Below are positions 1-64,000 of a stretch of 64,000 nucleotides of DNA, in pieces. The notes under the pieces were generated by a model that saw only the letters and a list, made by a program, of their open reading frames with translations, was not told the DNA's origin and ran no database searches. The DNA comes from Rhodocyclales bacterium (GTDB taxonomy: Bacteria > Pseudomonadota > Gammaproteobacteria > Burkholderiales > Rhodocyclaceae), in contig JACPUD010000057.1 in assembly GCA_016192435.1 (NCBI GenBank), positions 1 through 64,000 on the forward strand, read 5' to 3'. Both the position numbers and the translations under genes were made by a program. How positions within the stretch are numbered: the stretch's first letter is position 1; each line of letters opens with the position of its first letter.

Positions 1-78
1 CTGGTGTCGCCCGAAGCCAAGGAGGCTTTTGCCGCCTTCTTCGACAAGCGCAAGCCGGATTTCTCAAGTTTCAACTGA
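1..78 (+). CDS. C-terminal end of an enoyl-CoA hydratase/isomerase-family protein (partial)
   Basis: Only the last 25 codons and the TGA stop lie in the window; the gene enters from the left edge. The tail reads SPEAKEAFAAFFDKRKPDFS, which is the usual end of crotonase-family enoyl-CoA hydratases (an acidic/aromatic helix followed by KRKPDF). Such enzymes hydrate trans-2-enoyl-CoA during fatty-acid or aromatic-acid degradation in the cytoplasm. The substrate cannot be told from this fragment. The family assignment rests on the C-terminal motif alone. Confidence 0.65.
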   Translation: MVSPEAKEAFAAFFDKRKPDFSSFN

Positions 79-121
79 GACAAAGAACGGAGGACCGCGG
101 TGCTAAAATCCGCGGCCCGAC

Positions 122-211
122 GGATGGGTGGCAGAGCGGTTTAATGCACCGGTCTTGAAAACCGGCGAAGGTGCAAGCCTTCCGTGGGTTCGAATCCCAC
201 CCCATCCGCCA
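122..211 (+). tRNA. tRNA-Ser (anticodon UGA)
   Basis: A 90-nt cloverleaf with acceptor stem GGATGGG pairing to CCCATCC, discriminator G and an encoded CCA. The anticodon loop CTTGAAA sits between GGT and ACC stem ends and gives UGA. A long variable arm (class II tRNA) follows, and the T loop reads GGTTCGAATCC. The upstream A+T-rich stretch around 105-110 could hold its promoter. Confidence 0.95.
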
Positions 212-278
212 GCGAGCAAGTTGCGCCTTGCCCGGCGCTTCATTTCAGCGTGCAGACGGCGTCGACCAAATCGTTGAT

Positions 279-302
279 TGCCGTCCTGTCAGCACCAACT
301 CT
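279..302 (-). repeat. Dispersed 24-bp repeat, copy 1
   Basis: Read on the minus strand it is AGAGTTGGTGCTGAC, AGG, ACGGCA. It differs from the consensus (AGAGTTGGCGCTGRC, three variable bases, ACGGYG) at two bases. It lies in the gap between tRNA-Ser and the next gene. Confidence 0.6.
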
Positions 303-373
303 TGGGCATCGCCGCTGCTTGTCCGCAACCCGGCCCTGCCCCGTAGCGCTCATGCCGCACTCCCGCGCGTGGA

Positions 374-904
374 TCACCGCAGCTTCCGTGCCTCGGCCGA
401 TACGAAGTCATTCGGCAACGCTGCCGGGGATTGAGCATGCGCCCCCTCTTGGCTCTTGCCATCGCTTTCGAGAACTATCGTCCCGTCGCGAATCAATATC
501 CGGCGGGCAGGCACGATGCCTTCACGGTTGAGTTCGCTGCCCGACAGGCCTTGTCTCATCGGCGACCGGGCAGATGTCATTGCGGTCGCCAGATTCCTTT
601 GCAGGCGGAGCCGCGGCGGCTCGCTGACGGCGCCCGGACTCGGCTTCCCCGCCGAGTGCGGGCGGACGGCGGACCGCGAAGTCCCCAGGCTCGCCGACGA
701 TCGCAACCCCATCCGTTCATCGCTACCACCTTCCCTTGGCGCGATGGACACTTCCGTCGACGAGGCGGCGGAGGTAGCAGAGGCCAAATCGCTGGCGTCG
801 GCAAATCGCATGCCGGTCGCGCACAGCATTGCGACACCCAGTGTCATGAGCAGTCGCAGCAGGCCCGGGAAAGATTCCGAGTCCAGCCTTTCAGTCAGAA
901 CCAT
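374..904 (-). CDS. Hypothetical exported protein
   Basis: A 176-residue reading frame that I do not recognise. It starts three bases after the stop of the zinc-ribbon membrane protein gene at 908-1333, so the two look co-transcribed. The N-terminus has a hydrophobic stretch (about residues 14-31, LLRLLMTLGVAMLCATG) that could be a signal peptide or anchor. The rest is Ser/Arg/Ala-rich with no visible domain, and ends in a short segment resembling an exposed beta-hairpin (RRILIRDGTIVLE). Without homologues the coding assignment is moderate, supported mainly by the tight spacing to the upstream gene. Confidence 0.5.
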   Translation of the reverse strand: MVLTERLDSESFPGLLRLLMTLGVAMLCATGMRFADASDLASATSAASSTEVSIAPREGGSDERMGLRSSASLGTSRSAVRPHSAGKPSPGAVSEPPRLRLQRNLATAMTSARSPMRQGLSGSELNREGIVPARRILIRDGTIVLESDGKSQEGAHAQSPAALPNDFVSAEARKLR

Positions 905-907
905 GTC

Positions 908-1333
908 TCAAAAAATGTTGTTCAACATCCACTCGCGACCGCACTTCTTGCATTGAGCCCGCAGCCAGACGCCGCCACCGTGGTTCTCCAATGCCGGATC
1001 GCCGCCATCCGGCAACGGTGCCGGCCCGGAAGACATCACCGCAAACTTGGCGTAGGTGTTGCAGGCGGGGCATACCGCCTGTCCGCCCAGCCGTTCTGCA
1101 ACTTCAAGCATCAAACGATAACGCTTCCAGCTATACAGGGTGACGGCCAAGCCGCCCAACAGCAAGAGCAGCCCCGGCGTGCGCGAGACGACCCGCTCTC
1201 CAAGCAGTTCCATGCCACTGACCAGGACGATGACGCCAAGAAACCAGCTGACCAGCCAGGCATGGCACTCGATCAATTGCCGCTCGTACCAGCGCTGGAA
1301 GCCATCTGTTCGTATGCGATCAAGCGACGCCAC
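908..1333 (-). CDS. Small membrane protein with C-terminal zinc-ribbon-like cysteines
   Basis: The 141-residue protein has two predicted transmembrane helices (roughly residues 26-48 and 53-68). A soluble tail follows with two CxxC knuckles, CPAC near residue 88 and CKKC near residue 128, an arrangement typical of a zinc ribbon. The last residues (GREWMLNNIF) resemble the rubredoxin-like ends of cytoplasmic zinc-ribbon membrane proteins. The function is unknown. It is the first gene of a two-gene minus-strand unit with 374-904. Confidence 0.75.
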   Translation of the reverse strand: MASLDRIRTDGFQRWYERQLIECHAWLVSWFLGVIVLVSGMELLGERVVSRTPGLLLLLGGLAVTLYSWKRYRLMLEVAERLGGQAVCPACNTYAKFAVMSSGPAPLPDGGDPALENHGGGVWLRAQCKKCGREWMLNNIF

Positions 1334-1459
1334 GACGCCTCCCCTGATTTGTTGTGGTCAGCTTAGACTTCCCAGGTCATCAGCGCAACCGAATTCCGCG
1401 GACGGCTGGTACCGCAGCGTTCAGCAAAGGCGGCCAATCTGCGCGCAATAATCCACCGC

Positions 1460-1465
1460 TATAAT
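1460..1465 (+). promoter_or_regulatory. Candidate -10 element for the yccA-type gene
   Basis: A perfect TATAAT lies 95 bp upstream of the start at 1560. No good -35 hexamer is visible at 16-18 bp spacing. The leader between them ends in a strong Shine-Dalgarno, AAGGAGGG, about ten bases before the ATG. Confidence 0.4.
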
Positions 1466-1559
1466 TTGCGGCGCATGGCCACGGACAAGCGCCTGGAACT
1501 CGGCCACCTCATGGCTGTCGAATGTGCTGGAATCATCTTAAAGGAGGGTTTCAAAGACC

Positions 1560-2252
1560 ATGGAAAACATCCGCAGCTATTCGCGAACCACTACGCTGGA
1601 CCACGCGCAAGGGCAGCATCGGGTTCTGCGCAATACCTATGCCTTGCTCGCGCTGTCGATGGTGCCGACCATTGCCGGAGCCTTGCTCGGCGTGCAATTA
1701 AAGTTCAGTTTCCTGGCCGGCAACCCGTTTATCGCCTTCATGTTGTTCCTCGGCGTGGCCTTCGGCTTTATGTGGGGCATCGAGCGCACCAAGAACAGCG
1801 GCATGGGAGTTGCACTGCTGCTGGGGTTCACATTCTTTATGGGCCTGATGCTTTCGCGCATCCTGCAAGCCGCGCTCGGTTTTTCCAACGGCGGCACGCT
1901 GATCGCCCTGGCGGCAGGCGGTACCGGCGCGATCTTCGTTGCGCTGGCGGGGGTTGCAGCCACCACCAAGCGCGATTTTTCCAATCTCGGCAATTTCCTG
2001 TTTTCCGGCGTGATCCTGCTGCTGGTCGCCATCGTGGCGAACATCTTCTTCCAGATTCCGGCGCTGGCGCTGGCAATTTCCGCCATTGCGGTAGTCCTCT
2101 TCTCCGCCTACATCCTCTACGACATCAACCGCATCGTGCAGGGCGGCGAGACCAACTACATCACGGCGACCCTGGCCGTATATCTGGATATCTACAACGT
2201 CTTTGTCCACCTGCTGAATCTGCTGATGGCGTTCACCGGGGACCGCGACTGA
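1560..2252 (+). CDS. Bax inhibitor-1/YccA family inner-membrane protein
   Basis: The 230-residue protein is almost entirely hydrophobic with about seven transmembrane helices. It has the family hallmarks: an N-terminal cytoplasmic segment (ENIRSYSRTTT), then helices, and near the C-terminus the segment LYDINRIVQGGETNYITAT. The paired acidic residues around that segment correspond to the pH/ion-sensing site of BI-1 proteins. Its E. coli relative YccA binds the protease FtsH and modulates membrane-protein turnover; others of the family leak calcium. The start is supported by AAGGAGGG just upstream, and a terminator follows the gene at 2289-2316. Confidence 0.88.
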   Translation: MENIRSYSRTTTLDHAQGQHRVLRNTYALLALSMVPTIAGALLGVQLKFSFLAGNPFIAFMLFLGVAFGFMWGIERTKNSGMGVALLLGFTFFMGLMLSRILQAALGFSNGGTLIALAAGGTGAIFVALAGVAATTKRDFSNLGNFLFSGVILLLVAIVANIFFQIPALALAISAIAVVLFSAYILYDINRIVQGGETNYITATLAVYLDIYNVFVHLLNLLMAFTGDRD

Positions 2253-2254
2253 GG

Positions 2255-2278
2255 AAAGTTGGCGCTGACGCAACGGCG
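2255..2278 (+). repeat. Dispersed 24-bp repeat, copy 2
   Basis: AAAGTTGGCGCTGAC, GCA, ACGGCG: one mismatch to the consensus. It sits two bases after the stop of the YccA-family gene and ends ten bases before the terminator hairpin. Confidence 0.75.
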
Positions 2279-2288
2279 ATCCAGGTCT

Positions 2289-2316
2289 AAAAACGGCGAC
2301 TTCGGTCGCCGTTTTT
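2289..2316. terminator. Intrinsic terminator between yccA-type gene and rlmD
   Basis: A 12-bp perfect stem (AAAAACGGCGAC paired to GTCGCCGTTTTT) closes on a stable TTCG tetraloop. A and T tracts flank it on both sides, so it can serve both the plus-strand gene upstream and the convergent minus-strand rlmD. Confidence 0.9.
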
Positions 2317-2330
2317 GATTCAACGTCGGA

Positions 2331-3629
2331 TCATTTCCCGAACAAAGCGATCGACTCCAGATGCGAGGTATGCGGGAACATGTTGGCAATGCCGGCAGCC
2401 AGCAAGCGGTAACCTTTTTCGTGCACCAGCACCGCCGCATCACGGGCGAGCGTGGCCGGGCTGCAGGATACGTAAACGATGCGGCGCGGACCGCCTTCTG
2501 CGGGCAGTGCCTTGACCAGTGCGATCGCTCCTTCGCGCGGCGGATCGATCAGCAGTTTGTCGAAGGCGCCCAGCGCGGCAAAGCTTTCCTCGGTCGCCGC
2601 GAACAGGTTGGCAACGGCAAATTCGCAGCGCGATGCAAGGCCGTTGTGGGTGGCGTTTTGCCGGGCCCGGCCGACCAGTGCGGCGCTGCCCTCGACGCCG
2701 AGGACGCGCGCACCCAGCCGGGCAATGGGCAGCGTGAAGTTGCCCAAACCGCAAAACATGTCCGCAATCCTCTCCCCGGGCTGCGGCTTCAACAAAGCCA
2801 TGGCGCGGCGCACCAGCATGCGGTTAACGCCGTGATTGACCTGGGTGAATTCGGTCGGATGAAACAGCAACTCAAGGCCGAAGTCCGGCAGCTCGTAGCT
2901 CAGCAGGCTCGCGTCGGCCGGATGGAACAGCACCACGGTATCCAGGCCACCGGCCTGCAAATACCAGATGATGCCGTGCTCCTCGGCAAACTGCCTCAAT
3001 CGATCCAGATCGTCGGGCGTCAATGGCTCCAGATGGCGCAACAGCAGCACCGTGCGCGAGCCGCCCACGGCGACCTCGATCTGCGGCATGCGGTCCGGTT
3101 GCGACATGCCGTCGACCAGGGTCTTGAGCGCAGGGATCAAAGCCGATACATGCGGCGGCAAGACGGGGCAGGAGTCCATCAAAGCCACATAGCTGCTGTG
3201 CTTTTCGCGAAAGCCGATCAGTGCGCCGCCCTTGCTTGCCACGTAGCGCACCGAGAGGCGGGCGCGCAGGCGGTAGCCCCAGCCGGTACCGGAGATCGGC
3301 GGCAAGAGTTGTTCCGGCTTGAGGCGGGCGATATGCCAAAGCGCGTCCTCCAGCACGCGTTGCTTGGCGGCGGTCTGGCCGGCCAGGTGCAGGTGCTGCA
3401 TCGAGCAGCCGCCGCAGGTGCCGAAGTGCGGACAGGGTGGCTCCACGCGCTGGCTCGACGCGCGCAGTACGCGCAGAACATGCGCCTTTTCGTAACTCGG
3501 TTTGCGCCGGTAGCTGACGTAGTCGACGGCTTCGCCGGGCAGGGCACCTTCGATGAAAACCACCTTGCCATCAACATGCGCAACGCCGCGTCCTTCGTGA
3601 TCCAGGGATTCGATGTCTGCTAGCGGCAT
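2331..3629 (-). CDS. rlmD: 23S rRNA (uracil-1939-C5)-methyltransferase
   Basis: A 432-residue member of the RumA/TrmA family, which uses S-adenosylmethionine to methylate C5 of uracil 1939 in 23S rRNA. An N-terminal TRAM domain (about residues 1-58) is followed by iron-sulfur ligand cysteines in [14 protein letters not shown] (residues 66-80), with a fourth in MDSCPVL. The SAM-binding motif is [13 protein letters not shown]. The catalytic cysteine lies in [12 protein letters not shown] near the C-terminus. Length and motif order are normal for RlmD. It is convergent with the YccA-type gene and divergent from the small genes at 3678. Confidence 0.93.
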
Positions 3630-3662
3630 GATGGATTCGGGGCCTGTTCAGCAAAAGGGGGC

Positions 3663-3672
3663 GATTATAATC
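3663..3672. promoter_or_regulatory. Palindromic -10 element shared by divergent genes
   Basis: GATTATAATC is self-complementary, so TATAAT can be read on both strands. On the minus strand it would start rlmD mRNA about 30 bp before its ATG. On the plus strand the start point would fall on or next to the ATG at 3678. No clear -35 is visible either way. Confidence 0.4.
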
Positions 3673-3677
3673 GGCGC

Positions 3678-3797
3678 ATGAATCCTGGTCTTGTCGCTTT
3701 GCCCGGCAGGAAGTTGCCCGTGTCTGCCGCCACAACCTGCGACAGTCCAGGGCATACCGGAATCGGCGAGCAGGAGATTCGGGCAGCTTCGTCATGA
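3678..3797 (+). CDS. Small 39-residue reading frame upstream of and overlapping the DUF7931-type gene
   Basis: It begins with ATG (MNPGLVALPGRKLP), has no recognisable domain, and ends in ATGA, where its stop overlaps the ATG of the next gene at 3794. In related betaproteobacteria the following gene is, as I recall, often preceded by a GNAT acetyltransferase gene. This frame could be a decayed remnant of that or a translational-coupling leader. The predicted transcript start almost coincides with its ATG, so it would be leaderless. It could also be chance. Confidence 0.3.
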   Translation: MNPGLVALPGRKLPVSAATTCDSPGHTGIGEQEIRAASS

Positions 3798-4276
3798 ATC
3801 CCAACTATCAATTGCTGACCAGCGAAGCCGATTACCGTCAGGCCTGCGATACGGTTCTGGGGAGGGCGAAGCGCGAGATCCTGATTTTCGACCGCGATCT
3901 TGTCGCTTTGAAGTTCGAAGACGCGGCACGCCTTGCGGCGCTGACCGATTTTCTGCGAGCCGGCGGCATGCACGGGATACGCATGGTGCTGCACGATCCT
4001 GGTCCGCTGGAGCGCAACTCGCCGCGCCTGACGCGACTCATTTTCCGTTTTTCGCATGCGATCGAGGTGCGCCAGAGCCCGGACAACCTGCGCCACCTGG
4101 CCGATACCCACGTACTTGCAGACGAAAGCCACGGCGTCCGCCGGTTTCACATCGATCAACCGCGTAGCGCGTTGATCCTTGACGACCCCGCCTATATCAA
4201 TCCCTGGCGGCAGCGCTTCGAGGAACTCTGGGAACTGTCCCACTCCTGCCTGCAGGTCAATACGACCGGCCTTTGA
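3794..4276 (+). CDS. Conserved hypothetical protein, DUF7931-like (phospholipase-D-like fold)
   Basis: The 160-residue soluble protein has the pattern of a small betaproteobacterial family: an N-terminal LLTSEADYRQACDTVLGRA helix, REILIFDRDL, a central HDPGPLERNSPRL stretch and VRRFHIDQPRSALILDD. Its strand-helix order resembles a half phospholipase-D fold without HKD motifs. The biochemical function is unknown. Translation may be coupled to the 39-codon frame upstream through the ATGA overlap. A tyrosine/tryptophan-rich C-terminus (NPWRQRFEELWELS) is normal for the family. Confidence 0.75.
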   Translation: MNPNYQLLTSEADYRQACDTVLGRAKREILIFDRDLVALKFEDAARLAALTDFLRAGGMHGIRMVLHDPGPLERNSPRLTRLIFRFSHAIEVRQSPDNLRHLADTHVLADESHGVRRFHIDQPRSALILDDPAYINPWRQRFEELWELSHSCLQVNTTGL

Positions 4277-4418
4277 GAGTAAAAAATTAATATCTCGCAG
4301 TTCGCGCGCTCATCAATCAAACGTTGTTAATGTGATATGATTATTTGTTGACTGAAACGGCAACGTTGAGGTCAACCAATTGGCCATGTATCTCCATAAC
4401 GTTAAGGATCTCACTAAA

Positions 4419-4700
4419 ATGAATCACTCTCTCCTCGTAGCTGCCCTCCTCGCCCTGGCTGTGTCCGCTTGCGGCAAGACCGAAGCCCCCGCCGCTCCCG
4501 CTGCCGCTCCGGCGCCCGCTGCTGCTCCGGCTCCCGCTGCTGCTCCGGCTCCTGCTGCCGCTCCTGCCGCTGACGCTGCGAAGCCCGCTGACGCTGCTGC
4601 TGCTCCGGCTGCCGCCGCTCCGGCTGCTGCTGCTCCGGCCGCTGCTCCCGCTGCTGCTGCTCCGGCTGCCGCCCCGGCTGCTGACCCGGCGAAGAAGTAA
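4419..4700 (+). CDS. Alanine/proline-rich small lipoprotein
   Basis: Starting at ATG 4419 (Shine-Dalgarno AAGGAT about 10 bases upstream), the 93-residue product has a lipoprotein signal MNHSLLVAALLALAVSAC. The invariant Cys at residue 18 is followed by Gly-Lys. The mature part is low-complexity Ala/Pro with repeats of the type APAPAAAP and AAPAAAA, ending DPAKK. Such sequences are extended and could span the periplasm or bind peptidoglycan through the terminal lysines, but this is inference. A longer frame using TTG at 4380 is less likely. A strong terminator follows at once. Confidence 0.75.
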   Translation: MNHSLLVAALLALAVSACGKTEAPAAPAAAPAPAAAPAPAAAPAPAAAPAADAAKPADAAAAPAAAAPAAAAPAAAPAAAAPAAAPAADPAKK

Positions 4701-4722
4701 ATCTTCACCTGCCTTCGGGCGT

Positions 4723-4754
4723 AAAAAAGCCAGCCTTCGGGCTGGCTTTTTTTT
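4723..4754 (+). terminator. Intrinsic terminator of the Ala/Pro-rich lipoprotein gene
   Basis: AAAAAAGCCAGCC and GGCTGGCTTTTTTTT form a 13-bp stem around a TTCG loop, followed by a run of eight T. It can also act on the convergent minus-strand gene ending at 4781. Confidence 0.93.
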
Positions 4755-4780
4755 GCCGGAAATCACCGCCGGTAACCAGC

Positions 4781-5542
4781 TCATAGATCGCGCCAGGCAA
4801 ATCCATGGTTCTGGGTAGCGACCCCGATCCACTCCTGCTCGCATTCCAGCGCCGCGGACAATGCCGCCTGTGCAAGTGCAGGGAGATTGTTCTCCGCGGA
4901 GAGATGAGCCGCCACCACATGGCGCAGGCGGGAACTTCCAATCCGCGACAACAACGAGGCGGCCGCCGCGTTGTCGAGGTGACCCCAGGGGCCGCCGATT
5001 CGCCGCTTCAATGCCCGCGGATAGCGTCCCTGCTCCAGCATCCCGGCATCGTGATTGCATTCCAGCACGAGGGCGTCGCAGCCCTCCAGCATGGCGACCA
5101 TATGCGGCGTGACATGGCCCGCATCGGTCAAGACACCGAGGCGCCGTGCGCCATCGGTTAGGGTGAATTGCACCGGCTCGCGCGCATCGTGCGGAACGGG
5201 AAAAGGCTGCACGCGAATATCGCCTACTGACGCCGACTCGTGGTTGTCGATGATCGTGATACGCGTATCGGCACCGGCGTCGGCACATGCGGCCAGGGTC
5301 CCGTGTGTCAACAGCACGGTCCAGCCAAAACGCCGGGCACAGGCGAAAACGCCGCCGATGTGATCGGAATGCTCATGGGTGACCAGCACCGCGTCGACGG
5401 TTTCGGCCGTGAGGCCCAGGCGTTCCAGCCGCCGCGACATTTCGCGCGGACCGAATCCGGCATCGACCAGCAAACGGGTGTTGCCGGCCTCGACCAGCAG
5501 GGCGTTGCCCCGACTGCCGCTGCCGAGCGACGCAAAGCGCAC
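4781..5542 (-). CDS. MBL-fold metallo-hydrolase (YycJ/WalJ-like)
   Basis: The 253-residue protein begins MRFASLGSGSRGNALLVEAG, a start typical of YycJ-type metallo-beta-lactamase-fold hydrolases. It has the zinc motif THEHSDH at residues 55-61 and further metal ligands in PHDAREP, LTDAGHV and the C-terminal VVAAHLSAENN. Family members are cytoplasmic phosphodiesterase or exonuclease-like enzymes linked to DNA repair or cell-wall signalling; the exact substrate is not predictable. It lies five bases after bamC on the same strand and is probably the third gene of a dapA-bamC-mbl operon. Confidence 0.85.
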   Translation of the reverse strand: MRFASLGSGSRGNALLVEAGNTRLLVDAGFGPREMSRRLERLGLTAETVDAVLVTHEHSDHIGGVFACARRFGWTVLLTHGTLAACADAGADTRITIIDNHESASVGDIRVQPFPVPHDAREPVQFTLTDGARRLGVLTDAGHVTPHMVAMLEGCDALVLECNHDAGMLEQGRYPRALKRRIGGPWGHLDNAAAASLLSRIGSSRLRHVVAAHLSAENNLPALAQAALSAALECEQEWIGVATQNHGFAWRDL

Positions 5543-5547
5543 CGCGC

Positions 5548-6696
5548 CTACTTCAACTGTTCGTGCAGCAGGCCCAGGATACGTCGCGAAGTATCCGACC
5601 GATCAATACCGCCTTCGCGGGTCAGCACTTGCACGCTGGTCGATTCGCCGGCGGTCTTGAGGTGAATGCGATACTGGGCCTGATTCGGCTTGTCACTGGC
5701 GCCGCCCTTCCAGAACATCAGCTTGGACAGGAAGCCCTTGTCGTCATCCTTCTTCTTGCTGTCCGCATCGGGGTCCACATAGCGCACGAAGTACAGGCCT
5801 TGCGACCGGTCGCGATCCTCGACCGTGAATCCGACGCGATCCAGAGCCAGTCCGACGCGCCGCCAGGCCCGATCGAACGCCTCTTCCAGCAGCAATGCGC
5901 CGGCCCCATCCGTCGCACGCGAAAGCTTGGCGCGATCCTGTCGCTGCTCGGCAGCCACCATCGTCTTGGCACGGTTTTCGTCAACTCCCAGACGGACCAT
6001 CAGGCGCCGCAGCATCTCGGCTTCCAGTTCCGGATCCGCCGAACGCGGCTGCCAGCGCGTCTCGCTCTTGCCCTCGTTGGTGTAGATCTCGTACATGCCG
6101 CGATGGCTGATGTAGATCTCGACCGTGCCGGGTTCCGCACCCTTTTCCAGGCGGGTACGGAACTTGTCCCGCTCCGCCGTCGAATAGAGGCTGTCGAATA
6201 CTTTTCCGATGGTGCCCCGAATGATGTCCTGCGGAATCTTGGCGCGGTTCTCGGCCCAGTCGGTTTCGATGATCCCGGCTTCGGGCAATTCCACATTGAC
6301 CAGGAAACCCAGTTCCTGCCAGAACTCCTTGACGCCGGGCCAGAGCTTCTCCGGCGAGCCGCCGACCACCAGCCAGCGCTGGGTACCCGCGCGCTCGATG
6401 CGCATCTTGTCCACCTGCGGCAGCAGATCCTGGGCCGTCGTGGTACGCGCCTGTCCGGAGCGTTCGCTCGAGTACGCCGAGTAAGTGGCGGAACCCTTGC
6501 TGGCGGAAACGTCCGGCACCGCATAACGTTCATCGCGGCTCTGCTGCGTGAGGTCCGGTGGAATTTCGAGCGGCGGCAGCTTGCCGGCGGATTTGTACTC
6601 GATCTTCTTCGATTCCGGAAGAATGTTGCCGCTGCAGCCGGCAAGCACGCCGATCAGCAACAGCGACACGGACAGCAGCGAGAATGGACGGTTCAT
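5548..6696 (-). CDS. bamC: Outer membrane protein assembly factor BamC
   Basis: A 382-residue lipoprotein with signal LLLIGVLAGC (Cys21), then the flexible BamC N-terminus containing KSAGKLPPLEIPPDLTQ, the segment that binds BamD. Two helix-grip domains follow. The first includes RAGTQRWLVVGGSPEKLWP and the second has GALLLEEAFDRAWRRVG. BamC is an accessory subunit of the beta-barrel assembly machine at the inner face of the outer membrane. The position directly after dapA is the classical arrangement (nlpB next to dapA). The length is normal. Confidence 0.92.
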   Translation of the reverse strand: MNRPFSLLSVSLLLIGVLAGCSGNILPESKKIEYKSAGKLPPLEIPPDLTQQSRDERYAVPDVSASKGSATYSAYSSERSGQARTTTAQDLLPQVDKMRIERAGTQRWLVVGGSPEKLWPGVKEFWQELGFLVNVELPEAGIIETDWAENRAKIPQDIIRGTIGKVFDSLYSTAERDKFRTRLEKGAEPGTVEIYISHRGMYEIYTNEGKSETRWQPRSADPELEAEMLRRLMVRLGVDENRAKTMVAAEQRQDRAKLSRATDGAGALLLEEAFDRAWRRVGLALDRVGFTVEDRDRSQGLYFVRYVDPDADSKKKDDDKGFLSKLMFWKGGASDKPNQAQYRIHLKTAGESTSVQVLTREGGIDRSDTSRRILGLLHEQLK

Positions 6697-6714
6697 TGAA
6701 TATCGGTTTCCTGG

Positions 6715-7599
6715 TCAGAGGACAATTCCGGCTTCGCGCATGGCGGCGCGCAGGCGTTCATGGTAGTCCGGTGATAAAGGCGTCATCGGCAAGCGGATGC
6801 CGCCGCCGATCAGTCCCAACTGCTGCACCGCCCACTTCACCGGAATCGGGTTGGCTTCATGAAACAAGTTGCGATGCAGGCCCAACAGGCGGAAATTCGT
6901 TTCGCACGCCGTTGCCAGATCGCCCGCAATTGCCGCCACGCACATCTGGTGCATCAAACGCGGTGCGACATTCGCCGTGACCGAGATCGAGCCCTTGCCA
7001 CCCAGCAACATCAGGGCGATGGCCGTGGCGTCGTCGCCGCTATAGACACTGAAGCCGGACGGAGCCCGCTTCAGCAAATCGGAACCGCGCTCGATATTGG
7101 CGGTGGCATCCTTGATGCCGACGATTCCGGGCACCTGCGCCAGGCGCAGGGTCGTGTCGTTCGCCAGATCCGCCACCGTACGCCCCGGCACGTTGTAGAG
7201 AATCATGGGCAGATCGACTGCCTCGGCAATCGCCTTGAAATGCCGGAAAAGCCCTTCCTGCGTCGGCTTGTTGTAGTAAGGCACGACCGAAAGATGCGCG
7301 TCGGCGCCGGCCGACTTGGCGAAGTGCGCCAGTTCGATCGCTTCTGCGGTGGAATTGGCGCCGGTACCGGCAATCACCGGGATGCGCCCGGCGACGTGCC
7401 GCACCGTTGTCTCGATCAGCGCGCAATGCTCATCGTAACTGACCGTCGGCGATTCACCCGTGGTGCCGACGATGACGACAGCGTCGGAACCTTCGCCGAT
7501 GTGCCAGTCGAGCAGGCGCTGCAGGCCCGGCAGATCGAGCGAGCCGTCGTCCAGCATCGGCGTGAGTATGGCGGGAATGGAACCCTGTATGGTCTTCAT
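6715..7599 (-). CDS. dapA: 4-hydroxy-tetrahydrodipicolinate synthase
   Basis: The 294-residue TIM-barrel enzyme condenses pyruvate with aspartate semialdehyde in lysine and meso-diaminopimelate synthesis. The Schiff-base lysine is in VGIKDATAN (about K163) and the catalytic tyrosine in ILYNVPGRT (about Y135). GTTGESPT near residue 45 is the substrate-binding loop. I chose ATG 7599, which gives the standard [10 protein letters not shown] start; a longer frame begins upstream but has no support. It is the first gene of the dapA-bamC-MBL unit. Confidence 0.95.
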
Positions 7600-7701
7600 G
7601 AACGTATCCGAAACTGCATGCCGCAAGCGGCAGCCAGGTAAGTGCAAAAAAGAATGAATTCTAACTGATGGCCATCCTGCGGCGCACCCTGCAAAGCCAG
7701 C

Positions 7702-8628
7702 TTACAAATCAGCCAGCACCTTGATGTGGGTGGTAACGCTGCGCGCCAGTGCGGAAAGCACATAGCCGCCCTCCAGCAAGGACACGATGCGGCCTTTGGA
7801 GAACTCGCCGGCGATCTGCTTGATCTGTTCGGTGACCCAGGCATAGTCGGATTCGACCAGGCCCAGCGAAGCCATGTCATCCTCGTAATGCGCATCGAAG
7901 CCGGCCGAGACGAAGATCATTTCCGGCCGGAATTCCCTTAGCCGAGGCAGCCATATGTCGTAAACCACCTGGCGGAAGTCTTCGCCGCGGGTTCCCGCCG
8001 GCAGCGGAACGTTGCACATGTTGGATGCCGGATTCTCGGTTCCGCAATACGGGTAGAACGGGTGCTGAAAAATCCCCGCCATCAGCACCCGCGGGTCGCC
8101 GGCGAAGATGTCTTCGGTACCGTTACCGTGATGCACGTCGAAATCGATGATCGCCACGCGCGAAAGCCCCCACGCCTCAAGCGCGTGGCGCGCGGCGACG
8201 GCGACGTTGTTGAAGAAACAGAAACCCATCGCCTTGGCGCGCTCGGCGTGATGGCCGGGCGGACGCACGGCGCAGAAAGCGTTCTGCACCTGTCCGCGCA
8301 TCACCAGATCGGTGGCGTAGCAGCCCGCCCCGGCTGAACGCAGGGCCGCCTGCAGCGTGCCCGGCGACATCGCGGTATCGGGATCCAGATGGACTATGCC
8401 GTGCGCCGGACTGCTGTCATGCACATGGTCTATGTAGGAGCGCGGATGCACGCGCAACAACTGATCCATCTCCGCCAGCGGTGCATCGTGGAACTGCAGA
8501 TAGACATCGAGGCCGGACGCGATCAGGCGATCGCTGATGGCGCCAAGGCGATCAGGGCATTCCGGATGGTGGGCGCCCATGTCGTGCTGCCAGCAGTCGC
8601 GGTGGGTAATAAAGGCGGTAATTGTCAT
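7702..8628 (-). CDS. Histone-deacetylase-family (acetoin utilization/acetylpolyamine-type) hydrolase
   Basis: The 308-residue protein has the arginase/deacetylase fold motifs. They are HHPECPDRLGAI at the N-terminus, AVRPPGHHAE with the catalytic histidine pair, and the zinc ligands in IIDFDVHHGNGT and VSAGFDAHYEDD. The tail is LLEGGYVLSALA. Bacterial relatives deacetylate small molecules such as acetylpolyamines or acetylated proteins, and all catalytic residues are present. It is transcribed divergently from the moxR operon; the two starts are only 75 bp apart, so promoters must overlap. Confidence 0.9.
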   Translation of the reverse strand: MTITAFITHRDCWQHDMGAHHPECPDRLGAISDRLIASGLDVYLQFHDAPLAEMDQLLRVHPRSYIDHVHDSSPAHGIVHLDPDTAMSPGTLQAALRSAGAGCYATDLVMRGQVQNAFCAVRPPGHHAERAKAMGFCFFNNVAVAARHALEAWGLSRVAIIDFDVHHGNGTEDIFAGDPRVLMAGIFQHPFYPYCGTENPASNMCNVPLPAGTRGEDFRQVVYDIWLPRLREFRPEMIFVSAGFDAHYEDDMASLGLVESDYAWVTEQIKQIAGEFSKGRIVSLLEGGYVLSALARSVTTHIKVLADL

Positions 8629-8702
8629 GACGGGCGTCTTGGCTGATGACTTACAATGAGGCGCAAAAGCATATTATCCATCAAAGTCTGCGCCCCGACC
8701 CC

Positions 8703-9623
<921 letters not shown>

Positions 9624-9646
9624 GTGCCCGCGGGAATAATCCCCTG

Positions 9647-10627
9647 ATGCTCGCCGTCCTGCGCCACCGGATGCACGAAACATTCGTCCGCTGGGCCTTG
9701 CGCGTGCGTCCACCCGAGCCGGCTCCGATTGTTCTCACCCAGCGCCGCGTCTATGTCCTGCCGACGCGGGCCGGCCTGGCCTACGCCACCGCACTGGGGG
9801 TCATCCTGCTCGGCGCGATGAACTACAACCTGAGCCTCGGTCATGCGCTGGTGTTTCTCCTGGCCGGACTGGGCGTCGTCACGATACTCCACACCTTTCG
9901 CAATCTCGCCCTGCTCGAAATCCGGCCCGGCCGCTGCGAGCCGGTATTCGTCGGCGATGTGGCCCGGTTTACGCTGGTCCTGAAAAGCCAGCGCCCGGAT
10001 ACCCGCACCAGTCTGCGTCTGTTCGTCAACGCCGATGCCCCGATCGAAGTCGATGTCGGGCCGCAGGCCAGCACGCTGGCCACCCTGGGTGTCGCCGCCA
10101 CAAAACGCGGCTGGCTGCCCATGCCGCGCGCCACCATCGAAACCACCTGGCCGCTGGGGCTGGTGCGCGCCTGGAGCTATGCCGTTCCCGATCTGAACTG
10201 CCTGGTCTATCCGGCCCCGGCCGCCACCGCGCCGCCGCTGCCCTGGGGCGGCGAGGCGGCGCGAGGCTCGACCAGGGACGGCCGCGGTGCGGACGATTTT
10301 TCCGGTTTGCGCAAGCACCAGGTGGCCGATGCGCCACGTCATGTCGCCTGGAAGGCCGTCGCCCGTCAGCAGGATGGGCCGCTGCTGACCAAGCTCTTCT
10401 CCGGGGCGAGCGCACAACAGATCTGGCTCGACTGGAATACCTTGCCCGACGCGATCGCCTGCGAACAGCGGCTGTCTATCCTCGCCCGCTGGATGCTCGA
10501 TGCCGATGCCGCCGGGCTGGCCTGGGGCTTGCGGCTGCCTGCGTTGCAACTGGCGCCGGACAACGGCCCGGAGCAACTCGCTGCCGGCCTGCGCGCCCTG
10601 GCGCTGTACCGGGATGGCAAGGGCTGA
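9647..10627 (+). CDS. DUF58 domain-containing membrane protein
   Basis: The 326-residue protein has two N-terminal transmembrane helices (about residues 40-80) and then a periplasm-like beta domain. The DUF58 signature region follows around GTRDGRGADDFSGLRKHQVAD, then PRHVAWKAVARQQ. DUF58 proteins are von-Willebrand-A-like partners of MoxR ATPases. It follows moxR by 23 bp and its last 14 bases overlap the start of the transglutaminase gene, which argues for a joint complex. The precise role is unknown in this family. Confidence 0.88.
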   Translation: MLAVLRHRMHETFVRWALRVRPPEPAPIVLTQRRVYVLPTRAGLAYATALGVILLGAMNYNLSLGHALVFLLAGLGVVTILHTFRNLALLEIRPGRCEPVFVGDVARFTLVLKSQRPDTRTSLRLFVNADAPIEVDVGPQASTLATLGVAATKRGWLPMPRATIETTWPLGLVRAWSYAVPDLNCLVYPAPAATAPPLPWGGEAARGSTRDGRGADDFSGLRKHQVADAPRHVAWKAVARQQDGPLLTKLFSGASAQQIWLDWNTLPDAIACEQRLSILARWMLDADAAGLAWGLRLPALQLAPDNGPEQLAAGLRALALYRDGKG

Positions 10628-12560
10628 CCGTCCCGTCAGCGGCCGCCAGGCCTGGTGGCTGTTGGCCACGGCGCTTGCCGCCAGCGCGCCGCTGGTGCAG
10701 CAGGTTCCGCTGTGGTTGGCGCTGGTCGCGGCATGCGCGTTCGCCTGGCGCGCAGCGCTGACCTGGCGCCAATGGCACTTGCCGCCGCGCTGGCTGCTGG
10801 TGCTGCTGGTCATGGCCGGTACGGTCGGCGTGTTCCTGCAATACCGCAGCATCATGGGTCGCACACCGGGCATCGCCCTGCTGGTGGTGTTTCTGGCGCT
10901 GAAACTGCTTGAACTGCGCGCGGCGCGCGACGCGGTGGCGACTGCACTGCTGTGTTACTTCCTGGTCCTCGGCCAGTTCCTGTTCACCCAGACGATAGCC
11001 ACGGCCTTGCTGGCCGGACTCACGGTGTTGATCACCACCGCCACCCTGCTGGCCGCCAGCGACGACCGCCCGCAGCCGCAGCAACAACTGCGGCGCGCCG
11101 CGTTGCTGCTGGCGCAGGCGATGCCTTTCATGCTGCTGCTGTTCGTCTTGTTTCCGCGCGTGCAGGGACCGCTCTGGGGCCTGCCGCAGGACCGCTTTTC
11201 GGCCGTGTCGGGTTTGTCCGACACCATGGCGCCCGGCACGATCGCCCAGCTCTCGCAATCGGATGCCATCGCCTTCCGGGTTCGCTTCGAGGGCGCCGTA
11301 CCGGCGCAGTCGCAGCTTTACTGGCGCGGCCCGGTGATGCCCGCATTCGACGGCCGCAGTTGGCGGGTTGCGCAAACCCGGGGGGCTTATCCGGCAGTTC
11401 CGTACGCCGGATCGGGAACCCCGGTGGACTACGAAGTGACCCTGGAGCCGCATGGAAAATTCTGGCTGTTTGCGCTGGAAATGCCGGCCACCTTGCCGGC
11501 GGACAGCGCCTTGACCGTCGACTACCAGCCGATCGCCCGCCAGGCGGTGCGCAATCGCATGCGCTATACGCAAAGCGCCTGGCCCGAGGCGATCGCCGGC
11601 GAACGGGAATCGCCCGCCATGTTACGTGCCGCGCTGGCCCTGCCCGATGGCGGCAATCCGCGCACCCGCGCCGTCGGTGCCGCCTGGCGCGCCCAGCATG
11701 GCGAAGATGGTGCGGCCATCCTGGCCGCGGCCCAGAGCCTGTTCAACCAGCAGCTCCTGATCTACACCCTGAATCCACCGCTGCTGGGGCCCGACATGGT
11801 CGATGAGTTTCTGTTCGATACCAAGCGCGGCTTCTGCGAGCACTTCGCCGCCGCCTTTGTTTTCAGCCTGCGCAGCGCCGGCGTCCCGGCCCGAGTGGTG
11901 GCCGGCTACCAGGGCGGCGAAGTCAATCCGGTGGACGGCTACCTGGAGGTACGCCAGTACGATGCCCACGCCTGGGCCGAAGCCTGGATTGCCGGCCGCG
12001 GCTGGGTGCGCGTCGACCCGACGGCGATTTCCGCGCCGAGCCGCATCAACAGCAACCTGGCTGCGGCGATTCCTGCCGGCGAAGGCCTGCCCTTCCTGGC
12101 GCGCGCCGCCTGGCTCAAGGACTTGCGCCATCGGCTGGATGCCGTGACCAACGGCTGGAATCAATGGGTGCTCGGCTACAACCCGCAGCGCCAGCGCGAC
12201 CTGCTGGCCAGCCTCGGCATGAGCGCGCCGGACTGGCGCAGCATGACCGCGGTGCTGTCGGTTCTGTGCGGTGCGGTGATGCTCGGACTGACCGCCTGGA
12301 TTCTGCGCAATCGCCTGCGCGTCGATCCGGCGCTGGCGGCATGGCGACGTTTCACCCGCCGTCTGGCCAGGCGCGGCATTGCCTGGCAGCCTTGGGAGGG
12401 ACCGCTGGCCTTTGCCGAACGCGCGGCCGCCCTGGCACCGCTCCACGCCGCGGGAATTCGCGAAATTGCTGCCCTGTATGTACGCCTGCGTTACGGCCCC
12501 GCCCCGCAGGGTAGCGACCTGGAGCGGCTCAAGCGCCGCATCGCCGGATTCCGGCCATGA
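10614..12560 (+). CDS. DUF3488/transglutaminase-like membrane protein (TgpA-like)
   Basis: The 648-residue protein begins inside the end of the DUF58 gene (ATG 10614). It has about six N-terminal transmembrane helices (DUF3488, residues 10-180), a periplasmic transglutaminase-like domain and a final transmembrane helix near residue 565. The cysteine-protease-like triad is intact: Cys in RGFCEHFAAAF, His in YDAHAWAEAW and Asp in WVRVDPTA. Pseudomonas TgpA is an essential inner-membrane protein probably acting on the cell envelope. The coupling to moxR and DUF58 upstream and to mltB downstream (ATGA overlap) fits that. Confidence 0.9.
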   Translation: MARADRPVSGRQAWWLLATALAASAPLVQQVPLWLALVAACAFAWRAALTWRQWHLPPRWLLVLLVMAGTVGVFLQYRSIMGRTPGIALLVVFLALKLLELRAARDAVATALLCYFLVLGQFLFTQTIATALLAGLTVLITTATLLAASDDRPQPQQQLRRAALLLAQAMPFMLLLFVLFPRVQGPLWGLPQDRFSAVSGLSDTMAPGTIAQLSQSDAIAFRVRFEGAVPAQSQLYWRGPVMPAFDGRSWRVAQTRGAYPAVPYAGSGTPVDYEVTLEPHGKFWLFALEMPATLPADSALTVDYQPIARQAVRNRMRYTQSAWPEAIAGERESPAMLRAALALPDGGNPRTRAVGAAWRAQHGEDGAAILAAAQSLFNQQLLIYTLNPPLLGPDMVDEFLFDTKRGFCEHFAAAFVFSLRSAGVPARVVAGYQGGEVNPVDGYLEVRQYDAHAWAEAWIAGRGWVRVDPTAISAPSRINSNLAAAIPAGEGLPFLARAAWLKDLRHRLDAVTNGWNQWVLGYNPQRQRDLLASLGMSAPDWRSMTAVLSVLCGAVMLGLTAWILRNRLRVDPALAAWRRFTRRLARRGIAWQPWEGPLAFAERAAALAPLHAAGIREIAALYVRLRYGPAPQGSDLERLKRRIAGFRP

Positions 12561-13570
12561 CCCGTCTATTTCTGCTCATTGTGCTGGCCATCGTCAGCGC
12601 GCAAGCGCGCGCCGAGGACTATGCGCAGCGCGCCGACGTGCAGGCCTTCGTCGAGCACATGCAGCGGCAGCACGATTTCGATGCGGAATCGCTCAATGAG
12701 CTGTTTCGTCGGACCCAGCCGATCGCCGCCGTGATCAAGGCCATCCTGCCGCCCAAGGATCCCGGCGTGCGCTCCTGGCGGGCCTACCGCGGACGCTTTG
12801 TCGAGCCCAAACGCATCGCCGCGGGGCGGCGCTTCATGCAGCTCCATGGCGCAGAACTGGCCGCCGCCGAATCGCGCTTTGGCGTGCCGGCCGAGATCAT
12901 CGCCGCCATCATCGGCATCGAAACTTTCTACGGCAAACACCCGGGCCGCTTCGAAGCCTTTGCCGCGCTGACCACCCTGGCCTTCGACTACCCGCCGCGG
13001 GCCGAACTGTTTCGCCGCGAGCTCGAAGAACTGCTGCTGTTGGCGCGCGAGGAAAACCGCAGCCCGCTGTCCTACATCGGTTCCTACGCCGGCGCCCTGG
13101 GTCTGCCGCAATTCCTGCCGTCCTCCCGCCGCCGCTTCGCGATCGATTTCGACGACGACGGCCGCATCGATCTGGATGCCAGCCCGGCCGATGCCATCGG
13201 CAGCGTCGCCAATTTTCTGGCCGGCCACGGCTGGGAACGCGATGCGCCGATCGCTGTCAGCGTCGGTATCACCGGCGATGGCGTGCAGGCGCTGATCGAC
13301 GAAGGCATCGCGCCGCAACGCGCACCGCGGCAGTTGGCTGCGGCCAATGTGCGACTGACAAGAGTTGGCGCTGACGACACGGCGCCGGACGAAGCCGGCG
13401 AGGCGTTTCCCGACCGGCCGGCGGCCCTGATCGATCTGATCACGCCCAACGCGGCCACCGAGTACCGTCTCGGCTTTCGCAACTTCTATGTGATCACGCG
13501 CTACAACCGCAGCAGCTTCTATGCGGCAGCCGTGATGGACCTGGCAACCGAACTGCAGGCGTCAAAGTAG
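12557..13570 (+). CDS. mltB: Lytic murein transglycosylase B
   Basis: A 337-residue exported protein with a cleavable signal ending ARAED. The catalytic glutamate lies in IIGIETFYGKHPGRF, followed by SYAGALGLPQFLPSS and the EF-hand-like Ca-binding loop DFDDDGRIDLDA, all typical of MltB/Slt35. It cleaves peptidoglycan between MurNAc and GlcNAc with anhydro-MurNAc formation. There is no lipobox, so it is probably soluble like SltB. Around residues 267-276 the segment TRVGADDTAP is encoded by a copy of the dispersed 24-bp repeat. It overlaps tgpA by ATGA and converges with rpoS, overlapping its end by nine bases. Confidence 0.9.
   Translation: MTRLFLLIVLAIVSAQARAEDYAQRADVQAFVEHMQRQHDFDAESLNELFRRTQPIAAVIKAILPPKDPGVRSWRAYRGRFVEPKRIAAGRRFMQLHGAELAAAESRFGVPAEIIAAIIGIETFYGKHPGRFEAFAALTTLAFDYPPRAELFRRELEELLLLAREENRSPLSYIGSYAGALGLPQFLPSSRRRFAIDFDDDGRIDLDASPADAIGSVANFLAGHGWERDAPIAVSVGITGDGVQALIDEGIAPQRAPRQLAAANVRLTRVGADDTAPDEAGEAFPDRPAALIDLITPNAATEYRLGFRNFYVITRYNRSSFYAAAVMDLATELQASK
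13361..13384 (+). repeat. Dispersed 24-bp repeat, copy 3 (inside mltB)
   Basis: AGAGTTGGCGCTGAC, GAC, ACGGCG: a perfect consensus match. It lies in frame in mltB, encoding R-V-G-A-D-D-T-A between the conserved domain and the C-terminal segment. Confidence 0.8.
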
Positions 13571-14494
13571 CGCGTCGGGCGTCAGCCCGTCGCGGGCGAT
13601 GCGTTTCCTCAGCTTGGCCAGGGCTTCCATCTGGATCTGGCGCACGCGTTCCCGGGTCAGGCCCAGATCGCCGGCGATGACTTCCAGTGTCGTCGCGTCG
13701 TTGCCGCCCAGGCCGTAGCGGCGTTCGACGACTAGGCGCTGGCGCTCGGTGAGCTGCGCCACCCAGTCCGCCACCAGCATCTCGGCCTCGTGCTGGGCCA
13801 AATGGTCAGCCGGATCCTCGCTGGCCTCATCGGCCATCGAATCGGACATCGACAAGTCGGGATCGACGTCGAGCGGCGAATCGAGCGAGGCGGAACGCTC
13901 GTTGAGCAGCAGCAACTGGCGGATTTCAGCGACGGGACGATCCAGCAAGCGAGCCACGCCTTCCAGCATGGCGCCGGGCGTCTCCTCGTCCGCGCCGCGC
14001 TCGCGGTCGAGCCGGCGCATGGCGCGCAGGACGATATTGAGTTCCTTGATGACGTAGATCGGCAGGCGCACGGTGCGCGACTGGTTCATGATCGCGCGTT
14101 CGACGTTTTGCCGGATCCACCAGGTGGCGTAGGTCGAAAAACGAAAGCCGCGTTCCGGATCGAACTTTTCCAGCGCATGGATCAGGCCCAGGTTGCCTTC
14201 CTCGATCAAGTCGTCGAGCGGCAGGCCGCGATGCAGGTAGTGGCGGGCGATGCTGACCACCAGCCGCAGATTGGCCTCGATCATGTGCTGCCGCGCCAGG
14301 AAATCGCCGGCGCGCACGGCACGCGCCAACTTGATTTCCTCGGCGGCGGTCAACAGCGGCGTCGCACCGATCTCGTGCAGGTAGAACTGGGTGATGTCTT
14401 CGATGAAGCCGGATTCGTGCGAATCCGCAATCGCCTCGGCGGCCTCGGCGGCCTCGGCGGCGTCGCGTTCCGGTAGCAAGGCGTCGTCGTTCAT
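13562..14494 (-). CDS. rpoS: RNA polymerase stationary-phase sigma factor
   Basis: A 310-residue sigma-70-family protein with region 1.2 (ITQFYLHEIGATPLLTAAEE) and region 2 (DLIEEGNLGLIHALEKFDPERG, FSTYATWWIRQNVERAI). Region 3 and region 4 follow, the latter with helix-turn-helix DLGLTRERVRQIQMEAL. The short region 1.1 and overall length are those of RpoS rather than RpoD. It directs general stress and stationary-phase transcription. It is the last gene of surE-pcm-nlpD-rpoS, six bases after nlpD; in other bacteria its main promoter lies inside nlpD. An Ala/Glu repeat (AAEAAEAAEA) near residue 15 is a lineage feature. Confidence 0.95.
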   Translation of the reverse strand: MNDDALLPERDAAEAAEAAEAIADSHESGFIEDITQFYLHEIGATPLLTAAEEIKLARAVRAGDFLARQHMIEANLRLVVSIARHYLHRGLPLDDLIEEGNLGLIHALEKFDPERGFRFSTYATWWIRQNVERAIMNQSRTVRLPIYVIKELNIVLRAMRRLDRERGADEETPGAMLEGVARLLDRPVAEIRQLLLLNERSASLDSPLDVDPDLSMSDSMADEASEDPADHLAQHEAEMLVADWVAQLTERQRLVVERRYGLGGNDATTLEVIAGDLGLTRERVRQIQMEALAKLRKRIARDGLTPDALL

Positions 14495-14500
14495 CGAGCC

Positions 14501-15424
14501 TCAGCGCGCCGGAAGAAACTTCTGCGGATCGGCCGGCTTGCCCTGACGGCGAATCTCGAAATGCAGGCGCGGACTTTCGGTATCGGTGCTGCCCATTTCG
14601 GCAATCTTCTGGCCGCGGGCGACGGTATCCTTTTCCTTGACCAGCAGTTTGCTGTTGTGGGCATACACCGAGAGATAAGTCGCGTTGTGGCGCAGCACCA
14701 CGAGGTTGCCGTAGCCGCGCAAACCCGCACCGGCATAGGAGACCACGCCGCCGGCCGCCGCCAGTACCGGATCGCCCGCCTTGCCGGCGATATCGACCCC
14801 CTTGCTGCTGCCTTCGGCAAACGGGGCGATCAGCTTGCCGTTGGCCGGCCACATCCAATCCACCTCGTCGCCGGTGACGACCGGCTTCTCGGCAGCTCTG
14901 GGTTCCGCCGCACGCGCCTCGGGTTTGACTTCCGCCGGCGCTGCGGCTGTTGCCGCCTGCTGCGCCTTGGCCAGCGCCGCATCGGACCAGCCCAGCTTGC
15001 CGCCCTTGGGCTCGCGCTTGAGGCTGGCGCTGTTACTGCCGCCCGCCGTGGCGCCCGGTGCCGGCTTGACCTCGATCGGCGCGCTGGAAGTCACCGGCTT
15101 CGCCACCGCGACCGGCGCGGCATCGTCCGGCGGCGTGACGCGCAGTTGCTGGCCGATACGGAGCAGATTGGGATTGTCGAGACTGTTCCAGGACGCCACG
15201 TCCTTGTGATCCTGGCCATGATCGAGCGCGATGCTGTAGAGCGTATCGCCCTTCTTGACCGTGTGATAGCGAACGCCGGGATCGCTTGTCGCCGGTTCGG
15301 CCGGCTGCGCCGCTGCCGGCGCCGGCTGCGCCGCGCCGCGCTCCTCGACCGGCGCCGGCGCATGGCTGGCGCAGCCGCCGAGGATGGGCAACAGTACAAC
15401 CAGGATCAGACGTGTAGCGCTCAT
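14501..15424 (-). CDS. nlpD: NlpD-like lipoprotein (LysM plus degenerate M23 peptidase)
   Basis: A 307-residue lipoprotein with signal [10 protein letters not shown] (Cys18), a LysM domain about residues 52-97 ([15 protein letters not shown]) and a long Ala/Pro linker. A C-terminal M23 (LytM) domain starts near residue 195. The first zinc-binding histidine is replaced (SKGVDIAG), as in E. coli NlpD, so it should be catalytically inactive and act as an activator of an amidase during septal peptidoglycan splitting. Its start overlaps the end of pcm (ATGA) and rpoS follows, the classical order. Confidence 0.92.
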
Positions 15425-16080
15425 TCGACTCCCGGCAACAACGGCACGAAGCGCACCGCGTCAAATCTGGTTTCGACAAAGCCGCTTGCGCTGCGTTCGA
15501 CCAGGCTGATCACCTGTTCGGCGCCGCCCAGCGGCATGATCAGCCGCCCCCCCGGAGCCAGTTGCGCCAGCAGAGTCTGCGGTACCGCGGCCGCAGCGGC
15601 GGCCAATATGATGGTATCAAACGGCGCCGCTTCCGGCAGCCCCAGATTGCCGTCGGCGTGTTTCAGGCGGATGTGCGACAGCTTGATCTGCTTCAGATTG
15701 TCGCGTGCCCGCGCCAGGAGCGGCGCAATGCGCTCCACCGCGAATACCTGCTTCGACAGCACGCCGAGTATCGCCGCCTGGTAGCCGCAGCCGGCACCGA
15801 TCTCCAGTGTCTTGCCCAACTGGCGACCGGCGATCAGCAGTTCGATCATGCGCGCCACGACGTAAGGCTGCGAGATGGTCTGGCCGAACCCCAGCGGCAG
15901 CGCCGTGTCGTCGTAGGCGCGATTCGCCAGCGCCTGCTCGATGAAAATATGGCGCGGCACCAATCCCATGGCATGCAGCACGCGCGCATCGCCGATGCCC
16001 TGCGCGCGCAGGCGCTCGACCATGCGCGTACGGGTACGCTGCGAGGTCATGCCGATGCCGGTCAGCGCAGCGGTATTCAT
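15421..16080 (-). CDS. pcm: Protein-L-isoaspartate O-methyltransferase
   Basis: The 219-residue enzyme methylates isoaspartyl residues in aged proteins using SAM. Motifs are [14 protein letters not shown], the SAM-binding loop [14 protein letters not shown], and the final PLLPGVE typical of PCMT. The ATG at 16080 overlaps the surE stop (ATGA) and its own stop overlaps the nlpD start, so all four genes are translationally coupled. The length matches E. coli Pcm (208) with a slightly longer N-terminus. Confidence 0.93.
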
Positions 16081-16826
16081 CGCTCCGGCGCCAGCCAGCT
16101 GCGCACGCTGGCCAGCTGCGCCGCATGGGTCAGGTCGATTTGCAGCGGCGTGACCGACACCCAGCCGTGTTCCACGGCCCAGAAATCCGTGCCTTCGCCG
16201 GCGTCCGCCGCGGGACCGGCAGCGCCGATCCAGTACAGCGTCTCGCCGCGCGGACTGACCGATTTCACGGCCGGCTCGGCCTTGTGGCGGCGTCCCAGGC
16301 GCGTGACCTGGATGCCGCGCAATTCCTCGTAGGGCAGGTCCGGCACGTTGACATTGAGCAGCACGGGTTCGGCAAACGGCGTCGCGCTGAAGCGCTGCAC
16401 CAGTTCGCGCGCAACGCGTCCGGCGGTGTCGAAATGCTTGCCGGCGAAGCTGCCCAGGGAGATCGCGATCGACGGCACCCCGAGCAAATAGCCTTCGGTC
16501 GCCGCGGCCACGGTGCCGGAATAGATCGTGTCGTCGCCCATGTTGGCGCCGAGATTGATGCCCGACACCACCATGTCCGGCTGGTGATCGAGCAAGCCGG
16601 TGACCGCCAGATGCACGCAATCCGACGGTGTGCCGCTGACGTACATGTAACCGTTGGCGGCACGGCGCAGATGCATCGGACGATCCAGCGTCAATGAATT
16701 GCTGGCACCGCTGCGGTTGAGTTCCGGCGCCACCACCGTAATCTGACCGAGGTCGCTGAGGCTGGTCGCAAGCTGGGCGAGCCCCGGCGCGAAATAGCCG
16801 TCGTCGTTGCTGAGCAGAATGCGCAT
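16077..16826 (-). CDS. surE: 5'/3'-nucleotidase SurE
   Basis: The 249-residue metal-dependent nucleotidase starts [16 protein letters not shown], whose Asp-Asp pair binds the metal. It has the motifs [27 protein letters not shown] and [20 protein letters not shown], all intact. It dephosphorylates nucleoside monophosphates in stationary phase. ATG 16826 gives the standard start; an upstream ATG would add 12 unlikely residues. It heads the surE-pcm-nlpD-rpoS operon. Confidence 0.95.
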
Positions 16827-16986
16827 GGAGGTCAGAGCCGGGATGATGAAAATCCAGCGCATATTTTAACTTATCGCGGCATGCCCCCTAAGACCGGAAC
16901 AGAAAGGGACTATGGCGCCAAGCCACCCGGCCGCAAGAGCCGATCGCGTGCGCTTCGGGCCGGCGGCGCGGGTTAGGATTGCCTTC

Positions 16987-18123
16987 ATGAGAACCGTGCT
17001 GCACGAAGCCGCTACCGCCATCCCGGATGAGGACTGGGCTCTGCTCGACCATGGCGATGACCCGTTTGTCAGCCGCGCCTTCCTCGGCACGGCCGAGAAA
17101 GTTGGCGCTGGCGGCCCGGCGCTGGGCTGGCAGGCCCGGCATCTGGCGCTGTACGACGGCAAGCGGCTGGCCGGTCTGCTGCCGCTGTACCTGCGCAGCC
17201 ATTCCTTCGGCGACTTCTCGCGCGACTGGAACTGGGCATCGGCCTGGCAGCGCGCCGGACTCGACTACTACCCGAAGCTGGTCAGCGGCATGCCCTACAC
17301 ACCCTCGCCCGGCCCGCGCCTGCTGGTGCGGCGGGACATGGCAAGGGAAAGCGTGGCGCCGGCGCTGATCGAGGCGGCGCTGGACCTCACGCGCCAACTC
17401 GGCGCGTCCTCCTGGCAATGCCTGTTCGTCGAAGAGGAGGATCGCGCCCGGCTGGCAGCGGCCGGCCTCCTGATGCGGCGCGGCGTGCAGTTCCACTGGT
17501 TCAACCGGGGCTATCGCGACTTCGACGACTACCTCGCCGGCTTCACCGCCGACAAGCGCAAGAAACTCAAGCGCGAACGCCGCGCCGTCGCCGAATCCGG
17601 CCTCACGCTCGAAGCCCGGCATGGCGACGAAATCGATGCCGAACTGTGGCGGGCGATACATCGCCAGTATCGCGACACCTTCGCCCGCTACGGCAACCAT
17701 CCGGCCTTCCCGCTGGAATTCTTCATCGAGGCCGGCGCCCTGCTCGCCAGGCGCCTGGTCGTCTTCGTCGCCTTTCAAGGGCAGACCCCGGTCGCCTCGG
17801 CCATCTGCTACCGCGATGCCGGCACGCTGTACGGCCGTCATTGGGGCAGTGAAATCGAATTGCCCGGCCTGCATTTCGAGCTCTGCTATTACCAGGGCAT
17901 CGACTACTGCATCCGCCACGGCCTGCAAAGCTTCGAGCCCGGCGCGCAGGGCGAGCACAAACTCGCCCGCGGCTTCGAGCCGGTCGCCACCTGGTCAGCG
18001 TTCTGGATCGCCCATCCCGGCATGCGCCGCGCGGTGGCCGACTTCATCGTCCGCGAAGATGCGGCGATGCAGGACTACGAAGCCGAAACCGCGAACCACC
18101 TGCCCTTCAAGCAGGCAGGCTGA
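16987..18123 (+). CDS. GNAT-superfamily N-acyltransferase, FemAB-like (PF04339 type)
   Basis: The 378-residue cytoplasmic protein matches the proteobacterial family annotated as peptidoglycan-biosynthesis-like N-acyltransferases. It has PFVSRAFLGTAE near the start, then GWQARHLALYDG, and a basic KRKKLKRERR helix. Further on are the double GNAT fold segment VASAICYRDAGTLYGRHWGS and the signature FELCYYQGIDYCIRHGLQ with FEPGAQGEHKLARGF. The substrate is unknown. A copy of the dispersed repeat spans its residues 38-45. ATG 16987 fits the family start. Confidence 0.82.
   Translation: MRTVLHEAATAIPDEDWALLDHGDDPFVSRAFLGTAEKVGAGGPALGWQARHLALYDGKRLAGLLPLYLRSHSFGDFSRDWNWASAWQRAGLDYYPKLVSGMPYTPSPGPRLLVRRDMARESVAPALIEAALDLTRQLGASSWQCLFVEEEDRARLAAAGLLMRRGVQFHWFNRGYRDFDDYLAGFTADKRKKLKRERRAVAESGLTLEARHGDEIDAELWRAIHRQYRDTFARYGNHPAFPLEFFIEAGALLARRLVVFVAFQGQTPVASAICYRDAGTLYGRHWGSEIELPGLHFELCYYQGIDYCIRHGLQSFEPGAQGEHKLARGFEPVATWSAFWIAHPGMRRAVADFIVREDAAMQDYEAETANHLPFKQAG
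17098..17121 (+). repeat. Dispersed 24-bp repeat, copy 4 (diverged, inside FemAB-like gene)
   Basis: AAAGTTGGCGCTGGC, GGC, CCGGCG: two mismatches to the consensus, in the same reading phase as the mltB copy (K-V-G-A). The surrounding protein aligns naturally with its family, so this may be chance similarity. Confidence 0.4.
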
Positions 18124-18134
18124 AGCTTCCGGCG

Positions 18135-18353
18135 TCAATGGTTGCCGGAAGCGATGGCAAACATCCGTTCGTTGCGCCGTTTGCGCGCCTCATCGACGGT
18201 CAGTCCGACCAGGCTCTCGGGCGGCAAGGGCACGTCCCAGTGCTGCTGGAACAAATCCATGTCCTCGCCGGTATCGAGGTGGGCACGGTAAACCTTCTCC
18301 TGCCAGGTCGGGGCGTTGGGCAGGGCAACCAGTTCGACGGATTCGATGCGCAT
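18135..18353 (-). CDS. Conserved small hypothetical protein
   Basis: A 72-residue soluble protein (MRIESVELVALPNAPTWQEK) with a good Shine-Dalgarno, AGAGGAAAC, six bases upstream of the ATG. It has a V-x-L-x-HLDTGEDMDLFQQHW stretch and ends in a basic helix (RKRRNERMFAIA). No domain is recognised. It converges with the FemAB-like gene; only 11 bp separate them. Confidence 0.6.
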   Translation of the reverse strand: MRIESVELVALPNAPTWQEKVYRAHLDTGEDMDLFQQHWDVPLPPESLVGLTVDEARKRRNERMFAIASGNH

Positions 18354-18482
18354 GGAAGTTTCCTCTTGAGGCTGGGGTTTTCCATCATCCTGCGCCCCGG
18401 AGCGGCACCCCGTAATCAGGAAATTGAACGGGAATCGCCCCTTGTTTCCGCTTCCCCCGCAGCACGAATCGCGATCAAGGCA

Positions 18483-18506
18483 AGAGTTGGCGCTGGCAGG
18501 ACGGCG
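18483..18506 (+). repeat. Dispersed 24-bp repeat, copy 5 (intergenic)
   Basis: AGAGTTGGCGCTGGC, AGG, ACGGCG: matches the consensus fully. It lies in the gap before the end of the DUF3820 gene. Confidence 0.75.
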
Positions 18507-18519
18507 CGACCTGAACCCG

Positions 18520-18759
18520 CTAGTCCTTGCGCAGTGCCGAATGCGGCCTTTCGCGCAGCGGATCGAGCAGGCCCGTCAGTCCGTTGTGGTCAAGCTCATG
18601 CATCAGCGCCAGCAGGCGACCGATCTCGCCCGGCGGGAAGCCTTCGCGGGCAAACCAGTTCAGGTAGTTCCCGGGCAGATCGGCTATCAGTCGCCCCTTG
18701 TGCTTGCCGAAGGGCATGGTTCGGGTGACCAGCAACTCCAGGAATTCGGCGTCCGCCAT
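18520..18759 (-). CDS. DUF3820 family protein
   Basis: The 79-residue protein contains the family signature MPFGKHKGRLIADLP, LNWFAREGFPPGE and a C-terminal LMHELDHNGL. The PFGKxKG motif resembles part of an exonuclease-associated fold in related proteins, but the function is unknown. The gene follows marC by six bases on the minus strand, so they share a transcript. Confidence 0.82.
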   Translation of the reverse strand: MADAEFLELLVTRTMPFGKHKGRLIADLPGNYLNWFAREGFPPGEIGRLLALMHELDHNGLTGLLDPLRERPHSALRKD

Positions 18760-18765
18760 CAGGTT

Positions 18766-19407
18766 TCAGCCGGCGCCGGGAACCAGTATCGGGAACAGGC
18801 CGCGCAAGCCCGTAGCCATCATTTCCACCGCCATCGCCGCAAGGATGAAGCCGCCGACGCGCTCGACCACATCCAGCGTCGCCTGGCGGATTCTCCGATG
18901 CGCCCGGGCCGCAATGCGAAAAGTCACCCAGCAGGAGATGCCGACGATGAATATCGGCAGGACGACGTGGATCAGATCGACATAGTCATGCCAGGCGCTG
19001 TTGCCCATGACATAACTGAATGCCGCCGGACCGGCCAGGAGCGGCACCGCCAACGGCACGATCGAGGCGCTGTGGACCTGCTGGCTGTCGGCCACCGGCG
19101 GCGAGCCCTTGAAGCTGGTTTCCTTGCCCAGCACCATGGCGATCGCCAGCAGCAGCACGATGACGCCGCCACCCACCTGCATTGCGCCCAGCGTGACGCC
19201 GAGCAGGCCCAGCAGCGGCATGCCGAGAAAAGTGGCGACCAGCAAGGCGACGGTGACGCTGATCGCGATGGTGCGCGCAAAGCGGGCTTTCCCGGCGGGA
19301 TCCAGACCGGCCGCCGCGGCGAGAAAGATCGGGATCATCGACACCGGTCCCACCAGGGCGAACAGCGCGACAGCTTTTTTCAGAGTGAGGGCGATGACGA
19401 CTAGCAT
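18766..19407 (-). CDS. MarC/NAAT family inner-membrane protein
   Basis: A 213-residue protein with six transmembrane helices and the MarC signatures [16 protein letters not shown] and [20 protein letters not shown] 19407 is chosen; an upstream TTG would add three residues. Family members are named multiple-antibiotic-resistance or neutral-amino-acid transporters, but their function is not settled. The gene is followed by the DUF3820 gene. Confidence 0.88.
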
Positions 19408-19462
19408 GGCTGGCAAGCTTACCTCAAGGGCTCAGACAGCCATGGCGATCGCGGCCGCAAAT

Positions 19463-19497
19463 GAAAAAGGGTTTCCGGCGATTAACCGGAAACCCTT
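19463..19497 (-). terminator. Intrinsic terminator of tRNA-Pro
   Basis: A 12-bp perfect inverted repeat (AAGGGTTTCCGG and CCGGAAACCCTT, loop CGATTAA) lies nine bases past the tRNA 3' end. It is followed on the minus strand by TTTTTC. Confidence 0.88.
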
Positions 19498-19505
19498 GGT
19501 ATTAC

Positions 19506-19582
19506 TGGTCGGGGCGGCGGGATTCGAACTCGCGACCCCTTGCACCCCATGCAAGTGCGCTACCAGGCTGCGCCACGCCCCG
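19506..19582 (-). tRNA. tRNA-Pro (anticodon GGG)
   Basis: A 77-nt cloverleaf on the minus strand: acceptor CGGGGCG paired to CGCCCCG, discriminator A, encoded CCA. The anticodon stem is CTTGC/GCAAG with loop ATGGGGT, giving GGG, and the T loop is GTTCGAATC. It lies downstream of the merR-like gene, a common betaproteobacterial position. Confidence 0.96.
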
Positions 19583-19619
19583 ACTGCACGAATTATAACA
19601 AAGGAAATGCGCGGCGGCG

Positions 19620-19991
19620 TCAGGCGGCGCGCAGGAATTCGATGATGGCTGCGAGTTCGGCGCGCAACGGCGCCGGCGACGCATTGCCCTGCGCCTCGGC
19701 GGCGTCCTGCGGCTTGCCCGGGGCATCTTCCAGACGATTGCGTGCGCCGCTGATGGTGAAGCCTTCCTGATACAGCAGTTCGCGGATGCGCCGCACCAGC
19801 AGGACTTCGTGGTGCTGGTAGTAGCGGCGGTTGCCGCGCCGCTTGACGGGACGCAGTTGGGTGAACTCCTGCTCCCAATAGCGCAGGACGTGCGGCTTGA
19901 CGCCGCAAAGTTCGCTCACTTCACCGATGGTGAAGTAGCGCTTGGCCGGTATCGGCGGCAGTTCGTCCCGGCTATTGCTGGGCGTTGCCAC
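19620..19991 (-). CDS. MerR-family transcriptional regulator downstream of ihfA
   Basis: A 123-residue DNA-binding protein with the MerR winged-helix: [26 protein letters not shown], then [20 protein letters not shown]. There is no effector domain beyond a short helix, as in the small MerR proteins always found next to ihfA. No ATG is available; GTG 19991 (preceded by GAGG at nine bases) fits and overlaps the end of ihfA by 20 bases. The regulated genes are unknown. Confidence 0.9.
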
Positions 19992-20277
19992 GCGGGAATG
20001 CCTCGACCGCCGCCTTGAGTTTCTGGCTGGCGTGGAAGGTGACGACGCGACGCGCCGTGATCGGGATTTCCTCGCCGGTCTTGGGATTGCGCCCAGGCCG
20101 TTGCGGCTTTTCGCGCAACTGGAAATTGCCAAAGCCGGAAAGCTTGACGCTGTCGCCCTTCTCGAGCGCCAGACGCACCTCGTCGAAAAAGGCTTCGACC
20201 ATGTCCTTGGCTTCGCGCTTGTTGAGGCCAACTTTCTCGAACAACAGGTCGGCGAGTTCCGCCTTGGTCAATGTCAT
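19972..20277 (-). CDS. ihfA: Integration host factor subunit alpha
   Basis: The 101-residue DNABII protein carries the family signature [22 protein letters not shown] with the DNA-intercalating proline in the beta-arm and the N-terminal [22 protein letters not shown]. IhfA pairs with IhfB to bend DNA sharply in replication, recombination and regulation. The gene directly follows pheT, as in most proteobacteria. Confidence 0.96.
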
Positions 20278-20294
20278 ATAAGCTCCGACTGCGT

Positions 20295-22685
20295 TTATCC
20301 ACGCAAGGACGTATGGAATTCCCGGCTGGCGACTGCCAGCAGATCGGCGATTACCGCCTCCACTTCCGCATCCTCGAGAGTACGTTGAGTATCTTGCATA
20401 ACTATACGAAAGGCAAGGCTCTTTTCGTTTTCGGCCAGGCCCTTACCCTGATATACGTCGAACAGGGCGACATCGCGCACGATGGCGGGCGCCGCGGCGC
20501 GCAGGGCGGCCAGCAAGGGCGCCAGGGCCTGGCCATGCGGCACCACCAGGGCCAGATCCCGGATCACCGCGGGGAAACGGGAAACTTCCTCATAGCGGGA
20601 GAAGGGTGTCGCCAGCAGGGCGGCCAAATCGAGTTCGAACACCACCGGGGCGGTGCCCAGTTCGTACTTCTGCACCCAGCGCGGATGCAGTTCGCCAAGT
20701 ATGCCCACCGGCTGGCCATCGAGAATGATCGTGGCACAGCGGCCCGGATGCAGCGCCGGATGCGCGGCCTTGACGCATTCGAGGCGACGCGGTACGAAGA
20801 GCGCTTCGACGTCGGCCTTGACGTCGTAGAAATCCACCCGGCTGGCGGGCTCACCCCATTGCTCGGGCAGCGCCGAACCGGCGGCAAGCCCGGCCAGGCG
20901 CAGCGGCTGATCGAATCCTGCGACCGGACCGGTGCCGGCGTCGCGCATAAAGCAGCGCCCCAGCTCGAAAATACGTACCCGCTCCGTCTGCCGCTTGCGG
21001 TTGGCGACCAGGGCTCCGACCAGGCCGCCGATCAGCGTCGTGCGCATCACACCCATCTGGCTGGCGATCGGATTGGCCAGCACGATCGGCTTGGCGCCCA
21101 AGGCCCGGGCGGCGGAAAAGTCGGCTTCCCAAGCGGCATCGACGAAGCTGTAGGTCACCACCTCGTGATAATCGCGTTCGGCCACCAGACGGCGCAGGCT
21201 CATGGCCGTGCGGCTGTGCTCCGTGGCCGGCATCATGGCCATCTGCGCCACCGGCGGCGGGGACGGGATGTTGTCGTAGCCGTGGATGCGCGCGATCTCC
21301 TCGATCAGGTCTTCCTCGATTTCGATGTCGAAACGGAAGGATGGCGGCGTGACCAGGAAATCCTCGTCCTGCCGCTCGACGCCGAGACCAAGGCCCTTGA
21401 GTATGCTTTCGATGCGCTCCGCACCGAGTCGAATGCCGATCACCTTCGCCGCACGCGCCGTGCGCAAGCGCACCGGGCGGCGCTGCGGCAGGTGCGCGGC
21501 CGACACGGCCTCGACCACCGGACCGGGCTGGCCGCCGCAGGTATCGACGATCAGTTGCGTCGCGCGTTCGATGGCCTTGCGCTGCAACTCGAAATCGACG
21601 CCGCGCTCATAGCGGTGCGAGGCGTCCGAACTGAAGCCCAGCGCGCGGGCCTTGCCGGCAATGGCGACGGGCGGGAAGAAGGCGCTTTCGAGGAACAGGT
21701 CGCGGGTGGAATCGCCGATGCCCGAATGCTCGCCGCCCATGACGCCGGCCAGCGCCAGCGGCTTCTGGTCATCGGCGATCAGTGCGGTATCGGCCGATGG
21801 CGTCACGGTCTGCTCGTTCAGCAGCAGCAGTTGCTCGCCGGGATTGGGCAGGCGCACGTGGATCGCGCCGGACAGCTCGGCATCGTCGAAGGCATGCAGC
21901 GGCTGGCCGAGTTCGAGCATCACGTAGTTGGTGACGTCGACCAGGAAGGAAATCGAGCGGATGCCACTGCGCTCGATGCGCCGCTTCATCCAATCCGGCG
22001 TGACAGCCTTGGCATCGACGCCGCGAATGATGCGGCCGCAGTAGCGCGGGCACGAAGCGGGGGCATCGAGCACCACCTGGCGCGTATCGGCAAGGCTTGC
22101 TGCGACCGGCTCGACCGCGGGCGCCAGCAGCGGCGCGCCGGTCAGGGCCGAGAGCTCGCGCGCTATGCCGAGCAGCGACAGGCAGTCGGCGCGGTTCGGC
22201 GTCAGCTTGAGCGTGATCAGTTGATCGTCGAGATCGAAATGGCGGCGGATGTCCTCGCCCACCGGCGCATCGGCGGCCAGCGCCAGCAGGCCGCCGTGAT
22301 CCTCGGACAGGCCGAGTTCGCGCGCCGAGCAGAGCATGCCGAAACTCTCGATGCCGCGCACCTTGGCGCGCTTGATTTCGATACCCGGCAGCCTGGCGCC
22401 GACGCGCGCGCACGGCACCTTCATGCCGGCGGCGACATTCGGCGCGCCACAGACGATCTGCAGCGGACTGGATTCGCCGACATCGACGGCGCAGAGCTTG
22501 AGCTTGTCGGCATCGGGGTGCTTGTCGACGCTCAGCACCTCGGCCACGACGACACCCGAAAAGTCGGCGCCGGCGCTACGGCGTTCCTCGACTTCGAGGC
22601 CGGCCATGGTCAACAGATGGCACAGTTCGTCGGTCGAGAGCGCGGGATTGCAGAGGCTGCGCAGCCAGGATTCGGAGAATTGCAT
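20295..22685 (-). CDS. pheT: Phenylalanine-tRNA ligase beta subunit
   Basis: The 796-residue subunit has the tRNA-binding EMAP-like domain (about 40-150, with [18 protein letters not shown]), the B3/B4 editing domain, and a B5 domain. The catalytic-like core is [17 protein letters not shown], and the C-terminal FDX-ACB anticodon-binding domain ends [15 protein letters not shown]. With PheS it forms the alpha2-beta2 synthetase charging tRNA-Phe. One base separates it from pheS. Confidence 0.97.
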
Positions 22686-22686
22686 A

Positions 22687-23736
<1,050 letters not shown>

Positions 23737-23756
23737 TCAGAACAAATAGGCACAAG

Positions 23757-23792
23757 AAAAAAAGGAGGCCCCCAACAGCCCTGGGCCTCCTT
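23757..23792 (-). terminator. Terminator or attenuator between rplT and pheST
   Basis: On the minus strand AAGGAGGCCC pairs with GGGCCTCCTT around an 11-base loop, followed by seven T. It starts 18 bases after the rplT stop and ends 23 bases before the pheS start. In E. coli pheST is controlled by attenuation at the same place, so partial read-through is likely here; no Phe-rich leader peptide is visible. Confidence 0.8.
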
Positions 23793-23810
23793 CTCCGGGT
23801 GTGGCGCGAC

Positions 23811-24170
23811 TCAGGCCGTCAGCTGGGCCTTGGCCTTTTCGGCCAGGGCGGCAAATGCCGGCTTGTCGAACACCGCGAGGTCGGACAGCACCTTGCGATC
23901 GACCTCGATCGAAGCCTTCTTCAGGCCGTTCATGAAGGTGCTGTACTTCATGCCCAGTTCGCGGGCCGCCGCATTGATACGGGCGATCCACAGCACGCGG
24001 AACTGCCGCTTCCGCTGACGACGGTCGCGGTAGGCATATTGCCCGGCCTTCATCACCGCCTCTTTGGCGATGCGATAGACCTTGCTGCGCCGGCCGCGGT
24101 AACCCTTGGCCAGGTCGAGAACCTTCTTGTGGCGCGCGCGCGCCGTTACACCACGTTTGACTCTTGGCAT
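23811..24170 (-). CDS. rplT: 50S ribosomal protein L20
   Basis: The 119-residue basic protein begins [20 protein letters not shown] and contains [14 protein letters not shown] and [15 protein letters not shown], all diagnostic of bL20. L20 is needed for early 50S assembly and in enterobacteria represses its own operon at the rpmI start. It follows rpmI by 11 bases. Confidence 0.98.
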
Positions 24171-24181
24171 GGTGTATCTCC

Positions 24182-24379
24182 TTAACCGTTGGGCAGCATG
24201 GCGCGAACCGACTTGACGTCGGAGGCATGCACGGTGTGCACACCGCGCAACTGGCGCTTGCTCTTGGTGGTTTTCTTGGTCAGGATGTGGCGCTTGAACG
24301 CACTCCCGCGCTTGATGCCGCCGGAAGCGCGCACGACAAAGCGCTTCTTGGCACCGCTCTTGGTCTTCATCTTCGGCAT
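24182..24379 (-). CDS. rpmI: 50S ribosomal protein L35
   Basis: The 65-residue protein begins [20 protein letters not shown] and has the bL35 core [20 protein letters not shown]. It lies between infC and rplT in the standard order. A 12-bp hairpin occupies the infC-rpmI gap and may take part in L20-mediated control. Confidence 0.98.
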
Positions 24380-24453
24380 CGAAGATCTCCCTATTACATG
24401 GCTGCCAGGTGTTTCCCGCCTCGGGAATGCTTGGTGACCTGCAACCACTTCTT

Positions 24454-24480
24454 GTTTCCGCATGCATAGCATGCGGAACA
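24454..24480 (-). promoter_or_regulatory. Stable hairpin in the infC-rpmI gap (possible L20 operator)
   Basis: TGTTTCCGCATGC and GCATGCGGAACA form a near-perfect 12-bp stem around a three-base loop, 75 bases before the rpmI start. No T-run follows, so it is not a normal terminator. In E. coli, L20 binds an RNA structure in this gap to repress rpmI-rplT. Equivalence here is an inference from position. Confidence 0.4.
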
Positions 24481-24493
24481 AATTCTTAATAAC

Positions 24494-25021
24494 TCAATGC
24501 GGCTTTTTCTTGGAAGCTGCCAGCACCATGATGAGCTGGCGCCCTTCCATTTTCGGCCACTGCTCCACCATCGCCTGCTGCTCCAGGTCCAGCTTGATTC
24601 GCTCCAGCATGCGCATGCCGATTTCCTGGTGCGCCATTTCACGTCCGCGGAAACGCAAGGTGATTTTCGCCTTGTCGCCTTCGCTCAGAAACTTGATCAC
24701 ATTGCGCAGCTTGATCTGGTAATCGTTCTCGTCGGTACCGGGGCGGAACTTGACTTCCTTTACCACCACCTGCTTCTGCTTCAGCTTGGCCTCGTGCTGA
24801 CGCTTGGCTTCCTGGTATTTGAACTTGCCGATGTCCATGATCTTGCAGACGGGCGGCACTGCAGTGGGAGCGATTTCCACCAGATCCACGCCGGCCTCTT
24901 CGGCCAGCGCCAGCGCCTGACGAATCGGGACGATGCCCAGTTGCTCTCCATCTTCCCCGACCAGACGAACCTCGGGGGTGGTGATCTCTTCGTTGAGACG
25001 CTGCGATTTATCCTGAGCGAT
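24494..25021 (-). CDS. infC: Translation initiation factor IF-3
   Basis: The 175-residue factor reads [20 protein letters not shown] at the start and has [34 protein letters not shown] and a C-terminal [17 protein letters not shown]. No ATG, GTG or TTG is available before the conserved N-terminus. The start must be ATC at 25021, nine bases after GGAG. A non-canonical AUU/AUC start is the known device by which IF3 limits its own synthesis. The gene follows thrS. Confidence 0.95.
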
Positions 25022-25049
25022 GGTTCAAATCTCCAAAAAATTCAAAAAA

Positions 25050-26966
25050 TCAGACCGTTGCGCCTCTGCTGCACTGTTCATGCAACAGACGCTCGATCAA
25101 GGCCTGGGGGGACATCTGCCCGAGATCCTGATTGCCGCGGGCACGTAAAGCAACCAACCCTGCAGCCTTTTCCTTGTCGCCGACGACAACGATGTAAGGC
25201 CGCTTCAACAAGCTATGTTCGCGGATTTTATAGTTTATTTTCTCTCCGCGCAAATCGCTGTCGACCCGCAGGCCGGCGTCGCGCAGCATTTTTGCCACAT
25301 TTTCCGCGTAATCCGTCTGCGCTTCGGAGATATTCGTGACCACCACCTGCACCGGCGCCAACCAGAGCGGGAGGGCGCCGGCGTGGTTTTCGATCAGGAT
25401 GCCGATGAAACGCTCCAGCGAACCGAGGATCGCGCGGTGCAGCATGACCGGCGTATGGCGACTGTTGTCCTCGCCGACATATTCTGCACCGAGACGCCCC
25501 GGCATCGAGAAATCGACCTGCACGGTGCCGCATTGCCAGGAGCGGCCAATGGCGTCCTTGATGTGGAATTCGATCTTGGGACCGTAAAAAGCCCCTTCGC
25601 CGGGAAGTTCGTCCCATGCCAGGTTGCTGGCGGTGAGCGCTGCGCGCAAGGCGTTTTCGGCCTTGTCCCAGAGATGATCCTCACCCACCCGGCTAGCGGG
25701 GCGCAGGGCCAGCTTGACGGCCACGTCGTGAAAGCCGAAGTCGGCATAAACCTTGCGCAACAGGTCGTTGAAGGCCGTGACTTCGGACTGGATCTGGTCT
25801 TCGGTGCAAAAAATATGTCCATCGTCCTGGGTAAAGGCGCGCACGCGCATCACACCGTGCAGCGCGCCCGACGGCTCGTTGCGATGGCAGGAACCGAATT
25901 CGCCATAACGCAGCGGCAGTTCGCGGTAGGAGCGCACGTCGGTATTGAATATCTGCACATGGCCCGGGCAGTTCATCGGCTTCACCGCGTAATCGCGGTT
26001 TTCCGACTCGGTGGTGAACATGTTGTGCTTGAAATGCTCCCAGTGGCCGGAGCGCTCCCACAGGCTGCGATCGAGGATCTGCGGGCAGCGGACTTCCTTG
26101 TAGCCGTTGTCGCGATAGACGCGGCGCATGTATTGTTCGACCTCCTGCCACACGGCCCAGCCGTGCGGATGCCAGAACACCATGCCGGGCGCTTCCTCCT
26201 GCAGGTGGAACAGGTCGAGTTGGCGGCCGAGCTTGCGGTGATCGCGTTTCTCGGCTTCCTCCAGCATGTGCAGGTAGGCGTCGAGTTCGTCCTTCCTGGC
26301 CCAGGCCGTGCCATAGATGCGCTGCAACTGCTCGTTGTTCTGGTCGCCGCGCCAATATGCGCCGGCCACCTTCATCAGCTTGAATACCTTAAGTCTACCG
26401 GTGGACGGCACGTGCGGACCGCGGCAAAGATCGATGAAGTCGCCCTCGCGATACAAGGACACGTCTTCGCCCTGCGGAATCGCCGCGATCAGTTCCGCCT
26501 TGTAGTGCTCGCCGATCGACTTGAAGAATTCCACCGCCTTGTCGCGCGCCCAGACTTCGCGCGTGACCGGAAAATCCTTCTTCGCCAGTTCCGCCATGCG
26601 TTTTTCGATGGCTTCCAGGTCTTCCGGCGTGAACGGGCGCTTGTAGGCGAAGTCGTAGTAGAAGCCGTTTTCGATGACCGGACCGATGGTCACCTGGGCT
26701 TCGGGAAACAATTCCTTGACCGCGTAGGCCAGCAGATGCGAGGTCGAATGGCGAATGATGTCTACGCCGTCGGCATCCTTATCGGTGACGATCGCCAGTT
26801 GGGCATCGCGCTCGATCAGAAAGGAGGTATCGACCAGCGCGCCATCGACGCGCCCGGCCAGCGCCGCCTTGGCCAGGCCGGCGCCGATCGAGGCGGCGAC
26901 GGCGGCCACCGTCAGTGCTTGCGGGTATTCGCGTTTCGATCCATCAGTCAGGGTGATCACCGGCAT
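25050..26966 (-). CDS. thrS: Threonine-tRNA ligase
   Basis: The 638-residue class II synthetase has a TGS domain (residues 1-60) and an editing domain with [10 protein letters not shown] and a second His-Cys pair (CRGPHV). The catalytic core has zinc ligands in [21 protein letters not shown] and [10 protein letters not shown], and the C-terminal anticodon-binding domain follows. ATG 26966 gives the normal [10 protein letters not shown] start. It is the first gene of the thrS-infC-rpmI-rplT-pheST-ihfA operon; the 148-bp leader up to the next divergent gene shows no obvious operator-like tRNA mimic to me. Confidence 0.97.
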
Positions 26967-27114
26967 AGTCGCAACTCCAGAAAAGCAACAGGGCGCACGG
27001 TTCACGCGAAAATCACGCGGTGCGCCCTACTTTCGATTTCGCGAAATTTTATCACAGCGCCCGCCGGCCTTACGGCATCATTCCGCTCTCGCCACCGGCC
27101 CAGGGAGCCAAGCT

Positions 27115-27540
27115 ATGGATATCGACGGATTCATGCAGAACTACCAGCGCGCCTGGGAAACCAGCGACGAAAACCTGCTGGCATCGCTGTTCACAGCCGA
27201 CGCTTGCTACCGCAATACGCCTTTCGCCGTGCAGCAGGGTCATGAGGCGATCAAGCAGTACTGGCAGCGCACCAAGCTGCAGACCGACATCCGGCTCACC
27301 TACGAGGTGCTGCAGCGCCACGCCACGGGCGGCATCGCGCACTGGCACACCACCTACCAGGTGACCTCGGAAGACATGTTCAAGATGTGGGCGGCCTCGA
27401 CCGGCACCAACATGCTGGCGCGCCAGCCCGGCGATCCGCTACCGCGCCTGGCGCTGGACGGCATCGCCTGCGTCGAGTTCGACCAGGGCGGCTTGTGCCG
27501 CGAATTGCGCCTCTGGTGGCATAGCCGGATCGACGACTGA
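27115..27540 (+). CDS. NTF2-like (SnoaL-type) family protein
   Basis: A 141-residue single-domain protein with the cone-shaped NTF2 fold pattern: helix FMQNYQRAWETSDENLLASLF, DACYRNTPF, then beta strands with GIAHWHTTYQV and a C-terminal RLWWHSRID. Such proteins are small enzymes or ligand binders. The identity of the ligand is not visible. It stands alone, divergent from thrS and convergent with the GGDEF/EAL gene. Confidence 0.75.
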   Translation: MDIDGFMQNYQRAWETSDENLLASLFTADACYRNTPFAVQQGHEAIKQYWQRTKLQTDIRLTYEVLQRHATGGIAHWHTTYQVTSEDMFKMWAASTGTNMLARQPGDPLPRLALDGIACVEFDQGGLCRELRLWWHSRIDD

Positions 27541-27583
27541 TGTCGTCGCCGCCCGGGCGCAGCGTCCGGGCCGGCAGATGCGC

Positions 27584-30184
27584 TCAGGGCTCCGCCGCTG
27601 CGGCCGTTTCCGGTGCCTGGCGGCCTCGCATCGCTGCCGCCATCGAAATGTTCGGCCGATGGATGTAGAAGCCCTGCGCCAGATCGATGCATTGCGCCAC
27701 GACCTGATCGAGCACGGCCTGGTCTTCGACATACTCGGCCACGGTGCGGATACCCAGGTCCTTGCTCAGCGTAACGATGCTGCGCACCAGCGCCCTGTCC
27801 TTCTCGCTGCTCTTCATGCCGAGGATGAAGTCGCCTTCGATCTTGAGGAAATCGATCGGGAAACGCTTGACATAATGAAACGACGAAAAACCGGAACCGA
27901 AATCGTCGATCGCCAGCTTGAAACCTTCGCTGCGCAGGGTACCGATGAAGCGTTCGAGCAATGCCATGTTCTTGATCGTCTCGCGTTCCGTGATCTCGAA
28001 CACCAGGCGCGTCGGATCGATCCTGAACTGGCTTGCAATGCGCCGGGTTTCCTGCACGAAATCATTCAGCACCAGCGCCCGCGGTGACATGTTGATGAAC
28101 AGGTAGCCGCCGTAGCCGGTGGTTTCCACCGCCTCCAGGGTTTTCTCCAGTTGGATGAAATCCAGCTTGTGCATCACGCCCATCTTTTCCGCGATGGCGA
28201 CATATTCGTCGGCGATGATGTAGCGCCCGTCCTCCATGCGTATCCGCGACAGCACCTCGATTGCCTCGACCTCGCCGCTGACGACATTGACGATCGGCTG
28301 GAAGAAGGGCACCACGCTGCGCTTCTCGACCGCGTTCAGGATCAGCATGCTCTTCTCGCCGAGGGTGCGGAATACGTCGATCACGTCCTGGGCATCGGGC
28401 ACCACCACGCGATTCTTGCCCTCGGCCTTGGCCCGATACATCATGTTGTCGGCAAACAGGAAGAGATCCTTCATCGCCACGGCATGGTCGGGATAGGTGG
28501 CCATGCCGATCGACACCGAGCCGGTGACGACGGCGCCGTCGGGCACGCCCATGGTCACCCCGCCCACCGCTTCGATGATCCGCCGCGCCACCACCGTGGC
28601 GGCCTCCAGGTCGGTTTCCGGCAGGATCGCGACGAATTCGTCGCCACCGTAGCGCGACAGCAGGTCGTCATCGCGGATCGCCGACTTGATGCCGCCGACC
28701 AGCAACTGCAGCAGCTTGTCGCCGACCCCGTGGCCGTAGGAATCGTTGATCGACTTGAAGTTGTCGGCATCGATCACCAGCAGCGTGAACTTCTTGCCGT
28801 GCCGCGAGGAGCGGATCACCTCGTTATCGATCAGCTCCCAGAACACCCGCTGGTTATAGAGATTGGTCAGCGGATCGCGCGTGGCGTAGTACTCGAGATC
28901 CTTGGTGTATTTGTCGATGGCCTTGACCGAGCCGACGACGTTGAGCAGGGTGGCGAGAATGCTCTGCACCACCAGCAGGCGCATCGGGTCGGTTTCGTCC
29001 TGCGGTTGCATGCCGATGCCGACGATGCCGCCGATTTTCGGCGCATCGACCAGCAGCGACTTGATCTGCACGTCGATGTCCGCCGCCGTGAGTTCCGGCG
29101 TCATGGTGCCGACGTCGGCAATGGTGTGTTTGACGCGGATCGAATAGCCGGTCTCGAAATACTCGGTACGCTGCAGGATCTGGTACAGGCAGTTTTCGAA
29201 CACCCGCTTGGTTGCGTCGGACGGACGCCGGCGCCAGAAGATCTCCAGGTCATAGGCCTCGTCGCCGATCTTGAACACCGAGAACATCAGGTAGGCCGGC
29301 ATCACGGCATCGATGTCGAGGATCAGGCGGCTGACATACTCGCGCCAGTCCTTGATGACTTCCGTGGTGAGTATGAATTTTTCGAGCAGGCGAATCTCGA
29401 ATTCGAGCATGTCCTTGTCCACCGCAATCGCCCGGATGCGCTCGGTCAATTGCCTGACTTCGCTGGCCACCGCGTTGAATTCGGAAAAGCCCAGATCGAT
29501 CTGCCTGGCCTCCAGCGCGCGCAGGTCGGAGATCCGGTTGACCGCCCGGATGTCGCCGGCCAGGGTGTCAATCGATTTTTCCAGGCGGCGCCGTATGTAC
29601 AGCACCATGATCAGGGTCACCACCAGCACCACCGGGATGATGGGAGCGAAGGCATAGGTGAAGCGCGTCTGGTGCGATTCGATGGCAGGCGCCACGTTCT
29701 GTCGCACGTCGATCACGCCCAGCACATCGCCGACCGCCGCATTGACATGGCACTTGAGGCAGACTTCCTGGGCCTGCAGGGGATAAACGACGCGAATGAT
29801 GTCGCCCATGTCGACGCGCTGACGATTGCCCTCTCTCAGCGCACGCTCGATTGCGGCATCGGGAGTCTTCTGCGCAATCTCGCCGAACAGGGCGCTGACC
29901 TTGGGTCCGCGATAGATGTCGATCTGGCGCTCGCTGCGGTCCACGGATTTTTGTATCGCCCCGAGGAAACCTTCCAATTGCCGGCGGTTCCAGCCCGTGC
30001 TCATCAGTTCGAACATCGCGTTGAAGGTCAGCTCGGCAAAAGCGGTGGCGTCCTGCACGGCATCATCGCGCACCGAGCGATCGTAAATTCCGCGCACCAC
30101 GAACAAGGTGGTAGCGAAGATCGCGACCGCGAATACCGCGCCGGCGGCAAGCAGCAGTCCCTTGATGCTGCGCACGGGATTCAT
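27584..30184 (-). CDS. c-di-GMP enzyme: haem-type periplasmic sensor, GGDEF and EAL domains
   Basis: The 866-residue membrane protein has a first helix (about 8-31), a periplasmic domain with a c-type haem motif CLKCH at residues 142-146 (DUF3365/Tll0287-like layout), and a second helix near 178-198. A GAF-like region follows, then GGDEF with intact YGGDEF and an EAL domain. The EAL signature reads EVL, but the other catalytic motifs are present (FINMSPRAL, EITERE, IDDFGSGFSS, FLKIEGDF). It probably makes or degrades c-di-GMP in response to redox state or a gas. GTG 30196 is an alternative start. Confidence 0.85.
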   Translation of the reverse strand: MNPVRSIKGLLLAAGAVFAVAIFATTLFVVRGIYDRSVRDDAVQDATAFAELTFNAMFELMSTGWNRRQLEGFLGAIQKSVDRSERQIDIYRGPKVSALFGEIAQKTPDAAIERALREGNRQRVDMGDIIRVVYPLQAQEVCLKCHVNAAVGDVLGVIDVRQNVAPAIESHQTRFTYAFAPIIPVVLVVTLIMVLYIRRRLEKSIDTLAGDIRAVNRISDLRALEARQIDLGFSEFNAVASEVRQLTERIRAIAVDKDMLEFEIRLLEKFILTTEVIKDWREYVSRLILDIDAVMPAYLMFSVFKIGDEAYDLEIFWRRRPSDATKRVFENCLYQILQRTEYFETGYSIRVKHTIADVGTMTPELTAADIDVQIKSLLVDAPKIGGIVGIGMQPQDETDPMRLLVVQSILATLLNVVGSVKAIDKYTKDLEYYATRDPLTNLYNQRVFWELIDNEVIRSSRHGKKFTLLVIDADNFKSINDSYGHGVGDKLLQLLVGGIKSAIRDDDLLSRYGGDEFVAILPETDLEAATVVARRIIEAVGGVTMGVPDGAVVTGSVSIGMATYPDHAVAMKDLFLFADNMMYRAKAEGKNRVVVPDAQDVIDVFRTLGEKSMLILNAVEKRSVVPFFQPIVNVVSGEVEAIEVLSRIRMEDGRYIIADEYVAIAEKMGVMHKLDFIQLEKTLEAVETTGYGGYLFINMSPRALVLNDFVQETRRIASQFRIDPTRLVFEITERETIKNMALLERFIGTLRSEGFKLAIDDFGSGFSSFHYVKRFPIDFLKIEGDFILGMKSSEKDRALVRSIVTLSKDLGIRTVAEYVEDQAVLDQVVAQCIDLAQGFYIHRPNISMAAAMRGRQAPETAAAAEP

Positions 30185-30260
30185 GTACGCCGGCACCGCG
30201 CGCAGATGGCCGGCGCCGCCGCCTCAAACACATTCCATGCGGCGCCAGGTTGCGATGCGA

Positions 30261-30605
30261 TCACGCCCGGTCCTCGCGCACGGCCAGGCAATCGGCGGCC
30301 ATGCCGCCGGTGGCGTAGATGTTGAGGAATTTCAGGCTGATCACGCGCAGGCAGGATGACAGGTTCTTGTCGTTGGCCACCAGGCAGCCGTCGAGCACCC
30401 GCTCGATCAGACGCGGCACGGTGAGGCCGCATTCATCGGCCATGGCGTCGATGACGTTCCAGAACGCGCGCTCCAGCGCCACCGTGGTGCTGTGGCCATG
30501 AATGCGGAAACCGCGCTTTTCGGGAATGAACTCGCTGATCTGCGCCGTCGAGCAGGAGTCGAACATGTGATCGAGCAGATCCCGCGATTCACGATAGATG
30601 GTCAT
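30261..30605 (-). CDS. Ribbon-helix-helix domain protein (RHH_4 type)
   Basis: The 114-residue protein has the core HGHSTTVALERAFWNVIDAM, AxECGLTVPRLIERVL and NLSSCLRVISLKFL, a layout of RHH_4 proteins that may bind DNA. A strong Shine-Dalgarno (GGAGGAGG) sits six bases before the ATG. It is divergent from the sulfur operon at 30748, with a 142-bp shared promoter region, and precedes the haem GGDEF/EAL gene. It is a plausible regulator of the sulfur operon, by position only. Confidence 0.78.
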   Translation of the reverse strand: MTIYRESRDLLDHMFDSCSTAQISEFIPEKRGFRIHGHSTTVALERAFWNVIDAMADECGLTVPRLIERVLDGCLVANDKNLSSCLRVISLKFLNIYATGGMAADCLAVREDRA

Positions 30606-30747
30606 CTTGCCTCCTCCGGACGGGCCGCAGTTCTGCAGCCGATTTTTGTTTGCAATAAATACTACCCGAGCCGCGCCCCCTTCCATAGAATTCTTTCACA
30701 GCGTCGGCCGGCCAAGCCGCAACGCAACAACAAGGAGGAGTACCGGC

Positions 30748-31245
30748 ATGGAGTTTTTCCGCAAGACCCTCGACCCCATCATCGCGCTTGCAGCCATCGC
30801 GGTACTCGACATTTTCATGTTCCTGCTGATGGGTGCGTGGACCGTCGGCGGCGGCGAGACCATGATGACCGGCCTGATGGCCCAGGCCGTGCTCGGCGAC
30901 GAACTCGATCGCATCCCGTTCTGGAGCATCGTGTTTCCGCCGCATGCGGACTACTGGAAGATCTACATCAGCCTCGGCATGCTGTTCGGCGCCTTCGTCG
31001 GCGCGGTGGCCAGCAAGGAGTTCTACCTGCGCGTGCCGCGCCATCTGTCCGAATGGGTCCTGATCACCATCGGCGGACTGCTGATGGGCTTCGGCATCCG
31101 GCTGGCCTATATCTGCAACGTGTCGACCTTCTTCGGCCTGATGCCGGAAATGAACCTCGGCGGCTACCTGGCCATGTCCGGCATCATCGCCGGCGCCTGG
31201 GTCGGTTCGCTGATCTACAAGAAACTTCTGGAGCGGGACGCATGA
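30748..31245 (+). CDS. YeeE/YedE family membrane protein, first subunit
   Basis: A 165-residue protein with four predicted transmembrane helices. FGIRLAYICNVSTFFGLMPE carries one cysteine (C113) in the position of the G-x-x-x-x-GC motif that YeeE/YedE transporters use to pass thiosulfate or other sulfur species. Single-chain YeeE has two such halves; here the second half is the next gene, whose start overlaps this stop by ATGA. The start is supported by AAGGAGGAG. It is the first gene of the sulfur operon. Confidence 0.85.
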   Translation: MEFFRKTLDPIIALAAIAVLDIFMFLLMGAWTVGGGETMMTGLMAQAVLGDELDRIPFWSIVFPPHADYWKIYISLGMLFGAFVGAVASKEFYLRVPRHLSEWVLITIGGLLMGFGIRLAYICNVSTFFGLMPEMNLGGYLAMSGIIAGAWVGSLIYKKLLERDA

Positions 31246-31892
31246 CCCCTATCGTCGAATGCCTGGTGGCTTTTCTGTTCGGCTCCGTCGCCGGCCTGTT
31301 GATGCAGCGCTCGCGCTTCTGCAACACCGCCGCGCTGCGCGACGCGATCATGTTCAAGACCTATCGCAATACCAAGGCCATGCTGGTGGCGATGATGATC
31401 CTCACCGTCGGCTTCACCGGCTTCATGAGCGTCGGCGCCGGCCATCCGCTGCAGTTCGATGTCGGCCTCAACACCTTCGCCGGGCTGTTCCTGTTCGGCA
31501 TCGGCATGGTGCTGGCCGGGGCCTGCACGGTGTCGACCTGGGTCAAGGCCGGTGAAGGCAACATCGGCGCGCTGTGGGCGCTGATCTTCACCTTCGTCGG
31601 CATGTTCCTCTTCTCGCTGGTGTGGTCGGCGAGCTGGTGGCCGCCCGCGCCGCAGACCATGACCGGCCAGATCAATGCCCCGGCCCTGCAGCTCGGCTTC
31701 GCCAATGCGCAGACGCTGCAGGACAAGTTCGGCATACCCGCGATCGTCTTCGGCCTGGCGCAGACGGCCTTCCTGGCCCTGCTCTATCGCGGCATCCTGC
31801 GCCGCGAGCGCGCCCAGCACGCCGAGCACGAGAAGCACCAGCGGGAACACCAGAAGAAGAAGGCGGCCAGGGCCGCCGCTGTCGAAGTCTGA
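31242..31892 (+). CDS. YeeE/YedE family membrane protein, second subunit
   Basis: The 216-residue partner has five or so transmembrane helices, with conserved cysteines in MQRSRFCNTAALRDA (C27) and MVLAGACTVSTWVKAGEG (C95). With C113 of the first subunit these make three cysteines, the number E. coli YeeE needs to import thiosulfate. After the last helix comes a highly charged cytoplasmic tail (about residues 185-216, His/Lys/Glu-rich), possibly a docking site for the TusA encoded next. The start overlaps the previous stop. Confidence 0.87.
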   Translation: MTPIVECLVAFLFGSVAGLLMQRSRFCNTAALRDAIMFKTYRNTKAMLVAMMILTVGFTGFMSVGAGHPLQFDVGLNTFAGLFLFGIGMVLAGACTVSTWVKAGEGNIGALWALIFTFVGMFLFSLVWSASWWPPAPQTMTGQINAPALQLGFANAQTLQDKFGIPAIVFGLAQTAFLALLYRGILRRERAQHAEHEKHQREHQKKKAARAAAVEV

Positions 31893-31905
31893 TCGGGAGA
31901 AAGAA

Positions 31906-32211
31906 ATGGGATTGTTCGGGTCGAAAAAGAAAGTCGAGGAAGTCGTTGCCGGTGGCGAAGCGACACTTGCGGATGGCACCAGAATCGGCATTGCGCGCCG
32001 CGTCGACTGCCTCGGCGTGTCCTGCCCGCGGCCGCAACTGATGACCAAGAAGGCGGTCAACGAGGTCGCCGTCGGCGACATCATCGAAGTGCTGGCCGAC
32101 AACCCTTCCTCGGTCGAGGCCTTGCCGCCGCTGTGCGACGAGCTGGATGCCACGCATCTGGAGACGGTCAAGGCGTCCAACTGCTGGCACATCTATATCC
32201 GCAAGGACTGA
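31906..32211 (+). CDS. TusA-family sulfur-carrier protein
   Basis: The 101-residue cytoplasmic protein has an N-terminal extension and a TusA domain with the signature DCLGVSCPRPQLMTKKAV; the persulfide-accepting cysteine is the one in CPxP (C40). The C-terminal beta strands end in ASNCWHIYIRKD. TusA proteins receive sulfane sulfur and hand it on, and fusions or neighbours of YeeE commonly include one. The start is preceded by GGGAGAAAG. A second cysteine (C35) ahead of CPRP is a variant seen in YedE-linked TusA proteins. Confidence 0.88.
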   Translation: MGLFGSKKKVEEVVAGGEATLADGTRIGIARRVDCLGVSCPRPQLMTKKAVNEVAVGDIIEVLADNPSSVEALPPLCDELDATHLETVKASNCWHIYIRKD

Positions 32212-32215
32212 TGCC

Positions 32216-32425
32216 ATGTGGCAACGACTGCTCCTGCGTTTCCTTGTGGCGTTCTCGGCGATAGCCAGCATCGGCGGCCTGCTCTGGATGACTTTCGCGC
32301 CGCCACCGGGCATGAAGGCGACCGCGGATGGCGTGCCCTATTTCACGCCGCCGGTGGTGCATCCGGTCAGCGGCGCAGCCGTGCCGATGGAAACCCTGGT
32401 GCGCCATTACAAGGGAGGCAAATGA
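32216..32425 (+). CDS. Small single-pass membrane protein of the sulfur operon
   Basis: A 69-residue protein with one transmembrane helix (about residues 6-27, LLLRFLVAFSAIASIGGLLW). A short exposed part follows, with PYFTPPVVHPVSGAAVP and a basic end (RHYKGGK). I do not recognise the family. Its start lies four bases after the tusA stop, and its stop overlaps the next start (ATGA). It probably sits beside the YeeE/YedE complex as a small accessory subunit; this is by context only. Confidence 0.6.
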   Translation: MWQRLLLRFLVAFSAIASIGGLLWMTFAPPPGMKATADGVPYFTPPVVHPVSGAAVPMETLVRHYKGGK

Positions 32426-32517
32426 TGGGCATCGACGCGCAAACCATAGCCCACGGCCTGCTCTTCTGCCTGGCTTTCGGCATGATGTACCTGGCATTCT
32501 TCAGCGACTCGCTGTGA
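32422..32517 (+). CDS. 31-residue membrane microprotein of the sulfur operon
   Basis: The frame starts ATGATG (MMGIDAQTIAHGLLF) seven bases after AAGGGAGG and is almost wholly one hydrophobic helix (GLLFCLAFGMMYLAFF) with a central cysteine. Its ATG overlaps the stop of the previous gene, which together with the Shine-Dalgarno argues that it is real. It has no known homologue that I can name. The size and location resemble small stabilising subunits of membrane complexes. Confidence 0.55.
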   Translation: MMGIDAQTIAHGLLFCLAFGMMYLAFFSDSL

Positions 32518-32542
32518 GCCTGACCTTTTTCGGGAGAGCCCT

Positions 32543-32815
32543 ATGCTGAATCGCACCGGCGTAATTTTCTGTTCCGTGAGCCTGGTGCTGACCGTCGCCG
32601 TCTGCGCCGTCGGCTTCTCGCTGGCCGCCCTGCCGCGCGCAACCATCGCGGCGTCGAAACAGCCGGCGCCGCCGGAAACCCTGCCCGAGCTCGATTTGCC
32701 CGGCTTCGGCAAGGTGACGGTGATCGATCTCATGGGCTATTACATCGACAATCCGCCGGTGCCGGTGGCCGCGGGCGCTGCGCCGGCCGCGGCGAAACGC
32801 TTCGGCGGTTGCTGA
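32543..32815 (+). CDS. Small membrane-anchored protein with C-terminal GGC
   Basis: The 90-residue protein has an N-terminal helix (GVIFCSVSLVLTVAVCAVGFS) that is probably an uncleaved anchor. A Pro-rich periplasmic linker, the motif DLPGFGKVTVIDLMGYYIDN and an Ala-rich tail ending RFGGC follow. The terminal cysteine on a flexible Gly tail is what one would expect of a swinging sulfur-carrier arm, but this is inference. I know no named family. It lies 25 bp after the microprotein and three bases before the rhodanese-like gene. Confidence 0.6.
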   Translation: MLNRTGVIFCSVSLVLTVAVCAVGFSLAALPRATIAASKQPAPPETLPELDLPGFGKVTVIDLMGYYIDNPPVPVAAGAAPAAAKRFGGC

Positions 32816-32817
32816 CG

Positions 32818-33462
32818 ATGCGTACTGCCCTGGTCGCCCTGGCCCTGATTGTCGCGCCTGTGTGGGCGGCGAGCGACTTCGCGTACACGCAAAGAGTTGA
32901 CGCTGGCGAGACGGTGATCGACAGCCGTCCGCTGGCGGATTGCAAGCGCGCCAGCCTGCCCGGCGCGCGCTGCCTGCCGGCCGAGGATTTCCTTGGACCG
33001 TCCCGGCAATTGCCCAGCGAACGAAACATTCTCTGGCTGCTGGGAACGGCAGGTCTCAACGGTAGCGAATCCGTGCTGCTTGTCGGCCAGGATGAAACCG
33101 ACCGTGATTTCGTCGCCGGCCTGCTCTATCTCGCCGGACAAAAGTCGGTGCGCATCCTGAGCCTTCCCCCGCGCACCCAGGGCACGGTCAGCGGCGCGGA
33201 GCGCGGCATGGTGCGCAGTACGGTGTGGACGGCGCCGATGCGTGACCACTTATGGGTACTGGGCGCGGACATTCTGCGCAGCAAGCCGGCGCTGATCGAT
33301 GCGCGCCAGGCCGGGGCGACGCCGTCTCCAGGCGCTGGCGTGGTGATTGCCGACGATGCCCGGCAAGCGATCGCCCGCTTCACGCAGTTGCGCGCGGGCC
33401 GCGGACTTGCCGTGCGCGTCCATCCGGGCGGGCTGGCAATGGCAACAGGGAGAGCGCGCTAA
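32818..33462 (+). CDS. Periplasmic rhodanese-fold protein lacking the catalytic cysteine
   Basis: A 214-residue protein with signal peptide (MRTALVALALIVAPVWAAS). An N-terminal rhodanese-like half follows (DSRPLADCKRASLPGARCLPAEDF matches the D-x-R ... IPGA pattern), then a second degenerate half near LIDARQAGATPSPGAG. The loop that normally holds the active cysteine reads VGQDETDRD, so it should not form a persulfide by the usual chemistry. It may bind sulfur species or another rhodanese. Repeat copy 7 encodes QRVDAGETV at its mature N-terminus. It overlaps the next gene by one base. Confidence 0.68.
   Translation: MRTALVALALIVAPVWAASDFAYTQRVDAGETVIDSRPLADCKRASLPGARCLPAEDFLGPSRQLPSERNILWLLGTAGLNGSESVLLVGQDETDRDFVAGLLYLAGQKSVRILSLPPRTQGTVSGAERGMVRSTVWTAPMRDHLWVLGADILRSKPALIDARQAGATPSPGAGVVIADDARQAIARFTQLRAGRGLAVRVHPGGLAMATGRAR
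32893..32916 (+). repeat. Dispersed 24-bp repeat, copy 7 (inside rhodanese-like gene)
   Basis: AGAGTTGACGCTGGC, GAG, ACGGTG: one mismatch. It is in the same reading phase as the mltB copy and encodes R-V-D-A-G-E-T-V just after the signal peptide. Confidence 0.55.
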
Positions 33463-33752
33463 TGGACATCCTGTTCCATGTCAGCACCGCGGCCGGCGGA
33501 CGACTGCTGTATCCGCTGCTGCTCGCCGCAGCCCGCGCCGGCTGCAGCAGCGGCGCCTTCTTCACGCACGAAGGGGCGCTCGCTCTGCGCGACACCGACC
33601 TGACGGCGGCGCTCGTACATGTCGAGCGCGCCGTGGTCTGCGAGGAATCCTGGCATCGCTTCTGCCCGGGACTGCCCTGCCCCGTCGAGGCCGGCAGCCA
33701 GACCAGCAACAGCGCCCTGATGGGCGAGACACGCAAGGTGGTGAGCTTGTGA
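33462..33752 (+). CDS. DsrE-like small protein with four cysteines
   Basis: A 96-residue cytoplasmic protein that starts MDILFHVSTAAGGRLLYPLL, like an alpha/beta DsrE/TusD fold. It has cysteines at about 28, 60, 68 and 73 (VCEESWHRFCPGLPC). One of the last three could be the sulfur-accepting residue. The assignment to DsrE is by size, first strand pattern and neighbours, and is moderate. It overlaps both neighbours (TAATG and GTGA). Confidence 0.6.
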   Translation: MDILFHVSTAAGGRLLYPLLLAAARAGCSSGAFFTHEGALALRDTDLTAALVHVERAVVCEESWHRFCPGLPCPVEAGSQTSNSALMGETRKVVSL

Positions 33753-34036
33753 GCGCCAGCAATGAGAAAACGCTCCTGGTGCTGGCGCGGCACGACCACA
33801 CCGAGGCGATGCGCGTGGCGGCCGGGCTGACCATTTTCGGCCACCAGGTCGATCTGGTGTTCATGACCGGGCCGGTCGCCGACACCCCCGAAAACGCCGC
33901 CAATGCCGAACTGCTGGAACTGACCGGCATCGCGCCGCAAACCACCGTGGCCGCGATGGCCGACGACCTGCCCCTGCTCGACGCCGCGGCGCTGGCGCTG
34001 GCGATGACAAATGCCGACATCGTGCTCTCCATCTGA
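33749..34036 (+). CDS. DsrE/DsrF-like small protein without cysteines
   Basis: The 95-residue protein starts at GTG 33749, overlapping the previous stop. KTLLVLARHDHTEAMRVAAG, GHQVDLVFMTGPV and MTNADIVLSI give the beta-alpha pattern of DsrE-like proteins. There is no cysteine, so like TusC/DsrF it would be a structural partner and not the carrier. It would pair with the cysteine-rich protein encoded just before it. Confidence 0.62.
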   Translation: MSASNEKTLLVLARHDHTEAMRVAAGLTIFGHQVDLVFMTGPVADTPENAANAELLELTGIAPQTTVAAMADDLPLLDAAALALAMTNADIVLSI

Positions 34037-34043
34037 GTCGACC

Positions 34044-34229
34044 ATGAACATATTGCAACTGAATACCGGTCTGTTTCCCGACGCCCAGACCGTGATCGCC
34101 GCGCTGCGGCAGATGGCACCGACGCATCGCGTCGAGGTCGTCGATATCCGGCGTCCGGACCTGCAGCAAAGCGACTGGGACGGCGCCATCGTCGCAATCC
34201 TGGCCGCCGATCTGGTTGTCAGCACCTGA
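34044..34229 (+). CDS. Small DsrH/TusB-like candidate
   Basis: The 61-residue product (MNILQLNTGLFPDAQTVIAAL ... VAILAADLVVST) starts seven bases after the previous stop. It has an alternating strand-helix pattern that ends in a hydrophobic strand. The position as the third small gene after two DsrE-like ones recalls tusBCD/dsrEFH, but the residues are too few for a firm family call and there is no cysteine. Confidence 0.5.
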   Translation: MNILQLNTGLFPDAQTVIAALRQMAPTHRVEVVDIRRPDLQQSDWDGAIVAILAADLVVST

Positions 34230-34278
34230 AGCAAGCAGCACCTGGCAGAACCCATAAAACCTGATGGAGGAGACGCAC

Positions 34279-35211
34279 ATGAAGAGCATATTGATGAATA
34301 GCGGCCGTTCGTTCCGGCTGGCCTTGGCCTTGTTGTTCGGTTTCATCGGATCGGCCTGCGCCGCCGACCCGCTGGTCGACGCGGCGTGGCTCAAGGCGAA
34401 CCTGGGCAAGCCCGGCATCGTCGTGGTGGACATCCAGGGAACGTCCGATTACCTGCGCGGCCACATTCCCGGCGCGGCCAGCACCGACTTCGCCAAGTCC
34501 GGCTGGCGCGAGGAGACTGCCGAAAAGGTACCGGGCATGCTGCCGGCCAAACTCGACAAGCTGGTCGCCCACATCGGCAGCCTGGGCATCGACAACAACA
34601 GCCACGTAGTCCTCGTCGCTCCCGGCGGCGGCTATAGCGACATGGGCTTTGCGACGCGCATCTACTGGACCTTCAAGGTGCTCGGTCACGACAATCTGTC
34701 CATCCTCAACGGCGGCATGGCGGCCTGGACCAAGGACAAGGCCAATCCGCTGGAAACCGGCGCTGCCAAGGTGACGGCCAAGACCTTCACGCCGCATCCG
34801 CGTCTCGACATGGTCGCCACGGTCGCCGACGTCAAGGCGGCGAAGGCCAAGGGCGTGCTGCTGGTGGATAACCGTCCCGAAGATCAGTTCGTCGGCATCA
34901 ACGGCAGCCCGGCGGCCAAGGAAAACGGCACCCTGCCCGGCGCGCACAACCTGCCCTCGGGCTGGACCACCGAGAATGGCGGCGGCATGTTCCGCCCCAA
35001 GACCGAACTGGAAAAGCTGTTCAAGGTGGCCAGCGTGCCCACCAGCGGCGAGCAGATCAACTTCTGCAACACCGGCCATTGGGCGTCCGTCGGCTGGTTC
35101 GTATCGAGTGAAATCATGGGCAACAAGAAGGCCAGGATTTACGACGGCTCCATGACCGAATGGACCATCACCAAGGCCGGCCCGGTCGAGCACAAGATCA
35201 GCCTGAAATAA
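34279..35211 (+). CDS. Periplasmic sulfurtransferase (two-domain rhodanese)
   Basis: A 310-residue exported protein with signal peptide ending SACA/AD, two rhodanese domains and an active-site cysteine in the second (INFCNTGHWAS, about C263). The first domain is inactive (VVLVAPGGG in the loop). D-x-Q and GHIPGA elements (VVVDIQGTSDYLRGHIPGA) are clear. The start at 34279 is seven bases after GGAGGAG. It probably transfers sulfane sulfur from thiosulfate or a persulfide in the periplasm, feeding the YeeE/YedE channel encoded upstream. Confidence 0.88.
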   Translation: MKSILMNSGRSFRLALALLFGFIGSACAADPLVDAAWLKANLGKPGIVVVDIQGTSDYLRGHIPGAASTDFAKSGWREETAEKVPGMLPAKLDKLVAHIGSLGIDNNSHVVLVAPGGGYSDMGFATRIYWTFKVLGHDNLSILNGGMAAWTKDKANPLETGAAKVTAKTFTPHPRLDMVATVADVKAAKAKGVLLVDNRPEDQFVGINGSPAAKENGTLPGAHNLPSGWTTENGGGMFRPKTELEKLFKVASVPTSGEQINFCNTGHWASVGWFVSSEIMGNKKARIYDGSMTEWTITKAGPVEHKISLK

Positions 35212-35217
35212 GCCTGG

Positions 35218-35823
35218 ATGCGTGTCCGCATTCTCCTCGCGGGTCTCGCGGCGGCGTGCTGTTGCGCCGCCGTCCAGGCCGCGGGAGAGCATCAGCGTCG
35301 GCTGGCAGCGGAACTTGTCGTCATGGCCGGCGATGCGCGTCGGCTGGCAACCGGCGCCAGCGGACCGCTGGAACGCGAGGGACTGGTCAAGCGCCTCAGC
35401 GGGGCGCTTGCGTCGCTGCCGCTGCTGCTGCGCCGGGCCGATGACGATGCCAGGCCGGTGGCCGCCTTGCGCGCAACGCTCGCCCGCGGCGACTGGCGCG
35501 CCTTCGCTGCCGCGCTCGCGCCGCTCAGGCAGCGCCACGCCTTCGACGCGCGTGCCTTGCTGACCGCCGCGCCAACGCCGGACATGCTGGCTCTCGGCGC
35601 AGCCATCCACCGGACGACCTGCGCCGGCTGCCATGATGCGGCGGGCGGCGATACGCTGTTGCCGGCCTTCGATCTTTCACGGCAGATCAAATCCATGCCG
35701 CGCGAAGAATTCGCCGCGCGCCTGCTGCTCGGCGTGCGCGGCGATCGCACCATCGCCTGGCACAACCCGTTCAGCGATGCGGAACTCGCGGCGCTGATCG
35801 CCTGGTACGCCGCCGCCCGCTGA
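35218..35823 (+). CDS. Monohaem c-type cytochrome
   Basis: A 201-residue exported protein with signal peptide (LLAGLAAACCCAAVQAAG), an Ala/Arg-rich helical N-terminal region and a class I cytochrome c domain at the C-terminus. The haem motif is CAGCH at 135-139 and the likely axial methionine lies in IKSMPREEF. It starts six bases after the sulfurtransferase stop and is the last gene of the operon. It would accept electrons released when sulfane sulfur is oxidised or a thiol pair reoxidised; this is inference. Confidence 0.82.
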   Translation: MRVRILLAGLAAACCCAAVQAAGEHQRRLAAELVVMAGDARRLATGASGPLEREGLVKRLSGALASLPLLLRRADDDARPVAALRATLARGDWRAFAAALAPLRQRHAFDARALLTAAPTPDMLALGAAIHRTTCAGCHDAAGGDTLLPAFDLSRQIKSMPREEFAARLLLGVRGDRTIAWHNPFSDAELAALIAWYAAAR

Positions 35824-35861
35824 AGCGCCGGCCGCCAAATGGTGCGGCACGGCCGCCCCGC

Positions 35862-36977
35862 TCAGTCCGCAATGAATTCCCGCGGCGCCTTCGAGCTCTT
35901 GCCCAGCGCCTGCGCCACCGCAGCATGGGCGATCTGCCCGGCACAGACATTGAGGCCCGCGGCGAAACCGGGGTCGTCGCGCAGCGCCCGGCGCCAGCCC
36001 TTGTCGGCCAGCGCGCGCAGATAAGGCAGGGTGGCGTTGTTCAGCGCCAGCGCGGAAGTGAGCGGCACGGCGCCGGGCATGTTGGCGACGCAATAGTGCA
36101 GCACGCCTTCCTCGACGAAGACCGGATCGGCATGGGTGGTCGGACGCGAAACTGCGCAGCAGCCGCCCTGATCGATGGCGACATCGACGATCACCGCGCC
36201 GCGCTGCATTTTCCTCAACAGCGCGCGGTCGATCAGCTTCGGCGCCACGTCGCCCGGCTGCAGCACAGCGCCGACCACCAGATCGGCACCGCAGACGGCT
36301 TCTTCGATCACCGCGCCGCCGGCCAGCAGCGTGCGAATGCGTCCGGGATATTCGCGGTCGAGCGCGTCGAGCCGCGGCAGTGTGCGATTGATCACGGTCA
36401 CCGCAGCACCGAGCCCCAGCGCCATGCGCACCGCATGGCTGCCGACGCTGCCGGCGCCGAGCACCGTGACACGCCCCGGCGCCACCCCGGGAACCCCGCC
36501 GAGCAGCACGCCGCGGCCGCCCTGGGTCTTTTCGAGAAAGTGCGCGCCGACCTGCACCGCCAGGCGTCCGGCCACCGCCGACATGGGTGCGAGCAAGGGC
36601 AGCCCGCCATCGCGATCGGTCACCGTTTCATAGGCGATGGCGACGCCGCCGGCGCGCTGCAAGGCCTCGGTCTGGCGCGGGTCGGGCGCCAGGTGCAGGT
36701 AGGTGAACAGCACCTGGTCCGGCCGCAGGAAAGCGTACTCGTCGGCCTGCGGCTCCTTCACCTTGACCACCAGTTCGGCCGCCCAGGCGTCGGCCGCACC
36801 CGGCACGATGCGGGCGCCGGCCGCCGCATACTGCGCATCGCCGAAGCCGATCGGCACGCCGGCACCCGACTGGACATGTACCTCGTGCCCGGCCGCGCAC
36901 AGCTCCCGCACCGCGGCGGGAACCAGGCCGACGCGAAATTCGCCGGACTTGATTTCGGTGGGAACGCCAATACGCAT
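35862..36977 (-). CDS. ald: Alanine dehydrogenase
   Basis: The 371-residue enzyme converts alanine and NAD+ to pyruvate, ammonia and NADH. It has MRIGVPTEIKSGEFRVGLVP, the substrate-binding histidine in VLFTYLHLAPD, the Rossmann loop VTVLGAGSVGSHAVRMALG, and a C-terminal NMPGAVPLTSALALNNATLP. Length and motifs are normal. It is convergent with the sulfur operon and has its own promoter region, 139 bp from the hemerythrin gene. Confidence 0.94.
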   Translation of the reverse strand: MRIGVPTEIKSGEFRVGLVPAAVRELCAAGHEVHVQSGAGVPIGFGDAQYAAAGARIVPGAADAWAAELVVKVKEPQADEYAFLRPDQVLFTYLHLAPDPRQTEALQRAGGVAIAYETVTDRDGGLPLLAPMSAVAGRLAVQVGAHFLEKTQGGRGVLLGGVPGVAPGRVTVLGAGSVGSHAVRMALGLGAAVTVINRTLPRLDALDREYPGRIRTLLAGGAVIEEAVCGADLVVGAVLQPGDVAPKLIDRALLRKMQRGAVIVDVAIDQGGCCAVSRPTTHADPVFVEEGVLHYCVANMPGAVPLTSALALNNATLPYLRALADKGWRRALRDDPGFAAGLNVCAGQIAHAAVAQALGKSSKAPREFIAD

Positions 36978-37116
36978 TTTTCATCTCCTCGCGGATCTGC
37001 CACGCGGCCAAGTATGCACTTCCGGCGCCGAAATCGGTCTGGGTCGCCGGGTTTGCGCAATCTGAAATGCTTCATGACATGTTCACGGCCATGCTGCCAA
37101 CTGCTACCATGCATTC

Positions 37117-37515
37117 ATGACGAACTGGACTCCAGCCCTGAGCACCGGCGTGCCGCTGATCGACGAGCACCACAGGATAATTTTCCAGTGGATCGCCGAG
37201 TTGGAACGCGCCAGCGCCGATCGGCGCACGCTGTTCGGCGTTTACGCGATTACCCGGCTGAAACACTATATCCGCGACCACTTCGCGGCAGAGGAAGCCC
37301 TGATGGAGTCGGCCGCGTATCCGCAGCTGGCCGAGCACATGGCGGCACACGCGGACTTCCGCGTCAGGCTCGGAGAACTCCAGATTCGCTCCATCGAGCA
37401 GGACATTTCGGAGGAGACGGTGCAATTCCTCCGGGATTGGCTGGTCCAGCACATCGCCACGACCGACATGGCCTACGTGCCCTACCTCAAGCCACATAAC
37501 CGCATCCGCAACTGA
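37117..37515 (+). CDS. Bacteriohemerythrin
   Basis: The 132-residue four-helix protein keeps all di-iron ligands of hemerythrin: His18/19 (IDEHHRI), His55 and Glu59 (RDHFAAEEALM), His74 and His78 (AEHMAAHADF), His112 and Asp117 (VQHIATTD). It binds O2 reversibly in the cytoplasm, or senses it. It stands alone, upstream of the NIT-GGDEF gene by 171 bp. A role in delivering or sensing oxygen for redox signalling is likely but not shown. Confidence 0.9.
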   Translation: MTNWTPALSTGVPLIDEHHRIIFQWIAELERASADRRTLFGVYAITRLKHYIRDHFAAEEALMESAAYPQLAEHMAAHADFRVRLGELQIRSIEQDISEETVQFLRDWLVQHIATTDMAYVPYLKPHNRIRN

Positions 37516-37686
37516 TCGGCATCGCACGCAGCGGCGCTGCCGGCGGGACGCGCATGCCGGCACCATAGGGGCTTTGGCGCAGCGTATGATGCGCCGCTCG
37601 ATGCGACTTACAAGTGCATTAACAACGGCTTATGTTGCTATCGTGCGTGCTTCCTGCCGCCCCCGGAATTCTGCGAGCCACCTTTC

Positions 37687-39312
37687 ATGACCATACGCGT
37701 AAAAATCTTGCTGCTCGGCCTGCTCGCGGTGGCAAGCCTGTCATACATCCTTGGCGTCCGCATCGTGACCGAGGGCCGCGAACACGCGGCCAAGCTGGAG
37801 TTCCTGACGCGGCTGGAAGCCGCCGCAGCGCTTTCTTCGCTGGTTCACGAATTGCAGAAGGAGCGGGGGATTTCGGCAGGCTATCTGGTGATCCGCTCGC
37901 CCGACAACACCGGGCTGCTTGATGCCCAACGCGCATCCACCGACCGGGCCATGGTCCGCTTCCGCGATCCGGAGACCCCCGGTCTGGAGTCTCTGGCAAG
38001 GCTCGCCGAAACCCGACGAAAAATATCGGGAGACGCAATGGATCCGGCGCTCTCCTTCAGTTACTACACCCAGACCATCGTCGAGATCCTCGACCAGATC
38101 GACGCCCTGGCGCGGGACTCCAACACGACGCTGCTGACCCGGGACCTCAACGCCCACGTGCACCTGCTGTATGCCAAGGAATACCTGGGACAGATTCGCG
38201 CCAGCATCAACGAATCCCTGTCCCTCGGCACGGTGGACAAGGAACGGCTGACCGTGGTGCTGCGGCTGCTGAACCTGCATCAGTTCTACATCCGGACCGG
38301 CTTGCGCGACGCCTCGCCGGAAGTCGCCCAGGCGCTGCGCGGCGTCCTCGGCCAGGCGCAGGTGCAGCATAGCTTTGCGCTGATCGAGGGCGTGCTGTCC
38401 GGCAGCGGCCAGGCGCCGCCGGCGGATCAATGGTTTGCCACGGCCACCCATGCCATCGATCAATTCCTGAGCGTCGAAGGCCAATCCATGCGCTACCTGC
38501 GTCAGCAGGCCGAAAACGAGATTGCGGCGAGCGAGCGCCGGGTTTTGCTCGATGCCGGACTTGCCCTCACCGCAGCGCTGGCGCTGATTCTCTTTGCTGC
38601 CTCGGCGGTGCTGAGCCTGCTGCGTGCGCTCGACGTGCTGATCACCAACATCGAGCACACCGTCGCCACCCAGGATTTCGCCACTCGCATCCAGGCGCCC
38701 AACGACGACGAAATGGGCGAGTTGTCGCACAGCTTCAACGAATTGATGGGCATTGCCGAACACCTGATCAAGGAGAAGGACTATTTCGCCTCGACCGACC
38801 TGCTGACCGGGGCCTACAACCGCTACCGCTTCACCGAGCTGTTCGGCATCGAGTTGCAGCGTGTCCAGCGCTATGGCGGCGGCCTCGCGCTGATCATGTT
38901 CGACATCGACCATTTCAAGGACATCAACGACCGCTTCGGCCATGCCGCAGGCGACATGGTGCTCAAGGAAATTGCCCGTCTGGTGCGCAGCCTGATCCGC
39001 GCCAACGACGTGCTGGTGCGCTGGGGCGGCGAGGAGTTCATGATCCTGGTGCCGCACACGGGGAACGAGGCCGCCGATCTCGCCGAAAAGCTTTGCCTCG
39101 CGGTCGAAGGCCACCATTTCCACTACGCACCGAGAGTCACGGCCAGCTTTGGCGTCAGCGCCCATGTGCCCGGCGATACCCTGGAAACGCTCTGCGCGCG
39201 CACCGACGAAGCGCTCTACCGCGCCAAGCACCAGGGACGCAACCGGGTGCGCGCGGTGTTCGCGGCGGAGCCGGACGCCGGGCCCGGCGCGGCGTCCCTC
39301 GCACCGGCATAG
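37687..39312 (+). CDS. Diguanylate cyclase with periplasmic NIT (nitrate/nitrite-sensing) domain
   Basis: The 541-residue membrane protein has a first helix (about 5-24), a periplasmic NIT domain with the typical KERGISAGYL motif near residue 60, a second helix (about 286-312) and a HAMP-like region. The GGDEF domain has intact WGGEEFMIL, DIDHFKDIND and FGHAAGDMVL. It should synthesise c-di-GMP in response to a small ligand, perhaps nitrate. A terminator hairpin follows at 39340. Confidence 0.88.
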   Translation: MTIRVKILLLGLLAVASLSYILGVRIVTEGREHAAKLEFLTRLEAAAALSSLVHELQKERGISAGYLVIRSPDNTGLLDAQRASTDRAMVRFRDPETPGLESLARLAETRRKISGDAMDPALSFSYYTQTIVEILDQIDALARDSNTTLLTRDLNAHVHLLYAKEYLGQIRASINESLSLGTVDKERLTVVLRLLNLHQFYIRTGLRDASPEVAQALRGVLGQAQVQHSFALIEGVLSGSGQAPPADQWFATATHAIDQFLSVEGQSMRYLRQQAENEIAASERRVLLDAGLALTAALALILFAASAVLSLLRALDVLITNIEHTVATQDFATRIQAPNDDEMGELSHSFNELMGIAEHLIKEKDYFASTDLLTGAYNRYRFTELFGIELQRVQRYGGGLALIMFDIDHFKDINDRFGHAAGDMVLKEIARLVRSLIRANDVLVRWGGEEFMILVPHTGNEAADLAEKLCLAVEGHHFHYAPRVTASFGVSAHVPGDTLETLCARTDEALYRAKHQGRNRVRAVFAAEPDAGPGAASLAPA

Positions 39313-39339
39313 ATTCGCCGCAAGCCCGGCGTAAACCGA

Positions 39340-39363
39340 CAAAGCCACCTCGCGGTGGCTTTG
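39340..39363 (+). terminator. Terminator of the NIT-GGDEF gene
   Basis: CAAAGCCACC and GGTGGCTTTG form a 10-bp stem with a TCGC loop just after the stop. Only three T follow, so efficiency is uncertain; A and T edges make it usable in both directions, including for the minus-strand tRNA-Val. Confidence 0.65.
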
Positions 39364-39398
39364 TAGTGACATGAACTACCTGATTTCCTGCGGAATCC

Positions 39399-39475
39399 TG
39401 GTAGGCGCGATTGGACTCGAACCAACGACCCCCACCATGTCAAGGTGGTGCTCTAACCAGCTGAGCTACGCGCCT
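39399..39475 (-). tRNA. tRNA-Val (anticodon GAC)
   Basis: A 77-nt cloverleaf on the minus strand with acceptor AGGCGCG/CGCGCCT, discriminator A, encoded CCA. The D-arm has GTAGCTCAGCTGGTTAGAGC and the anticodon stem CCACC/GGTGG has loop TTGACAT (GAC). The T loop is GGTTCGAGTCC. Confidence 0.97.
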
Positions 39476-39603
39476 ACTGAAGAGCGCGCAGTATAAGCAC
39501 GACGCGAGCAAAGTCAAGACACCCCCTGCAAGCCCTTGGCCGGACTGGCCTTTCAGGCTATGGATGGCTCGGAATGGCATCGCGCTAACCCGGACCTGGC
39601 CGC

Positions 39604-40821
39604 CTAATCGCCGAGCAACTCGGAAACCGGCTCCAGTTGCTCCACGTGCTGCGCCACCACCTTGACGATGACGGTGATCGGCACGCTCAGCAGCATGCCC
39701 CAGATGCCCCACAGCCAGCCCCAGAACAGCAGCGAGATGAATACCGCCGCGGTATTCATTTTTGCGATCCGTCCCGTCATCCAGGTGACGCCGAAGAATC
39801 CGACCGCAACGGCAATCACCGCCGAGGCGCCGACGACGAGCAGCACCGCGGACAATTCGCCGAACTGCATGAAGGCCGCCATGCCCATGGCCGCTGCCGT
39901 GACCACCGGGCCCAGATAGGGAATCACGTGCAGCAGACCCGCCGCCACGGCCCAGGCGCCGGCGTTTTCCAGGCCGATCCAGTGCAGCGCCAGCCAGGTC
40001 AGCAAGCCCACCAGCACATTGGTCGCCAGCAGCATCAGCATGTAGCGCTGGATCGAATCATTGATGTCGTCGAGGATGCGGACCGTGATTTTTCTCTTGG
40101 ACAGGGATGGCCCCGTCACCCGCACCAGTTTTCTCTTGAAGATGTCGCCCGACAGCAGCAGGAAGAAGGTCAGGAACAGCACCATGGTGGCCTGGCCGAG
40201 CATTGCCGCGGCGCCCATGGAGCCGACCCAGAGGAAATTGCCGAAGCGGGAGCCGGGCGAGTCGATCACGACATGCGTCGCCTGCCGCCTCGACTTGCCG
40301 GGCTGGCCTGTCGCCGCGCTGGTCGCCTTTTCGATTTCGCTCGCGGCGGTTTCCACCTTCTGCAGGTTGCTCGCCTGCCCCTTGTTCAGACTGGCCACAG
40401 CGGCCGACACCTTGGTCGCCGCTTCCGGCAACTGGTCGAGTATGGTCTGCACTTCATCGCGCAAGGAGTAGCTGCCGAAGGCCAGCGCCGAAACCACGCC
40501 GGCCATCACGATGCTGGTGCCGACCACGCGCGGCACGCGGATGCGTTCCAGCCATGCCACCAGCGGACCCAGAGTGTAGGCGAAGAGTATGCCCAGCAGC
40601 AGGGAAATGAAAAAGCCCTGTGCCCATTTCAGGGCAAATACCGTCGCCACTATGGCGATGACGGCCAGCGCCAAATCCCGGCTGCCCTCCAGCACGCTGC
40701 TCACCGGTGGCGCAGCCGCCGCATCGGGACCGGGGTCAGCCGGGTTTTCGGCAACAGCGTCCATTTCGTTTGCGGGGCCAAGGGGCGTAGGGTCGGACAT
40801 AGGAATAGGTGGCTGTTTCAT
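39604..40821 (-). CDS. AI-2E family (PerM/YdiK-like) transporter
   Basis: The 405-residue membrane protein has a Pro/Ala-rich N-terminus, about eight transmembrane helices and a long cytoplasmic middle segment. The family motifs are LLGILFAYTLGPLVAWLER and HVIPYLGPVVTAAA. Members export diverse small molecules or ions; the autoinducer-2 label is historical. ATG 40821 overlaps the stop of yihY (ATGA), so the pair is translationally coupled; ATG 40800 is an alternative start. Confidence 0.87.
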   Translation of the reverse strand: MKQPPIPMSDPTPLGPANEMDAVAENPADPGPDAAAAPPVSSVLEGSRDLALAVIAIVATVFALKWAQGFFISLLLGILFAYTLGPLVAWLERIRVPRVVGTSIVMAGVVSALAFGSYSLRDEVQTILDQLPEAATKVSAAVASLNKGQASNLQKVETAASEIEKATSAATGQPGKSRRQATHVVIDSPGSRFGNFLWVGSMGAAAMLGQATMVLFLTFFLLLSGDIFKRKLVRVTGPSLSKRKITVRILDDINDSIQRYMLMLLATNVLVGLLTWLALHWIGLENAGAWAVAAGLLHVIPYLGPVVTAAAMGMAAFMQFGELSAVLLVVGASAVIAVAVGFFGVTWMTGRIAKMNTAAVFISLLFWGWLWGIWGMLLSVPITVIVKVVAQHVEQLEPVSELLGD

Positions 40822-41765
40822 CGGTCGATCCCGGGCCGCGCGGCAAGGGCGCTGCTTTCCTCCATGCGCAGCCGCTCCTGCTGCAGGCTGCCGAACCACA
40901 GTGCGTAGTGCCGCGTGAATTCCGCGCCGAGGAAAAATATCTGTGCCGAGTAATAGACCCACAACAGCAGGGCGATCAGCGATCCGGCGGCGCCGAAGCT
41001 CGATGCCACGCCGCTGTTGCCCAGATACAGGCCGATCACGTACTTGCCCAGGCTGAACAGTCCCGCGGTAAAGGCCGCACCGATCCAGACGTCGCGCCAC
41101 GACAGCGGCGCCTCGGGCAAGGTCTTGTAGATGATCGAAAACATGCAGGCGATCACGGCAAAGGAGACGAGCGACGACATCGTTTCCAGCACCAGGGCGG
41201 AACTGCCGAGCATTCCATGTGCGTAGCGCTCGGCCATCGCCAAACCGGCGCTGACGACCAGCGATACGAGCAGCAGAAAGGCCAACACCAGCACCAGACC
41301 GAAGGACAGGAGCCGCGTTCTGAGCAGTACGCCGAAGCCCGAGCGGCCGGTCGGGCTTATGCCCCACAGTTCATCGAGGCTGCCCTTCAGCTCGGCGAAC
41401 ACGCTGGTTGCGCCCAGCAGCAGCAGCACGCTGGCGATGAGCGTGGCCAGCAGGCCCGAAGATGGACTCTGCGCACCGGCCAGCAAGGCCTGCATCGCCT
41501 TTGCGCCGTTCGGCCCGACCAGACCTTCGAGTTGGGCGACGATCTCGCCCTGGGCCGCTTCGGCGCCGAAGAAATAGGCGGCGACGGCAATCGCCAGCAC
41601 CAGGATCGGCGTCATCGAGAACAGAGTGTAGAAGGCCAGCGCTGCGCCTTTGCTGGCGGCACGATGGTCGATCCACGAAACCAGCGAAGCGACCAGGACG
41701 TTTTTCAGCCGACGCGCCCAGTGGATGGGAACGTGGACGATGAGTTCTACGATTGCACTGGCCAT
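40818..41765 (-). CDS. YihY/BrkB family membrane protein
   Basis: The 315-residue protein has six transmembrane helices and the family landmarks DHRAASKGAALAFYTLFSMTP, SSFGAAGSLIALLLWVYYSA and IFFLGAEFTRHYA. YihY/BrkB proteins were once called ribonuclease BN and are inner-membrane proteins of unsettled function, possibly transporters. The gene is directly coupled to the AI-2E transporter downstream. Confidence 0.9.
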   Translation of the reverse strand: MASAIVELIVHVPIHWARRLKNVLVASLVSWIDHRAASKGAALAFYTLFSMTPILVLAIAVAAYFFGAEAAQGEIVAQLEGLVGPNGAKAMQALLAGAQSPSSGLLATLIASVLLLLGATSVFAELKGSLDELWGISPTGRSGFGVLLRTRLLSFGLVLVLAFLLLVSLVVSAGLAMAERYAHGMLGSSALVLETMSSLVSFAVIACMFSIIYKTLPEAPLSWRDVWIGAAFTAGLFSLGKYVIGLYLGNSGVASSFGAAGSLIALLLWVYYSAQIFFLGAEFTRHYALWFGSLQQERLRMEESSALAARPGIDR

Positions 41766-41866
41766 GGCTGGTCTCGCCCGGGACGCTTGCGGTGGCTGGC
41801 ACAGCGCGAACAGGCAAGCGCGGGCAGGGCCTGCGGCTGCCTGTTCGTGCTACGGCCTCAGTTGGC

Positions 41867-42181
41867 TTACTTGATCCGCATGTCGTTCTTGACGGACCTG
41901 ACACCGGCGACACCGCGCGCCAGATCGGTGGCCTTGTTGATCGCCGTCTGCGAGCTGACGAATCCGCTCAACTGGACCACGTTCTTGAAGGTCTCGACAT
42001 TGATTTCAGCCGACTTCAGGGTCGGCTCATTGAAGATCGCCGCCTTCACCTTGGTCGTGATCACCGCGTCGTCGATGTACTCGCCGGTGCCTTCCTGCTT
42101 GGTGGTGGACGCGCAACCGACGACCGAGACCAGCGTGACGGCCAGGAAAAGTGCCGAGATATAGCTTCTAGCTTGTTTCAT
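41867..42181 (-). CDS. BON-domain lipoprotein
   Basis: The 104-residue protein has a lipoprotein signal ending SVVGC (Cys23) and one BON domain (DDAVITTKVKAAIFNEPTL, SAEINVETFKNVVQLSGFVS, ARGVAGVRSVKNDMRI). BON domains bind phospholipid, and OsmY-like proteins protect the envelope in stress. GGAGAA precedes the ATG. The C-terminal 70 residues align without gaps to the BON protein at 44161, so the two look like a duplication. The Crp/Fnr-like site at 42338 lies 157 bp upstream. Confidence 0.88.
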   Translation of the reverse strand: MKQARSYISALFLAVTLVSVVGCASTTKQEGTGEYIDDAVITTKVKAAIFNEPTLKSAEINVETFKNVVQLSGFVSSQTAINKATDLARGVAGVRSVKNDMRIK

Positions 42182-42310
42182 GATTGATTCTCCAAATTGA
42201 AGTTGAACAGAATTCCCGCTCCGGATTCGAGCAATTTGTTTCGCCATCTTGCGGACCGGGAACCGAGCCCCTGGGATGCAAACCGCACACGCTTTCGAAG
42301 CCTCAGGGCC

Positions 42311-42353
42311 AGAATAGTCAAGACCACTGGCGGCGTCAGTGCGCTGGCGTACA
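42311..42353 (-). promoter_or_regulatory. Crp/Fnr-like palindrome with -10, upstream of BON lipoprotein
   Basis: On the minus strand TGTACGCCAGCGCACT (42338-42353) is centred 29.5 bp upstream of the first base of TATTCT (42311-42316). The centre is thus at -41.5 from the expected start point, giving a leader of about 120 nt. The 324-bp gap 42182-42505 otherwise holds only repeat copy 8. Confidence 0.65.
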
Positions 42354-42440
42354 TAGCGCAAGACAAGCGGATGCGCCGGCCAACGCAAGTGCAATAATTG
42401 CGGCTGCATCGGACATGGGAATCGCGGCCTGCGGCGCGAT

Positions 42441-42464
42441 CGCCGTCGCGCCAGCGCCAACTCT
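42441..42464 (-). repeat. Dispersed 24-bp repeat, copy 8 (intergenic)
   Basis: On the minus strand AGAGTTGGCGCTGGC, GCG, ACGGCG: a full consensus match. It lies 41 bp after the end of the DUF883 gene and 88 bp from the palindrome at 42338. Confidence 0.8.
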
Positions 42465-42505
42465 CTGGCCGGCCTGGCGCAGCAGGCGCGCGGCGGGAAG
42501 GCGGA

Positions 42506-42838
42506 TCAGCGACGGCTGAGTAGGACGAAGACGATGAGCGCGGCCACCGCGGGAATGCCAAATGCCTTCCATGGATTCTCCCTGACGTATTCCTGGGTGG
42601 CGTCGGCAGCGTCCGAGGCCTTTCTTGCGACCGCAATTCGCGCCGCATCGAGTCTCGATCTCGCATCCCGCAACTGGCCCTCGATCCGGGTCCGCGTCGC
42701 AGCGAATTCCTCCGCGGTCGAACTTACCACCTGCTGCAACAGGTCGTCGGTATCGGCGACAATGTCCTTGAGATCCCTGACGAGCCTGTCCTTCTTGATC
42801 TCGATGGCGCCGCGCTGTTCGAATAATGCCATATTCAT
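42506..42838 (-). CDS. DUF883 (ElaB/YqjD-like) membrane-anchored protein
   Basis: The 110-residue protein is a long amphipathic helix (KDRLVRDLKDIVADTDDLLQ, TRIEGQLRDARSRLDAARIA) followed by ENPWKAFGIPAVAALIVFVL, the C-terminal anchor typical of ElaB/YqjD/DUF883 proteins. These associate with ribosomes at the membrane in stationary phase. Palindromes at 42935 and 43008 lie upstream between this gene and the divergent BON lipoprotein. Confidence 0.85.
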   Translation of the reverse strand: MNMALFEQRGAIEIKKDRLVRDLKDIVADTDDLLQQVVSSTAEEFAATRTRIEGQLRDARSRLDAARIAVARKASDAADATQEYVRENPWKAFGIPAVAALIVFVLLSRR

Positions 42839-42934
42839 GATCTCTCCCGATGTTGACGGGTAGCAGCGGCGACCGGAGATTCGGGCGCCAACGCTCCCCT
42901 GACGCATAGCCTGATCCCTGCCTGTGCGCCGGTC

Positions 42935-42950
42935 TGTACGCCACCGCACG
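42935..42950. promoter_or_regulatory. Crp/Fnr-like palindrome in the DUF883/BON divergent region
   Basis: TGTACGCCACCGCACG matches TGTRCG-N4-CGCACA at all but the last base. No convincing -10 lies at 29.5 bp on either strand, so it may act as an upstream second site for the one at 43008 or serve the DUF883 gene. Confidence 0.45.
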
Positions 42951-43007
42951 ACGCGGACCCGGGACATTGAGCGAAGCGGCTGGAGCGGCGCCGCTCGACC
43001 ACGTCTA

Positions 43008-43050
43008 TGTGTTCCAGCGCACTGACTGGCACCGCCGCAAGGAGGATAAG
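43008..43050 (+). promoter_or_regulatory. Crp/Fnr-like palindrome with -10, upstream of BON lipoprotein gene at 43093
   Basis: TGTGTTCCAGCGCACT (43008-43023) is centred 29.5 bp before GATAAG (43045-43050). The left half-site is imperfect. The predicted start point near 43057 leaves a leader of about 36 nt containing AAGGAAA. Confidence 0.5.
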
Positions 43051-43092
43051 TACACCCTGTGGTTCGATCGCTACCATCAAAAGGAAACCAAA

Positions 43093-43587
43093 ATGAAAAT
43101 CCCATCCCGCTTCAAATCAGTCGCCATTTCGATCCTGCTCGCAGCCGGGCTGGCTGCGTGCGACAAGCCCGGACCGGCGGAAACCGCCGGCAAGAAAATC
43201 GATCAGACGGCAGAGGCCGCCGGCAAGAAGCTCGACCAAACCGCCGAGGCCGCCGGTCGCAAGATCGAGCAAACCGCCGAAGCCGCCGGCAGGTCGATCG
43301 ACAATGCCAGCGACAAGCTCGGCGACAAGCTGGGCGAGCAAGGCATGAAAGCCGGCGTCGCCATCGACGACACCGAAATCACGGCAAAGGTCAAGGCGTC
43401 GATTTTTGCCGAGCCCGGTCTGAAGACGCTGCAGATCAGCGTCGACACCATCAAGGGCGTGGTGACACTGACCGGATCGGTCGATTCGCCCCAGAGCAGC
43501 GACAGGGCCAAGCAACTCGCAAGCGCGGTGGCCGGCGTCAGGCAGGTCGACAACCGGCTGGTGGCAAAGGCAGTCCCAGCCAACTAA
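43093..43587 (+). CDS. Lipoprotein with heptad-like repeats and a BON domain
   Basis: A 164-residue lipoprotein: signal ILLAAGLAAC (Cys23). Four tandem repeats of an 11-residue unit follow (consensus AEAAGKKLDQT, residues about 32-78), predicted as an extended amphipathic helix, and then a BON domain (DDTEITAKVKASIFAEPGL, ISVDTIKGVVTLTGSVDS). The repeat part resembles the small lipoprotein at 56671. It is followed by a terminator at 43693 and preceded by palindromic sites. Confidence 0.85.
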   Translation: MKIPSRFKSVAISILLAAGLAACDKPGPAETAGKKIDQTAEAAGKKLDQTAEAAGRKIEQTAEAAGRSIDNASDKLGDKLGEQGMKAGVAIDDTEITAKVKASIFAEPGLKTLQISVDTIKGVVTLTGSVDSPQSSDRAKQLASAVAGVRQVDNRLVAKAVPAN

Positions 43588-43692
43588 GCGAAGCGTTGCA
43601 AGGTGCGACAAGGCACAGATCGAATCGGCAAAACCAGGCATTCTGCACTCAGGTATTCGTTGCCTCCTCCGCAGCCAACCCCTGCAGTATTT

Positions 43693-43726
43693 GGCCCGCA
43701 ACAGCGACGCTGCTGCGGGCCTTTTT
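43693..43726 (+). terminator. Intrinsic terminator of the BON lipoprotein gene
   Basis: GGCCCGC pairs with GCGGGCC, with an inner AGCG-ACGCT stem, followed by TTTTTCTTT. It separates the BON gene from the next promoter at 43758. Confidence 0.85.
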
Positions 43727-43757
43727 CTTTCCAGCCGCCCCCGGTTTCCTGCTGCAG

Positions 43758-43800
43758 TGAGCGCCAGCGCACGGACCGCCGCCGGCTTCGCGACTAGCCT
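43758..43800 (+). promoter_or_regulatory. Crp/Fnr-like palindrome with -10, upstream of csbD-like gene
   Basis: TGAGCGCCAGCGCACG (43758-43773) is centred exactly 29.5 bp before TAGCCT (43795-43800), the same hexamer and spacing as at 53486. The predicted start is about 60 nt before the GTG at 43868. Confidence 0.65.
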
Positions 43801-43867
43801 GATCGACGGTGGGCGCTGCCAGGCGGCAACGCCCACCCTTCTCAATTTCAATCACCAGGAGCACACC

Positions 43868-44044
43868 GTGAACAAGGATCAAACCAAGGGCCGCGTCGAG
43901 GAAGTCAAAGGCAAGGTAAAGGAGATTGCCGGCAAGCTGAGCGGCGACAAGAAACTGGAAGACGAAGGCAAGCTGCAAAACCTCAAAGGTCGGGTACAGG
44001 CCGGCTTTGGCGATCTGAAGGAAGACATCAAGAAAGCCGTCTGA
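43868..44044 (+). CDS. CsbD-family stress protein
   Basis: The 58-residue protein starts at GTG 43868 (AGGAG seven bases upstream) with NKDQTKGRVEEVKGKVKEIA and ends GFGDLKEDIKKAV, the standard CsbD pattern. CsbD proteins are small, highly charged and abundant under general stress; the molecular role is unknown. The BON gene at 44161 follows after 116 bp with no promoter-like palindrome, so they may share a transcript. Confidence 0.92.
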   Translation: MNKDQTKGRVEEVKGKVKEIAGKLSGDKKLEDEGKLQNLKGRVQAGFGDLKEDIKKAV

Positions 44045-44160
44045 GACCAACGGAGCCTCACATCCCTGGCAGTCGTGCCGCCCATTCAGCGGCCGACTGC
44101 AAGGGTCTGCCCGCGGATGAAGAGCTCCCGTCGGGCATTGCCTGCACGAAAGGAAACGCC

Positions 44161-44514
44161 ATGAAACGCATCCATCCGGCCGTAATTGCCGCCACGCTTG
44201 CCCTCGCCTGGGGCGCCCCGGCGCTCGCCGCCGACACCACCGCCCAGAACGCTGCCAAGCCTGCGGCGAGCAAGACGGCAGCCGTCGGCGAATACGTGGA
44301 CGACGCCGTCATCACCAGCAAGATCAAGACCGCGGTGTTCCAGGACTCTACGCTCAAGGCGACGGAGATCAATGTCGAAACCCACCAGGGAATTGTTCAG
44401 TTGACCGGCTTCGTCAAGTCGCGCGCCGATATCAACCAGGCCGTCAGGCTCGCCCGAGGCATCAAGGGCGTCAAATCCATCAAGAACGATATGCTCGTCA
44501 AGGGCCGGCAGTAA
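44161..44514 (+). CDS. Periplasmic BON-domain protein
   Basis: The 117-residue protein has a cleavable signal peptide ending APALAADT and one BON domain (DDAVITSKIKTAVFQDSTL, ATEINVETHQGIVQLTGFVK, ARGIKGVKSIKNDML). It lacks a lipobox, unlike its close paralogue at 41867. It is the third BON protein within 2.5 kb. AAAGGAAA precedes the ATG. Confidence 0.9.
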   Translation: MKRIHPAVIAATLALAWGAPALAADTTAQNAAKPAASKTAAVGEYVDDAVITSKIKTAVFQDSTLKATEINVETHQGIVQLTGFVKSRADINQAVRLARGIKGVKSIKNDMLVKGRQ

Positions 44515-44574
44515 GGCCTGGCGCAGGTCGACGGCTGCGCCAGATCCGGCCGACGGCCTGCAACGCCCTGCCGG

Positions 44575-44616
44575 TTGATGCGCATCAATCAAACTTGACT
44601 ATTTTTGTCGGATACT
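44575..44616 (+). promoter_or_regulatory. FNR/ANR box with -10, upstream of SDR gene
   Basis: TTGATGCGCATCAA (44575-44588) is a perfect TTGAT-N4-ATCAA FNR box. Its centre lies 29.5 bp before GATACT (44611-44616), i.e. at -41.5, the standard class II activation position. This predicts anaerobic induction of the SDR gene at 44662 and perhaps of the Usp gene after it. Confidence 0.75.
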
Positions 44617-44661
44617 TCCTGCCCGAGCATGTCGCCCGGAACAACTATGTCAGGACATGAA

Positions 44662-45414
44662 ATGCAGAAACGATTGGAAAACAAAGTAGCCGTTGTCACC
44701 GGTGCCAGTAGCGGAATTGGCCGCTCCATTGTCGAACACTATGTGGCGGAGGGCGCCAGCGTTGTTGCCTGTGCCCGAAATCTTGCTGCACTCGAGGAGT
44801 TGGCCAGCGCACATCCGGGCAAGGTGCTCGCCGTCGGCGGCGACGTGACCCGGGCAGCAGACCTGAAGCAACTCGTGGCGGAAACCGTCAAGGCCTATGG
44901 CGGCGTTGACATCGTGGTGCCCAACGCCGGCATCGCCCGCGTCGTTTCCTTCGAGGACAGCACGGCGGAAGCCTGCAACACCCAGTTTTCAGTGAACCTC
45001 TTCGGCGCCATCGAAACCGTGCGTCTGTTCCTGCCGCATATTCGCAAGGGCGGATCGGTTCAGTTCATCACGACCTTCCTCACCCAGGTCGGTTTCCCCG
45101 GACTATCGATCTACAGTGCCAGCAAGGCGGCGCTGAAATCCTTTTCCCAGACACTCGCCGCAGAACTTGCACCGAAAGGCATCCGGGTTAACTCGATTGC
45201 TCCGGGTCCGATCGGCACGCCGCTGTGGGGTACCGTAGGACTGCCCCCCGAGGTGCTGGCAGTTGTCGCCGGGAATGTGACCGCCCGCCTGCTGCCCGGT
45301 GCATTCGGCGGACCCGAAGACATCGCGCAAATGTCGGTATTCCTGGCATCGGACGCGGCCAAGAACATATTCGGCCAGGAAATCGTCATCGACGGCGGCT
45401 ATACGATCGGCTGA
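44662..45414 (+). CDS. Short-chain dehydrogenase/reductase (SDR)
   Basis: A 250-residue Rossmann-fold oxidoreductase with the NAD(P) loop VTGASSGIGRS, VPNAGIAR, the catalytic serine region (FITTFLTQVG) and the Tyr-x-x-x-Lys pair in IYSASKAALKSFSQ. SIAPGPIGTPLWG and a C-terminal IFGQEIVIDGGYTIG complete it. The active-site serine position reads Thr in FITTF, so this should be checked. Start 44662 has AGGA six bases upstream; ATG 44647 is possible. An FNR box precedes it. Confidence 0.88.
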   Translation: MQKRLENKVAVVTGASSGIGRSIVEHYVAEGASVVACARNLAALEELASAHPGKVLAVGGDVTRAADLKQLVAETVKAYGGVDIVVPNAGIARVVSFEDSTAEACNTQFSVNLFGAIETVRLFLPHIRKGGSVQFITTFLTQVGFPGLSIYSASKAALKSFSQTLAAELAPKGIRVNSIAPGPIGTPLWGTVGLPPEVLAVVAGNVTARLLPGAFGGPEDIAQMSVFLASDAAKNIFGQEIVIDGGYTIG

Positions 45415-45647
45415 AGGAGCTTCAAGGCTGCCGGCATTCATCGCCGGAGGACGTCGCGCAGCCGCAGACCGCCCGGATCACAGGCAGTCTGCGGTCAATC
45501 GCTGCGCGGTGACGGCCAGGCCCGCGGGATAGTGCTCAGGCGCGTTCGACAAGCAGGTAAGATCGACCCGCTGCAGCATCCTGGATCTGTGCAGGAAATG
45601 CGTTCTCCAGGTACCCAGCCCGTTTGTCACCAATAGGGAGAGTAGCC

Positions 45648-46040
45648 GTGACCATACTTGTAGCCTATGTACCGCGCCCGGAAGGGCAGGCCGCCCTGGA
45701 TAAGGGAATCGAAATTGCCGGTCGTCGCAAGGAAGCCCTGGTGGTGGTCAACACCAGTCGGGGCGGCAGCGGGGAAGATCCATCGATGGCCGATGTGCAG
45801 GATGTCGAGCGCGTCGAAAAATTGCTGATGGCTTCCGGCATCGACGCAACGTTCAAGCAGTTTGTTCGCGGCAAGAGCGCCATCGAGGAAATCGAGGAGA
45901 TGGTCGACTCGCTGCCGATTTCTCTTGTTGTCATCGGCCTGCGCAAACGCACACCGGTAGGCAAGCTTTTTCTGGGCAGCGTGGCCCAGGACATCCTGCT
46001 CAATGTTCCCTGCCCGGTCTTGGCGGTGAAGGCTGGCTGA
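45648..46040 (+). CDS. Universal stress protein (UspA family)
   Basis: A 130-residue single-domain protein: ILVAYVPRPEGQAALDKGIE, LVVVNTSRGG and the C-terminal VIGLRKRTPVGKLFLGSVAQDIL with NVPCPVLAVK. The ATP-binding G-2x-G-9x-G(S/T) motif is replaced by GLRKRTPVGKLFLGS, a subclass often found under anaerobic control. GTG 45648 has GGGAG seven bases upstream. The 233-bp gap before it shows no FNR or Crp-like site of its own. Confidence 0.85.
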   Translation: MTILVAYVPRPEGQAALDKGIEIAGRRKEALVVVNTSRGGSGEDPSMADVQDVERVEKLLMASGIDATFKQFVRGKSAIEEIEEMVDSLPISLVVIGLRKRTPVGKLFLGSVAQDILLNVPCPVLAVKAG

Positions 46041-46080
46041 CCGCTGTCTCCGGCATGGCCGCGCACCCGCCCGACGGCCA

Positions 46081-47484
46081 CTACATGCGCCACTCGACGT
46101 AGGAATAGATGTAGTTCGAGCCGCCGTTCACATTGCCGAGCAGGCGCGAGGTGCCGAAAATGCCCGAGCGGTGCGTGACGCCGAGGCCGACATAGGTTTC
46201 ACCCATGGACTTCACGCCGATCAGGTCGCCCAGGCTGATGTCGATGCTCGGATCGAGATAGTTGAGCAGCCGTGAACTGCTGCGGCCGCGCGCCAGCTGG
46301 TCGCGCAGTTCGACGTAGGGCACGCGTTCTGCATAGGAGATGCCGACGCCCATGCCGAGCCGGGTGCGCACGCGGTGGCTCCAGGGGAAGCCGTAGTAGT
46401 AGGCCTTCATGTAGGCATTGGCCTGCCAGGAATCTTCCTGCAAGCCGCGTTCGTTGTGCCGCAGCAGGCCGATGTAACCGACGAAATCGAGCGGCCAGCC
46501 GTTCAGGCGCTCGATGAAGGGGCGGCCCAGTTCGATGGCGGCGACCCGCGTCTGATCGACGGTGTTGGTCGAGGTGCATTTGAGCAGCATCACCTGGGCC
46601 ACGTCGCAATCGGTGGCCTTGCCGTACAGCGCCTTGACGATCAGCGGCCGGCCCTCGGGCCAGGCGTCGTGCTCGGGAGAAAAATCGTAGGCCAGGCCGA
46701 GGTGTCCGGCCAGTTGGGTGCGGCTGTCGACGATGGGACTGGCGCGCACGCCCGAGGCCCAGCGCGTCGCCGATACGCCGCCGATCAGCCGCCAGCGCGC
46801 GGAAAGCCGGTAGGCCGCGGACAGGGCCAGTTCGGCGTTGACGCCGCCTCCCGGTTCGTAGGCCGGGCGCGTGATGGTCGCTTCGGACGGCCGCACGCCG
46901 TAGTAGTAATTGTTGAGCCGGGCATCGCGTGCGGCGAGCGTGAATTGCGGCTGCACCTGCAGCTTGCCCAGCGCCAGGTCGTAGCGATAGCCGGCGCGGA
47001 TTTCGCTGCCGTCCGATCCGCTGCCCGCGTCGCTCAACAGTTCGCCGAACAGCGTGCCCCAGGAATAGCGCTGCTGATAGCCCAGCCCCAGGTCGACGCC
47101 CGGCCCGCGGTTGGCCATGCCGGCCAGGCTCGCGGGAATGCGGTCGTAGGGGTAGCCCTCGAAACGATAGGCGACAAACGCGTCGAAGCGCGAATCGGGA
47201 GTTTCCCTGAGTTTCAGGCCGACCCGGTAGGCTTCGAGAAAAACGCGCTTGCTCTCGTAGATGTAGATCGGAACAAAGTCGTGGCGCGTGCCCGCGCCGC
47301 TATAGATCGAGTTCTCGAAGCGCATGGCCATGCCGAGCCCGGCACCCCCGGTTGCGACGGGCATGGTTGCCGCGACGATCGGCTGATTGGCGGGCTCCAC
47401 CGCGGCGCCATGCGCCGGCAAGAGGCACAGGCACAAGGCCAGACCCGCCGTTGCCTGCAGTGAATAACCGGGACCAGAAATCAT
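46081..47484 (-). CDS. MipA/OmpV-like outer-membrane beta-barrel protein
   Basis: The 467-residue exported protein has a signal peptide ending AHGAAVE and then the alternating aromatic pattern of a beta-barrel (RFDAFVAYRFEGYPYDRIP, DLGLGYQQRYSWGTLFGELL). Its C-terminal strand ends YIYSYVEWRM. MipA-like proteins scaffold peptidoglycan enzymes or act as porins. ATG 47484 is placed eight bases after GGAG; GTG 47493 is possible. It is longer than typical MipA (about 250 residues), so it may be a distinct subfamily. Confidence 0.72.
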   Translation of the reverse strand: MISGPGYSLQATAGLALCLCLLPAHGAAVEPANQPIVAATMPVATGGAGLGMAMRFENSIYSGAGTRHDFVPIYIYESKRVFLEAYRVGLKLRETPDSRFDAFVAYRFEGYPYDRIPASLAGMANRGPGVDLGLGYQQRYSWGTLFGELLSDAGSGSDGSEIRAGYRYDLALGKLQVQPQFTLAARDARLNNYYYGVRPSEATITRPAYEPGGGVNAELALSAAYRLSARWRLIGGVSATRWASGVRASPIVDSRTQLAGHLGLAYDFSPEHDAWPEGRPLIVKALYGKATDCDVAQVMLLKCTSTNTVDQTRVAAIELGRPFIERLNGWPLDFVGYIGLLRHNERGLQEDSWQANAYMKAYYYGFPWSHRVRTRLGMGVGISYAERVPYVELRDQLARGRSSSRLLNYLDPSIDISLGDLIGVKSMGETYVGLGVTHRSGIFGTSRLLGNVNGGSNYIYSYVEWRM

Positions 47485-47560
47485 TGCACGCACTCCGCTT
47501 TCATTGCGGCGATTGCCGCCGCTGCGCCGAACGCCGCTGCAATCGGCGCCCGCCTAGTAA

Positions 47561-47566
47561 ATTATA
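47561..47566 (-). promoter_or_regulatory. Candidate -10 for the outer-membrane protein gene
   Basis: A perfect TATAAT on the minus strand about 77 bp before the start at 47484. No good -35 or palindrome is visible at the expected spacing. Confidence 0.35.
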
Positions 47567-47589
47567 TGCCCGGCTACGGCCAGCGCTGA

Positions 47590-48132
47590 CTACATGGCGC
47601 CGAGATCCGCAATCGCATCGACCACCATGCCCGTACCGATCGCGATCATCAATATGTCGCCGGCGACGCGCACATAGCGATGACCGGACGGCGGCGGGCC
47701 GATCTGCACCACCAGCGGCGCCGGGACGGAGTAATAGATCACGTCGCGCGGCAACTGGTAGCCGACCCGCCATTTCTTGGCCTGGCCCGGCGGCATGCAG
47801 CCGTTGTTCTTCTTCGCCAGTCCCGGCGGGCAGCCGCGCCCGCGGTAATGCTCGGCGTAATAGTCGCGCACCAGCACGTGCTGCTGCGGCTGAAAGTGGC
47901 GACGATCGCCATCCGAATGGCGGTCATTGTCCTGGCGCGAGTTGCGGTCGTCGTCCTTGCGGTCATCCTTGCGTTCGCCCTTGCGCTCGTCGCGCTGATC
48001 GCCGCGGTCGCTCTTGCCGCCCTTGTCGTTGCCGGCCCAGGCGGGCTTGTCGGCCAGCGCCGGGCCGGCCGCAAAAATTCCGGCAATAAGCAGCACCGTC
48101 GCGCATCTTGTTTTCAGAGCAGGTAGTTTCAT
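47590..48132 (-). CDS. RcnB-like periplasmic protein with charged linker
   Basis: The 180-residue protein has a signal peptide ending GPALADK and a very charged Asp/Arg/Lys stretch (about residues 36-80, RGDQRDERKGERKDDRK). A CPPGLAKKNNGCMPPGQAKK motif with two cysteines follows, then an RcnB-like C-terminal domain (GHRYVRVAGDILMIAIGTGMV). RcnB proteins modulate nickel/cobalt efflux in the periplasm; the linked efflux pump is not in the window. A palindromic site with -10 lies just upstream at 48180-48222. Confidence 0.75.
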   Translation of the reverse strand: MKLPALKTRCATVLLIAGIFAAGPALADKPAWAGNDKGGKSDRGDQRDERKGERKDDRKDDDRNSRQDNDRHSDGDRRHFQPQQHVLVRDYYAEHYRGRGCPPGLAKKNNGCMPPGQAKKWRVGYQLPRDVIYYSVPAPLVVQIGPPPSGHRYVRVAGDILMIAIGTGMVVDAIADLGAM

Positions 48133-48179
48133 GTTGGATCACCGTGTAGGGAATGCATTGAACAGCGAAAGTCAGATGC

Positions 48180-48222
48180 AACATAGCCGGCCCTGGAGAA
48201 AGCTTCTGTGCGATACCGTACA
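48180..48222 (-). promoter_or_regulatory. Crp/Fnr-like palindrome with -10, upstream of RcnB-like gene
   Basis: On the minus strand TGTACGGTATCGCACA (48207-48222) matches the consensus fully and is centred 29.5 bp before TATGTT (48180-48185). The expected start point is about 40 nt before the ATG at 48132. Confidence 0.75.
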
Positions 48223-48255
48223 TTGGCCAGCCGCAGCGTGCCGCGGGCGACAAGA

Positions 48256-49239
48256 CTAGCTGTCGCGCCCCAGGCGATGCAGGATCAGCGCCCGGGTCTC
48301 GCGCACCGCCGCCGCGTAGGGGCTGCCGGCGGGCGTTGCGGCCTGCTCGATGAGCGCCAGCGCCTCTTCGTTGCGCTGCAGATCGGACAGCGTATGCGCC
48401 AGGTTGTTGATCACGGCCACGGCCTGCGGATGACGGGCATGGGTGCGGCGCAGGACGGCCGCGGCTTGCTCGAGCTCTCCCCGCGCGTAATGCCGATGGG
48501 CCAGGCCGATGCCCGCGGCGACATTGTCGGGCCAGCGCTGCAGCGCTGCGGCATACGCGGCGAAGCTGGCGTCCGGCGCGGCGACCCGCTCCATGGCCGC
48601 GACCGCCGCCAGATGGACCGTCTCGCTGGCGGTCGCCGCAATGCGGTCGGGCGGCAGGGTCAGCATCGCCCAGTAATTGCTCTTCTTCCAGGTGTATTCG
48701 AAGACCGTGAACGGCACGGCCAGGCGCCGGGTTTCACCCGAGCGCAGGTGGAGCTCGCCGGCAGGATAGTCGAAGCCGACGACGACGGCATAGTGCCAGT
48801 TGGTGATGAAGCCGACCCCGGTGTCCTGCAGCACCAGCACCGGATTGCCCGCCGCGACTTCGCGCAGCAGGTCGTCGAAACGCGGCGCCAACGGGTAGGA
48901 AAGCTTGCCGTAGCGGCGCGGCGCGGCCAGCATTTCCACCTGCAGGCTGCCTTCGCGCCCCGGCAGATAGACGCGCTTGACCAGTTCGTCCGGCGTCACC
49001 GCGGTGCCGGCATGGACCAGCGTCGTTGCCAGCGCGGCGGGACCGCACTGATATTCCCGCTGGGCAAAGAAGGGCACTTCGCGCAGCTCGCTGCGCTCGG
49101 CGACGCCTTGCGGCCAGGCATCGCGCAGGCTCATGGTTTGCGGCACCAGCGCGGCGCAGCCACTGAGCCCCGCGAGCAGCAAAAAAGCGCCCGCGGTGAG
49201 GCGGGCGCCGGCGAACCAAGCCTGAAAGTCCGGCATCAT
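48256..49239 (-). CDS. PA2778-family cysteine peptidase (C39-like plus TPR)
   Basis: A 327-residue lipoprotein: signal LLLAGLSGC, then a C39-like peptidase domain with the catalytic Cys in REYQCGPAALATTLV and His in TNWHYAVVVGFD. TPR-like helices (about residues 210-320) follow. C39-type domains cleave double-glycine leaders, but PA2778 proteins are of unknown target. The gene is 29 bp after the PA2779-like gene, a pairing known in Pseudomonas and other proteobacteria. The start may be either Met of MMPDF. Confidence 0.85.
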   Translation of the reverse strand: MMPDFQAWFAGARLTAGAFLLLAGLSGCAALVPQTMSLRDAWPQGVAERSELREVPFFAQREYQCGPAALATTLVHAGTAVTPDELVKRVYLPGREGSLQVEMLAAPRRYGKLSYPLAPRFDDLLREVAAGNPVLVLQDTGVGFITNWHYAVVVGFDYPAGELHLRSGETRRLAVPFTVFEYTWKKSNYWAMLTLPPDRIAATASETVHLAAVAAMERVAAPDASFAAYAAALQRWPDNVAAGIGLAHRHYARGELEQAAAVLRRTHARHPQAVAVINNLAHTLSDLQRNEEALALIEQAATPAGSPYAAAVRETRALILHRLGRDS

Positions 49240-49268
49240 TGCTCGGGCTCGGCGCGCGATGCGGACGA

Positions 49269-49622
49269 CTAGCGACGGAAGGCGAAGTACCAGATGAAGA
49301 AGACGACCAGGATCAGCACCACCAGGCCATCGCCGCCGGCAGGAACGGCATTGATCTGGCCGGCGAGGCCGCGGACTTCCTCGTCGCTCATCGACGCGAC
49401 GCGATCCCGCGCATCCTGCGCATCCAGGCCCAGCGCCTGAAACTCGTTCACGGTCTGCGAGCGGCTCAGGTAACTCGATACCAGATTGCGGTCGGCCTGC
49501 ACCGTGGCGGCGGCAGTCACCTGCTCCGTACCGATCATGCTGGCCTGTCCGGTCTGGAAGGGCAGGGTTATGAGAGCAACGGCGAGAAAGCGGCAAAGCA
49601 GTTTCTTGAATGCGGAATTCAT
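49269..49622 (-). CDS. PA2779-family small membrane protein
   Basis: The 117-residue protein has a signal peptide ending TGQASM, a helical region with SRSQTVNEFQALGLDAQDAR and a C-terminal transmembrane anchor (DGLVVLILVVFFIWYFAF). ATG 49622 lies six bases after AGGAG; a second ATG sits too close to it. It is always paired with the PA2778-like peptidase and is its likely partner or substrate. A perfect palindromic site is 95 bp upstream. Confidence 0.85.
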   Translation of the reverse strand: MNSAFKKLLCRFLAVALITLPFQTGQASMIGTEQVTAAATVQADRNLVSSYLSRSQTVNEFQALGLDAQDARDRVASMSDEEVRGLAGQINAVPAGGDGLVVLILVVFFIWYFAFRR

Positions 49623-49716
49623 GGTCATCTCCTGTGGTGGGTCGGATCGGGATCGTCCCCACGCAAGGATGTGTGAGAACTTGTTACGGACTCTGAGCCA
49701 AGCTCTGCGCAAGTTC

Positions 49717-49732
49717 TGTGCGCTGTCGCACA
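49717..49732 (-). promoter_or_regulatory. Perfect Crp/Fnr-like palindrome upstream of PA2779-PA2778
   Basis: TGTGCGCTGTCGCACA is a perfect dyad. At 29.5 bp on the minus strand the hexamer is only CAGAGT (three matches to TATAAT), so the promoter position is less certain than at other sites. Confidence 0.6.
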
Positions 49733-49790
49733 TAGCGCGACAATTGCGCCACTGAATGCTCGTAGCCTTCGACCCTTCAGCCTTGTGCAG

Positions 49791-49814
49791 CGCCGTGTCG
49801 CCAGCGCCAACTCC
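49791..49814 (-). repeat. Dispersed 24-bp repeat, copy 9 (intergenic)
   Basis: On the minus strand GGAGTTGGCGCTGGC, GAC, ACGGCG: one mismatch. It lies 59 bp from the palindrome at 49717. Confidence 0.75.
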
Positions 49815-49853
49815 TGGCCGCTGCGCACCGGTCCGCAGCAGACCGCAGCATGC

Positions 49854-51269
49854 TCACGCCACGCGCAGTTTCGCCTGAACCTCGCGCAGCGCCGTGCGCA
49901 GTCCCTCTTCGACGACCGGATGATAGAAGGGCATCTCCAGCATCTGCGTCACGGTCATCTGGTTCTGCAGCGCCCAGGCCAACAGATGCGCCAGATGCTC
50001 GGCGGCCGGCACCAGCATTTCCGCGCCCAGGAAATCACCCGTGGCGGGATCGGCATAGATGTTGAGCAGGCCCTGGTTCTTCAGCATGATGCGCGAACGG
50101 CCCTGGTCCTGGAAACTTGCCTGGCCGGTCACAAAGCTGCCGGCTTCGAGCAAATGAAAACCGCCGCCGACGATGGCGATCTGCGGATCGGTGAACACGA
50201 TGCCGATCGGTACGCGGCGCTGGACCGGGGTCACCAGGCTGCCCAGCGCGACGCGCGCGGCATTGCGTCCGGCAATGCGCCCTTCGTCGGCCGCCTCGTG
50301 CAGCAGCGGAATGAAATTATTGGCGTCGCCGGCGATGAAGATCGGGCTGGCTCCGCTTGCGCTCAGCGTGCGGGTGGTCAGGGGATCGAAGGTCGGTATT
50401 CCTTTATCGTCGAGCCTGATGCCGGTCTGGTCCAGGCCGATGTCCGACACATTGGGGGCACGCCCGGTGGCGGCGAGGACATAGTCGAAATGTTCGACGG
50501 CCACCTTGCCGTCCGCCCCCTTGCGTCGAAGCGCGACGCGATCGCCTTCGCGTTCCATGGACTCGACATGGGCGTCGGGCTCCAGTGTGAATTCCCGGTT
50601 GAAGGCCGCCACCGCGTAACTCAGAATCTCCGGATCGCTGAGGGGACCGACGCGACCGCCGCGGCCGAGCACCGCAACCCGGACACCCAGGCGGTGCAGG
50701 GCCTGGCCGAGTTCCAGCCCGACGATTCCCGGACCCATCACGGCCACCGATCTGGGCAGGTCGCGCCAGTTGAAAACGTCGTCGCTGATGATCAGGCGCT
50801 CGCCCAGGGATTTGAACGTATCCGGGTAGGTGGCGCGCGAACCGGTGGCGATGACGCTGCTCTTGCACCGGATCAGGGTGTGATCCGCCACGGCTATCGT
50901 GTGGTCGTCCCGGAACACGGCGCGGCCGAGCAGGCGATCCGTCCCGGGAATATCCTGCACATCGCTCAGCACGAAGCCGACAAAACGGTCGCGCTCGCGC
51001 CTGACCCGCTCCATCACCGCGCCGCCATCGATGCGCACCACGCCATCGACATGAATGCCGAAGCCCGGCGCCTTGCCCACCGCGTCGGCGGCCTCGGCCG
51101 CGGCGATCAGCAGCTTGCTCGGCATGCAACCGACCCGCGCGCAGGTGGTGCCGTAGTCGCCGCCCTCGATGATGACGACGCTCGCGCCGGCGGCCTTGGC
51201 CGAACGATAGGCGGCCAGGCCGGCCGTACCGGCACCGATGATTGCGACGTCGACCTGCAGAGTTTGCAT
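49854..51269 (-). CDS. Dihydrolipoyl dehydrogenase-like FAD disulfide oxidoreductase
   Basis: A 471-residue flavoprotein with the FAD loop AIIGAGTAGLAAYRSA and a redox-active disulfide in CARVGCMPSK. The NAD-binding loop AVMGPGIVGLELGQAL, the second FAD motif PIFIAGDANN and a C-terminal FYHPVVEEGLRTAL with the His-Glu acid/base pair complete it. The C-x4-C spacing is standard. It resembles the dihydrolipoamide dehydrogenases not encoded with 2-oxoacid complexes, so the electron acceptor is unknown. A small frame lies immediately upstream. Confidence 0.88.
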   Translation of the reverse strand: MQTLQVDVAIIGAGTAGLAAYRSAKAAGASVVIIEGGDYGTTCARVGCMPSKLLIAAAEAADAVGKAPGFGIHVDGVVRIDGGAVMERVRRERDRFVGFVLSDVQDIPGTDRLLGRAVFRDDHTIAVADHTLIRCKSSVIATGSRATYPDTFKSLGERLIISDDVFNWRDLPRSVAVMGPGIVGLELGQALHRLGVRVAVLGRGGRVGPLSDPEILSYAVAAFNREFTLEPDAHVESMEREGDRVALRRKGADGKVAVEHFDYVLAATGRAPNVSDIGLDQTGIRLDDKGIPTFDPLTTRTLSASGASPIFIAGDANNFIPLLHEAADEGRIAGRNAARVALGSLVTPVQRRVPIGIVFTDPQIAIVGGGFHLLEAGSFVTGQASFQDQGRSRIMLKNQGLLNIYADPATGDFLGAEMLVPAAEHLAHLLAWALQNQMTVTQMLEMPFYHPVVEEGLRTALREVQAKLRVA

Positions 51270-51272
51270 GAT

Positions 51273-51434
51273 TCAGCCCTCCCGGCGCGCATCAGGCGCC
51301 GCAAGATAAGTTTCGAGTTCGTCGGCGCCGCCGATCAGCCTGCGGATCAATGTCGCCGACCGTCGTGTCGCCTTGTTCAGGGTTTTTCCTTCGAGGCCCT
51401 GGGCCGTGGCCAGACTCGGTAGGCTGGGTAGCAT
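51273..51434 (-). CDS. 53-residue small frame upstream of the dehydrogenase gene
   Basis: An ATG-started frame (MLPSLPSLATAQGLEGKTLN) with a basic middle (KATRRSATLIRRLIGG) whose stop lies four bases before the ATG of the next gene. The Shine-Dalgarno for that gene (GGGAGG) is inside its last codons, so the pair would be coupled. No family is recognised; a chance frame is possible. Confidence 0.4.
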   Translation of the reverse strand: MLPSLPSLATAQGLEGKTLNKATRRSATLIRRLIGGADELETYLAAPDARREG

Positions 51435-51547
51435 GGTATTCCTGGCTGATTGAGGGGTGGTCGGACATGCCTCGACCGCGGACGAGGCACTGCTCGTGCG
51501 CGATGGATCAAACGCCCTCGAATCTACCGGTCATGCCATTTGTGGTC

Positions 51548-51563
51548 TGTACGCCAGCGCACA
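51548..51563 (+). promoter_or_regulatory. Crp/Fnr-like palindrome upstream of MlaC-like gene
   Basis: TGTACGCCAGCGCACA is a full consensus match, 100 bp before the gene at 51663. A -10-like GAAAAT sits at 51584-51589, one base closer than the usual 29.5 bp. The rest of the gap 51435-51662 shows nothing else I can name. Confidence 0.6.
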
Positions 51564-51662
51564 GCGCGCCGCGCCGGGATGTAGAAAATCACGCCAAGAA
51601 TTTACGCCGCCCGGTGGGGATGTTTCCCGATCGCCGCGTAATGCGTAATGAGGTCACTTTCG

Positions 51663-52427
51663 ATGCGCAGAAAATTGCTTGCAAGTCTCTCGCTGGTCGC
51701 CGGCCTGGCGGGCAGCGCAAGTACGATTCCCGCGGCTGCGGCAATTCCTGCGGCGCCCAGCGCGGCGTCGGGCAGCAGGCCGGCACCGGCTCCGCTCGGC
51801 GCGGCACAGGATTCCGCACCGGATGCCTTGCTCAGCGCGGCCACAGCGGTGGTGATTGCCCGGCTCAAGGACGACGACAGGCCGAATGCCACGACCACGG
51901 TCGCCGAACTGATGGAGACGACGATCGCGCCCCTGTTCGACTTTCGCCACATGACGCAGCTCGCCGTGGCGCGCAACTGGAAACTTGCCTCGGCCGAACA
52001 GCAGGACTCCCTGGTGCCCGAGTTCAAGGTGCTGCTGGTGCGTACCTACTCGGCAGCACTGGTGAATTTTCGCGACGAGGTGATCGACTACAAGCCGCTG
52101 TCGCTGACGCCGGGCGCATCCGATGTCACGGTCAAGTCGACCGTGAAGAAACCCGGGGTCGAGCGCATGAGCATCGACTACGACATGGAAAGGATGACGG
52201 ACGGCTGGAAGGTGTACGACATTCGCGTTGCCGGCATCAGCCTGACCACGACTTATCGCTCCTCCTTTGCCGAAATCATTCGCGAAGGCGGGGTAGACAC
52301 CCTGATCAGATACCTCGTGGCGAAGAACCGCCAGGCGCGCGCCGGGCCCAGGTCCGATGACAGCGAAGCCAGGGGCCTGATCCTGCTCTACGGCGTCGCC
52401 CCCAGCCTGCTGCGCGGCCATCGCTAG
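51663..52427 (+). CDS. MlaC/Ttg2D-family lipid-binding protein
   Basis: A 254-residue exported protein with signal peptide ending AAAAIPA, an Ala/Pro linker and the MlaC domain. That domain has FDFRHMTQLAVARNW, LVPEFKVLLVRTYSAAL, GVERMSIDYDMERM and GWKVYDIRVAGISLTTTYRSSF. MlaC ferries phospholipids between outer- and inner-membrane Mla complexes; no mlaFEDB genes are beside it, so it is a stand-alone homologue. ATG 51648 is an alternative start. Confidence 0.87.
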   Translation: MRRKLLASLSLVAGLAGSASTIPAAAAIPAAPSAASGSRPAPAPLGAAQDSAPDALLSAATAVVIARLKDDDRPNATTTVAELMETTIAPLFDFRHMTQLAVARNWKLASAEQQDSLVPEFKVLLVRTYSAALVNFRDEVIDYKPLSLTPGASDVTVKSTVKKPGVERMSIDYDMERMTDGWKVYDIRVAGISLTTTYRSSFAEIIREGGVDTLIRYLVAKNRQARAGPRSDDSEARGLILLYGVAPSLLRGHR

Positions 52428-52477
52428 CCGCTGGCCGGCGCGTCCGCTCCCTCCCTATCCGTTCAATGTGCGCCCAG

Positions 52478-52493
52478 TGTGTGCCAGCGCACA
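52478..52493. promoter_or_regulatory. Crp/Fnr-like palindrome between convergent genes
   Basis: TGTGTGCCAGCGCACA lies only eight bases from the end of the minus-strand gene at 52501 and 51 bases after the plus-strand MlaC-like gene. No -10 fits on either strand. Its place between two gene ends is unlike the other sites. Confidence 0.4.
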
Positions 52494-52500
52494 CCGGGCG

Positions 52501-53427
52501 TCAGGGCGTCCGGATTTCGCCCCGCGCGCGCAAGTACTCCTTGCGCTTCATGGCGAGGTATTCGCCCTGTTCCAGTTCATGCAGTTGGCGCGGATGGCGC
52601 TCGACCGCGGCGAACCAGTCATGCAGGCTTTTTTCAAGCCGCGCCTGGGGCGGCATGGACAAGGCGCCGAGATATGACTCGATTGCAAGGTAATAGCGCA
52701 TGGTGTTGCGCTCCACCAGGCCGCGCATGCCGCCGATGTAGATCGGCCGGCCGTCGGCCTGTTTGCCGGCGACGGTGAAGCCCAGCTTGTCGCTGGCTAT
52801 GGTGGCCAGGTAGGCTTGCATCGCCACCTTGCCGGCAAAGCCGTAGGCGTAGGAATAAGTCAGATGCAGCAGGGTCCGGCCGCCGTCCAGCGGCGCTGCC
52901 TCGAGCGTGATCCGGTAATCACGGGTACTGAGCGGCCCCTCGTCGGCGCTCAGCATGATTTTCAGGTAGTCCGGACCTGCGGCGGCGACGCGCCAGGCAA
53001 AGTCCACCGGGTAGGCGTCATCCAGCGGCTGCTCGTGTTTCTTGCCGATATACACGCGCAGGCTGCTGCCGTCGGTCGCAGCGCGGCAGTACTTGGTATT
53101 CAGATGCAGCAGCAGGATGTCGCACCAGCGTGCCGGTCCGTTCAGCTCGCTGCCCGCCGCTGCAAACGGATGATTGACCAGGGCGTGGATGCTGCCCGCG
53201 ACACCATCGGCGGTATCGGCGGATTCCAGGTAGAGCGGACGCTGGAACGGATTGTCGCCGGGTCGCTTGAGCAGGACTTCGTAGTTGGCGCGCAACGCGG
53301 CAGCGGCATTCGCAGCGGATTCCGCGGCGGGGGCGAGACCCGCGGCGCAGCACGCCAGGGCCGTTGCCAGCAGCCGCAGCCTCCCCCGCGCCGTGGTCGC
53401 CCGCGACGCCGGCCCTGAAGGCAGCAT
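52501..53427 (-). CDS. Hypothetical exported protein
   Basis: A protein of about 308 residues with signal peptide (LRLLATALACCAAGLAPAAES). The beta-rich mature part contains NPFQRPLYLESADTADGVAG, WCDILLLHLNTKYC and YIGKKHEQPLDDAYPVDFAW. It looks like a START-like or lipid-binding barrel found in some beta- and gammaproteobacteria, but I cannot name the family. Several starts are possible (GTG 53475, ATG 53451, 53436 or 53427); 53427 gives the simplest signal peptide. It is divergent from the gene at 53535. Confidence 0.68.
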   Translation of the reverse strand: MLPSGPASRATTARGRLRLLATALACCAAGLAPAAESAANAAAALRANYEVLLKRPGDNPFQRPLYLESADTADGVAGSIHALVNHPFAAAGSELNGPARWCDILLLHLNTKYCRAATDGSSLRVYIGKKHEQPLDDAYPVDFAWRVAAAGPDYLKIMLSADEGPLSTRDYRITLEAAPLDGGRTLLHLTYSYAYGFAGKVAMQAYLATIASDKLGFTVAGKQADGRPIYIGGMRGLVERNTMRYYLAIESYLGALSMPPQARLEKSLHDWFAAVERHPRQLHELEQGEYLAMKRKEYLRARGEIRTP

Positions 53428-53485
53428 TTGATCCATCGATGCACTACACATGGTTGCAGCATGTACCCTGATCACCCGCCGGGTC

Positions 53486-53528
53486 TGTGGCTCACCGCAC
53501 AGACAGCGCCGTGACCGAAGCCTAGCCT
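53486..53528 (+). promoter_or_regulatory. Crp/Fnr-like palindrome with -10 for a possibly leaderless gene
   Basis: TGTGGCTCACCGCACA (53486-53501) is centred 29.5 bp before TAGCCT (53523-53528). Seven bases after this hexamer comes the ATG at 53535, so the predicted start point coincides with the start codon. The site also lies upstream of the divergent gene ending at 52501. Confidence 0.65.
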
Positions 53529-53534
53529 GAATCC

Positions 53535-54008
53535 ATGAAATCGGCGTCCATCAATGTCGGCATACTGTGCATCGCCCTGGGAACCGCCCTGGCCTGGGCC
53601 GAGGTCACGCAATACCCGGACGCCGCGCCTGAATCCGCATCCGCCGCGGTCATCCTCGAGCAGCCAGGCCCGGTCGTGGCTCCGGCGCCGGTTGCCAGAA
53701 TATTGGAGCCGCCGCTGGACGTGGCGGCCTTGAAGACGCGACTGCGGGAAACCCGCGCGATCGGCGCATTTGCCAAGCTCGCACTGAGCAATCAGATGGA
53801 TGACCTGGTGCAGGAGTTTCGCTCGCTTCACCTGGGCGGACAGAGCAACAACGTCACCAAGCTGCGGCAGCGCTATGACCTGCTGGTGCTCAAGGTGCTC
53901 GCCCTGATCCAGGACGGCGATCCACCCCTGGCGCGCACCATCGCCGGGTCGCGCGAGGCAATCTGGACCATTCTTGCCGATCCGGAACAGTTCAAGTCAG
54001 TCGGCTAA
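53535..54008 (+). CDS. Hypothetical exported protein
   Basis: A 157-residue protein with a signal peptide (MKSASINVGILCIALGTALA), a Pro/Ala linker (about residues 26-60) and a helical C-terminal domain with RETRAIGAFAKLALSNQMDD and LRQRYDLLVLKVLALIQDGD. No family is recognised. The promoter places the start point on the ATG, so the mRNA may be leaderless; there is no Shine-Dalgarno. It is followed after 19 bp by a second small exported protein. Confidence 0.65.
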   Translation: MKSASINVGILCIALGTALAWAEVTQYPDAAPESASAAVILEQPGPVVAPAPVARILEPPLDVAALKTRLRETRAIGAFAKLALSNQMDDLVQEFRSLHLGGQSNNVTKLRQRYDLLVLKVLALIQDGDPPLARTIAGSREAIWTILADPEQFKSVG

Positions 54009-54027
54009 GTCTCACGGGAGAGGCGTC

Positions 54028-54288
54028 GTGATCAAATTTGCCAGGGCTGCGGCCCTCGTATTCACCCTGGCGGCGCTGTGCGTCGGGCCATCGGCGGCGG
54101 CTGCAATCACGGACCCGGCACTGCTGCAGGACCTGACCGCCGTCATCGTACTGCTGGGCTTGCCCTGCGATCGAGTGGTCGATGCCGCGCGGCAAGCGGA
54201 CCGCAGCCACAGCGCGACCTGCAGGAACGGCAAGCGCTACCGGGTACTCGTGAACGCCGCAGGCCGGGTTGTCGCCCAGAAACAGTAA
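54028..54288 (+). CDS. Small exported protein with two cysteines
   Basis: An 86-residue protein starting at GTG 54028 (GGGAGAGG six bases upstream) with signal peptide ending SAAAAIT. Its mature part has GLPCDRVVDAARQADRSHSA and TCRNGKRYRVLVNA, so the two cysteines probably form a disulfide. The fold resembles small periplasmic PepSY-like inhibitors, but this is weak. It is co-transcribed with the gene upstream. Confidence 0.62.
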   Translation: MIKFARAAALVFTLAALCVGPSAAAAITDPALLQDLTAVIVLLGLPCDRVVDAARQADRSHSATCRNGKRYRVLVNAAGRVVAQKQ

Positions 54289-54307
54289 GCTAAAAACCGC
54301 AGTTCCA

Positions 54308-54431
54308 TCCGCAGATCACGCAGATTACGCAGATAAAAACCGCGGCCGTTGCCCCGGGTTCGCCCGGCCGATGCTGCGACGCGACCAAGCAGCGCCCAGA
54401 TCCATCTGCGTCAATCCGCGAAATCTGCGGA
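54308..54431. repeat. Intergenic inverted repeat (miniature inverted-repeat element-like)
   Basis: A 27-base left arm (54308-54334: TCCGCAGATCACGCAGAT and on) is matched by a right arm at 54404-54431 as its imperfect reverse complement (ATCTGCGTCAATCCGCG and on). A GC-rich centre of about 70 bp lies between. Within each arm CGCAGAT recurs in tandem. Repeats of this look (TCCGCAGAT-type) are known in many environmental proteobacterial genomes; no transposase is present. Confidence 0.7.
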
Positions 54432-54533
54432 CCAAACGCTTTCCCCAGCATAAGGCGCAGACCTCCTGGGGGGGTCTGGAGCGGACGCTGAGCTTGCCTG
54501 TTCCTATCCGGAAGCAGCCGGCGACAGGCGAAA

Positions 54534-54559
54534 AAAAAGACAGGCGAACCTGTCTTTTT
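54534..54559 (-). terminator. Intrinsic terminator of the Ala/Lys-rich protein gene
   Basis: AAAAAGACAGG and CCTGTCTTTTT form an 11-bp stem around CGAA, followed on the minus strand by a run of eight T. It lies 20 bases after the stop at 54579. Confidence 0.9.
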
Positions 54560-54578
54560 CCTGCGGCAGCGCCCGCAA

Positions 54579-55007
54579 TTACTTGACGGCGGCCTTCGCA
54601 TCGGCCTTGACGGCGGCAGCCTTCACATCGGCCTTGCCTTCGGCCTTGACATCGACAGCCTTCTCGCTCTTGGCAGCCTTGGCATCGGCAGCAGCCTTGG
54701 CCTTGGCAGCCTTGGCTTCAGCCTTGGCAGCCTTGGCGTCGGCCTTGGCCTTGGCCTTTTCGGCCTTGGCATCGGCAGCAGCCTTGGCCTTGTCGGCCTT
54801 GGCGGTGGCGGCGTCTACCTTGGCGTCGGCCTTGGCATCGACCTTGGCTTCGGCTTTGACGGCCTTGGCGTCGGCCTTTTCAGCCTTGGCTTCGGCTTTG
54901 ACTACGGCCGGGGCGGCGGGCTTGGCCGGCGTGGCGGGAGCAGTAGCCTGGGCGAATACGGAGGTGGCAAACAGGCCTGCGATCAGTACGGCGAGCAACT
55001 TGTTCAT
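54579..55007 (-). CDS. Alanine/lysine-rich low-complexity exported protein
   Basis: A 142-residue protein with a signal peptide ending SVFAQA. The mature part is almost only Ala, Lys, Asp, Glu and Val in repeats such as KAEAKAEKADAKA and AKAAKAKAAADAK. This predicts a long single alpha-helix with charge periodicity, similar to TolA domain II or histone H1-like tails. It may bind DNA or nucleoid-like polyanions or stretch across the periplasm. Codon and base use is strongly repetitive (GCC and AAG). Confidence 0.8.
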   Translation of the reverse strand: MNKLLAVLIAGLFATSVFAQATAPATPAKPAAPAVVKAEAKAEKADAKAVKAEAKVDAKADAKVDAATAKADKAKAAADAKAEKAKAKADAKAAKAEAKAAKAKAAADAKAAKSEKAVDVKAEGKADVKAAAVKADAKAAVK

Positions 55008-55150
55008 GGAATTCCTTAAATGAGATGGGGTCGGCCGCAGCTTGCGACCTGGGACTTTGTCGGTCCCTAAGCGATAAACGCCGCACTATCGAATCGGTTG
55101 ACGCAGCAAGTGAAAAACCGGCTCGCGAGCCCGCACTGCCTGCGCACAGG

Positions 55151-56557
55151 CTAAAGCCAATACTGGATGAATCCGCTGAACCACTCCTTGAGGCGCAGGC
55201 CCAGGGAGCGGCGATTCCACTGCTCCAGCAGAATGGCATTCGACGCGGCCAGGTCCTGGTTGAACATGGCCTGCATCTGCTGGCCGAACTCGCGCCCGAT
55301 CACCACCGCGTTGATCTCGTCATTGTCGAGAAAGCTGCGCCAGTCGAGATTGGTCGAGCCGACACAGGACCAGACGCCGTCGATCAGGGCGGTCTTGGAA
55401 TGCAGCAGCGCGTCGCGTCGCTCGTAGATCTTGACGCCGGCATTGAGCAAGGTGGCATAGTGCGAGCGTCCCGAATGAAAAGTCGCGGCGGAATCGGTGT
55501 GGCTGGGCAGGATCAAGACCACGTCGACGCCGCGTCCGGCGGCTGCGGTCAGGGCTTTCAGCAGTTGGGGATCGGGCACGAAATAGGCGTGGGTCAGGTG
55601 CACCTGCTTTTCGGCATTGCCGATCGCGGATATCAGCGTCAGGTAGATCAGGCTGTAGGGGTCGTTCGGCGTGCTGCCAATGGCGCGCACGATGTCGCCA
55701 CCCTGCGCCGTCAGCATCGGAAAATATTCCTTCGCTGCCAGCGCCTTGCCCTTCTGCGTGGCCCAGGTTTCCATGAACAGCTTCTGTAGCTCGGCCACCA
55801 GTGGGCCTTCGATCTGGAGGTCGGTATCGCGCCAGGCCACGTTGTCCGCGGGCGTCCTGGACGCGCCTTTGGGCACCGAACCCGATGAATAGACGCTGCT
55901 GATATTGATGCCGCCGAGAAAGGCGATGCGCCCATCGACCACCAGCAGCTTGCGGTGATCGCGATGATCGATCTGCCAGCCCTTCTTCAGCGACAGCGGG
56001 TTGATCGGATTGAACTCCAGCACTTCGATGCCGCCTTGCGTCAGCCTGTCGAAGAAGGCCTTGGGCGTGCTGATGCTGCCGAAGCTGTCATGGATCAGAT
56101 TGACCTGGACGCCGCGCGCCTGCTGTTCCAGCAGCAGTTCGGAAAACTCGCGTCCGATGGCGTCGTCCTCGATGATGTAGGTCTCGATGTTGATGTGATC
56201 CTTGGCGGCACGGATGGCGGCAAACATCGCGGCGTAGGTGCTCCGGCCATCCTGCAGCAGGGTGACCTTGTTGCCCATGACCAGCGGGCTGCCGCCGATC
56301 GCCTGTTCCAGCGCGATCTGCTTGTCCAGGATGTCGAGATCGCCCGACTTGCGCTTGAGTTCCGCCAGCACCGCGGCGCTGCGCTTGGCCGAGATCGGCC
56401 CGCGCGCATTCTCGAAGCGCGCGGTCTGCCCGGCGTGGCGCGCGATGAGCTCATCGGTGTCGGGCAGCGTGGCGCAGGCCGCGATGGCAAACAGGCAGGA
56501 CATCCCGGCCGCGACGCGCTTGAGCGCACGCACCAGCACCGACCAAGCATTCGTCAT
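55151..56557 (-). CDS. Phospholipase D-family (cardiolipin-synthase-like) lipoprotein
   Basis: A 468-residue protein with a lipoprotein signal (SCLFAIAAC) and two HKD motifs: DHRDHRKLLVVDGRIAFLGG and DALLHSKTALIDGVWSCVGS. The first has H-x-K-x4-D (HRKLLVVD), the second HSKTALID, so the catalytic pair is complete. GGxN/S follow-ups (GGINISS, GSTNLDW) fit the cardiolipin synthase/PLD family. It probably makes or remodels membrane phospholipids. The start at ATG 56557 lies near AGGA. Confidence 0.88.
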   Translation of the reverse strand: MTNAWSVLVRALKRVAAGMSCLFAIAACATLPDTDELIARHAGQTARFENARGPISAKRSAAVLAELKRKSGDLDILDKQIALEQAIGGSPLVMGNKVTLLQDGRSTYAAMFAAIRAAKDHINIETYIIEDDAIGREFSELLLEQQARGVQVNLIHDSFGSISTPKAFFDRLTQGGIEVLEFNPINPLSLKKGWQIDHRDHRKLLVVDGRIAFLGGINISSVYSSGSVPKGASRTPADNVAWRDTDLQIEGPLVAELQKLFMETWATQKGKALAAKEYFPMLTAQGGDIVRAIGSTPNDPYSLIYLTLISAIGNAEKQVHLTHAYFVPDPQLLKALTAAAGRGVDVVLILPSHTDSAATFHSGRSHYATLLNAGVKIYERRDALLHSKTALIDGVWSCVGSTNLDWRSFLDNDEINAVVIGREFGQQMQAMFNQDLAASNAILLEQWNRRSLGLRLKEWFSGFIQYWL

Positions 56558-56670
56558 GCAATCCTCCGTTGGTAGCTCGCCACCGCAGCAGTCACGCGCG
56601 AACCGCGCCAATGCATGCGCTGCCGCGCGGAATGCCCTGCGCCGCAGATATCGTGGTCGCGCTGCAGAAC

Positions 56671-56862
56671 CTACTTCTTGCCGCCCTTGGCCGCGTCCTG
56701 GATGTTCTCGCCGGCCTTTTCGATCGACTTGCCGACATCCGACACAACCTTGTCGGCTTCCTTGCCGGCGCGCTCGGCCGGTCCTTCCTTTTCGCACGCG
56801 GCGAGTACGAACGCCATCGCGCCCGCGACCAGAACCGCACTGATAATCTTGCCGAATTTCAT
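56671..56862 (-). CDS. Small lipoprotein with amphipathic helix
   Basis: A 63-residue lipoprotein with signal LVAGAMAFVLAAC (Cys23) and a helical, Lys/Glu/Ala-rich mature part (AERAGKEADKVVSDVGKSIE) that resembles the repeat region of the BON lipoprotein at 43093. AGGAG precedes the ATG at nine bases. It is probably a structural envelope component; function unknown. Confidence 0.8.
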   Translation of the reverse strand: MKFGKIISAVLVAGAMAFVLAACEKEGPAERAGKEADKVVSDVGKSIEKAGENIQDAAKGGKK

Positions 56863-56983
56863 GAATTCTGACTCCTGGTGATTCGTCCGAAAACAAGCGC
56901 GAGCTTGCGGTCGCACTGGCTTTCGATCTGAAATGCGGATGCGCCAGGCCGCTTGCGAAACCGGCCGGGCCGCACGGACAGGC

Positions 56984-57199
56984 TTACTTGCCGACTTCGT
57001 GACCGATGACGCCGCCGACCGCAGCACCGCCGACCGTGCCGATTGCGCTGCCGCCCGTTAGAACGGAACCGCCGATCGCACCGACGCCAGCGCCGATCGC
57101 CGTACTCTTTTCCTGGGCCGACATGCCGGCACAACCAACCAGACCGACCAGCATGGCCGCGGCAACTGCACTCATTGTGATGCTCTTGATCGTTTTCAT
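56984..57199 (-). CDS. Glycine-zipper lipoprotein (OsmB/SlyB-like)
   Basis: A 71-residue lipoprotein with signal AAAMLVGLVGC (Cys23) and a glycine-zipper hairpin (AIGAGVGAIGGSVLTGGSAI, TVGGAAVGGVIGHEVGK). This is the two-transmembrane glycine-zipper fold of osmotically induced lipoproteins such as OsmB. Such proteins multimerise in the outer membrane. It starts after a strong AGGAGG. Confidence 0.87.
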   Translation of the reverse strand: MKTIKSITMSAVAAAMLVGLVGCAGMSAQEKSTAIGAGVGAIGGSVLTGGSAIGTVGGAAVGGVIGHEVGK

Positions 57200-57255
57200 G
57201 GGATTACCTCCTTGTGAAACAGTGGGCTTGCATGGGTGTTTCTATCGACGTCGAC

Positions 57256-57834
57256 TCAGGTCTTGCCGAAGTTCTTCCTGGCTTGTGCCAGGCAATGATC
57301 CTTTGCCTCGCTGGCATAGGCATCGCACTTTTCCTTGGCGACACCGTATTGCGCATCATTGGCGGTTGCTGCGGCAGCCGCGCGCGCCTTCGCTGCCTTG
57401 CCGCGGGCTTCCGCGTTGGCGTCCGAGACCTTCATCTGCGCCTTGGCATCGGCCTTGGCGGTGGTCTGCACGGCCTTGGCTTCCTTGACACAAACATCCT
57501 TGGCCGTGCCGCCCTTGTCGTCGCAGCGTTCCTTGGCTATCGAATAGGCGGCCTCGGCCGCGACCACGCCTGCCTTGTAGCGGCTGCCTGCGGATGGCTT
57601 GTAGCTGGCCTCGAGGTCGGCCTTGGTGATCTTCTCGCGGCCCCTGGCTTCGGCGACGCAGATATCCCGGGCGTTGCCGGAAAAGGAATTGCAGGCGGCC
57701 TTCTCGGCCTTGTACTGGCCTTCGATCTGCTTCTTGCCGGCCTTGTAGTCGTCCTTTGCCATGCTCTGCGCCATGGCGCCGGCACTGAAGGCCAGGCCGA
57801 CTGCGAGCGCCAGCACGCTGCTGTACTTGTTCAT
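57256..57834 (-). CDS. Exported protein with three paired-cysteine repeats
   Basis: The 192-residue protein has a signal peptide ending SAGAMAQ and three related modules with a pair of cysteines spaced 9-10 residues apart: ACNSFSGNARDICVAEAR, CDDKGGTAKDVCVKEAK and CDAYASEAKDHCLAQAR. An Ala/Lys-rich spacer separates the last two. The cysteine pairs probably form disulfides in the periplasm. No named family comes to mind. It follows the OmpA-like gene after a strong hairpin. Confidence 0.75.
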   Translation of the reverse strand: MNKYSSVLALAVGLAFSAGAMAQSMAKDDYKAGKKQIEGQYKAEKAACNSFSGNARDICVAEARGREKITKADLEASYKPSAGSRYKAGVVAAEAAYSIAKERCDDKGGTAKDVCVKEAKAVQTTAKADAKAQMKVSDANAEARGKAAKARAAAAATANDAQYGVAKEKCDAYASEAKDHCLAQARKNFGKT

Positions 57835-57863
57835 TTCGCTTCCTTCGTGGGATAAGACCGGAA

Positions 57864-57894
57864 AGCGGTTGCGGCAGCTCCTGCCGCAACCGCT
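57864..57894 (-). terminator. Strong hairpin between the OmpA-like gene and the cysteine-repeat gene
   Basis: AGCGGTTGCGGCAG and CTGCCGCAACCGCT form a 14-bp perfect stem with a CTC loop. No T-run follows on either strand, so it may be an mRNA-stabilising or processing hairpin and not a true terminator. Confidence 0.5.
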
Positions 57895-57905
57895 CCGAAT
57901 GGTGG

Positions 57906-58592
57906 CTACTTGCGGGTGCCGATCACTTCGATTTCAACGCGGCGATCGGGTTGCAGGCAGGCGATCACCTTGGCGCTCTTGGGGCCCTTGCATTCATCGG
58001 CCTTGGTCACCGGCTGCATTTCGCCCTTGCCTTCGGTGTAGATGCGGTTGTCGGCGATGCCCTTGCCCATCAGATAGGTCTTCACCGCCATGGCGCGTCG
58101 CTCGGACAGGTTCTGGTTGTATTTGTCGGAGCCGAAGCGGTCGGCGTGGCCGACGGCGGTGATCACTTCCGGATTGATGTCGCGGGTCTTGTTGTAGAAG
58201 TCGTCCAGTGCGTCGCGTCCGGCCGGACGCAGCACCGCCTTGTCGAAGTCGAACAGCGCATCGGCATTCAGCTTGACGCGGTCGGCGGCCGGCTTCGGCG
58301 CCGGCGGCGGGGCCACCGCGGCGAGCTTTTGCGGCGCCGGCGCGGGAGCCGCGGCGACGGGCTTCTTCACCAGGTCGGGATCGCATTCCTCGATCGCCAG
58401 CGCCGGCGTCCAGTAGCCGGTGTGCCAGCACAGACCGTAGCCGCTCTTGACCACCTCGCCGCGCGTGTCGACCAGATAGCCTTCCTTGGTCGGATTGTTG
58501 CTTTGCGCACTTGCCGCGCCCGCCGTCAGGCCCAGGGCCAGGACGCAGGATATGGCCACCGCCATCTGTTTTTTGTTCAATGCATAGGTCAT
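57906..58592 (-). CDS. OmpA-family outer-membrane protein
   Basis: A 228-residue exported protein: signal peptide ending AASAQSN, then a short region with CWHTGYWTPALAIEEC (two cysteines), a Pro/Ala linker and a C-terminal OmpA domain that binds peptidoglycan. That domain has FDFDKAVLRPAGRDALDDF, ITAVGHADRFGSDKYNQNLS and PDRRVEIEVIGTRK. It lacks the eight-stranded barrel of true OmpA, so it is of the short OmpA/Pal-like class. The palindrome at 58795 with its -10 would give a leader of about 170 nt. Confidence 0.9.
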   Translation of the reverse strand: MTYALNKKQMAVAISCVLALGLTAGAASAQSNNPTKEGYLVDTRGEVVKSGYGLCWHTGYWTPALAIEECDPDLVKKPVAAAPAPAPQKLAAVAPPPAPKPAADRVKLNADALFDFDKAVLRPAGRDALDDFYNKTRDINPEVITAVGHADRFGSDKYNQNLSERRAMAVKTYLMGKGIADNRIYTEGKGEMQPVTKADECKGPKSAKVIACLQPDRRVEIEVIGTRK

Positions 58593-58767
58593 GATGATTT
58601 CCGATCCATAAATGTTGCGTCAGTTTCCGCCTGGTGCTGCCTTGATTCTTCCGACCGTCCGCAAAGCGGAGAAATGCCGACAGTCGCTGCTGATTCTTCT
58701 CAACCGGTCCGCTGACACGCGATGTTCAAGTCATCGTGCGAACTGCCATGTACCGATCAATGCGCCC

Positions 58768-58810
58768 ATCATCTGCCGCTTGCCGCACCCGGTCTGTACG
58801 TTGTCGCACA
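58768..58810 (-). promoter_or_regulatory. Crp/Fnr-like palindrome with -10, upstream of OmpA-like gene
   Basis: On the minus strand TGTGCGACAACGTACA (58795-58810) is a full consensus match. It is centred 29.5 bp before GATGAT (58768-58773). The 420-bp gap 58593-59012 otherwise holds only repeat copy 10. Confidence 0.6.
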
Positions 58811-58851
58811 CAGCGTGCAATTCGTCCGCAAGCTGCTGCGTGAAGGGGTCG

Positions 58852-58875
58852 CACCGTAGCGCCAGCGCCAACTAT
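58852..58875 (-). repeat. Dispersed 24-bp repeat, copy 10 (intergenic)
   Basis: On the minus strand ATAGTTGGCGCTGGC, GCT, ACGGTG: one mismatch. It is 42 bp from the palindrome at 58795. Confidence 0.75.
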
Positions 58876-59012
58876 CGCTCGATGCCGCCCGCATAGTCGG
58901 CGCGGGGCGTCGGGCATGGGGGCGTACCGCAGGGCCGCCTTCAGTCCGCCATCCACCCCTGGCCGGCTGCAGCCGGCACTGCCGAGGCTTGGCCGGCCTC
59001 TGCGGCAAGGCG

Positions 59013-59162
59013 TCAGAGCAGCTTGCGCCCGCTGATGATTCTGAGCAGCACCACGACGACGGCAATCACGATCAGGATATGGATGAAGCCCCCCAGCGTG
59101 TAGGAGGTGACCAGGCCGAGCAGCCACAGGATGATGAGTACGACGGCGATTGTGTATAGCAT
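59013..59162 (-). CDS. Lmo0937-family small membrane protein
   Basis: A 49-residue protein with two hydrophobic helices (MLYTIAVVLIILWLLGLVTS and GGFIHILIVIAVVVVLLRII) and a basic tail, the pattern of lmo0937/YtxH-like membrane proteins that are strongly stress-induced in many bacteria. AGAGG lies six bases before the ATG. It follows the glycine-zipper protein gene at 59238 by 75 bp. Confidence 0.85.
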   Translation of the reverse strand: MLYTIAVVLIILWLLGLVTSYTLGGFIHILIVIAVVVVLLRIISGRKLL

Positions 59163-59237
59163 TTGGAGCCTCTTTTCTGGACAGTTCAGGTGCAGGACTG
59201 CCGGCGACTGCTTGAGCAAGTGGCCGCCGGCATGCGC

Positions 59238-60323
59238 TTACTGGAGGACGGTCAGCGTGCTGCCGTCGACCTTGACCTTGGCGCCGACCGCGAAGGGCGG
59301 TTGTGCGGCGTAGGTGAGGGTCTGGGTGCCGCCGTTCTCGAGCCGCACCACCACTTCGTAGTGCTTGGTGGTCTTGACCCGCTTTTCGATTTCGTTGCCG
59401 ACGTAGGCGCCGCCTACACCGCCGGCCACCTGGGCCACCGTGGTGGTGCTGCCGTCGCCGATCTGGCTGCCGATCACGATGCCGGCCAAACCGCCGGCGA
59501 TCTTGCCGAGATAGCTGCCTTCGCCCTTGACCTCGACCAGGTTGATCGCCTCGATCACGCCGCAATCGACGCAGCGCGCGACCTGCCGGGCGCGCGGCGC
59601 CTGGCTGCTCGCAGCCACAAGCGACTGGCCCAGCACGGCGCTGGTTTCCCGCTCGCCGACGCGCAGATGTGCGGTCACCACCGAATTGGCCGCGATGCGG
59701 TCGCGGCGCTTGATGATGTGGGTGCCTTCGTATACGCCGTTGCGGATTTCGTTGAGCAGGATCTTGCCCTTGACGCCGACTATTGTCGCGCTGGCAACCC
59801 CGCCCGGAGTGCCGGACAGAATCAGGTTCAGGTCTTCGCCCGGAACCAGGCTGGGCGGAGGATTGCCCACGTCGAAGCGATCGATCTTCGGCCCGCTGGC
59901 GTAGCGTTGCCCGGCGCCGGCCCGCCTGGCATAGGCGCGGCCGATCAGCGGCTCGTCGAGGATGGCGCTGGCGACCTGGTTGCCCACCCGCAGATTGGCG
60001 GTGGCCTTGCTCGTGGCCGTGATCTTGTCGCGCTGGCGAATGGTGTAGCTGCCTTCGTAGACGCCGGCTTCGGTTTCCACCAGCACCAGGCCGGCCGTTG
60101 CGCCGCCGATGCGTACCGCCGCGGTGCCGCCGGGGCTGCCGTAGAGGGTGAAGTCCAGTTCCCTGCCGGCGACCGCCTGCCGTACCGGCCGGACGTCGAA
60201 ACCATCGATCCGGGTGGCTTCGGCGCGCGACGCCGCATGCTGGGCCTGGGCTTGACTGGCGACGAAGGGCAGCGGCAGCAATGCGGCCAGGGCGAACAAT
60301 CCGAGAACAATTCTTTTGTACAT
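59238..60323 (-). CDS. Exported protein: two tandem beta domains plus glycine zipper
   Basis: The 361-residue protein has a signal peptide ending ASQAQAQH and two copies of an approximately 95-residue domain. Each copy has an F-D-V start, GxPGG, GVYEGSYTIRQRDKI and RVGNQVASAIL (residues about 38-130 and 146-240). A SlyB-like region with CVDCGVIEAINLVEV and the glycine zipper YLGKIAGGLAGIVIG follows. The beta domains look Ig-like. It may anchor in the outer membrane through the zipper. It lies nine bases after the CsbD-like gene. Confidence 0.8.
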   Translation of the reverse strand: MYKRIVLGLFALAALLPLPFVASQAQAQHAASRAEATRIDGFDVRPVRQAVAGRELDFTLYGSPGGTAAVRIGGATAGLVLVETEAGVYEGSYTIRQRDKITATSKATANLRVGNQVASAILDEPLIGRAYARRAGAGQRYASGPKIDRFDVGNPPPSLVPGEDLNLILSGTPGGVASATIVGVKGKILLNEIRNGVYEGTHIIKRRDRIAANSVVTAHLRVGERETSAVLGQSLVAASSQAPRARQVARCVDCGVIEAINLVEVKGEGSYLGKIAGGLAGIVIGSQIGDGSTTTVAQVAGGVGGAYVGNEIEKRVKTTKHYEVVVRLENGGTQTLTYAAQPPFAVGAKVKVDGSTLTVLQ

Positions 60324-60332
60324 TTTTGACTC

Positions 60333-60545
60333 CTAGAAATACCAGTTACGGTGTTGGTCGTGAAAATCCTTCAACTGGCGGTCGGCCTGTTCGCGCTCGA
60401 TGCCATTGTCCTGCTGCGCCTTGCCGCTGAGCTGCTGGCGCCTGCCGAGCGCTTCCTGCCGTGTATCCCCGGTCCATCCGCCCCAGGTCTGCTTCACTTT
60501 TCCAGCCAGTTGCAGGCAGATGCCGACAAATTGTTCCTTGTTCAT
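60333..60545 (-). CDS. CsbD-family stress protein (second copy)
   Basis: A 70-residue charged protein (MNKEQFVGICLQLAGKVKQT, then TRQEALGRRQQLSGKAQQ) that matches the CsbD pattern with the central GKAQ stretch. The C-terminus DFHDQHRNWYF is unusual. It is the first gene of the unit with the glycine-zipper and Lmo0937-like genes. The palindrome at 60662 lies 117 bp upstream on this strand. Confidence 0.85.
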   Translation of the reverse strand: MNKEQFVGICLQLAGKVKQTWGGWTGDTRQEALGRRQQLSGKAQQDNGIEREQADRQLKDFHDQHRNWYF

Positions 60546-60634
60546 TTCAGGCTCCATGATGGAAGCAGCGGTGCAAGTAGCGGCGATCAGCGCGGTGGCG
60601 ACGACGCCATGACAAGCGGCACTCGCATGGACTC

Positions 60635-60677
60635 ATCTTCGGCCTTGCCAGCGGCTCCTTCTGTGCGCCAGCGCACG
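60635..60677. promoter_or_regulatory. Crp/Fnr-like palindrome in the CsbD/Gly-rich divergent region
   Basis: TGTGCGCCAGCGCACG (60662-60677) matches the consensus but for the last base. On the minus strand a weak GAAGAT (60635-60640) sits at 29.5 bp, suiting the CsbD-like gene. The 311-bp gap 60546-60856 holds this site and the one at 60710. Confidence 0.5.
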
Positions 60678-60709
60678 ATCAAGCTCGGGCCGGAGCAAAT
60701 GCGCCCTTG

Positions 60710-60752
60710 TGTACGACAGCGCACGGAATGCCTTGCGCCGCCGCCCTACGAT
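60710..60752 (+). promoter_or_regulatory. Crp/Fnr-like palindrome with -10, upstream of Gly-rich lipoprotein gene
   Basis: TGTACGACAGCGCACG (60710-60725) is centred 29.5 bp before TACGAT (60747-60752). The expected leader is about 98 nt to the ATG at 60857 and contains AAAGGAG. Confidence 0.65.
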
Positions 60753-60856
60753 GACATGGGAGTAATGATTCGACAGGATACGCACGGCGCCGTAACGGCC
60801 GGGCAACGCGACCCGGCCGATCCCGGACCGAAGCGCAAACGAAAAGGAGAATTGCA

Positions 60857-61828
60857 ATGACCATCAACAAGCTTGCTCTATCACTGCTGCTGGGCGCCGG
60901 CCTTGGCGCCGGCTGCACCACGGTGCCGCCTTCAGCCCATCTCGCGACATCCGACTTGCCGAATTGCTTCGATACCAATTACGACAAGGAACGCGGCATT
61001 TTCACGATGAGGAACGAGGTCGCCGGCGCCGTCAATCAGCAGTGCCTGCTGATCGTACACGCCAGCAATGACGCTGCGTCCGCGTCGCAACTCGTCGCCG
61101 GCCGATACACGGCATACCTTGCCAACGGCGGCGGCGGCGGGGCCGGCGGCACCCTCCAGGGCCGCCCCCGCATCGATGGCGGCAAGGTTGGCGGCGGTGG
61201 TGGCGGCGGCGGCGCCGGCGCCATGGAAACCCAGACGCCGGTGGTTTTGAGTCCGGGAACCTACAAGCTCACCCTGGGCGCCGGCGGACCCGGGGGCACG
61301 GCCTGCATGCCGGGCGCCGGTTTCGGCGGCGGCCCCGGATGGGTGGGCAGTCCCAGCAACATGATTCGGGTGGCGAGCGGCGAACTCGTCATGGGCACGG
61401 CAGGGGCCGACAGCTACAAGCGTCTCAGCCGCTCCCAAAACGAAAAATCCGCCGGCAAGATGGATGGGCATGGCGGATCGGGTGTCGGCCAGACCAGCGG
61501 CGGCGACGCGGCGGTTGCGGCAACCGGGAAGACCGCCATGGTGGCGGCCGAGCCGGGTGACGCCAAACTCGCCTCGGGCCGCACGGGTGCGGCCGGTGCG
61601 GCAGGTTCCGTCAGCGCCGGCGACAAACTCTCGGGCGCCGGCGGCGGCGGCGGCGCCACCGCGGTCGGCTCCGGCGGCGGCGGCGGCGGCGAAAGCCCCA
61701 ACCAGCGCGAATTGCCGCCACAGCGCGGCACGCTCGGCGGCGGCGGCGGCGGCGGCGAAGGCAGTCGCACCGAATGCGATCCCGGCGCCCGCGGCGGCCA
61801 CGGCTACATCGCGCTACGCCGGATCTGA
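60857..61828 (+). CDS. Glycine-rich low-complexity lipoprotein
   Basis: A 323-residue lipoprotein: signal LLLGAGLGAGC (Cys20), a short folded-looking N-terminal part with CFDTNYDKERGIF and QCLLIVHASNDA, and then long Gly runs. These include several blocks of 6-8 Gly, with Ala, Ser and Asp. Cysteines are few. The sequence resembles glycine-rich cell-surface or adhesive proteins. A strong AAAGGAG precedes the ATG. The function is unknown. Confidence 0.75.
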   Translation: MTINKLALSLLLGAGLGAGCTTVPPSAHLATSDLPNCFDTNYDKERGIFTMRNEVAGAVNQQCLLIVHASNDAASASQLVAGRYTAYLANGGGGGAGGTLQGRPRIDGGKVGGGGGGGGAGAMETQTPVVLSPGTYKLTLGAGGPGGTACMPGAGFGGGPGWVGSPSNMIRVASGELVMGTAGADSYKRLSRSQNEKSAGKMDGHGGSGVGQTSGGDAAVAATGKTAMVAAEPGDAKLASGRTGAAGAAGSVSAGDKLSGAGGGGGATAVGSGGGGGGESPNQRELPPQRGTLGGGGGGGEGSRTECDPGARGGHGYIALRRI

Positions 61829-61833
61829 CGGCT

Positions 61834-61868
61834 CCGCCGTGGCGCGGACTTCAGTCCGCCCCACGGCG
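61834..61868. terminator. Hairpin between convergent Gly-rich and histidine-kinase genes
   Basis: CCGCCGTGG pairs with CCACGGCGG, enclosing GGACTTCAGTCC, a second stem. It lies in the 46-bp gap between two gene ends and could stop transcription from both sides, though no T-run is present. Confidence 0.45.
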
Positions 61869-61874
61869 GCTGGC

Positions 61875-63638
61875 TCATGCGTGATCGGTGTTGCTGCCCG
61901 ATCGTGTCGCGGCGAACTTGAATGCCGTGTCCAGCGCTTCCATGAACTCCTCGATCTTGATCGGCTTGGTCAGGTAGCGGAAGAACCCGGCCTGCAGCGC
62001 TTGCGCAATATCGTCGGGCAGGGCATTGGCGCTCAGCGCGATGATAGGGATATGCGCCGTCGATGGATCGGCACGCAGGGACTGCATGACCTCGAGCCCG
62101 CTGATGTCGGGCAGGTTGATGTCCATCACGATCACCTGCGGCTGATAGGCGAGGGCGAACTCCATGCCGAGTTTGCCATCCGCCGCGGACAGCAGGTTCA
62201 GTTCCGGGCGGCGCGCCACGAGTTGCTCGACCAGCTCCAGATTGGCCGGATTGTCCTCAACATACAGCAGGGTGCCGGCCAGCGCGCCCTCGGCGACCTG
62301 CGGCAGGGCGGCCGCAGCGTCCACCGGCGCAAACACCGGCGCGCTCGTCAGGCGCAATTCGACCCAGAACTCGGTGCCCACTCCGACCACGCTATTGACG
62401 CCGATGCTGCCGCCCATCAGCTCCACCAGGCGCTTGGTCACTACCAGGCCGATGCCCGTGCCCTCCTCCGCACCGGCTTCCTTGCCCAGGCGATTGAAGG
62501 GCTGGAACAACTGCCCGAGTTGTTCCTCGCTCAGGCCCGCGCCGCTATCGCGCACACTGATGCGCAGCGTATCCGCGGCGGCCGGCCGGCACTCGACGAC
62601 GACCGTGCCGTCCGGGCGGTTGTACTTGACGGCATTGAACAGCAGGTTGATCAGGACCTGCTTGAGCCGGGTGCGGTCGGCATTGACGAACCAGGCGCTG
62701 TCGCGCAGCGGAAACGTCATGGCGATGCCGCGCTTTTGGGCCTGCGGCTCGACCATGGCGCGGCACTCGAGCATCACATCGACCAGCGCGACCGGCTCCT
62801 GCGACAGCATCGCCTTGCCCGACTCGATCAGCGCCAGGTCGAGAATCTCGTTGATCAGCTCCAGCAGGTACCAGCCCGCCTTCAGGATCCGCCCCAGGTC
62901 GCGTTGCTGGGCGGCAGTCGGTGGCGGCGTGGCGGATTCCATGAGCTGGGCGAAGCCGAGAATCGCATTGAGCGGCGTGCGCAATTCATGGCTCATGCTG
63001 GACAGGAAATCGGTCTTGGCGCGATTGGCTTTCTGGGCAGCGGTAATCGCTTCGACCAGCAAGGCCTCGATACCCTTGCGCACGGAAATGTCGGTCAGGG
63101 CCATGATCACCTCGAGGGGGCTTGCCACACCGGGATTCACCGTAGGGTCAGCGCCAACTCTGTGGCGTATGCAGTCCAGCAAGGCATGAAACTCGGTGCC
63201 GTCGGCACGTCGCAATGCCAGTTCCGTATTGCTCTTTCCGTCCTGCGTCCTCACGCTGGCGAGAAACCCGGCCCAGCGCTCGCGGTCCCCGGGCGCGACG
63301 AAGGCGGTGAAGCGCTGCAGCAGCAGATCCCGGCGCGGCACCCCGAGCAGCGTGGCGCCGGTCAGGTTGATTTCCGCGATCAGCCCGTCGGTCGTGAGGG
63401 TCAGGTAACCGACCGGGGCGAAATCGTAGAGCTCGGTGTAGCGGGCCAGCGCCGCCTCGCGCTCGGCACGCGACTCGCGCAACTCGGCGTTCTGCATTTC
63501 CAGCTCGATCTTGTGCACCTGCAGTTCGTGCACCAGCCGCAGCAGGTCGGCGTCGGCCGGTGCCGCAGCGGCCGCGGCAGCCGCCTGCAGACGCGCGTCG
63601 GCGGCTTCACGCCGGCTGGCCGGGTCCTTTCCCGTCAT
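61875..63638 (-). CDS. Hybrid sensor histidine kinase (PAS, HisKA, HATPase, receiver)
   Basis: The 587-residue cytoplasmic protein has a coiled coil (about 30-75, ELQVHKIELEMQNAELRESR), a PAS domain with TELYDFAPVGYLTLTTDG, a HisKA helix with the phospho-His in FLSSMSHELRTPLNAI, and HATPase boxes NLLFNAVKYN, DSGAGLSEEQ, GTGIGLVVTKRL. A receiver domain follows with the phosphoacceptor Asp in VIVMDINLPDISG and Lys in LTKPIKIEEF. Repeat copy 11 encodes HRVGADPTV at the end of the PAS domain. Its start overlaps the stop of the CheB-like gene (ATGA). Confidence 0.9.
   Translation of the reverse strand: MTGKDPASRREAADARLQAAAAAAAAPADADLLRLVHELQVHKIELEMQNAELRESRAEREAALARYTELYDFAPVGYLTLTTDGLIAEINLTGATLLGVPRRDLLLQRFTAFVAPGDRERWAGFLASVRTQDGKSNTELALRRADGTEFHALLDCIRHRVGADPTVNPGVASPLEVIMALTDISVRKGIEALLVEAITAAQKANRAKTDFLSSMSHELRTPLNAILGFAQLMESATPPPTAAQQRDLGRILKAGWYLLELINEILDLALIESGKAMLSQEPVALVDVMLECRAMVEPQAQKRGIAMTFPLRDSAWFVNADRTRLKQVLINLLFNAVKYNRPDGTVVVECRPAAADTLRISVRDSGAGLSEEQLGQLFQPFNRLGKEAGAEEGTGIGLVVTKRLVELMGGSIGVNSVVGVGTEFWVELRLTSAPVFAPVDAAAALPQVAEGALAGTLLYVEDNPANLELVEQLVARRPELNLLSAADGKLGMEFALAYQPQVIVMDINLPDISGLEVMQSLRADPSTAHIPIIALSANALPDDIAQALQAGFFRYLTKPIKIEEFMEALDTAFKFAATRSGSNTDHA
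63138..63161 (-). repeat. Dispersed 24-bp repeat, copy 11 (inside histidine kinase gene)
   Basis: On the minus strand AGAGTTGGCGCTGAC, CCT, ACGGTG: a full consensus match. It is in the same reading phase as the mltB copy, encoding R-V-G-A-D-P-T-V near the end of the PAS domain. Confidence 0.78.
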
Positions 63639-64000
63639 GTCGCCTCCTTGCCCTTGTCGGCCAGGGCTCGCAGTTCGGCCTCCAGGTTCTTGGCCAGGCC
63701 GATGTCGTTGTCGGTGATGACGACGCCATCGATGACGCTTTCCATGGTGCGGTAGGGCATGACATAGACGTGGCCCGGCGCGACCGGCATGCGATTCCCG
63801 GCCTGCGTCACCGGCATCGCCGTGGCCCGTTGCAGCAGCTCGGGCATCATGCCCTTGTGGTCGGGATCGAGATGCTGGATCACGACGAAGGCCATGTGGC
63901 TACCGGCCGGTACATTGCCGAGGAACTGTTCGAGGGCTTCCAGTCCGCCGGCCGAGGCGCCGATCGCGACGACGGCAAGAGGCCGGGCCGGGCGCCCGGC
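63635..64000 (-). CDS. Shortened CheB-like protein (partial at right edge)
   Basis: The 121 codons visible give AIGASAGGLEALEQFLGNVP (CheB active-site Ser loop) and VVIQHLDPDHKGMMPELLQR (His). PGHVYVMPYRTMESVIDGVV follows, then a PAS-type end (KNLEAELRALADKG). In the usual CheB-CheR-PAS fusions the PYRTxExVIDGVVxT segment lies hundreds of residues further on, after CheR. Here the CheB part runs straight into it, as if CheR and part of PAS were deleted between two VMP sites. The catalytic Asp region of CheB is gone. It overlaps the kinase gene start (ATGA). Confidence 0.7.
   Translation of the reverse strand, partial: AGRPARPLAVVAIGASAGGLEALEQFLGNVPAGSHMAFVVIQHLDPDHKGMMPELLQRATAMPVTQAGNRMPVAPGHVYVMPYRTMESVIDGVVITDNDIGLAKNLEAELRALADKGKEAT

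Follow-up and report, generated by a model that had tools for sequence, protein, structure and literature searches.

A repeated DNA signal in a stress-gene island of a Rhodocyclales bacterium: probable operator of a Crp-like activator

At class II promoters of E. coli, CRP occupies as a dimer a 5-6-5 site centred at -41.5, with the -10 hexamer 29.5 bp from the site centre and no good -35 element. FNR, Anr, DNR and the FixK-type regulators have the same fold and class II geometry, with the half-site TTGAT and another sensor, and GlxR of Corynebacterium binds cAMP and TGTGA-type sites. The promoters described here lie in and beyond a window of 64,000 nucleotides (the whole stretch of DNA that was analysed) and resemble those of E. 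coli CRP in the 5-6-5 layout, the centre at -41.5, the -10 at 29.5 bp and the poor -35. They differ in the half-site, TGTRC(G) rather than TGTGA, and the candidate regulator differs in an effector pocket without the cAMP-contact Arg and in its operon partners, a kinase and a receiver-PAS protein. Both the fold and the class II geometry are equally those of the FNR/Anr/DNR and FixK-type proteins, from which the regulator is set apart by an N-terminal part free of cysteines. The repeated signal is probably bound by a Crp-like activator, hitherto uncharacterised, whose gene lies just outside the window; no description of this motif or regulon was found in a limited collection of papers. DPR-1 and DPR-2 of Cycloclasticus (242 and 238 aa) are likewise regulators of the CRP/FNR type; they reportedly respond to c-di-GMP and not to cAMP, and their targets are aromatic degradation genes (PMC8547461).

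The initial annotation had proposed eleven copies of TGTRCG-N4-CGCACA, naming seven of them. A matrix trained on 40 sites, all from other species, was used to scan positions 1-80000 of the 84071-nt contig. The site is longer than first proposed, TCTGTRCG-N4-CGYACAGA. The sites proved real and their set larger, with 13 of at least 12 bits at 42.3-60.7 kb (42935, 43602, 49717, 51548, 52478 and 60662 being added) and three more past the window at 69-78 kb (69228, 70327 and 77776). As had been claimed, 0-42 kb held no site of at least 12 bits by this matrix, only nine hits of 4.0-7.7 bits. The sites within the window are as follows, with the -10 given at 29.5 bp.

42338..42353, minus strand: Crp-type site, 22.6 bits; -10 TATTCT, predicted start 42304; BON gene 41867-42181 (Pfam BON)
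42935..42950, minus strand: Crp-type site, 14.4 bits; poor -10 CAGGCT (-0.5 bits); DUF883 gene 42506-42838 (Pfam DUF883_C)
43008..43023, plus strand: Crp-type site, 12.5 bits; -10 GATAAG (0.6 bits); BON lipoprotein gene 43093-43587
43602..43617, plus strand: Crp-type site, 13.3 bits; -10 CATTCT; CsbD gene 43868-44044, leader 217 bp
43758..43773, plus strand: Crp-type site, 12.0 bits; -10 TAGCCT; CsbD gene 43868-44044
48207..48222, minus strand: Crp-type site, 24.8 bits; -10 TATGTT; RcnB-like gene 47590-48132 (Pfam RcnB)
49717..49732, minus strand: Crp-type site, 29.2 bits; -10 CAGAGT; DUF6627 gene 49269-49622, then C39-peptidase/TPR gene
51548..51563, minus strand: Crp-type site, 24.7 bits; -10 TAGATT; small ORF 51273-51434, then pyridine-nucleotide disulphide oxidoreductase gene 49854-51269
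52478..52493, no strand assigned: site, 12.4 bits; no -10 at 29.5 bp in either direction
53486..53501, plus strand: Crp-type site, 16.8 bits; -10 TAGCCT; exported-protein gene 53535-54008 (no Pfam family)
58795..58810, minus strand: Crp-type site, 26.1 bits; -10 GATGAT; OmpA-family gene 57906-58592 (Pfam OmpA)
60662..60677, minus strand: Crp-type site, 17.9 bits; -10 GAAGAT; CsbD-like gene 60333-60545 and glycine-zipper gene 59238-60323
60710..60725, plus strand: Crp-type site, 20.7 bits; -10 TACGAT; glycine-rich lipoprotein gene 60857-61828 (no Pfam family)

All seven hexamers named in the initial annotation were recovered 29.5 bp from the dyad centre, each facing its downstream gene, and Pfam bore out the BON, CsbD, RcnB and OmpA assignments, with two exported or lipoprotein genes falling in no Pfam family. 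Target families common to other species include BON, OmpA, CsbD and RcnB. At site 53486, the predicted start (53535) coincides with the called start codon of the downstream gene. By the gene list made in this analysis, each of the 15 sites below 70.5 kb falls between genes, in a stretch of which 16.5% is intergenic. With the trained matrix, 14 sites of at least 10 bits were found at 42-70 kb; 100 Markov sequences averaged 0.4 and none exceeded 2. Simple counting within the window gave marginal results against the shuffled sequence proposed as a control: TGTRCG-N4-CGCACA with up to two mismatches occurred 32 times versus 20.2 (sd 6.3), a count reached by 6 of 100 shuffles, and TGTGC-N6-GCACA with up to one mismatch 8 times versus 3.3, reached by 4 of 100. 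These counts were therefore not used as proof, which is comparative. The genome-wide enrichment that had been suggested as a check did not appear, the organism's own genome having no overall excess at up to one mismatch (17 sites versus 26 with the motif reversed as control); this contig, though it makes up 84 kb of the 3.52 Mb, holds 10 of those 17 sites and 5 of the 6 that match perfectly. The sequence CGCCAGCGCCAACT, recurrent near the sites, was considered as part of the operator and rejected, as it is a dispersed repeat found across the whole genome.

The absence of a matching regulator gene from the window was correctly noted; a candidate (P0001, 247 aa) is encoded on the minus strand at 64236-64979 of the contig, its near end 236 bp past the window end. 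Its operon partners are a hybrid histidine kinase and a receiver-PAS protein, neither with a DNA-binding domain in Pfam, and a Crp-type site lies upstream of the operon. No further match of its kind was found in the genome at E 1e-3. The C-terminus is a Crp-type winged helix-turn-helix (PF13545, 53.6 bits, cut-off 27) and the N-terminus a cyclic-nucleotide-binding-type beta-roll followed by a long helix (PF00027, 29.6 bits, cut-off 27.5). An orthologue modelled with AF2 (pLDDT 72) matched CRP/FNR structures in Foldseek at E 9e-12, with TM scores by query length of 0.37-0.47 among the matches listed. Among proteins of solved structure the best match by sequence was GlxR (4cyd/4byy; E 9e-5), whose R-E at the beginning of the recognition helix is conserved in P0001. 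Aligned with GlxR, P0001 lacks the cAMP-phosphate contacts, the GlxR Arg standing opposite Thr and the GlxR Glu opposite a gap; Thr90 and Thr91 are conserved in 79 and 80 of 81 family members. An N-terminal 4Fe-4S Cys cluster of the FNR type is absent, as P0001 has no Cys before residue 142; Cys 142, 219 and 221 are invariant in the family, and Cys 153 nearly so.

Conservation in relatives was evident around the regulator's homologues: in 80 loci, of which 77 also contained the receiver protein, the strict motif occurred 42 times and its reversed control not once. These occurrences fell in 30 loci, the other 50 having no strict site within the flank covered. Lists of dyads drawn up without prior, near and upstream of the regulators, gave GTGCG/CGCAC and TGTGC/GCACA rather than the TGTGA-N6-TCACA operator of cAMP-dependent CRP. 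Six dyads outrank the motif in the 80-locus list, with median positions about 810 and 1835 bp upstream, at the receiver and kinase genes; a location of these six inside the regulator gene was rejected, none being found there. Sites of at least 12 bits were present in 39 of 62 regions upstream of homologues, with 0.3 per 60 expected.

Motif and activator subfamily co-occur in many related bacteria, and the motif excess follows the subfamily in Burkholderiales. Among 200 genomes of that order, with homologues defined at E 2e-40 or better, the 65 with a homologue (own genome included) contained 154 sites versus 59 for the control, and the 121 without any match 53 versus 85. At least three sites were found in 22 of 64 homologue genomes (own excluded) and in 4 of 121 no-match genomes (p 2e-8); control counts were alike between the two (p 0.15). 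Within taxonomic families the contrast was up in 24, down in 2 and equal in 2 of 28 (p 5e-5). No excess was seen in three further Burkholderiales genomes with a homologue (5 versus 10 for the control), or in 16 genomes that have a homologue but belong to other orders (18 versus 23). In 18 genomes of other classes, with homologues of 35-44%, the count was 30 versus 24, five genomes of one genus providing 22 versus 7 of that.

The spacing to the -10 was exact. In two outside sets of 41 sites each, the TATAAT score peaked at precisely 29.5 bp (z 6.2 and 5.6; next highest 1.4 and 1.8), and at this offset each set gave 16 scores above 4 bits, compared with an average per offset of 1.5 and 1.1. Of the sites on the contig itself, 13 of 16 have a -10 above 0.5 bits there, against a mean of 1.3 over all offsets, those of 43008 and 69228 barely above the cut-off; the other three have none (52478 and 77776) or a poor one (42935). 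The -10 peak thus places the dyad at -41.5 in three site sets, relative to predicted start points. No separate -35 is present, because the dyad occupies its place, and no sign of the sigma-S signature (C at -13) was seen, with C = 0.27 there; as the -10 letters in this comparison had been selected by score, its information lies in the flanks alone. The class II reading of the initial annotation is supported, as the exact peak is what that mode predicts of such sequences, and its assignment to the Crp/Fnr family gains from a candidate whose subfamily co-occurs with the motif and often has it upstream of its own genes.

We consider it very probable that the dyad is the operator of the Crp/Fnr protein at 64236-64979, and that its dimer at -41.5 activates the island and its own operon in class II fashion. 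The dimer would bind TCTGTRCG-N4-CGYACAGA in place of the -35 element, most likely activating sigma-70-type promoters of the envelope/stress-gene island, and would likewise activate the regulator's own operon, which encodes the histidine kinase, the receiver-PAS protein and the Crp protein itself; kinase and receiver-PAS protein, we infer, pass a signal on to the last. More tentatively, the system may represent a stress switch widespread in Betaproteobacteria: a CHASE3/PAS hybrid kinase would act, by way of a receiver-PAS protein that has no DNA-binding domain, on a cAMP-independent Crp protein, possibly with redox or metal input via invariant Cys/His, and the Crp protein would drive a portable envelope-stress island at class II promoters.

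A dimer at -41.5 is also able to block RNA polymerase, and the regulator could own the site yet mainly repress, or act in both ways, the fixed spacing then reflecting promoter occlusion. Of 50 sites upstream of the regulators, 37 lack a good regulator-facing -10 at 29.5 bp. A -10 above 2.3 bits was found at this spacing for 13 of the 50 when facing the regulator and for 12 when facing the other way, so that some of the self-control may be repression or may belong to a neighbour. Against repression stand promoters with the dyad in place of a separate -35 and the exact 29.5-bp phase, which polymerase contact requires and a repressor does not need, and we regard it as unlikely. Activation by the adjacent protein is also to be preferred to occupation of the sites by a different DNA-binding protein, for instance a Crp/Fnr paralogue. 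The genome does encode eight more Crp-type helix-turn-helix proteins above the Pfam cut-off, but none is on this contig, and the operon partners lack a Pfam DNA-binding domain. The one paralogue examined (L019) has matches in 185 of 200 genomes, far above the number with motif excess, and is therefore unusable as a partition; it has no match in two motif-rich genomes (G151 and G161), and in this control Crp/Fnr presence as such did not predict the motif. Such a binder thus seems improbable.

A variant of a canonical cAMP-CRP or FNR/DNR site would share the 5-6-5 layout and the Crp fold, but the prior-free dyads, the conserved Thr opposite the cAMP-phosphate Arg of GlxR and the late first Cys make this more improbable still. 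Chance or compositional palindromes, or transcribed hairpins and terminators, would fit the marginal window counts and the lack of overall excess in the genome; they are scarcely credible beside 42 versus 0 in the loci, 39/60 versus 0.3 upstream, the -10 phase and the wholly intergenic position.

Environmental Betaproteobacteria commonly carry BON, CsbD, OmpA-like and glycine-zipper genes, whose control is, to our knowledge, rarely understood. The analysis links these genes to a single operator, a single candidate regulator and a single signalling operon and predicts their promoter starts to the base; the predictions can be tested in cultured relatives such as Sulfurisoma sediminicola BSN1 or strains of Rhodoferax or Polaromonas. 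The Crp/Fnr family would gain a new DNA specificity, for which the candidate residue, E188, lies in the recognition helix, where CRP has Arg and GlxR has Lys, whereas 74 of the 81 members of this family have an acidic residue.

Seven dyads with a -10 hexamer 29.5 bp from the dyad centre had been reported between 42.3 and 60.7 kb, and all seven hexamers were confirmed in place. The initial annotation listed eleven copies of the Crp-like dyad there (TGTRCG-N4-CGCACA, lengthened in this analysis to TCTGTRCG-N4-CGYACAGA) and read them as a class II Crp/Fnr regulon. Counted within the window, the motif is only marginally in excess: in two counts, the observed number was equalled by 6% and 4% of 100 shuffled sequences. 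The genome-wide enrichment looked for was absent: the own genome (3.52 Mb in 148 contigs, 83% complete) contains 17 sites with at most one mismatch versus 26 for the reversed control motif. What stands out is location, not number. The 84-kb contig holds 10 of these 17 sites, including 5 of the genome's 6 perfect matches. All 15 own-contig sites examined for location are intergenic, where intergenic DNA makes up 16.5% of the stretch according to the gene list made in this analysis.

The regulator, left unknown by the initial annotation, now has a candidate just past the window end on the same contig. Searched with the Pfam Crp-type HTH, the own genome yielded 11 matches; 9 exceed the cut-off, and one of these is on this contig. 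This protein, P0001, lies in a signalling operon with further sites beyond it (contig coordinates, the window being contig 1-64000; bits from a matrix trained on 40 sites of other species):

64236-64979, minus strand, gene for P0001, a Crp/Fnr protein of 247 aa (fetched sequence), overlapping the receiver-PAS gene
64963-65817, minus strand, receiver-PAS gene, overlapping the kinase gene
65814-68972, minus strand, gene for a CHASE3/PAS hybrid histidine kinase of 1052 aa
69228-69243, site upstream of the signalling operon, 27.6 bits, weak -10 CACCAT
70327-70342, site before an M48-peptidase gene, 15.4 bits, -10 CATTGT
77776-77791, site before a CAP-domain gene, 17.6 bits, without a -10

Both Crp domains of P0001 score above the Pfam cut-offs, and the model of an orthologue has a CRP/FNR-like fold at modest confidence (pLDDT 72). 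Named relatives in the best 80 of 315 loci come from Sulfuritalea and other Rhodocyclales, Methylotenera, Nitrosomonas, Rhodoferax and others. Downstream of the regulator (window 61875-63638 and contig 63635-64105) is a second hybrid kinase that closely resembles the operon's kinase on inspection by eye. A short stretch of CheB methylesterase (75 of 174 profile positions) precedes it, and the whole looks like a truncated CheB-kinase.

Motif and regulator occur together, also inside taxonomic families. Across 200 genomes of the order, 65 (counting the own genome) carry a homologue with an E-value of 2e-40 or lower, and these contained 154 sites versus 59 for the control. Within this group, 31 genomes other than the own, at 65% identity or more, accounted for 106 sites versus 31, with no significant excess in the remaining homologue genomes below 65% identity (42 versus 28, p 0.17). 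Genomes with a weak match (14) had 13 sites versus 25, and the 121 without a match had 53 versus 85. The within-family contrast was up in 24 of 28 taxonomic families and down in 2 (permutation p 5e-5). In the best 80 of 315 regulator loci (1.19 Mb), the strict motif was found 42 times, in 30 loci, versus 0 for the control. In a list of 6-mer dyads drawn from these 80 loci without a prior, and ordered by how many loci contain each, TGTGCG-4-CGCACA takes seventh place. None of the six ranked higher falls within the regulator gene; their median positions, ~810 and 1835 bp upstream, coincide with the receiver gene and the kinase gene, which suggests conserved coding sequence. Several genomes have two or more adjacent regulator copies (e.g. 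G136:C52, G145:C66 and G465:C22), one closer in sequence (57-75% identity) and one at ~40-48%.

Sites also lie upstream of many of the regulator homologues. At a threshold of 12 bits, 39 of 62 regions upstream of homologues with at least 56% identity carry sites, 50 in all, compared with an expected 0.3 of 60. The commonest dyads there, again without a prior, were TATGT-10-ACATA, GTGCG-4-CGCAC and TGTGC-6-GCACA. A good -10 is directed towards the regulator gene at only 13 of the 50 sites and away from it at 12, so control of the regulator's own genes may in part be repression, or some sites may serve a neighbouring gene.

The proposed class II regulon, with the dyad centred at -41.5, gained support from sites outside the window. 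Across 41 sites of named relatives, the TATAAT score was maximal at 29.5 bp (z 6.2), with 16 hexamers above 4 bits versus a mean of 1.5 per offset and 7 at the adjacent 28.5. A second set of 41 further sites, all but two picked for location in regulator-bearing genomes or near a regulator, again peaked at 29.5 bp (z 5.6; 16 hits versus a mean of 1.1, the next-highest offset having 4). At this distance, and on the better strand, a hexamer scoring more than 0.5 bits accompanies 13 of the 16 own-contig sites (all-offset mean 1.3, z 5.6). Because of this -10 phase, we infer that the Crp protein, bound to the dyad at the class II position, would activate rather than repress its target promoters. 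The conserved operon suggests in turn that the kinase and receiver-PAS protein may control P0001.

In an alignment with GlxR, the recognition helix of P0001 retains Arg-Glu and places E188 opposite a GlxR Lys; this position is Glu or Asp in 74 of 81 family sequences. Its counterpart in CRP, Arg185, reads the far end of TGTGA, and an acidic residue here would fit the C at the far end of the half-site. The cAMP-contact Arg is aligned with a Thr in P0001. C142, H146, H205, C219 and C221 are invariant in the 81 sequences, and H145 and C153 nearly so, all outside the usual FNR positions. These residues could form a metal, haem or thiol site; given their conservation in the family, sensing of redox state or metals is a plausible guess, but no more than that.

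Own candidate targets are BON (two), DUF883, CsbD (two), RcnB-like, OmpA, glycine-zipper and glycine-rich lipoprotein genes. Others are DUF6627 with a C39-peptidase/TPR gene, a pyridine-nucleotide disulphide oxidoreductase, the M48 peptidase, the signalling operon and, on contig C101, AsmA. For other species, 33 genes 3' of sites with a fitting -10 were hand-picked from 59 rows as the likeliest gene calls: BON (5), collagen-like (3), OmpA, Ysc84, glycine-zipper and kinases (2 each), Crp-like regulators (2, each in a region that had been chosen for having a site close to a regulator), and one each of RcnB, CsbD, DUF3185, DUF3309, PRC and other genes. Of the 80 regulator loci, 77 contain the receiver protein, which in the 45 positions listed is always 844-989 bp upstream and on the regulator's strand. 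A similar kinase is present in 75, a number that takes in every strong match and so may include other kinases. BON queries matched in 36, 31 and 35 loci and OmpA in 19; two housekeeping genes used for comparison matched in 1 and 0. In G168, a one-contig genome, 8 of 10 sites fall inside 36 kb around several regulator copies. The island is thus a recurrent arrangement.

Outside the order, no genome-wide motif excess was seen in 16 genomes (18 versus 23 for the control). A perfect site is nonetheless centred ~80-110 bp upstream of the homologue's matched start in G400, G328 and G332 (39% identity in the last). In genus g184, from another class, five genomes (G405, G349, G332, G337 and G226) contain 22 strict motifs versus 7 for the control, although their homologues are only 37-39% identical; the operator may therefore predate the order.

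The Crp/Fnr family and class II geometry are already known. No account of the operator, operon or regulon was found in an open-licence library, by queries of which some were weakly worded. The available parts of PMC12531629 treat the Crp/Fnr family at large and lack the motif, those of PMC4505428 have its letters in a primer only, and those of PMC8547461 concern other CRP/FNR regulators.

A 14-mer, CGCCAGCGCCAACT, is a dispersed single-unit repeat, with 276 copies (132 + 144) in the 3.52-Mb genome and 0 for its reversed control. Copies lie at window 17100(-), 42449(+), 49799(+) and 58860(+) and at contig 73302 and 80223(-). Judging from ten copies, the unit may extend to CGCCGTnnCGCCAGCGCCAACTCT. 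The repeat was also found in L029 and L030, loci of close relatives, and in L088, with 5 copies in the 80 loci.
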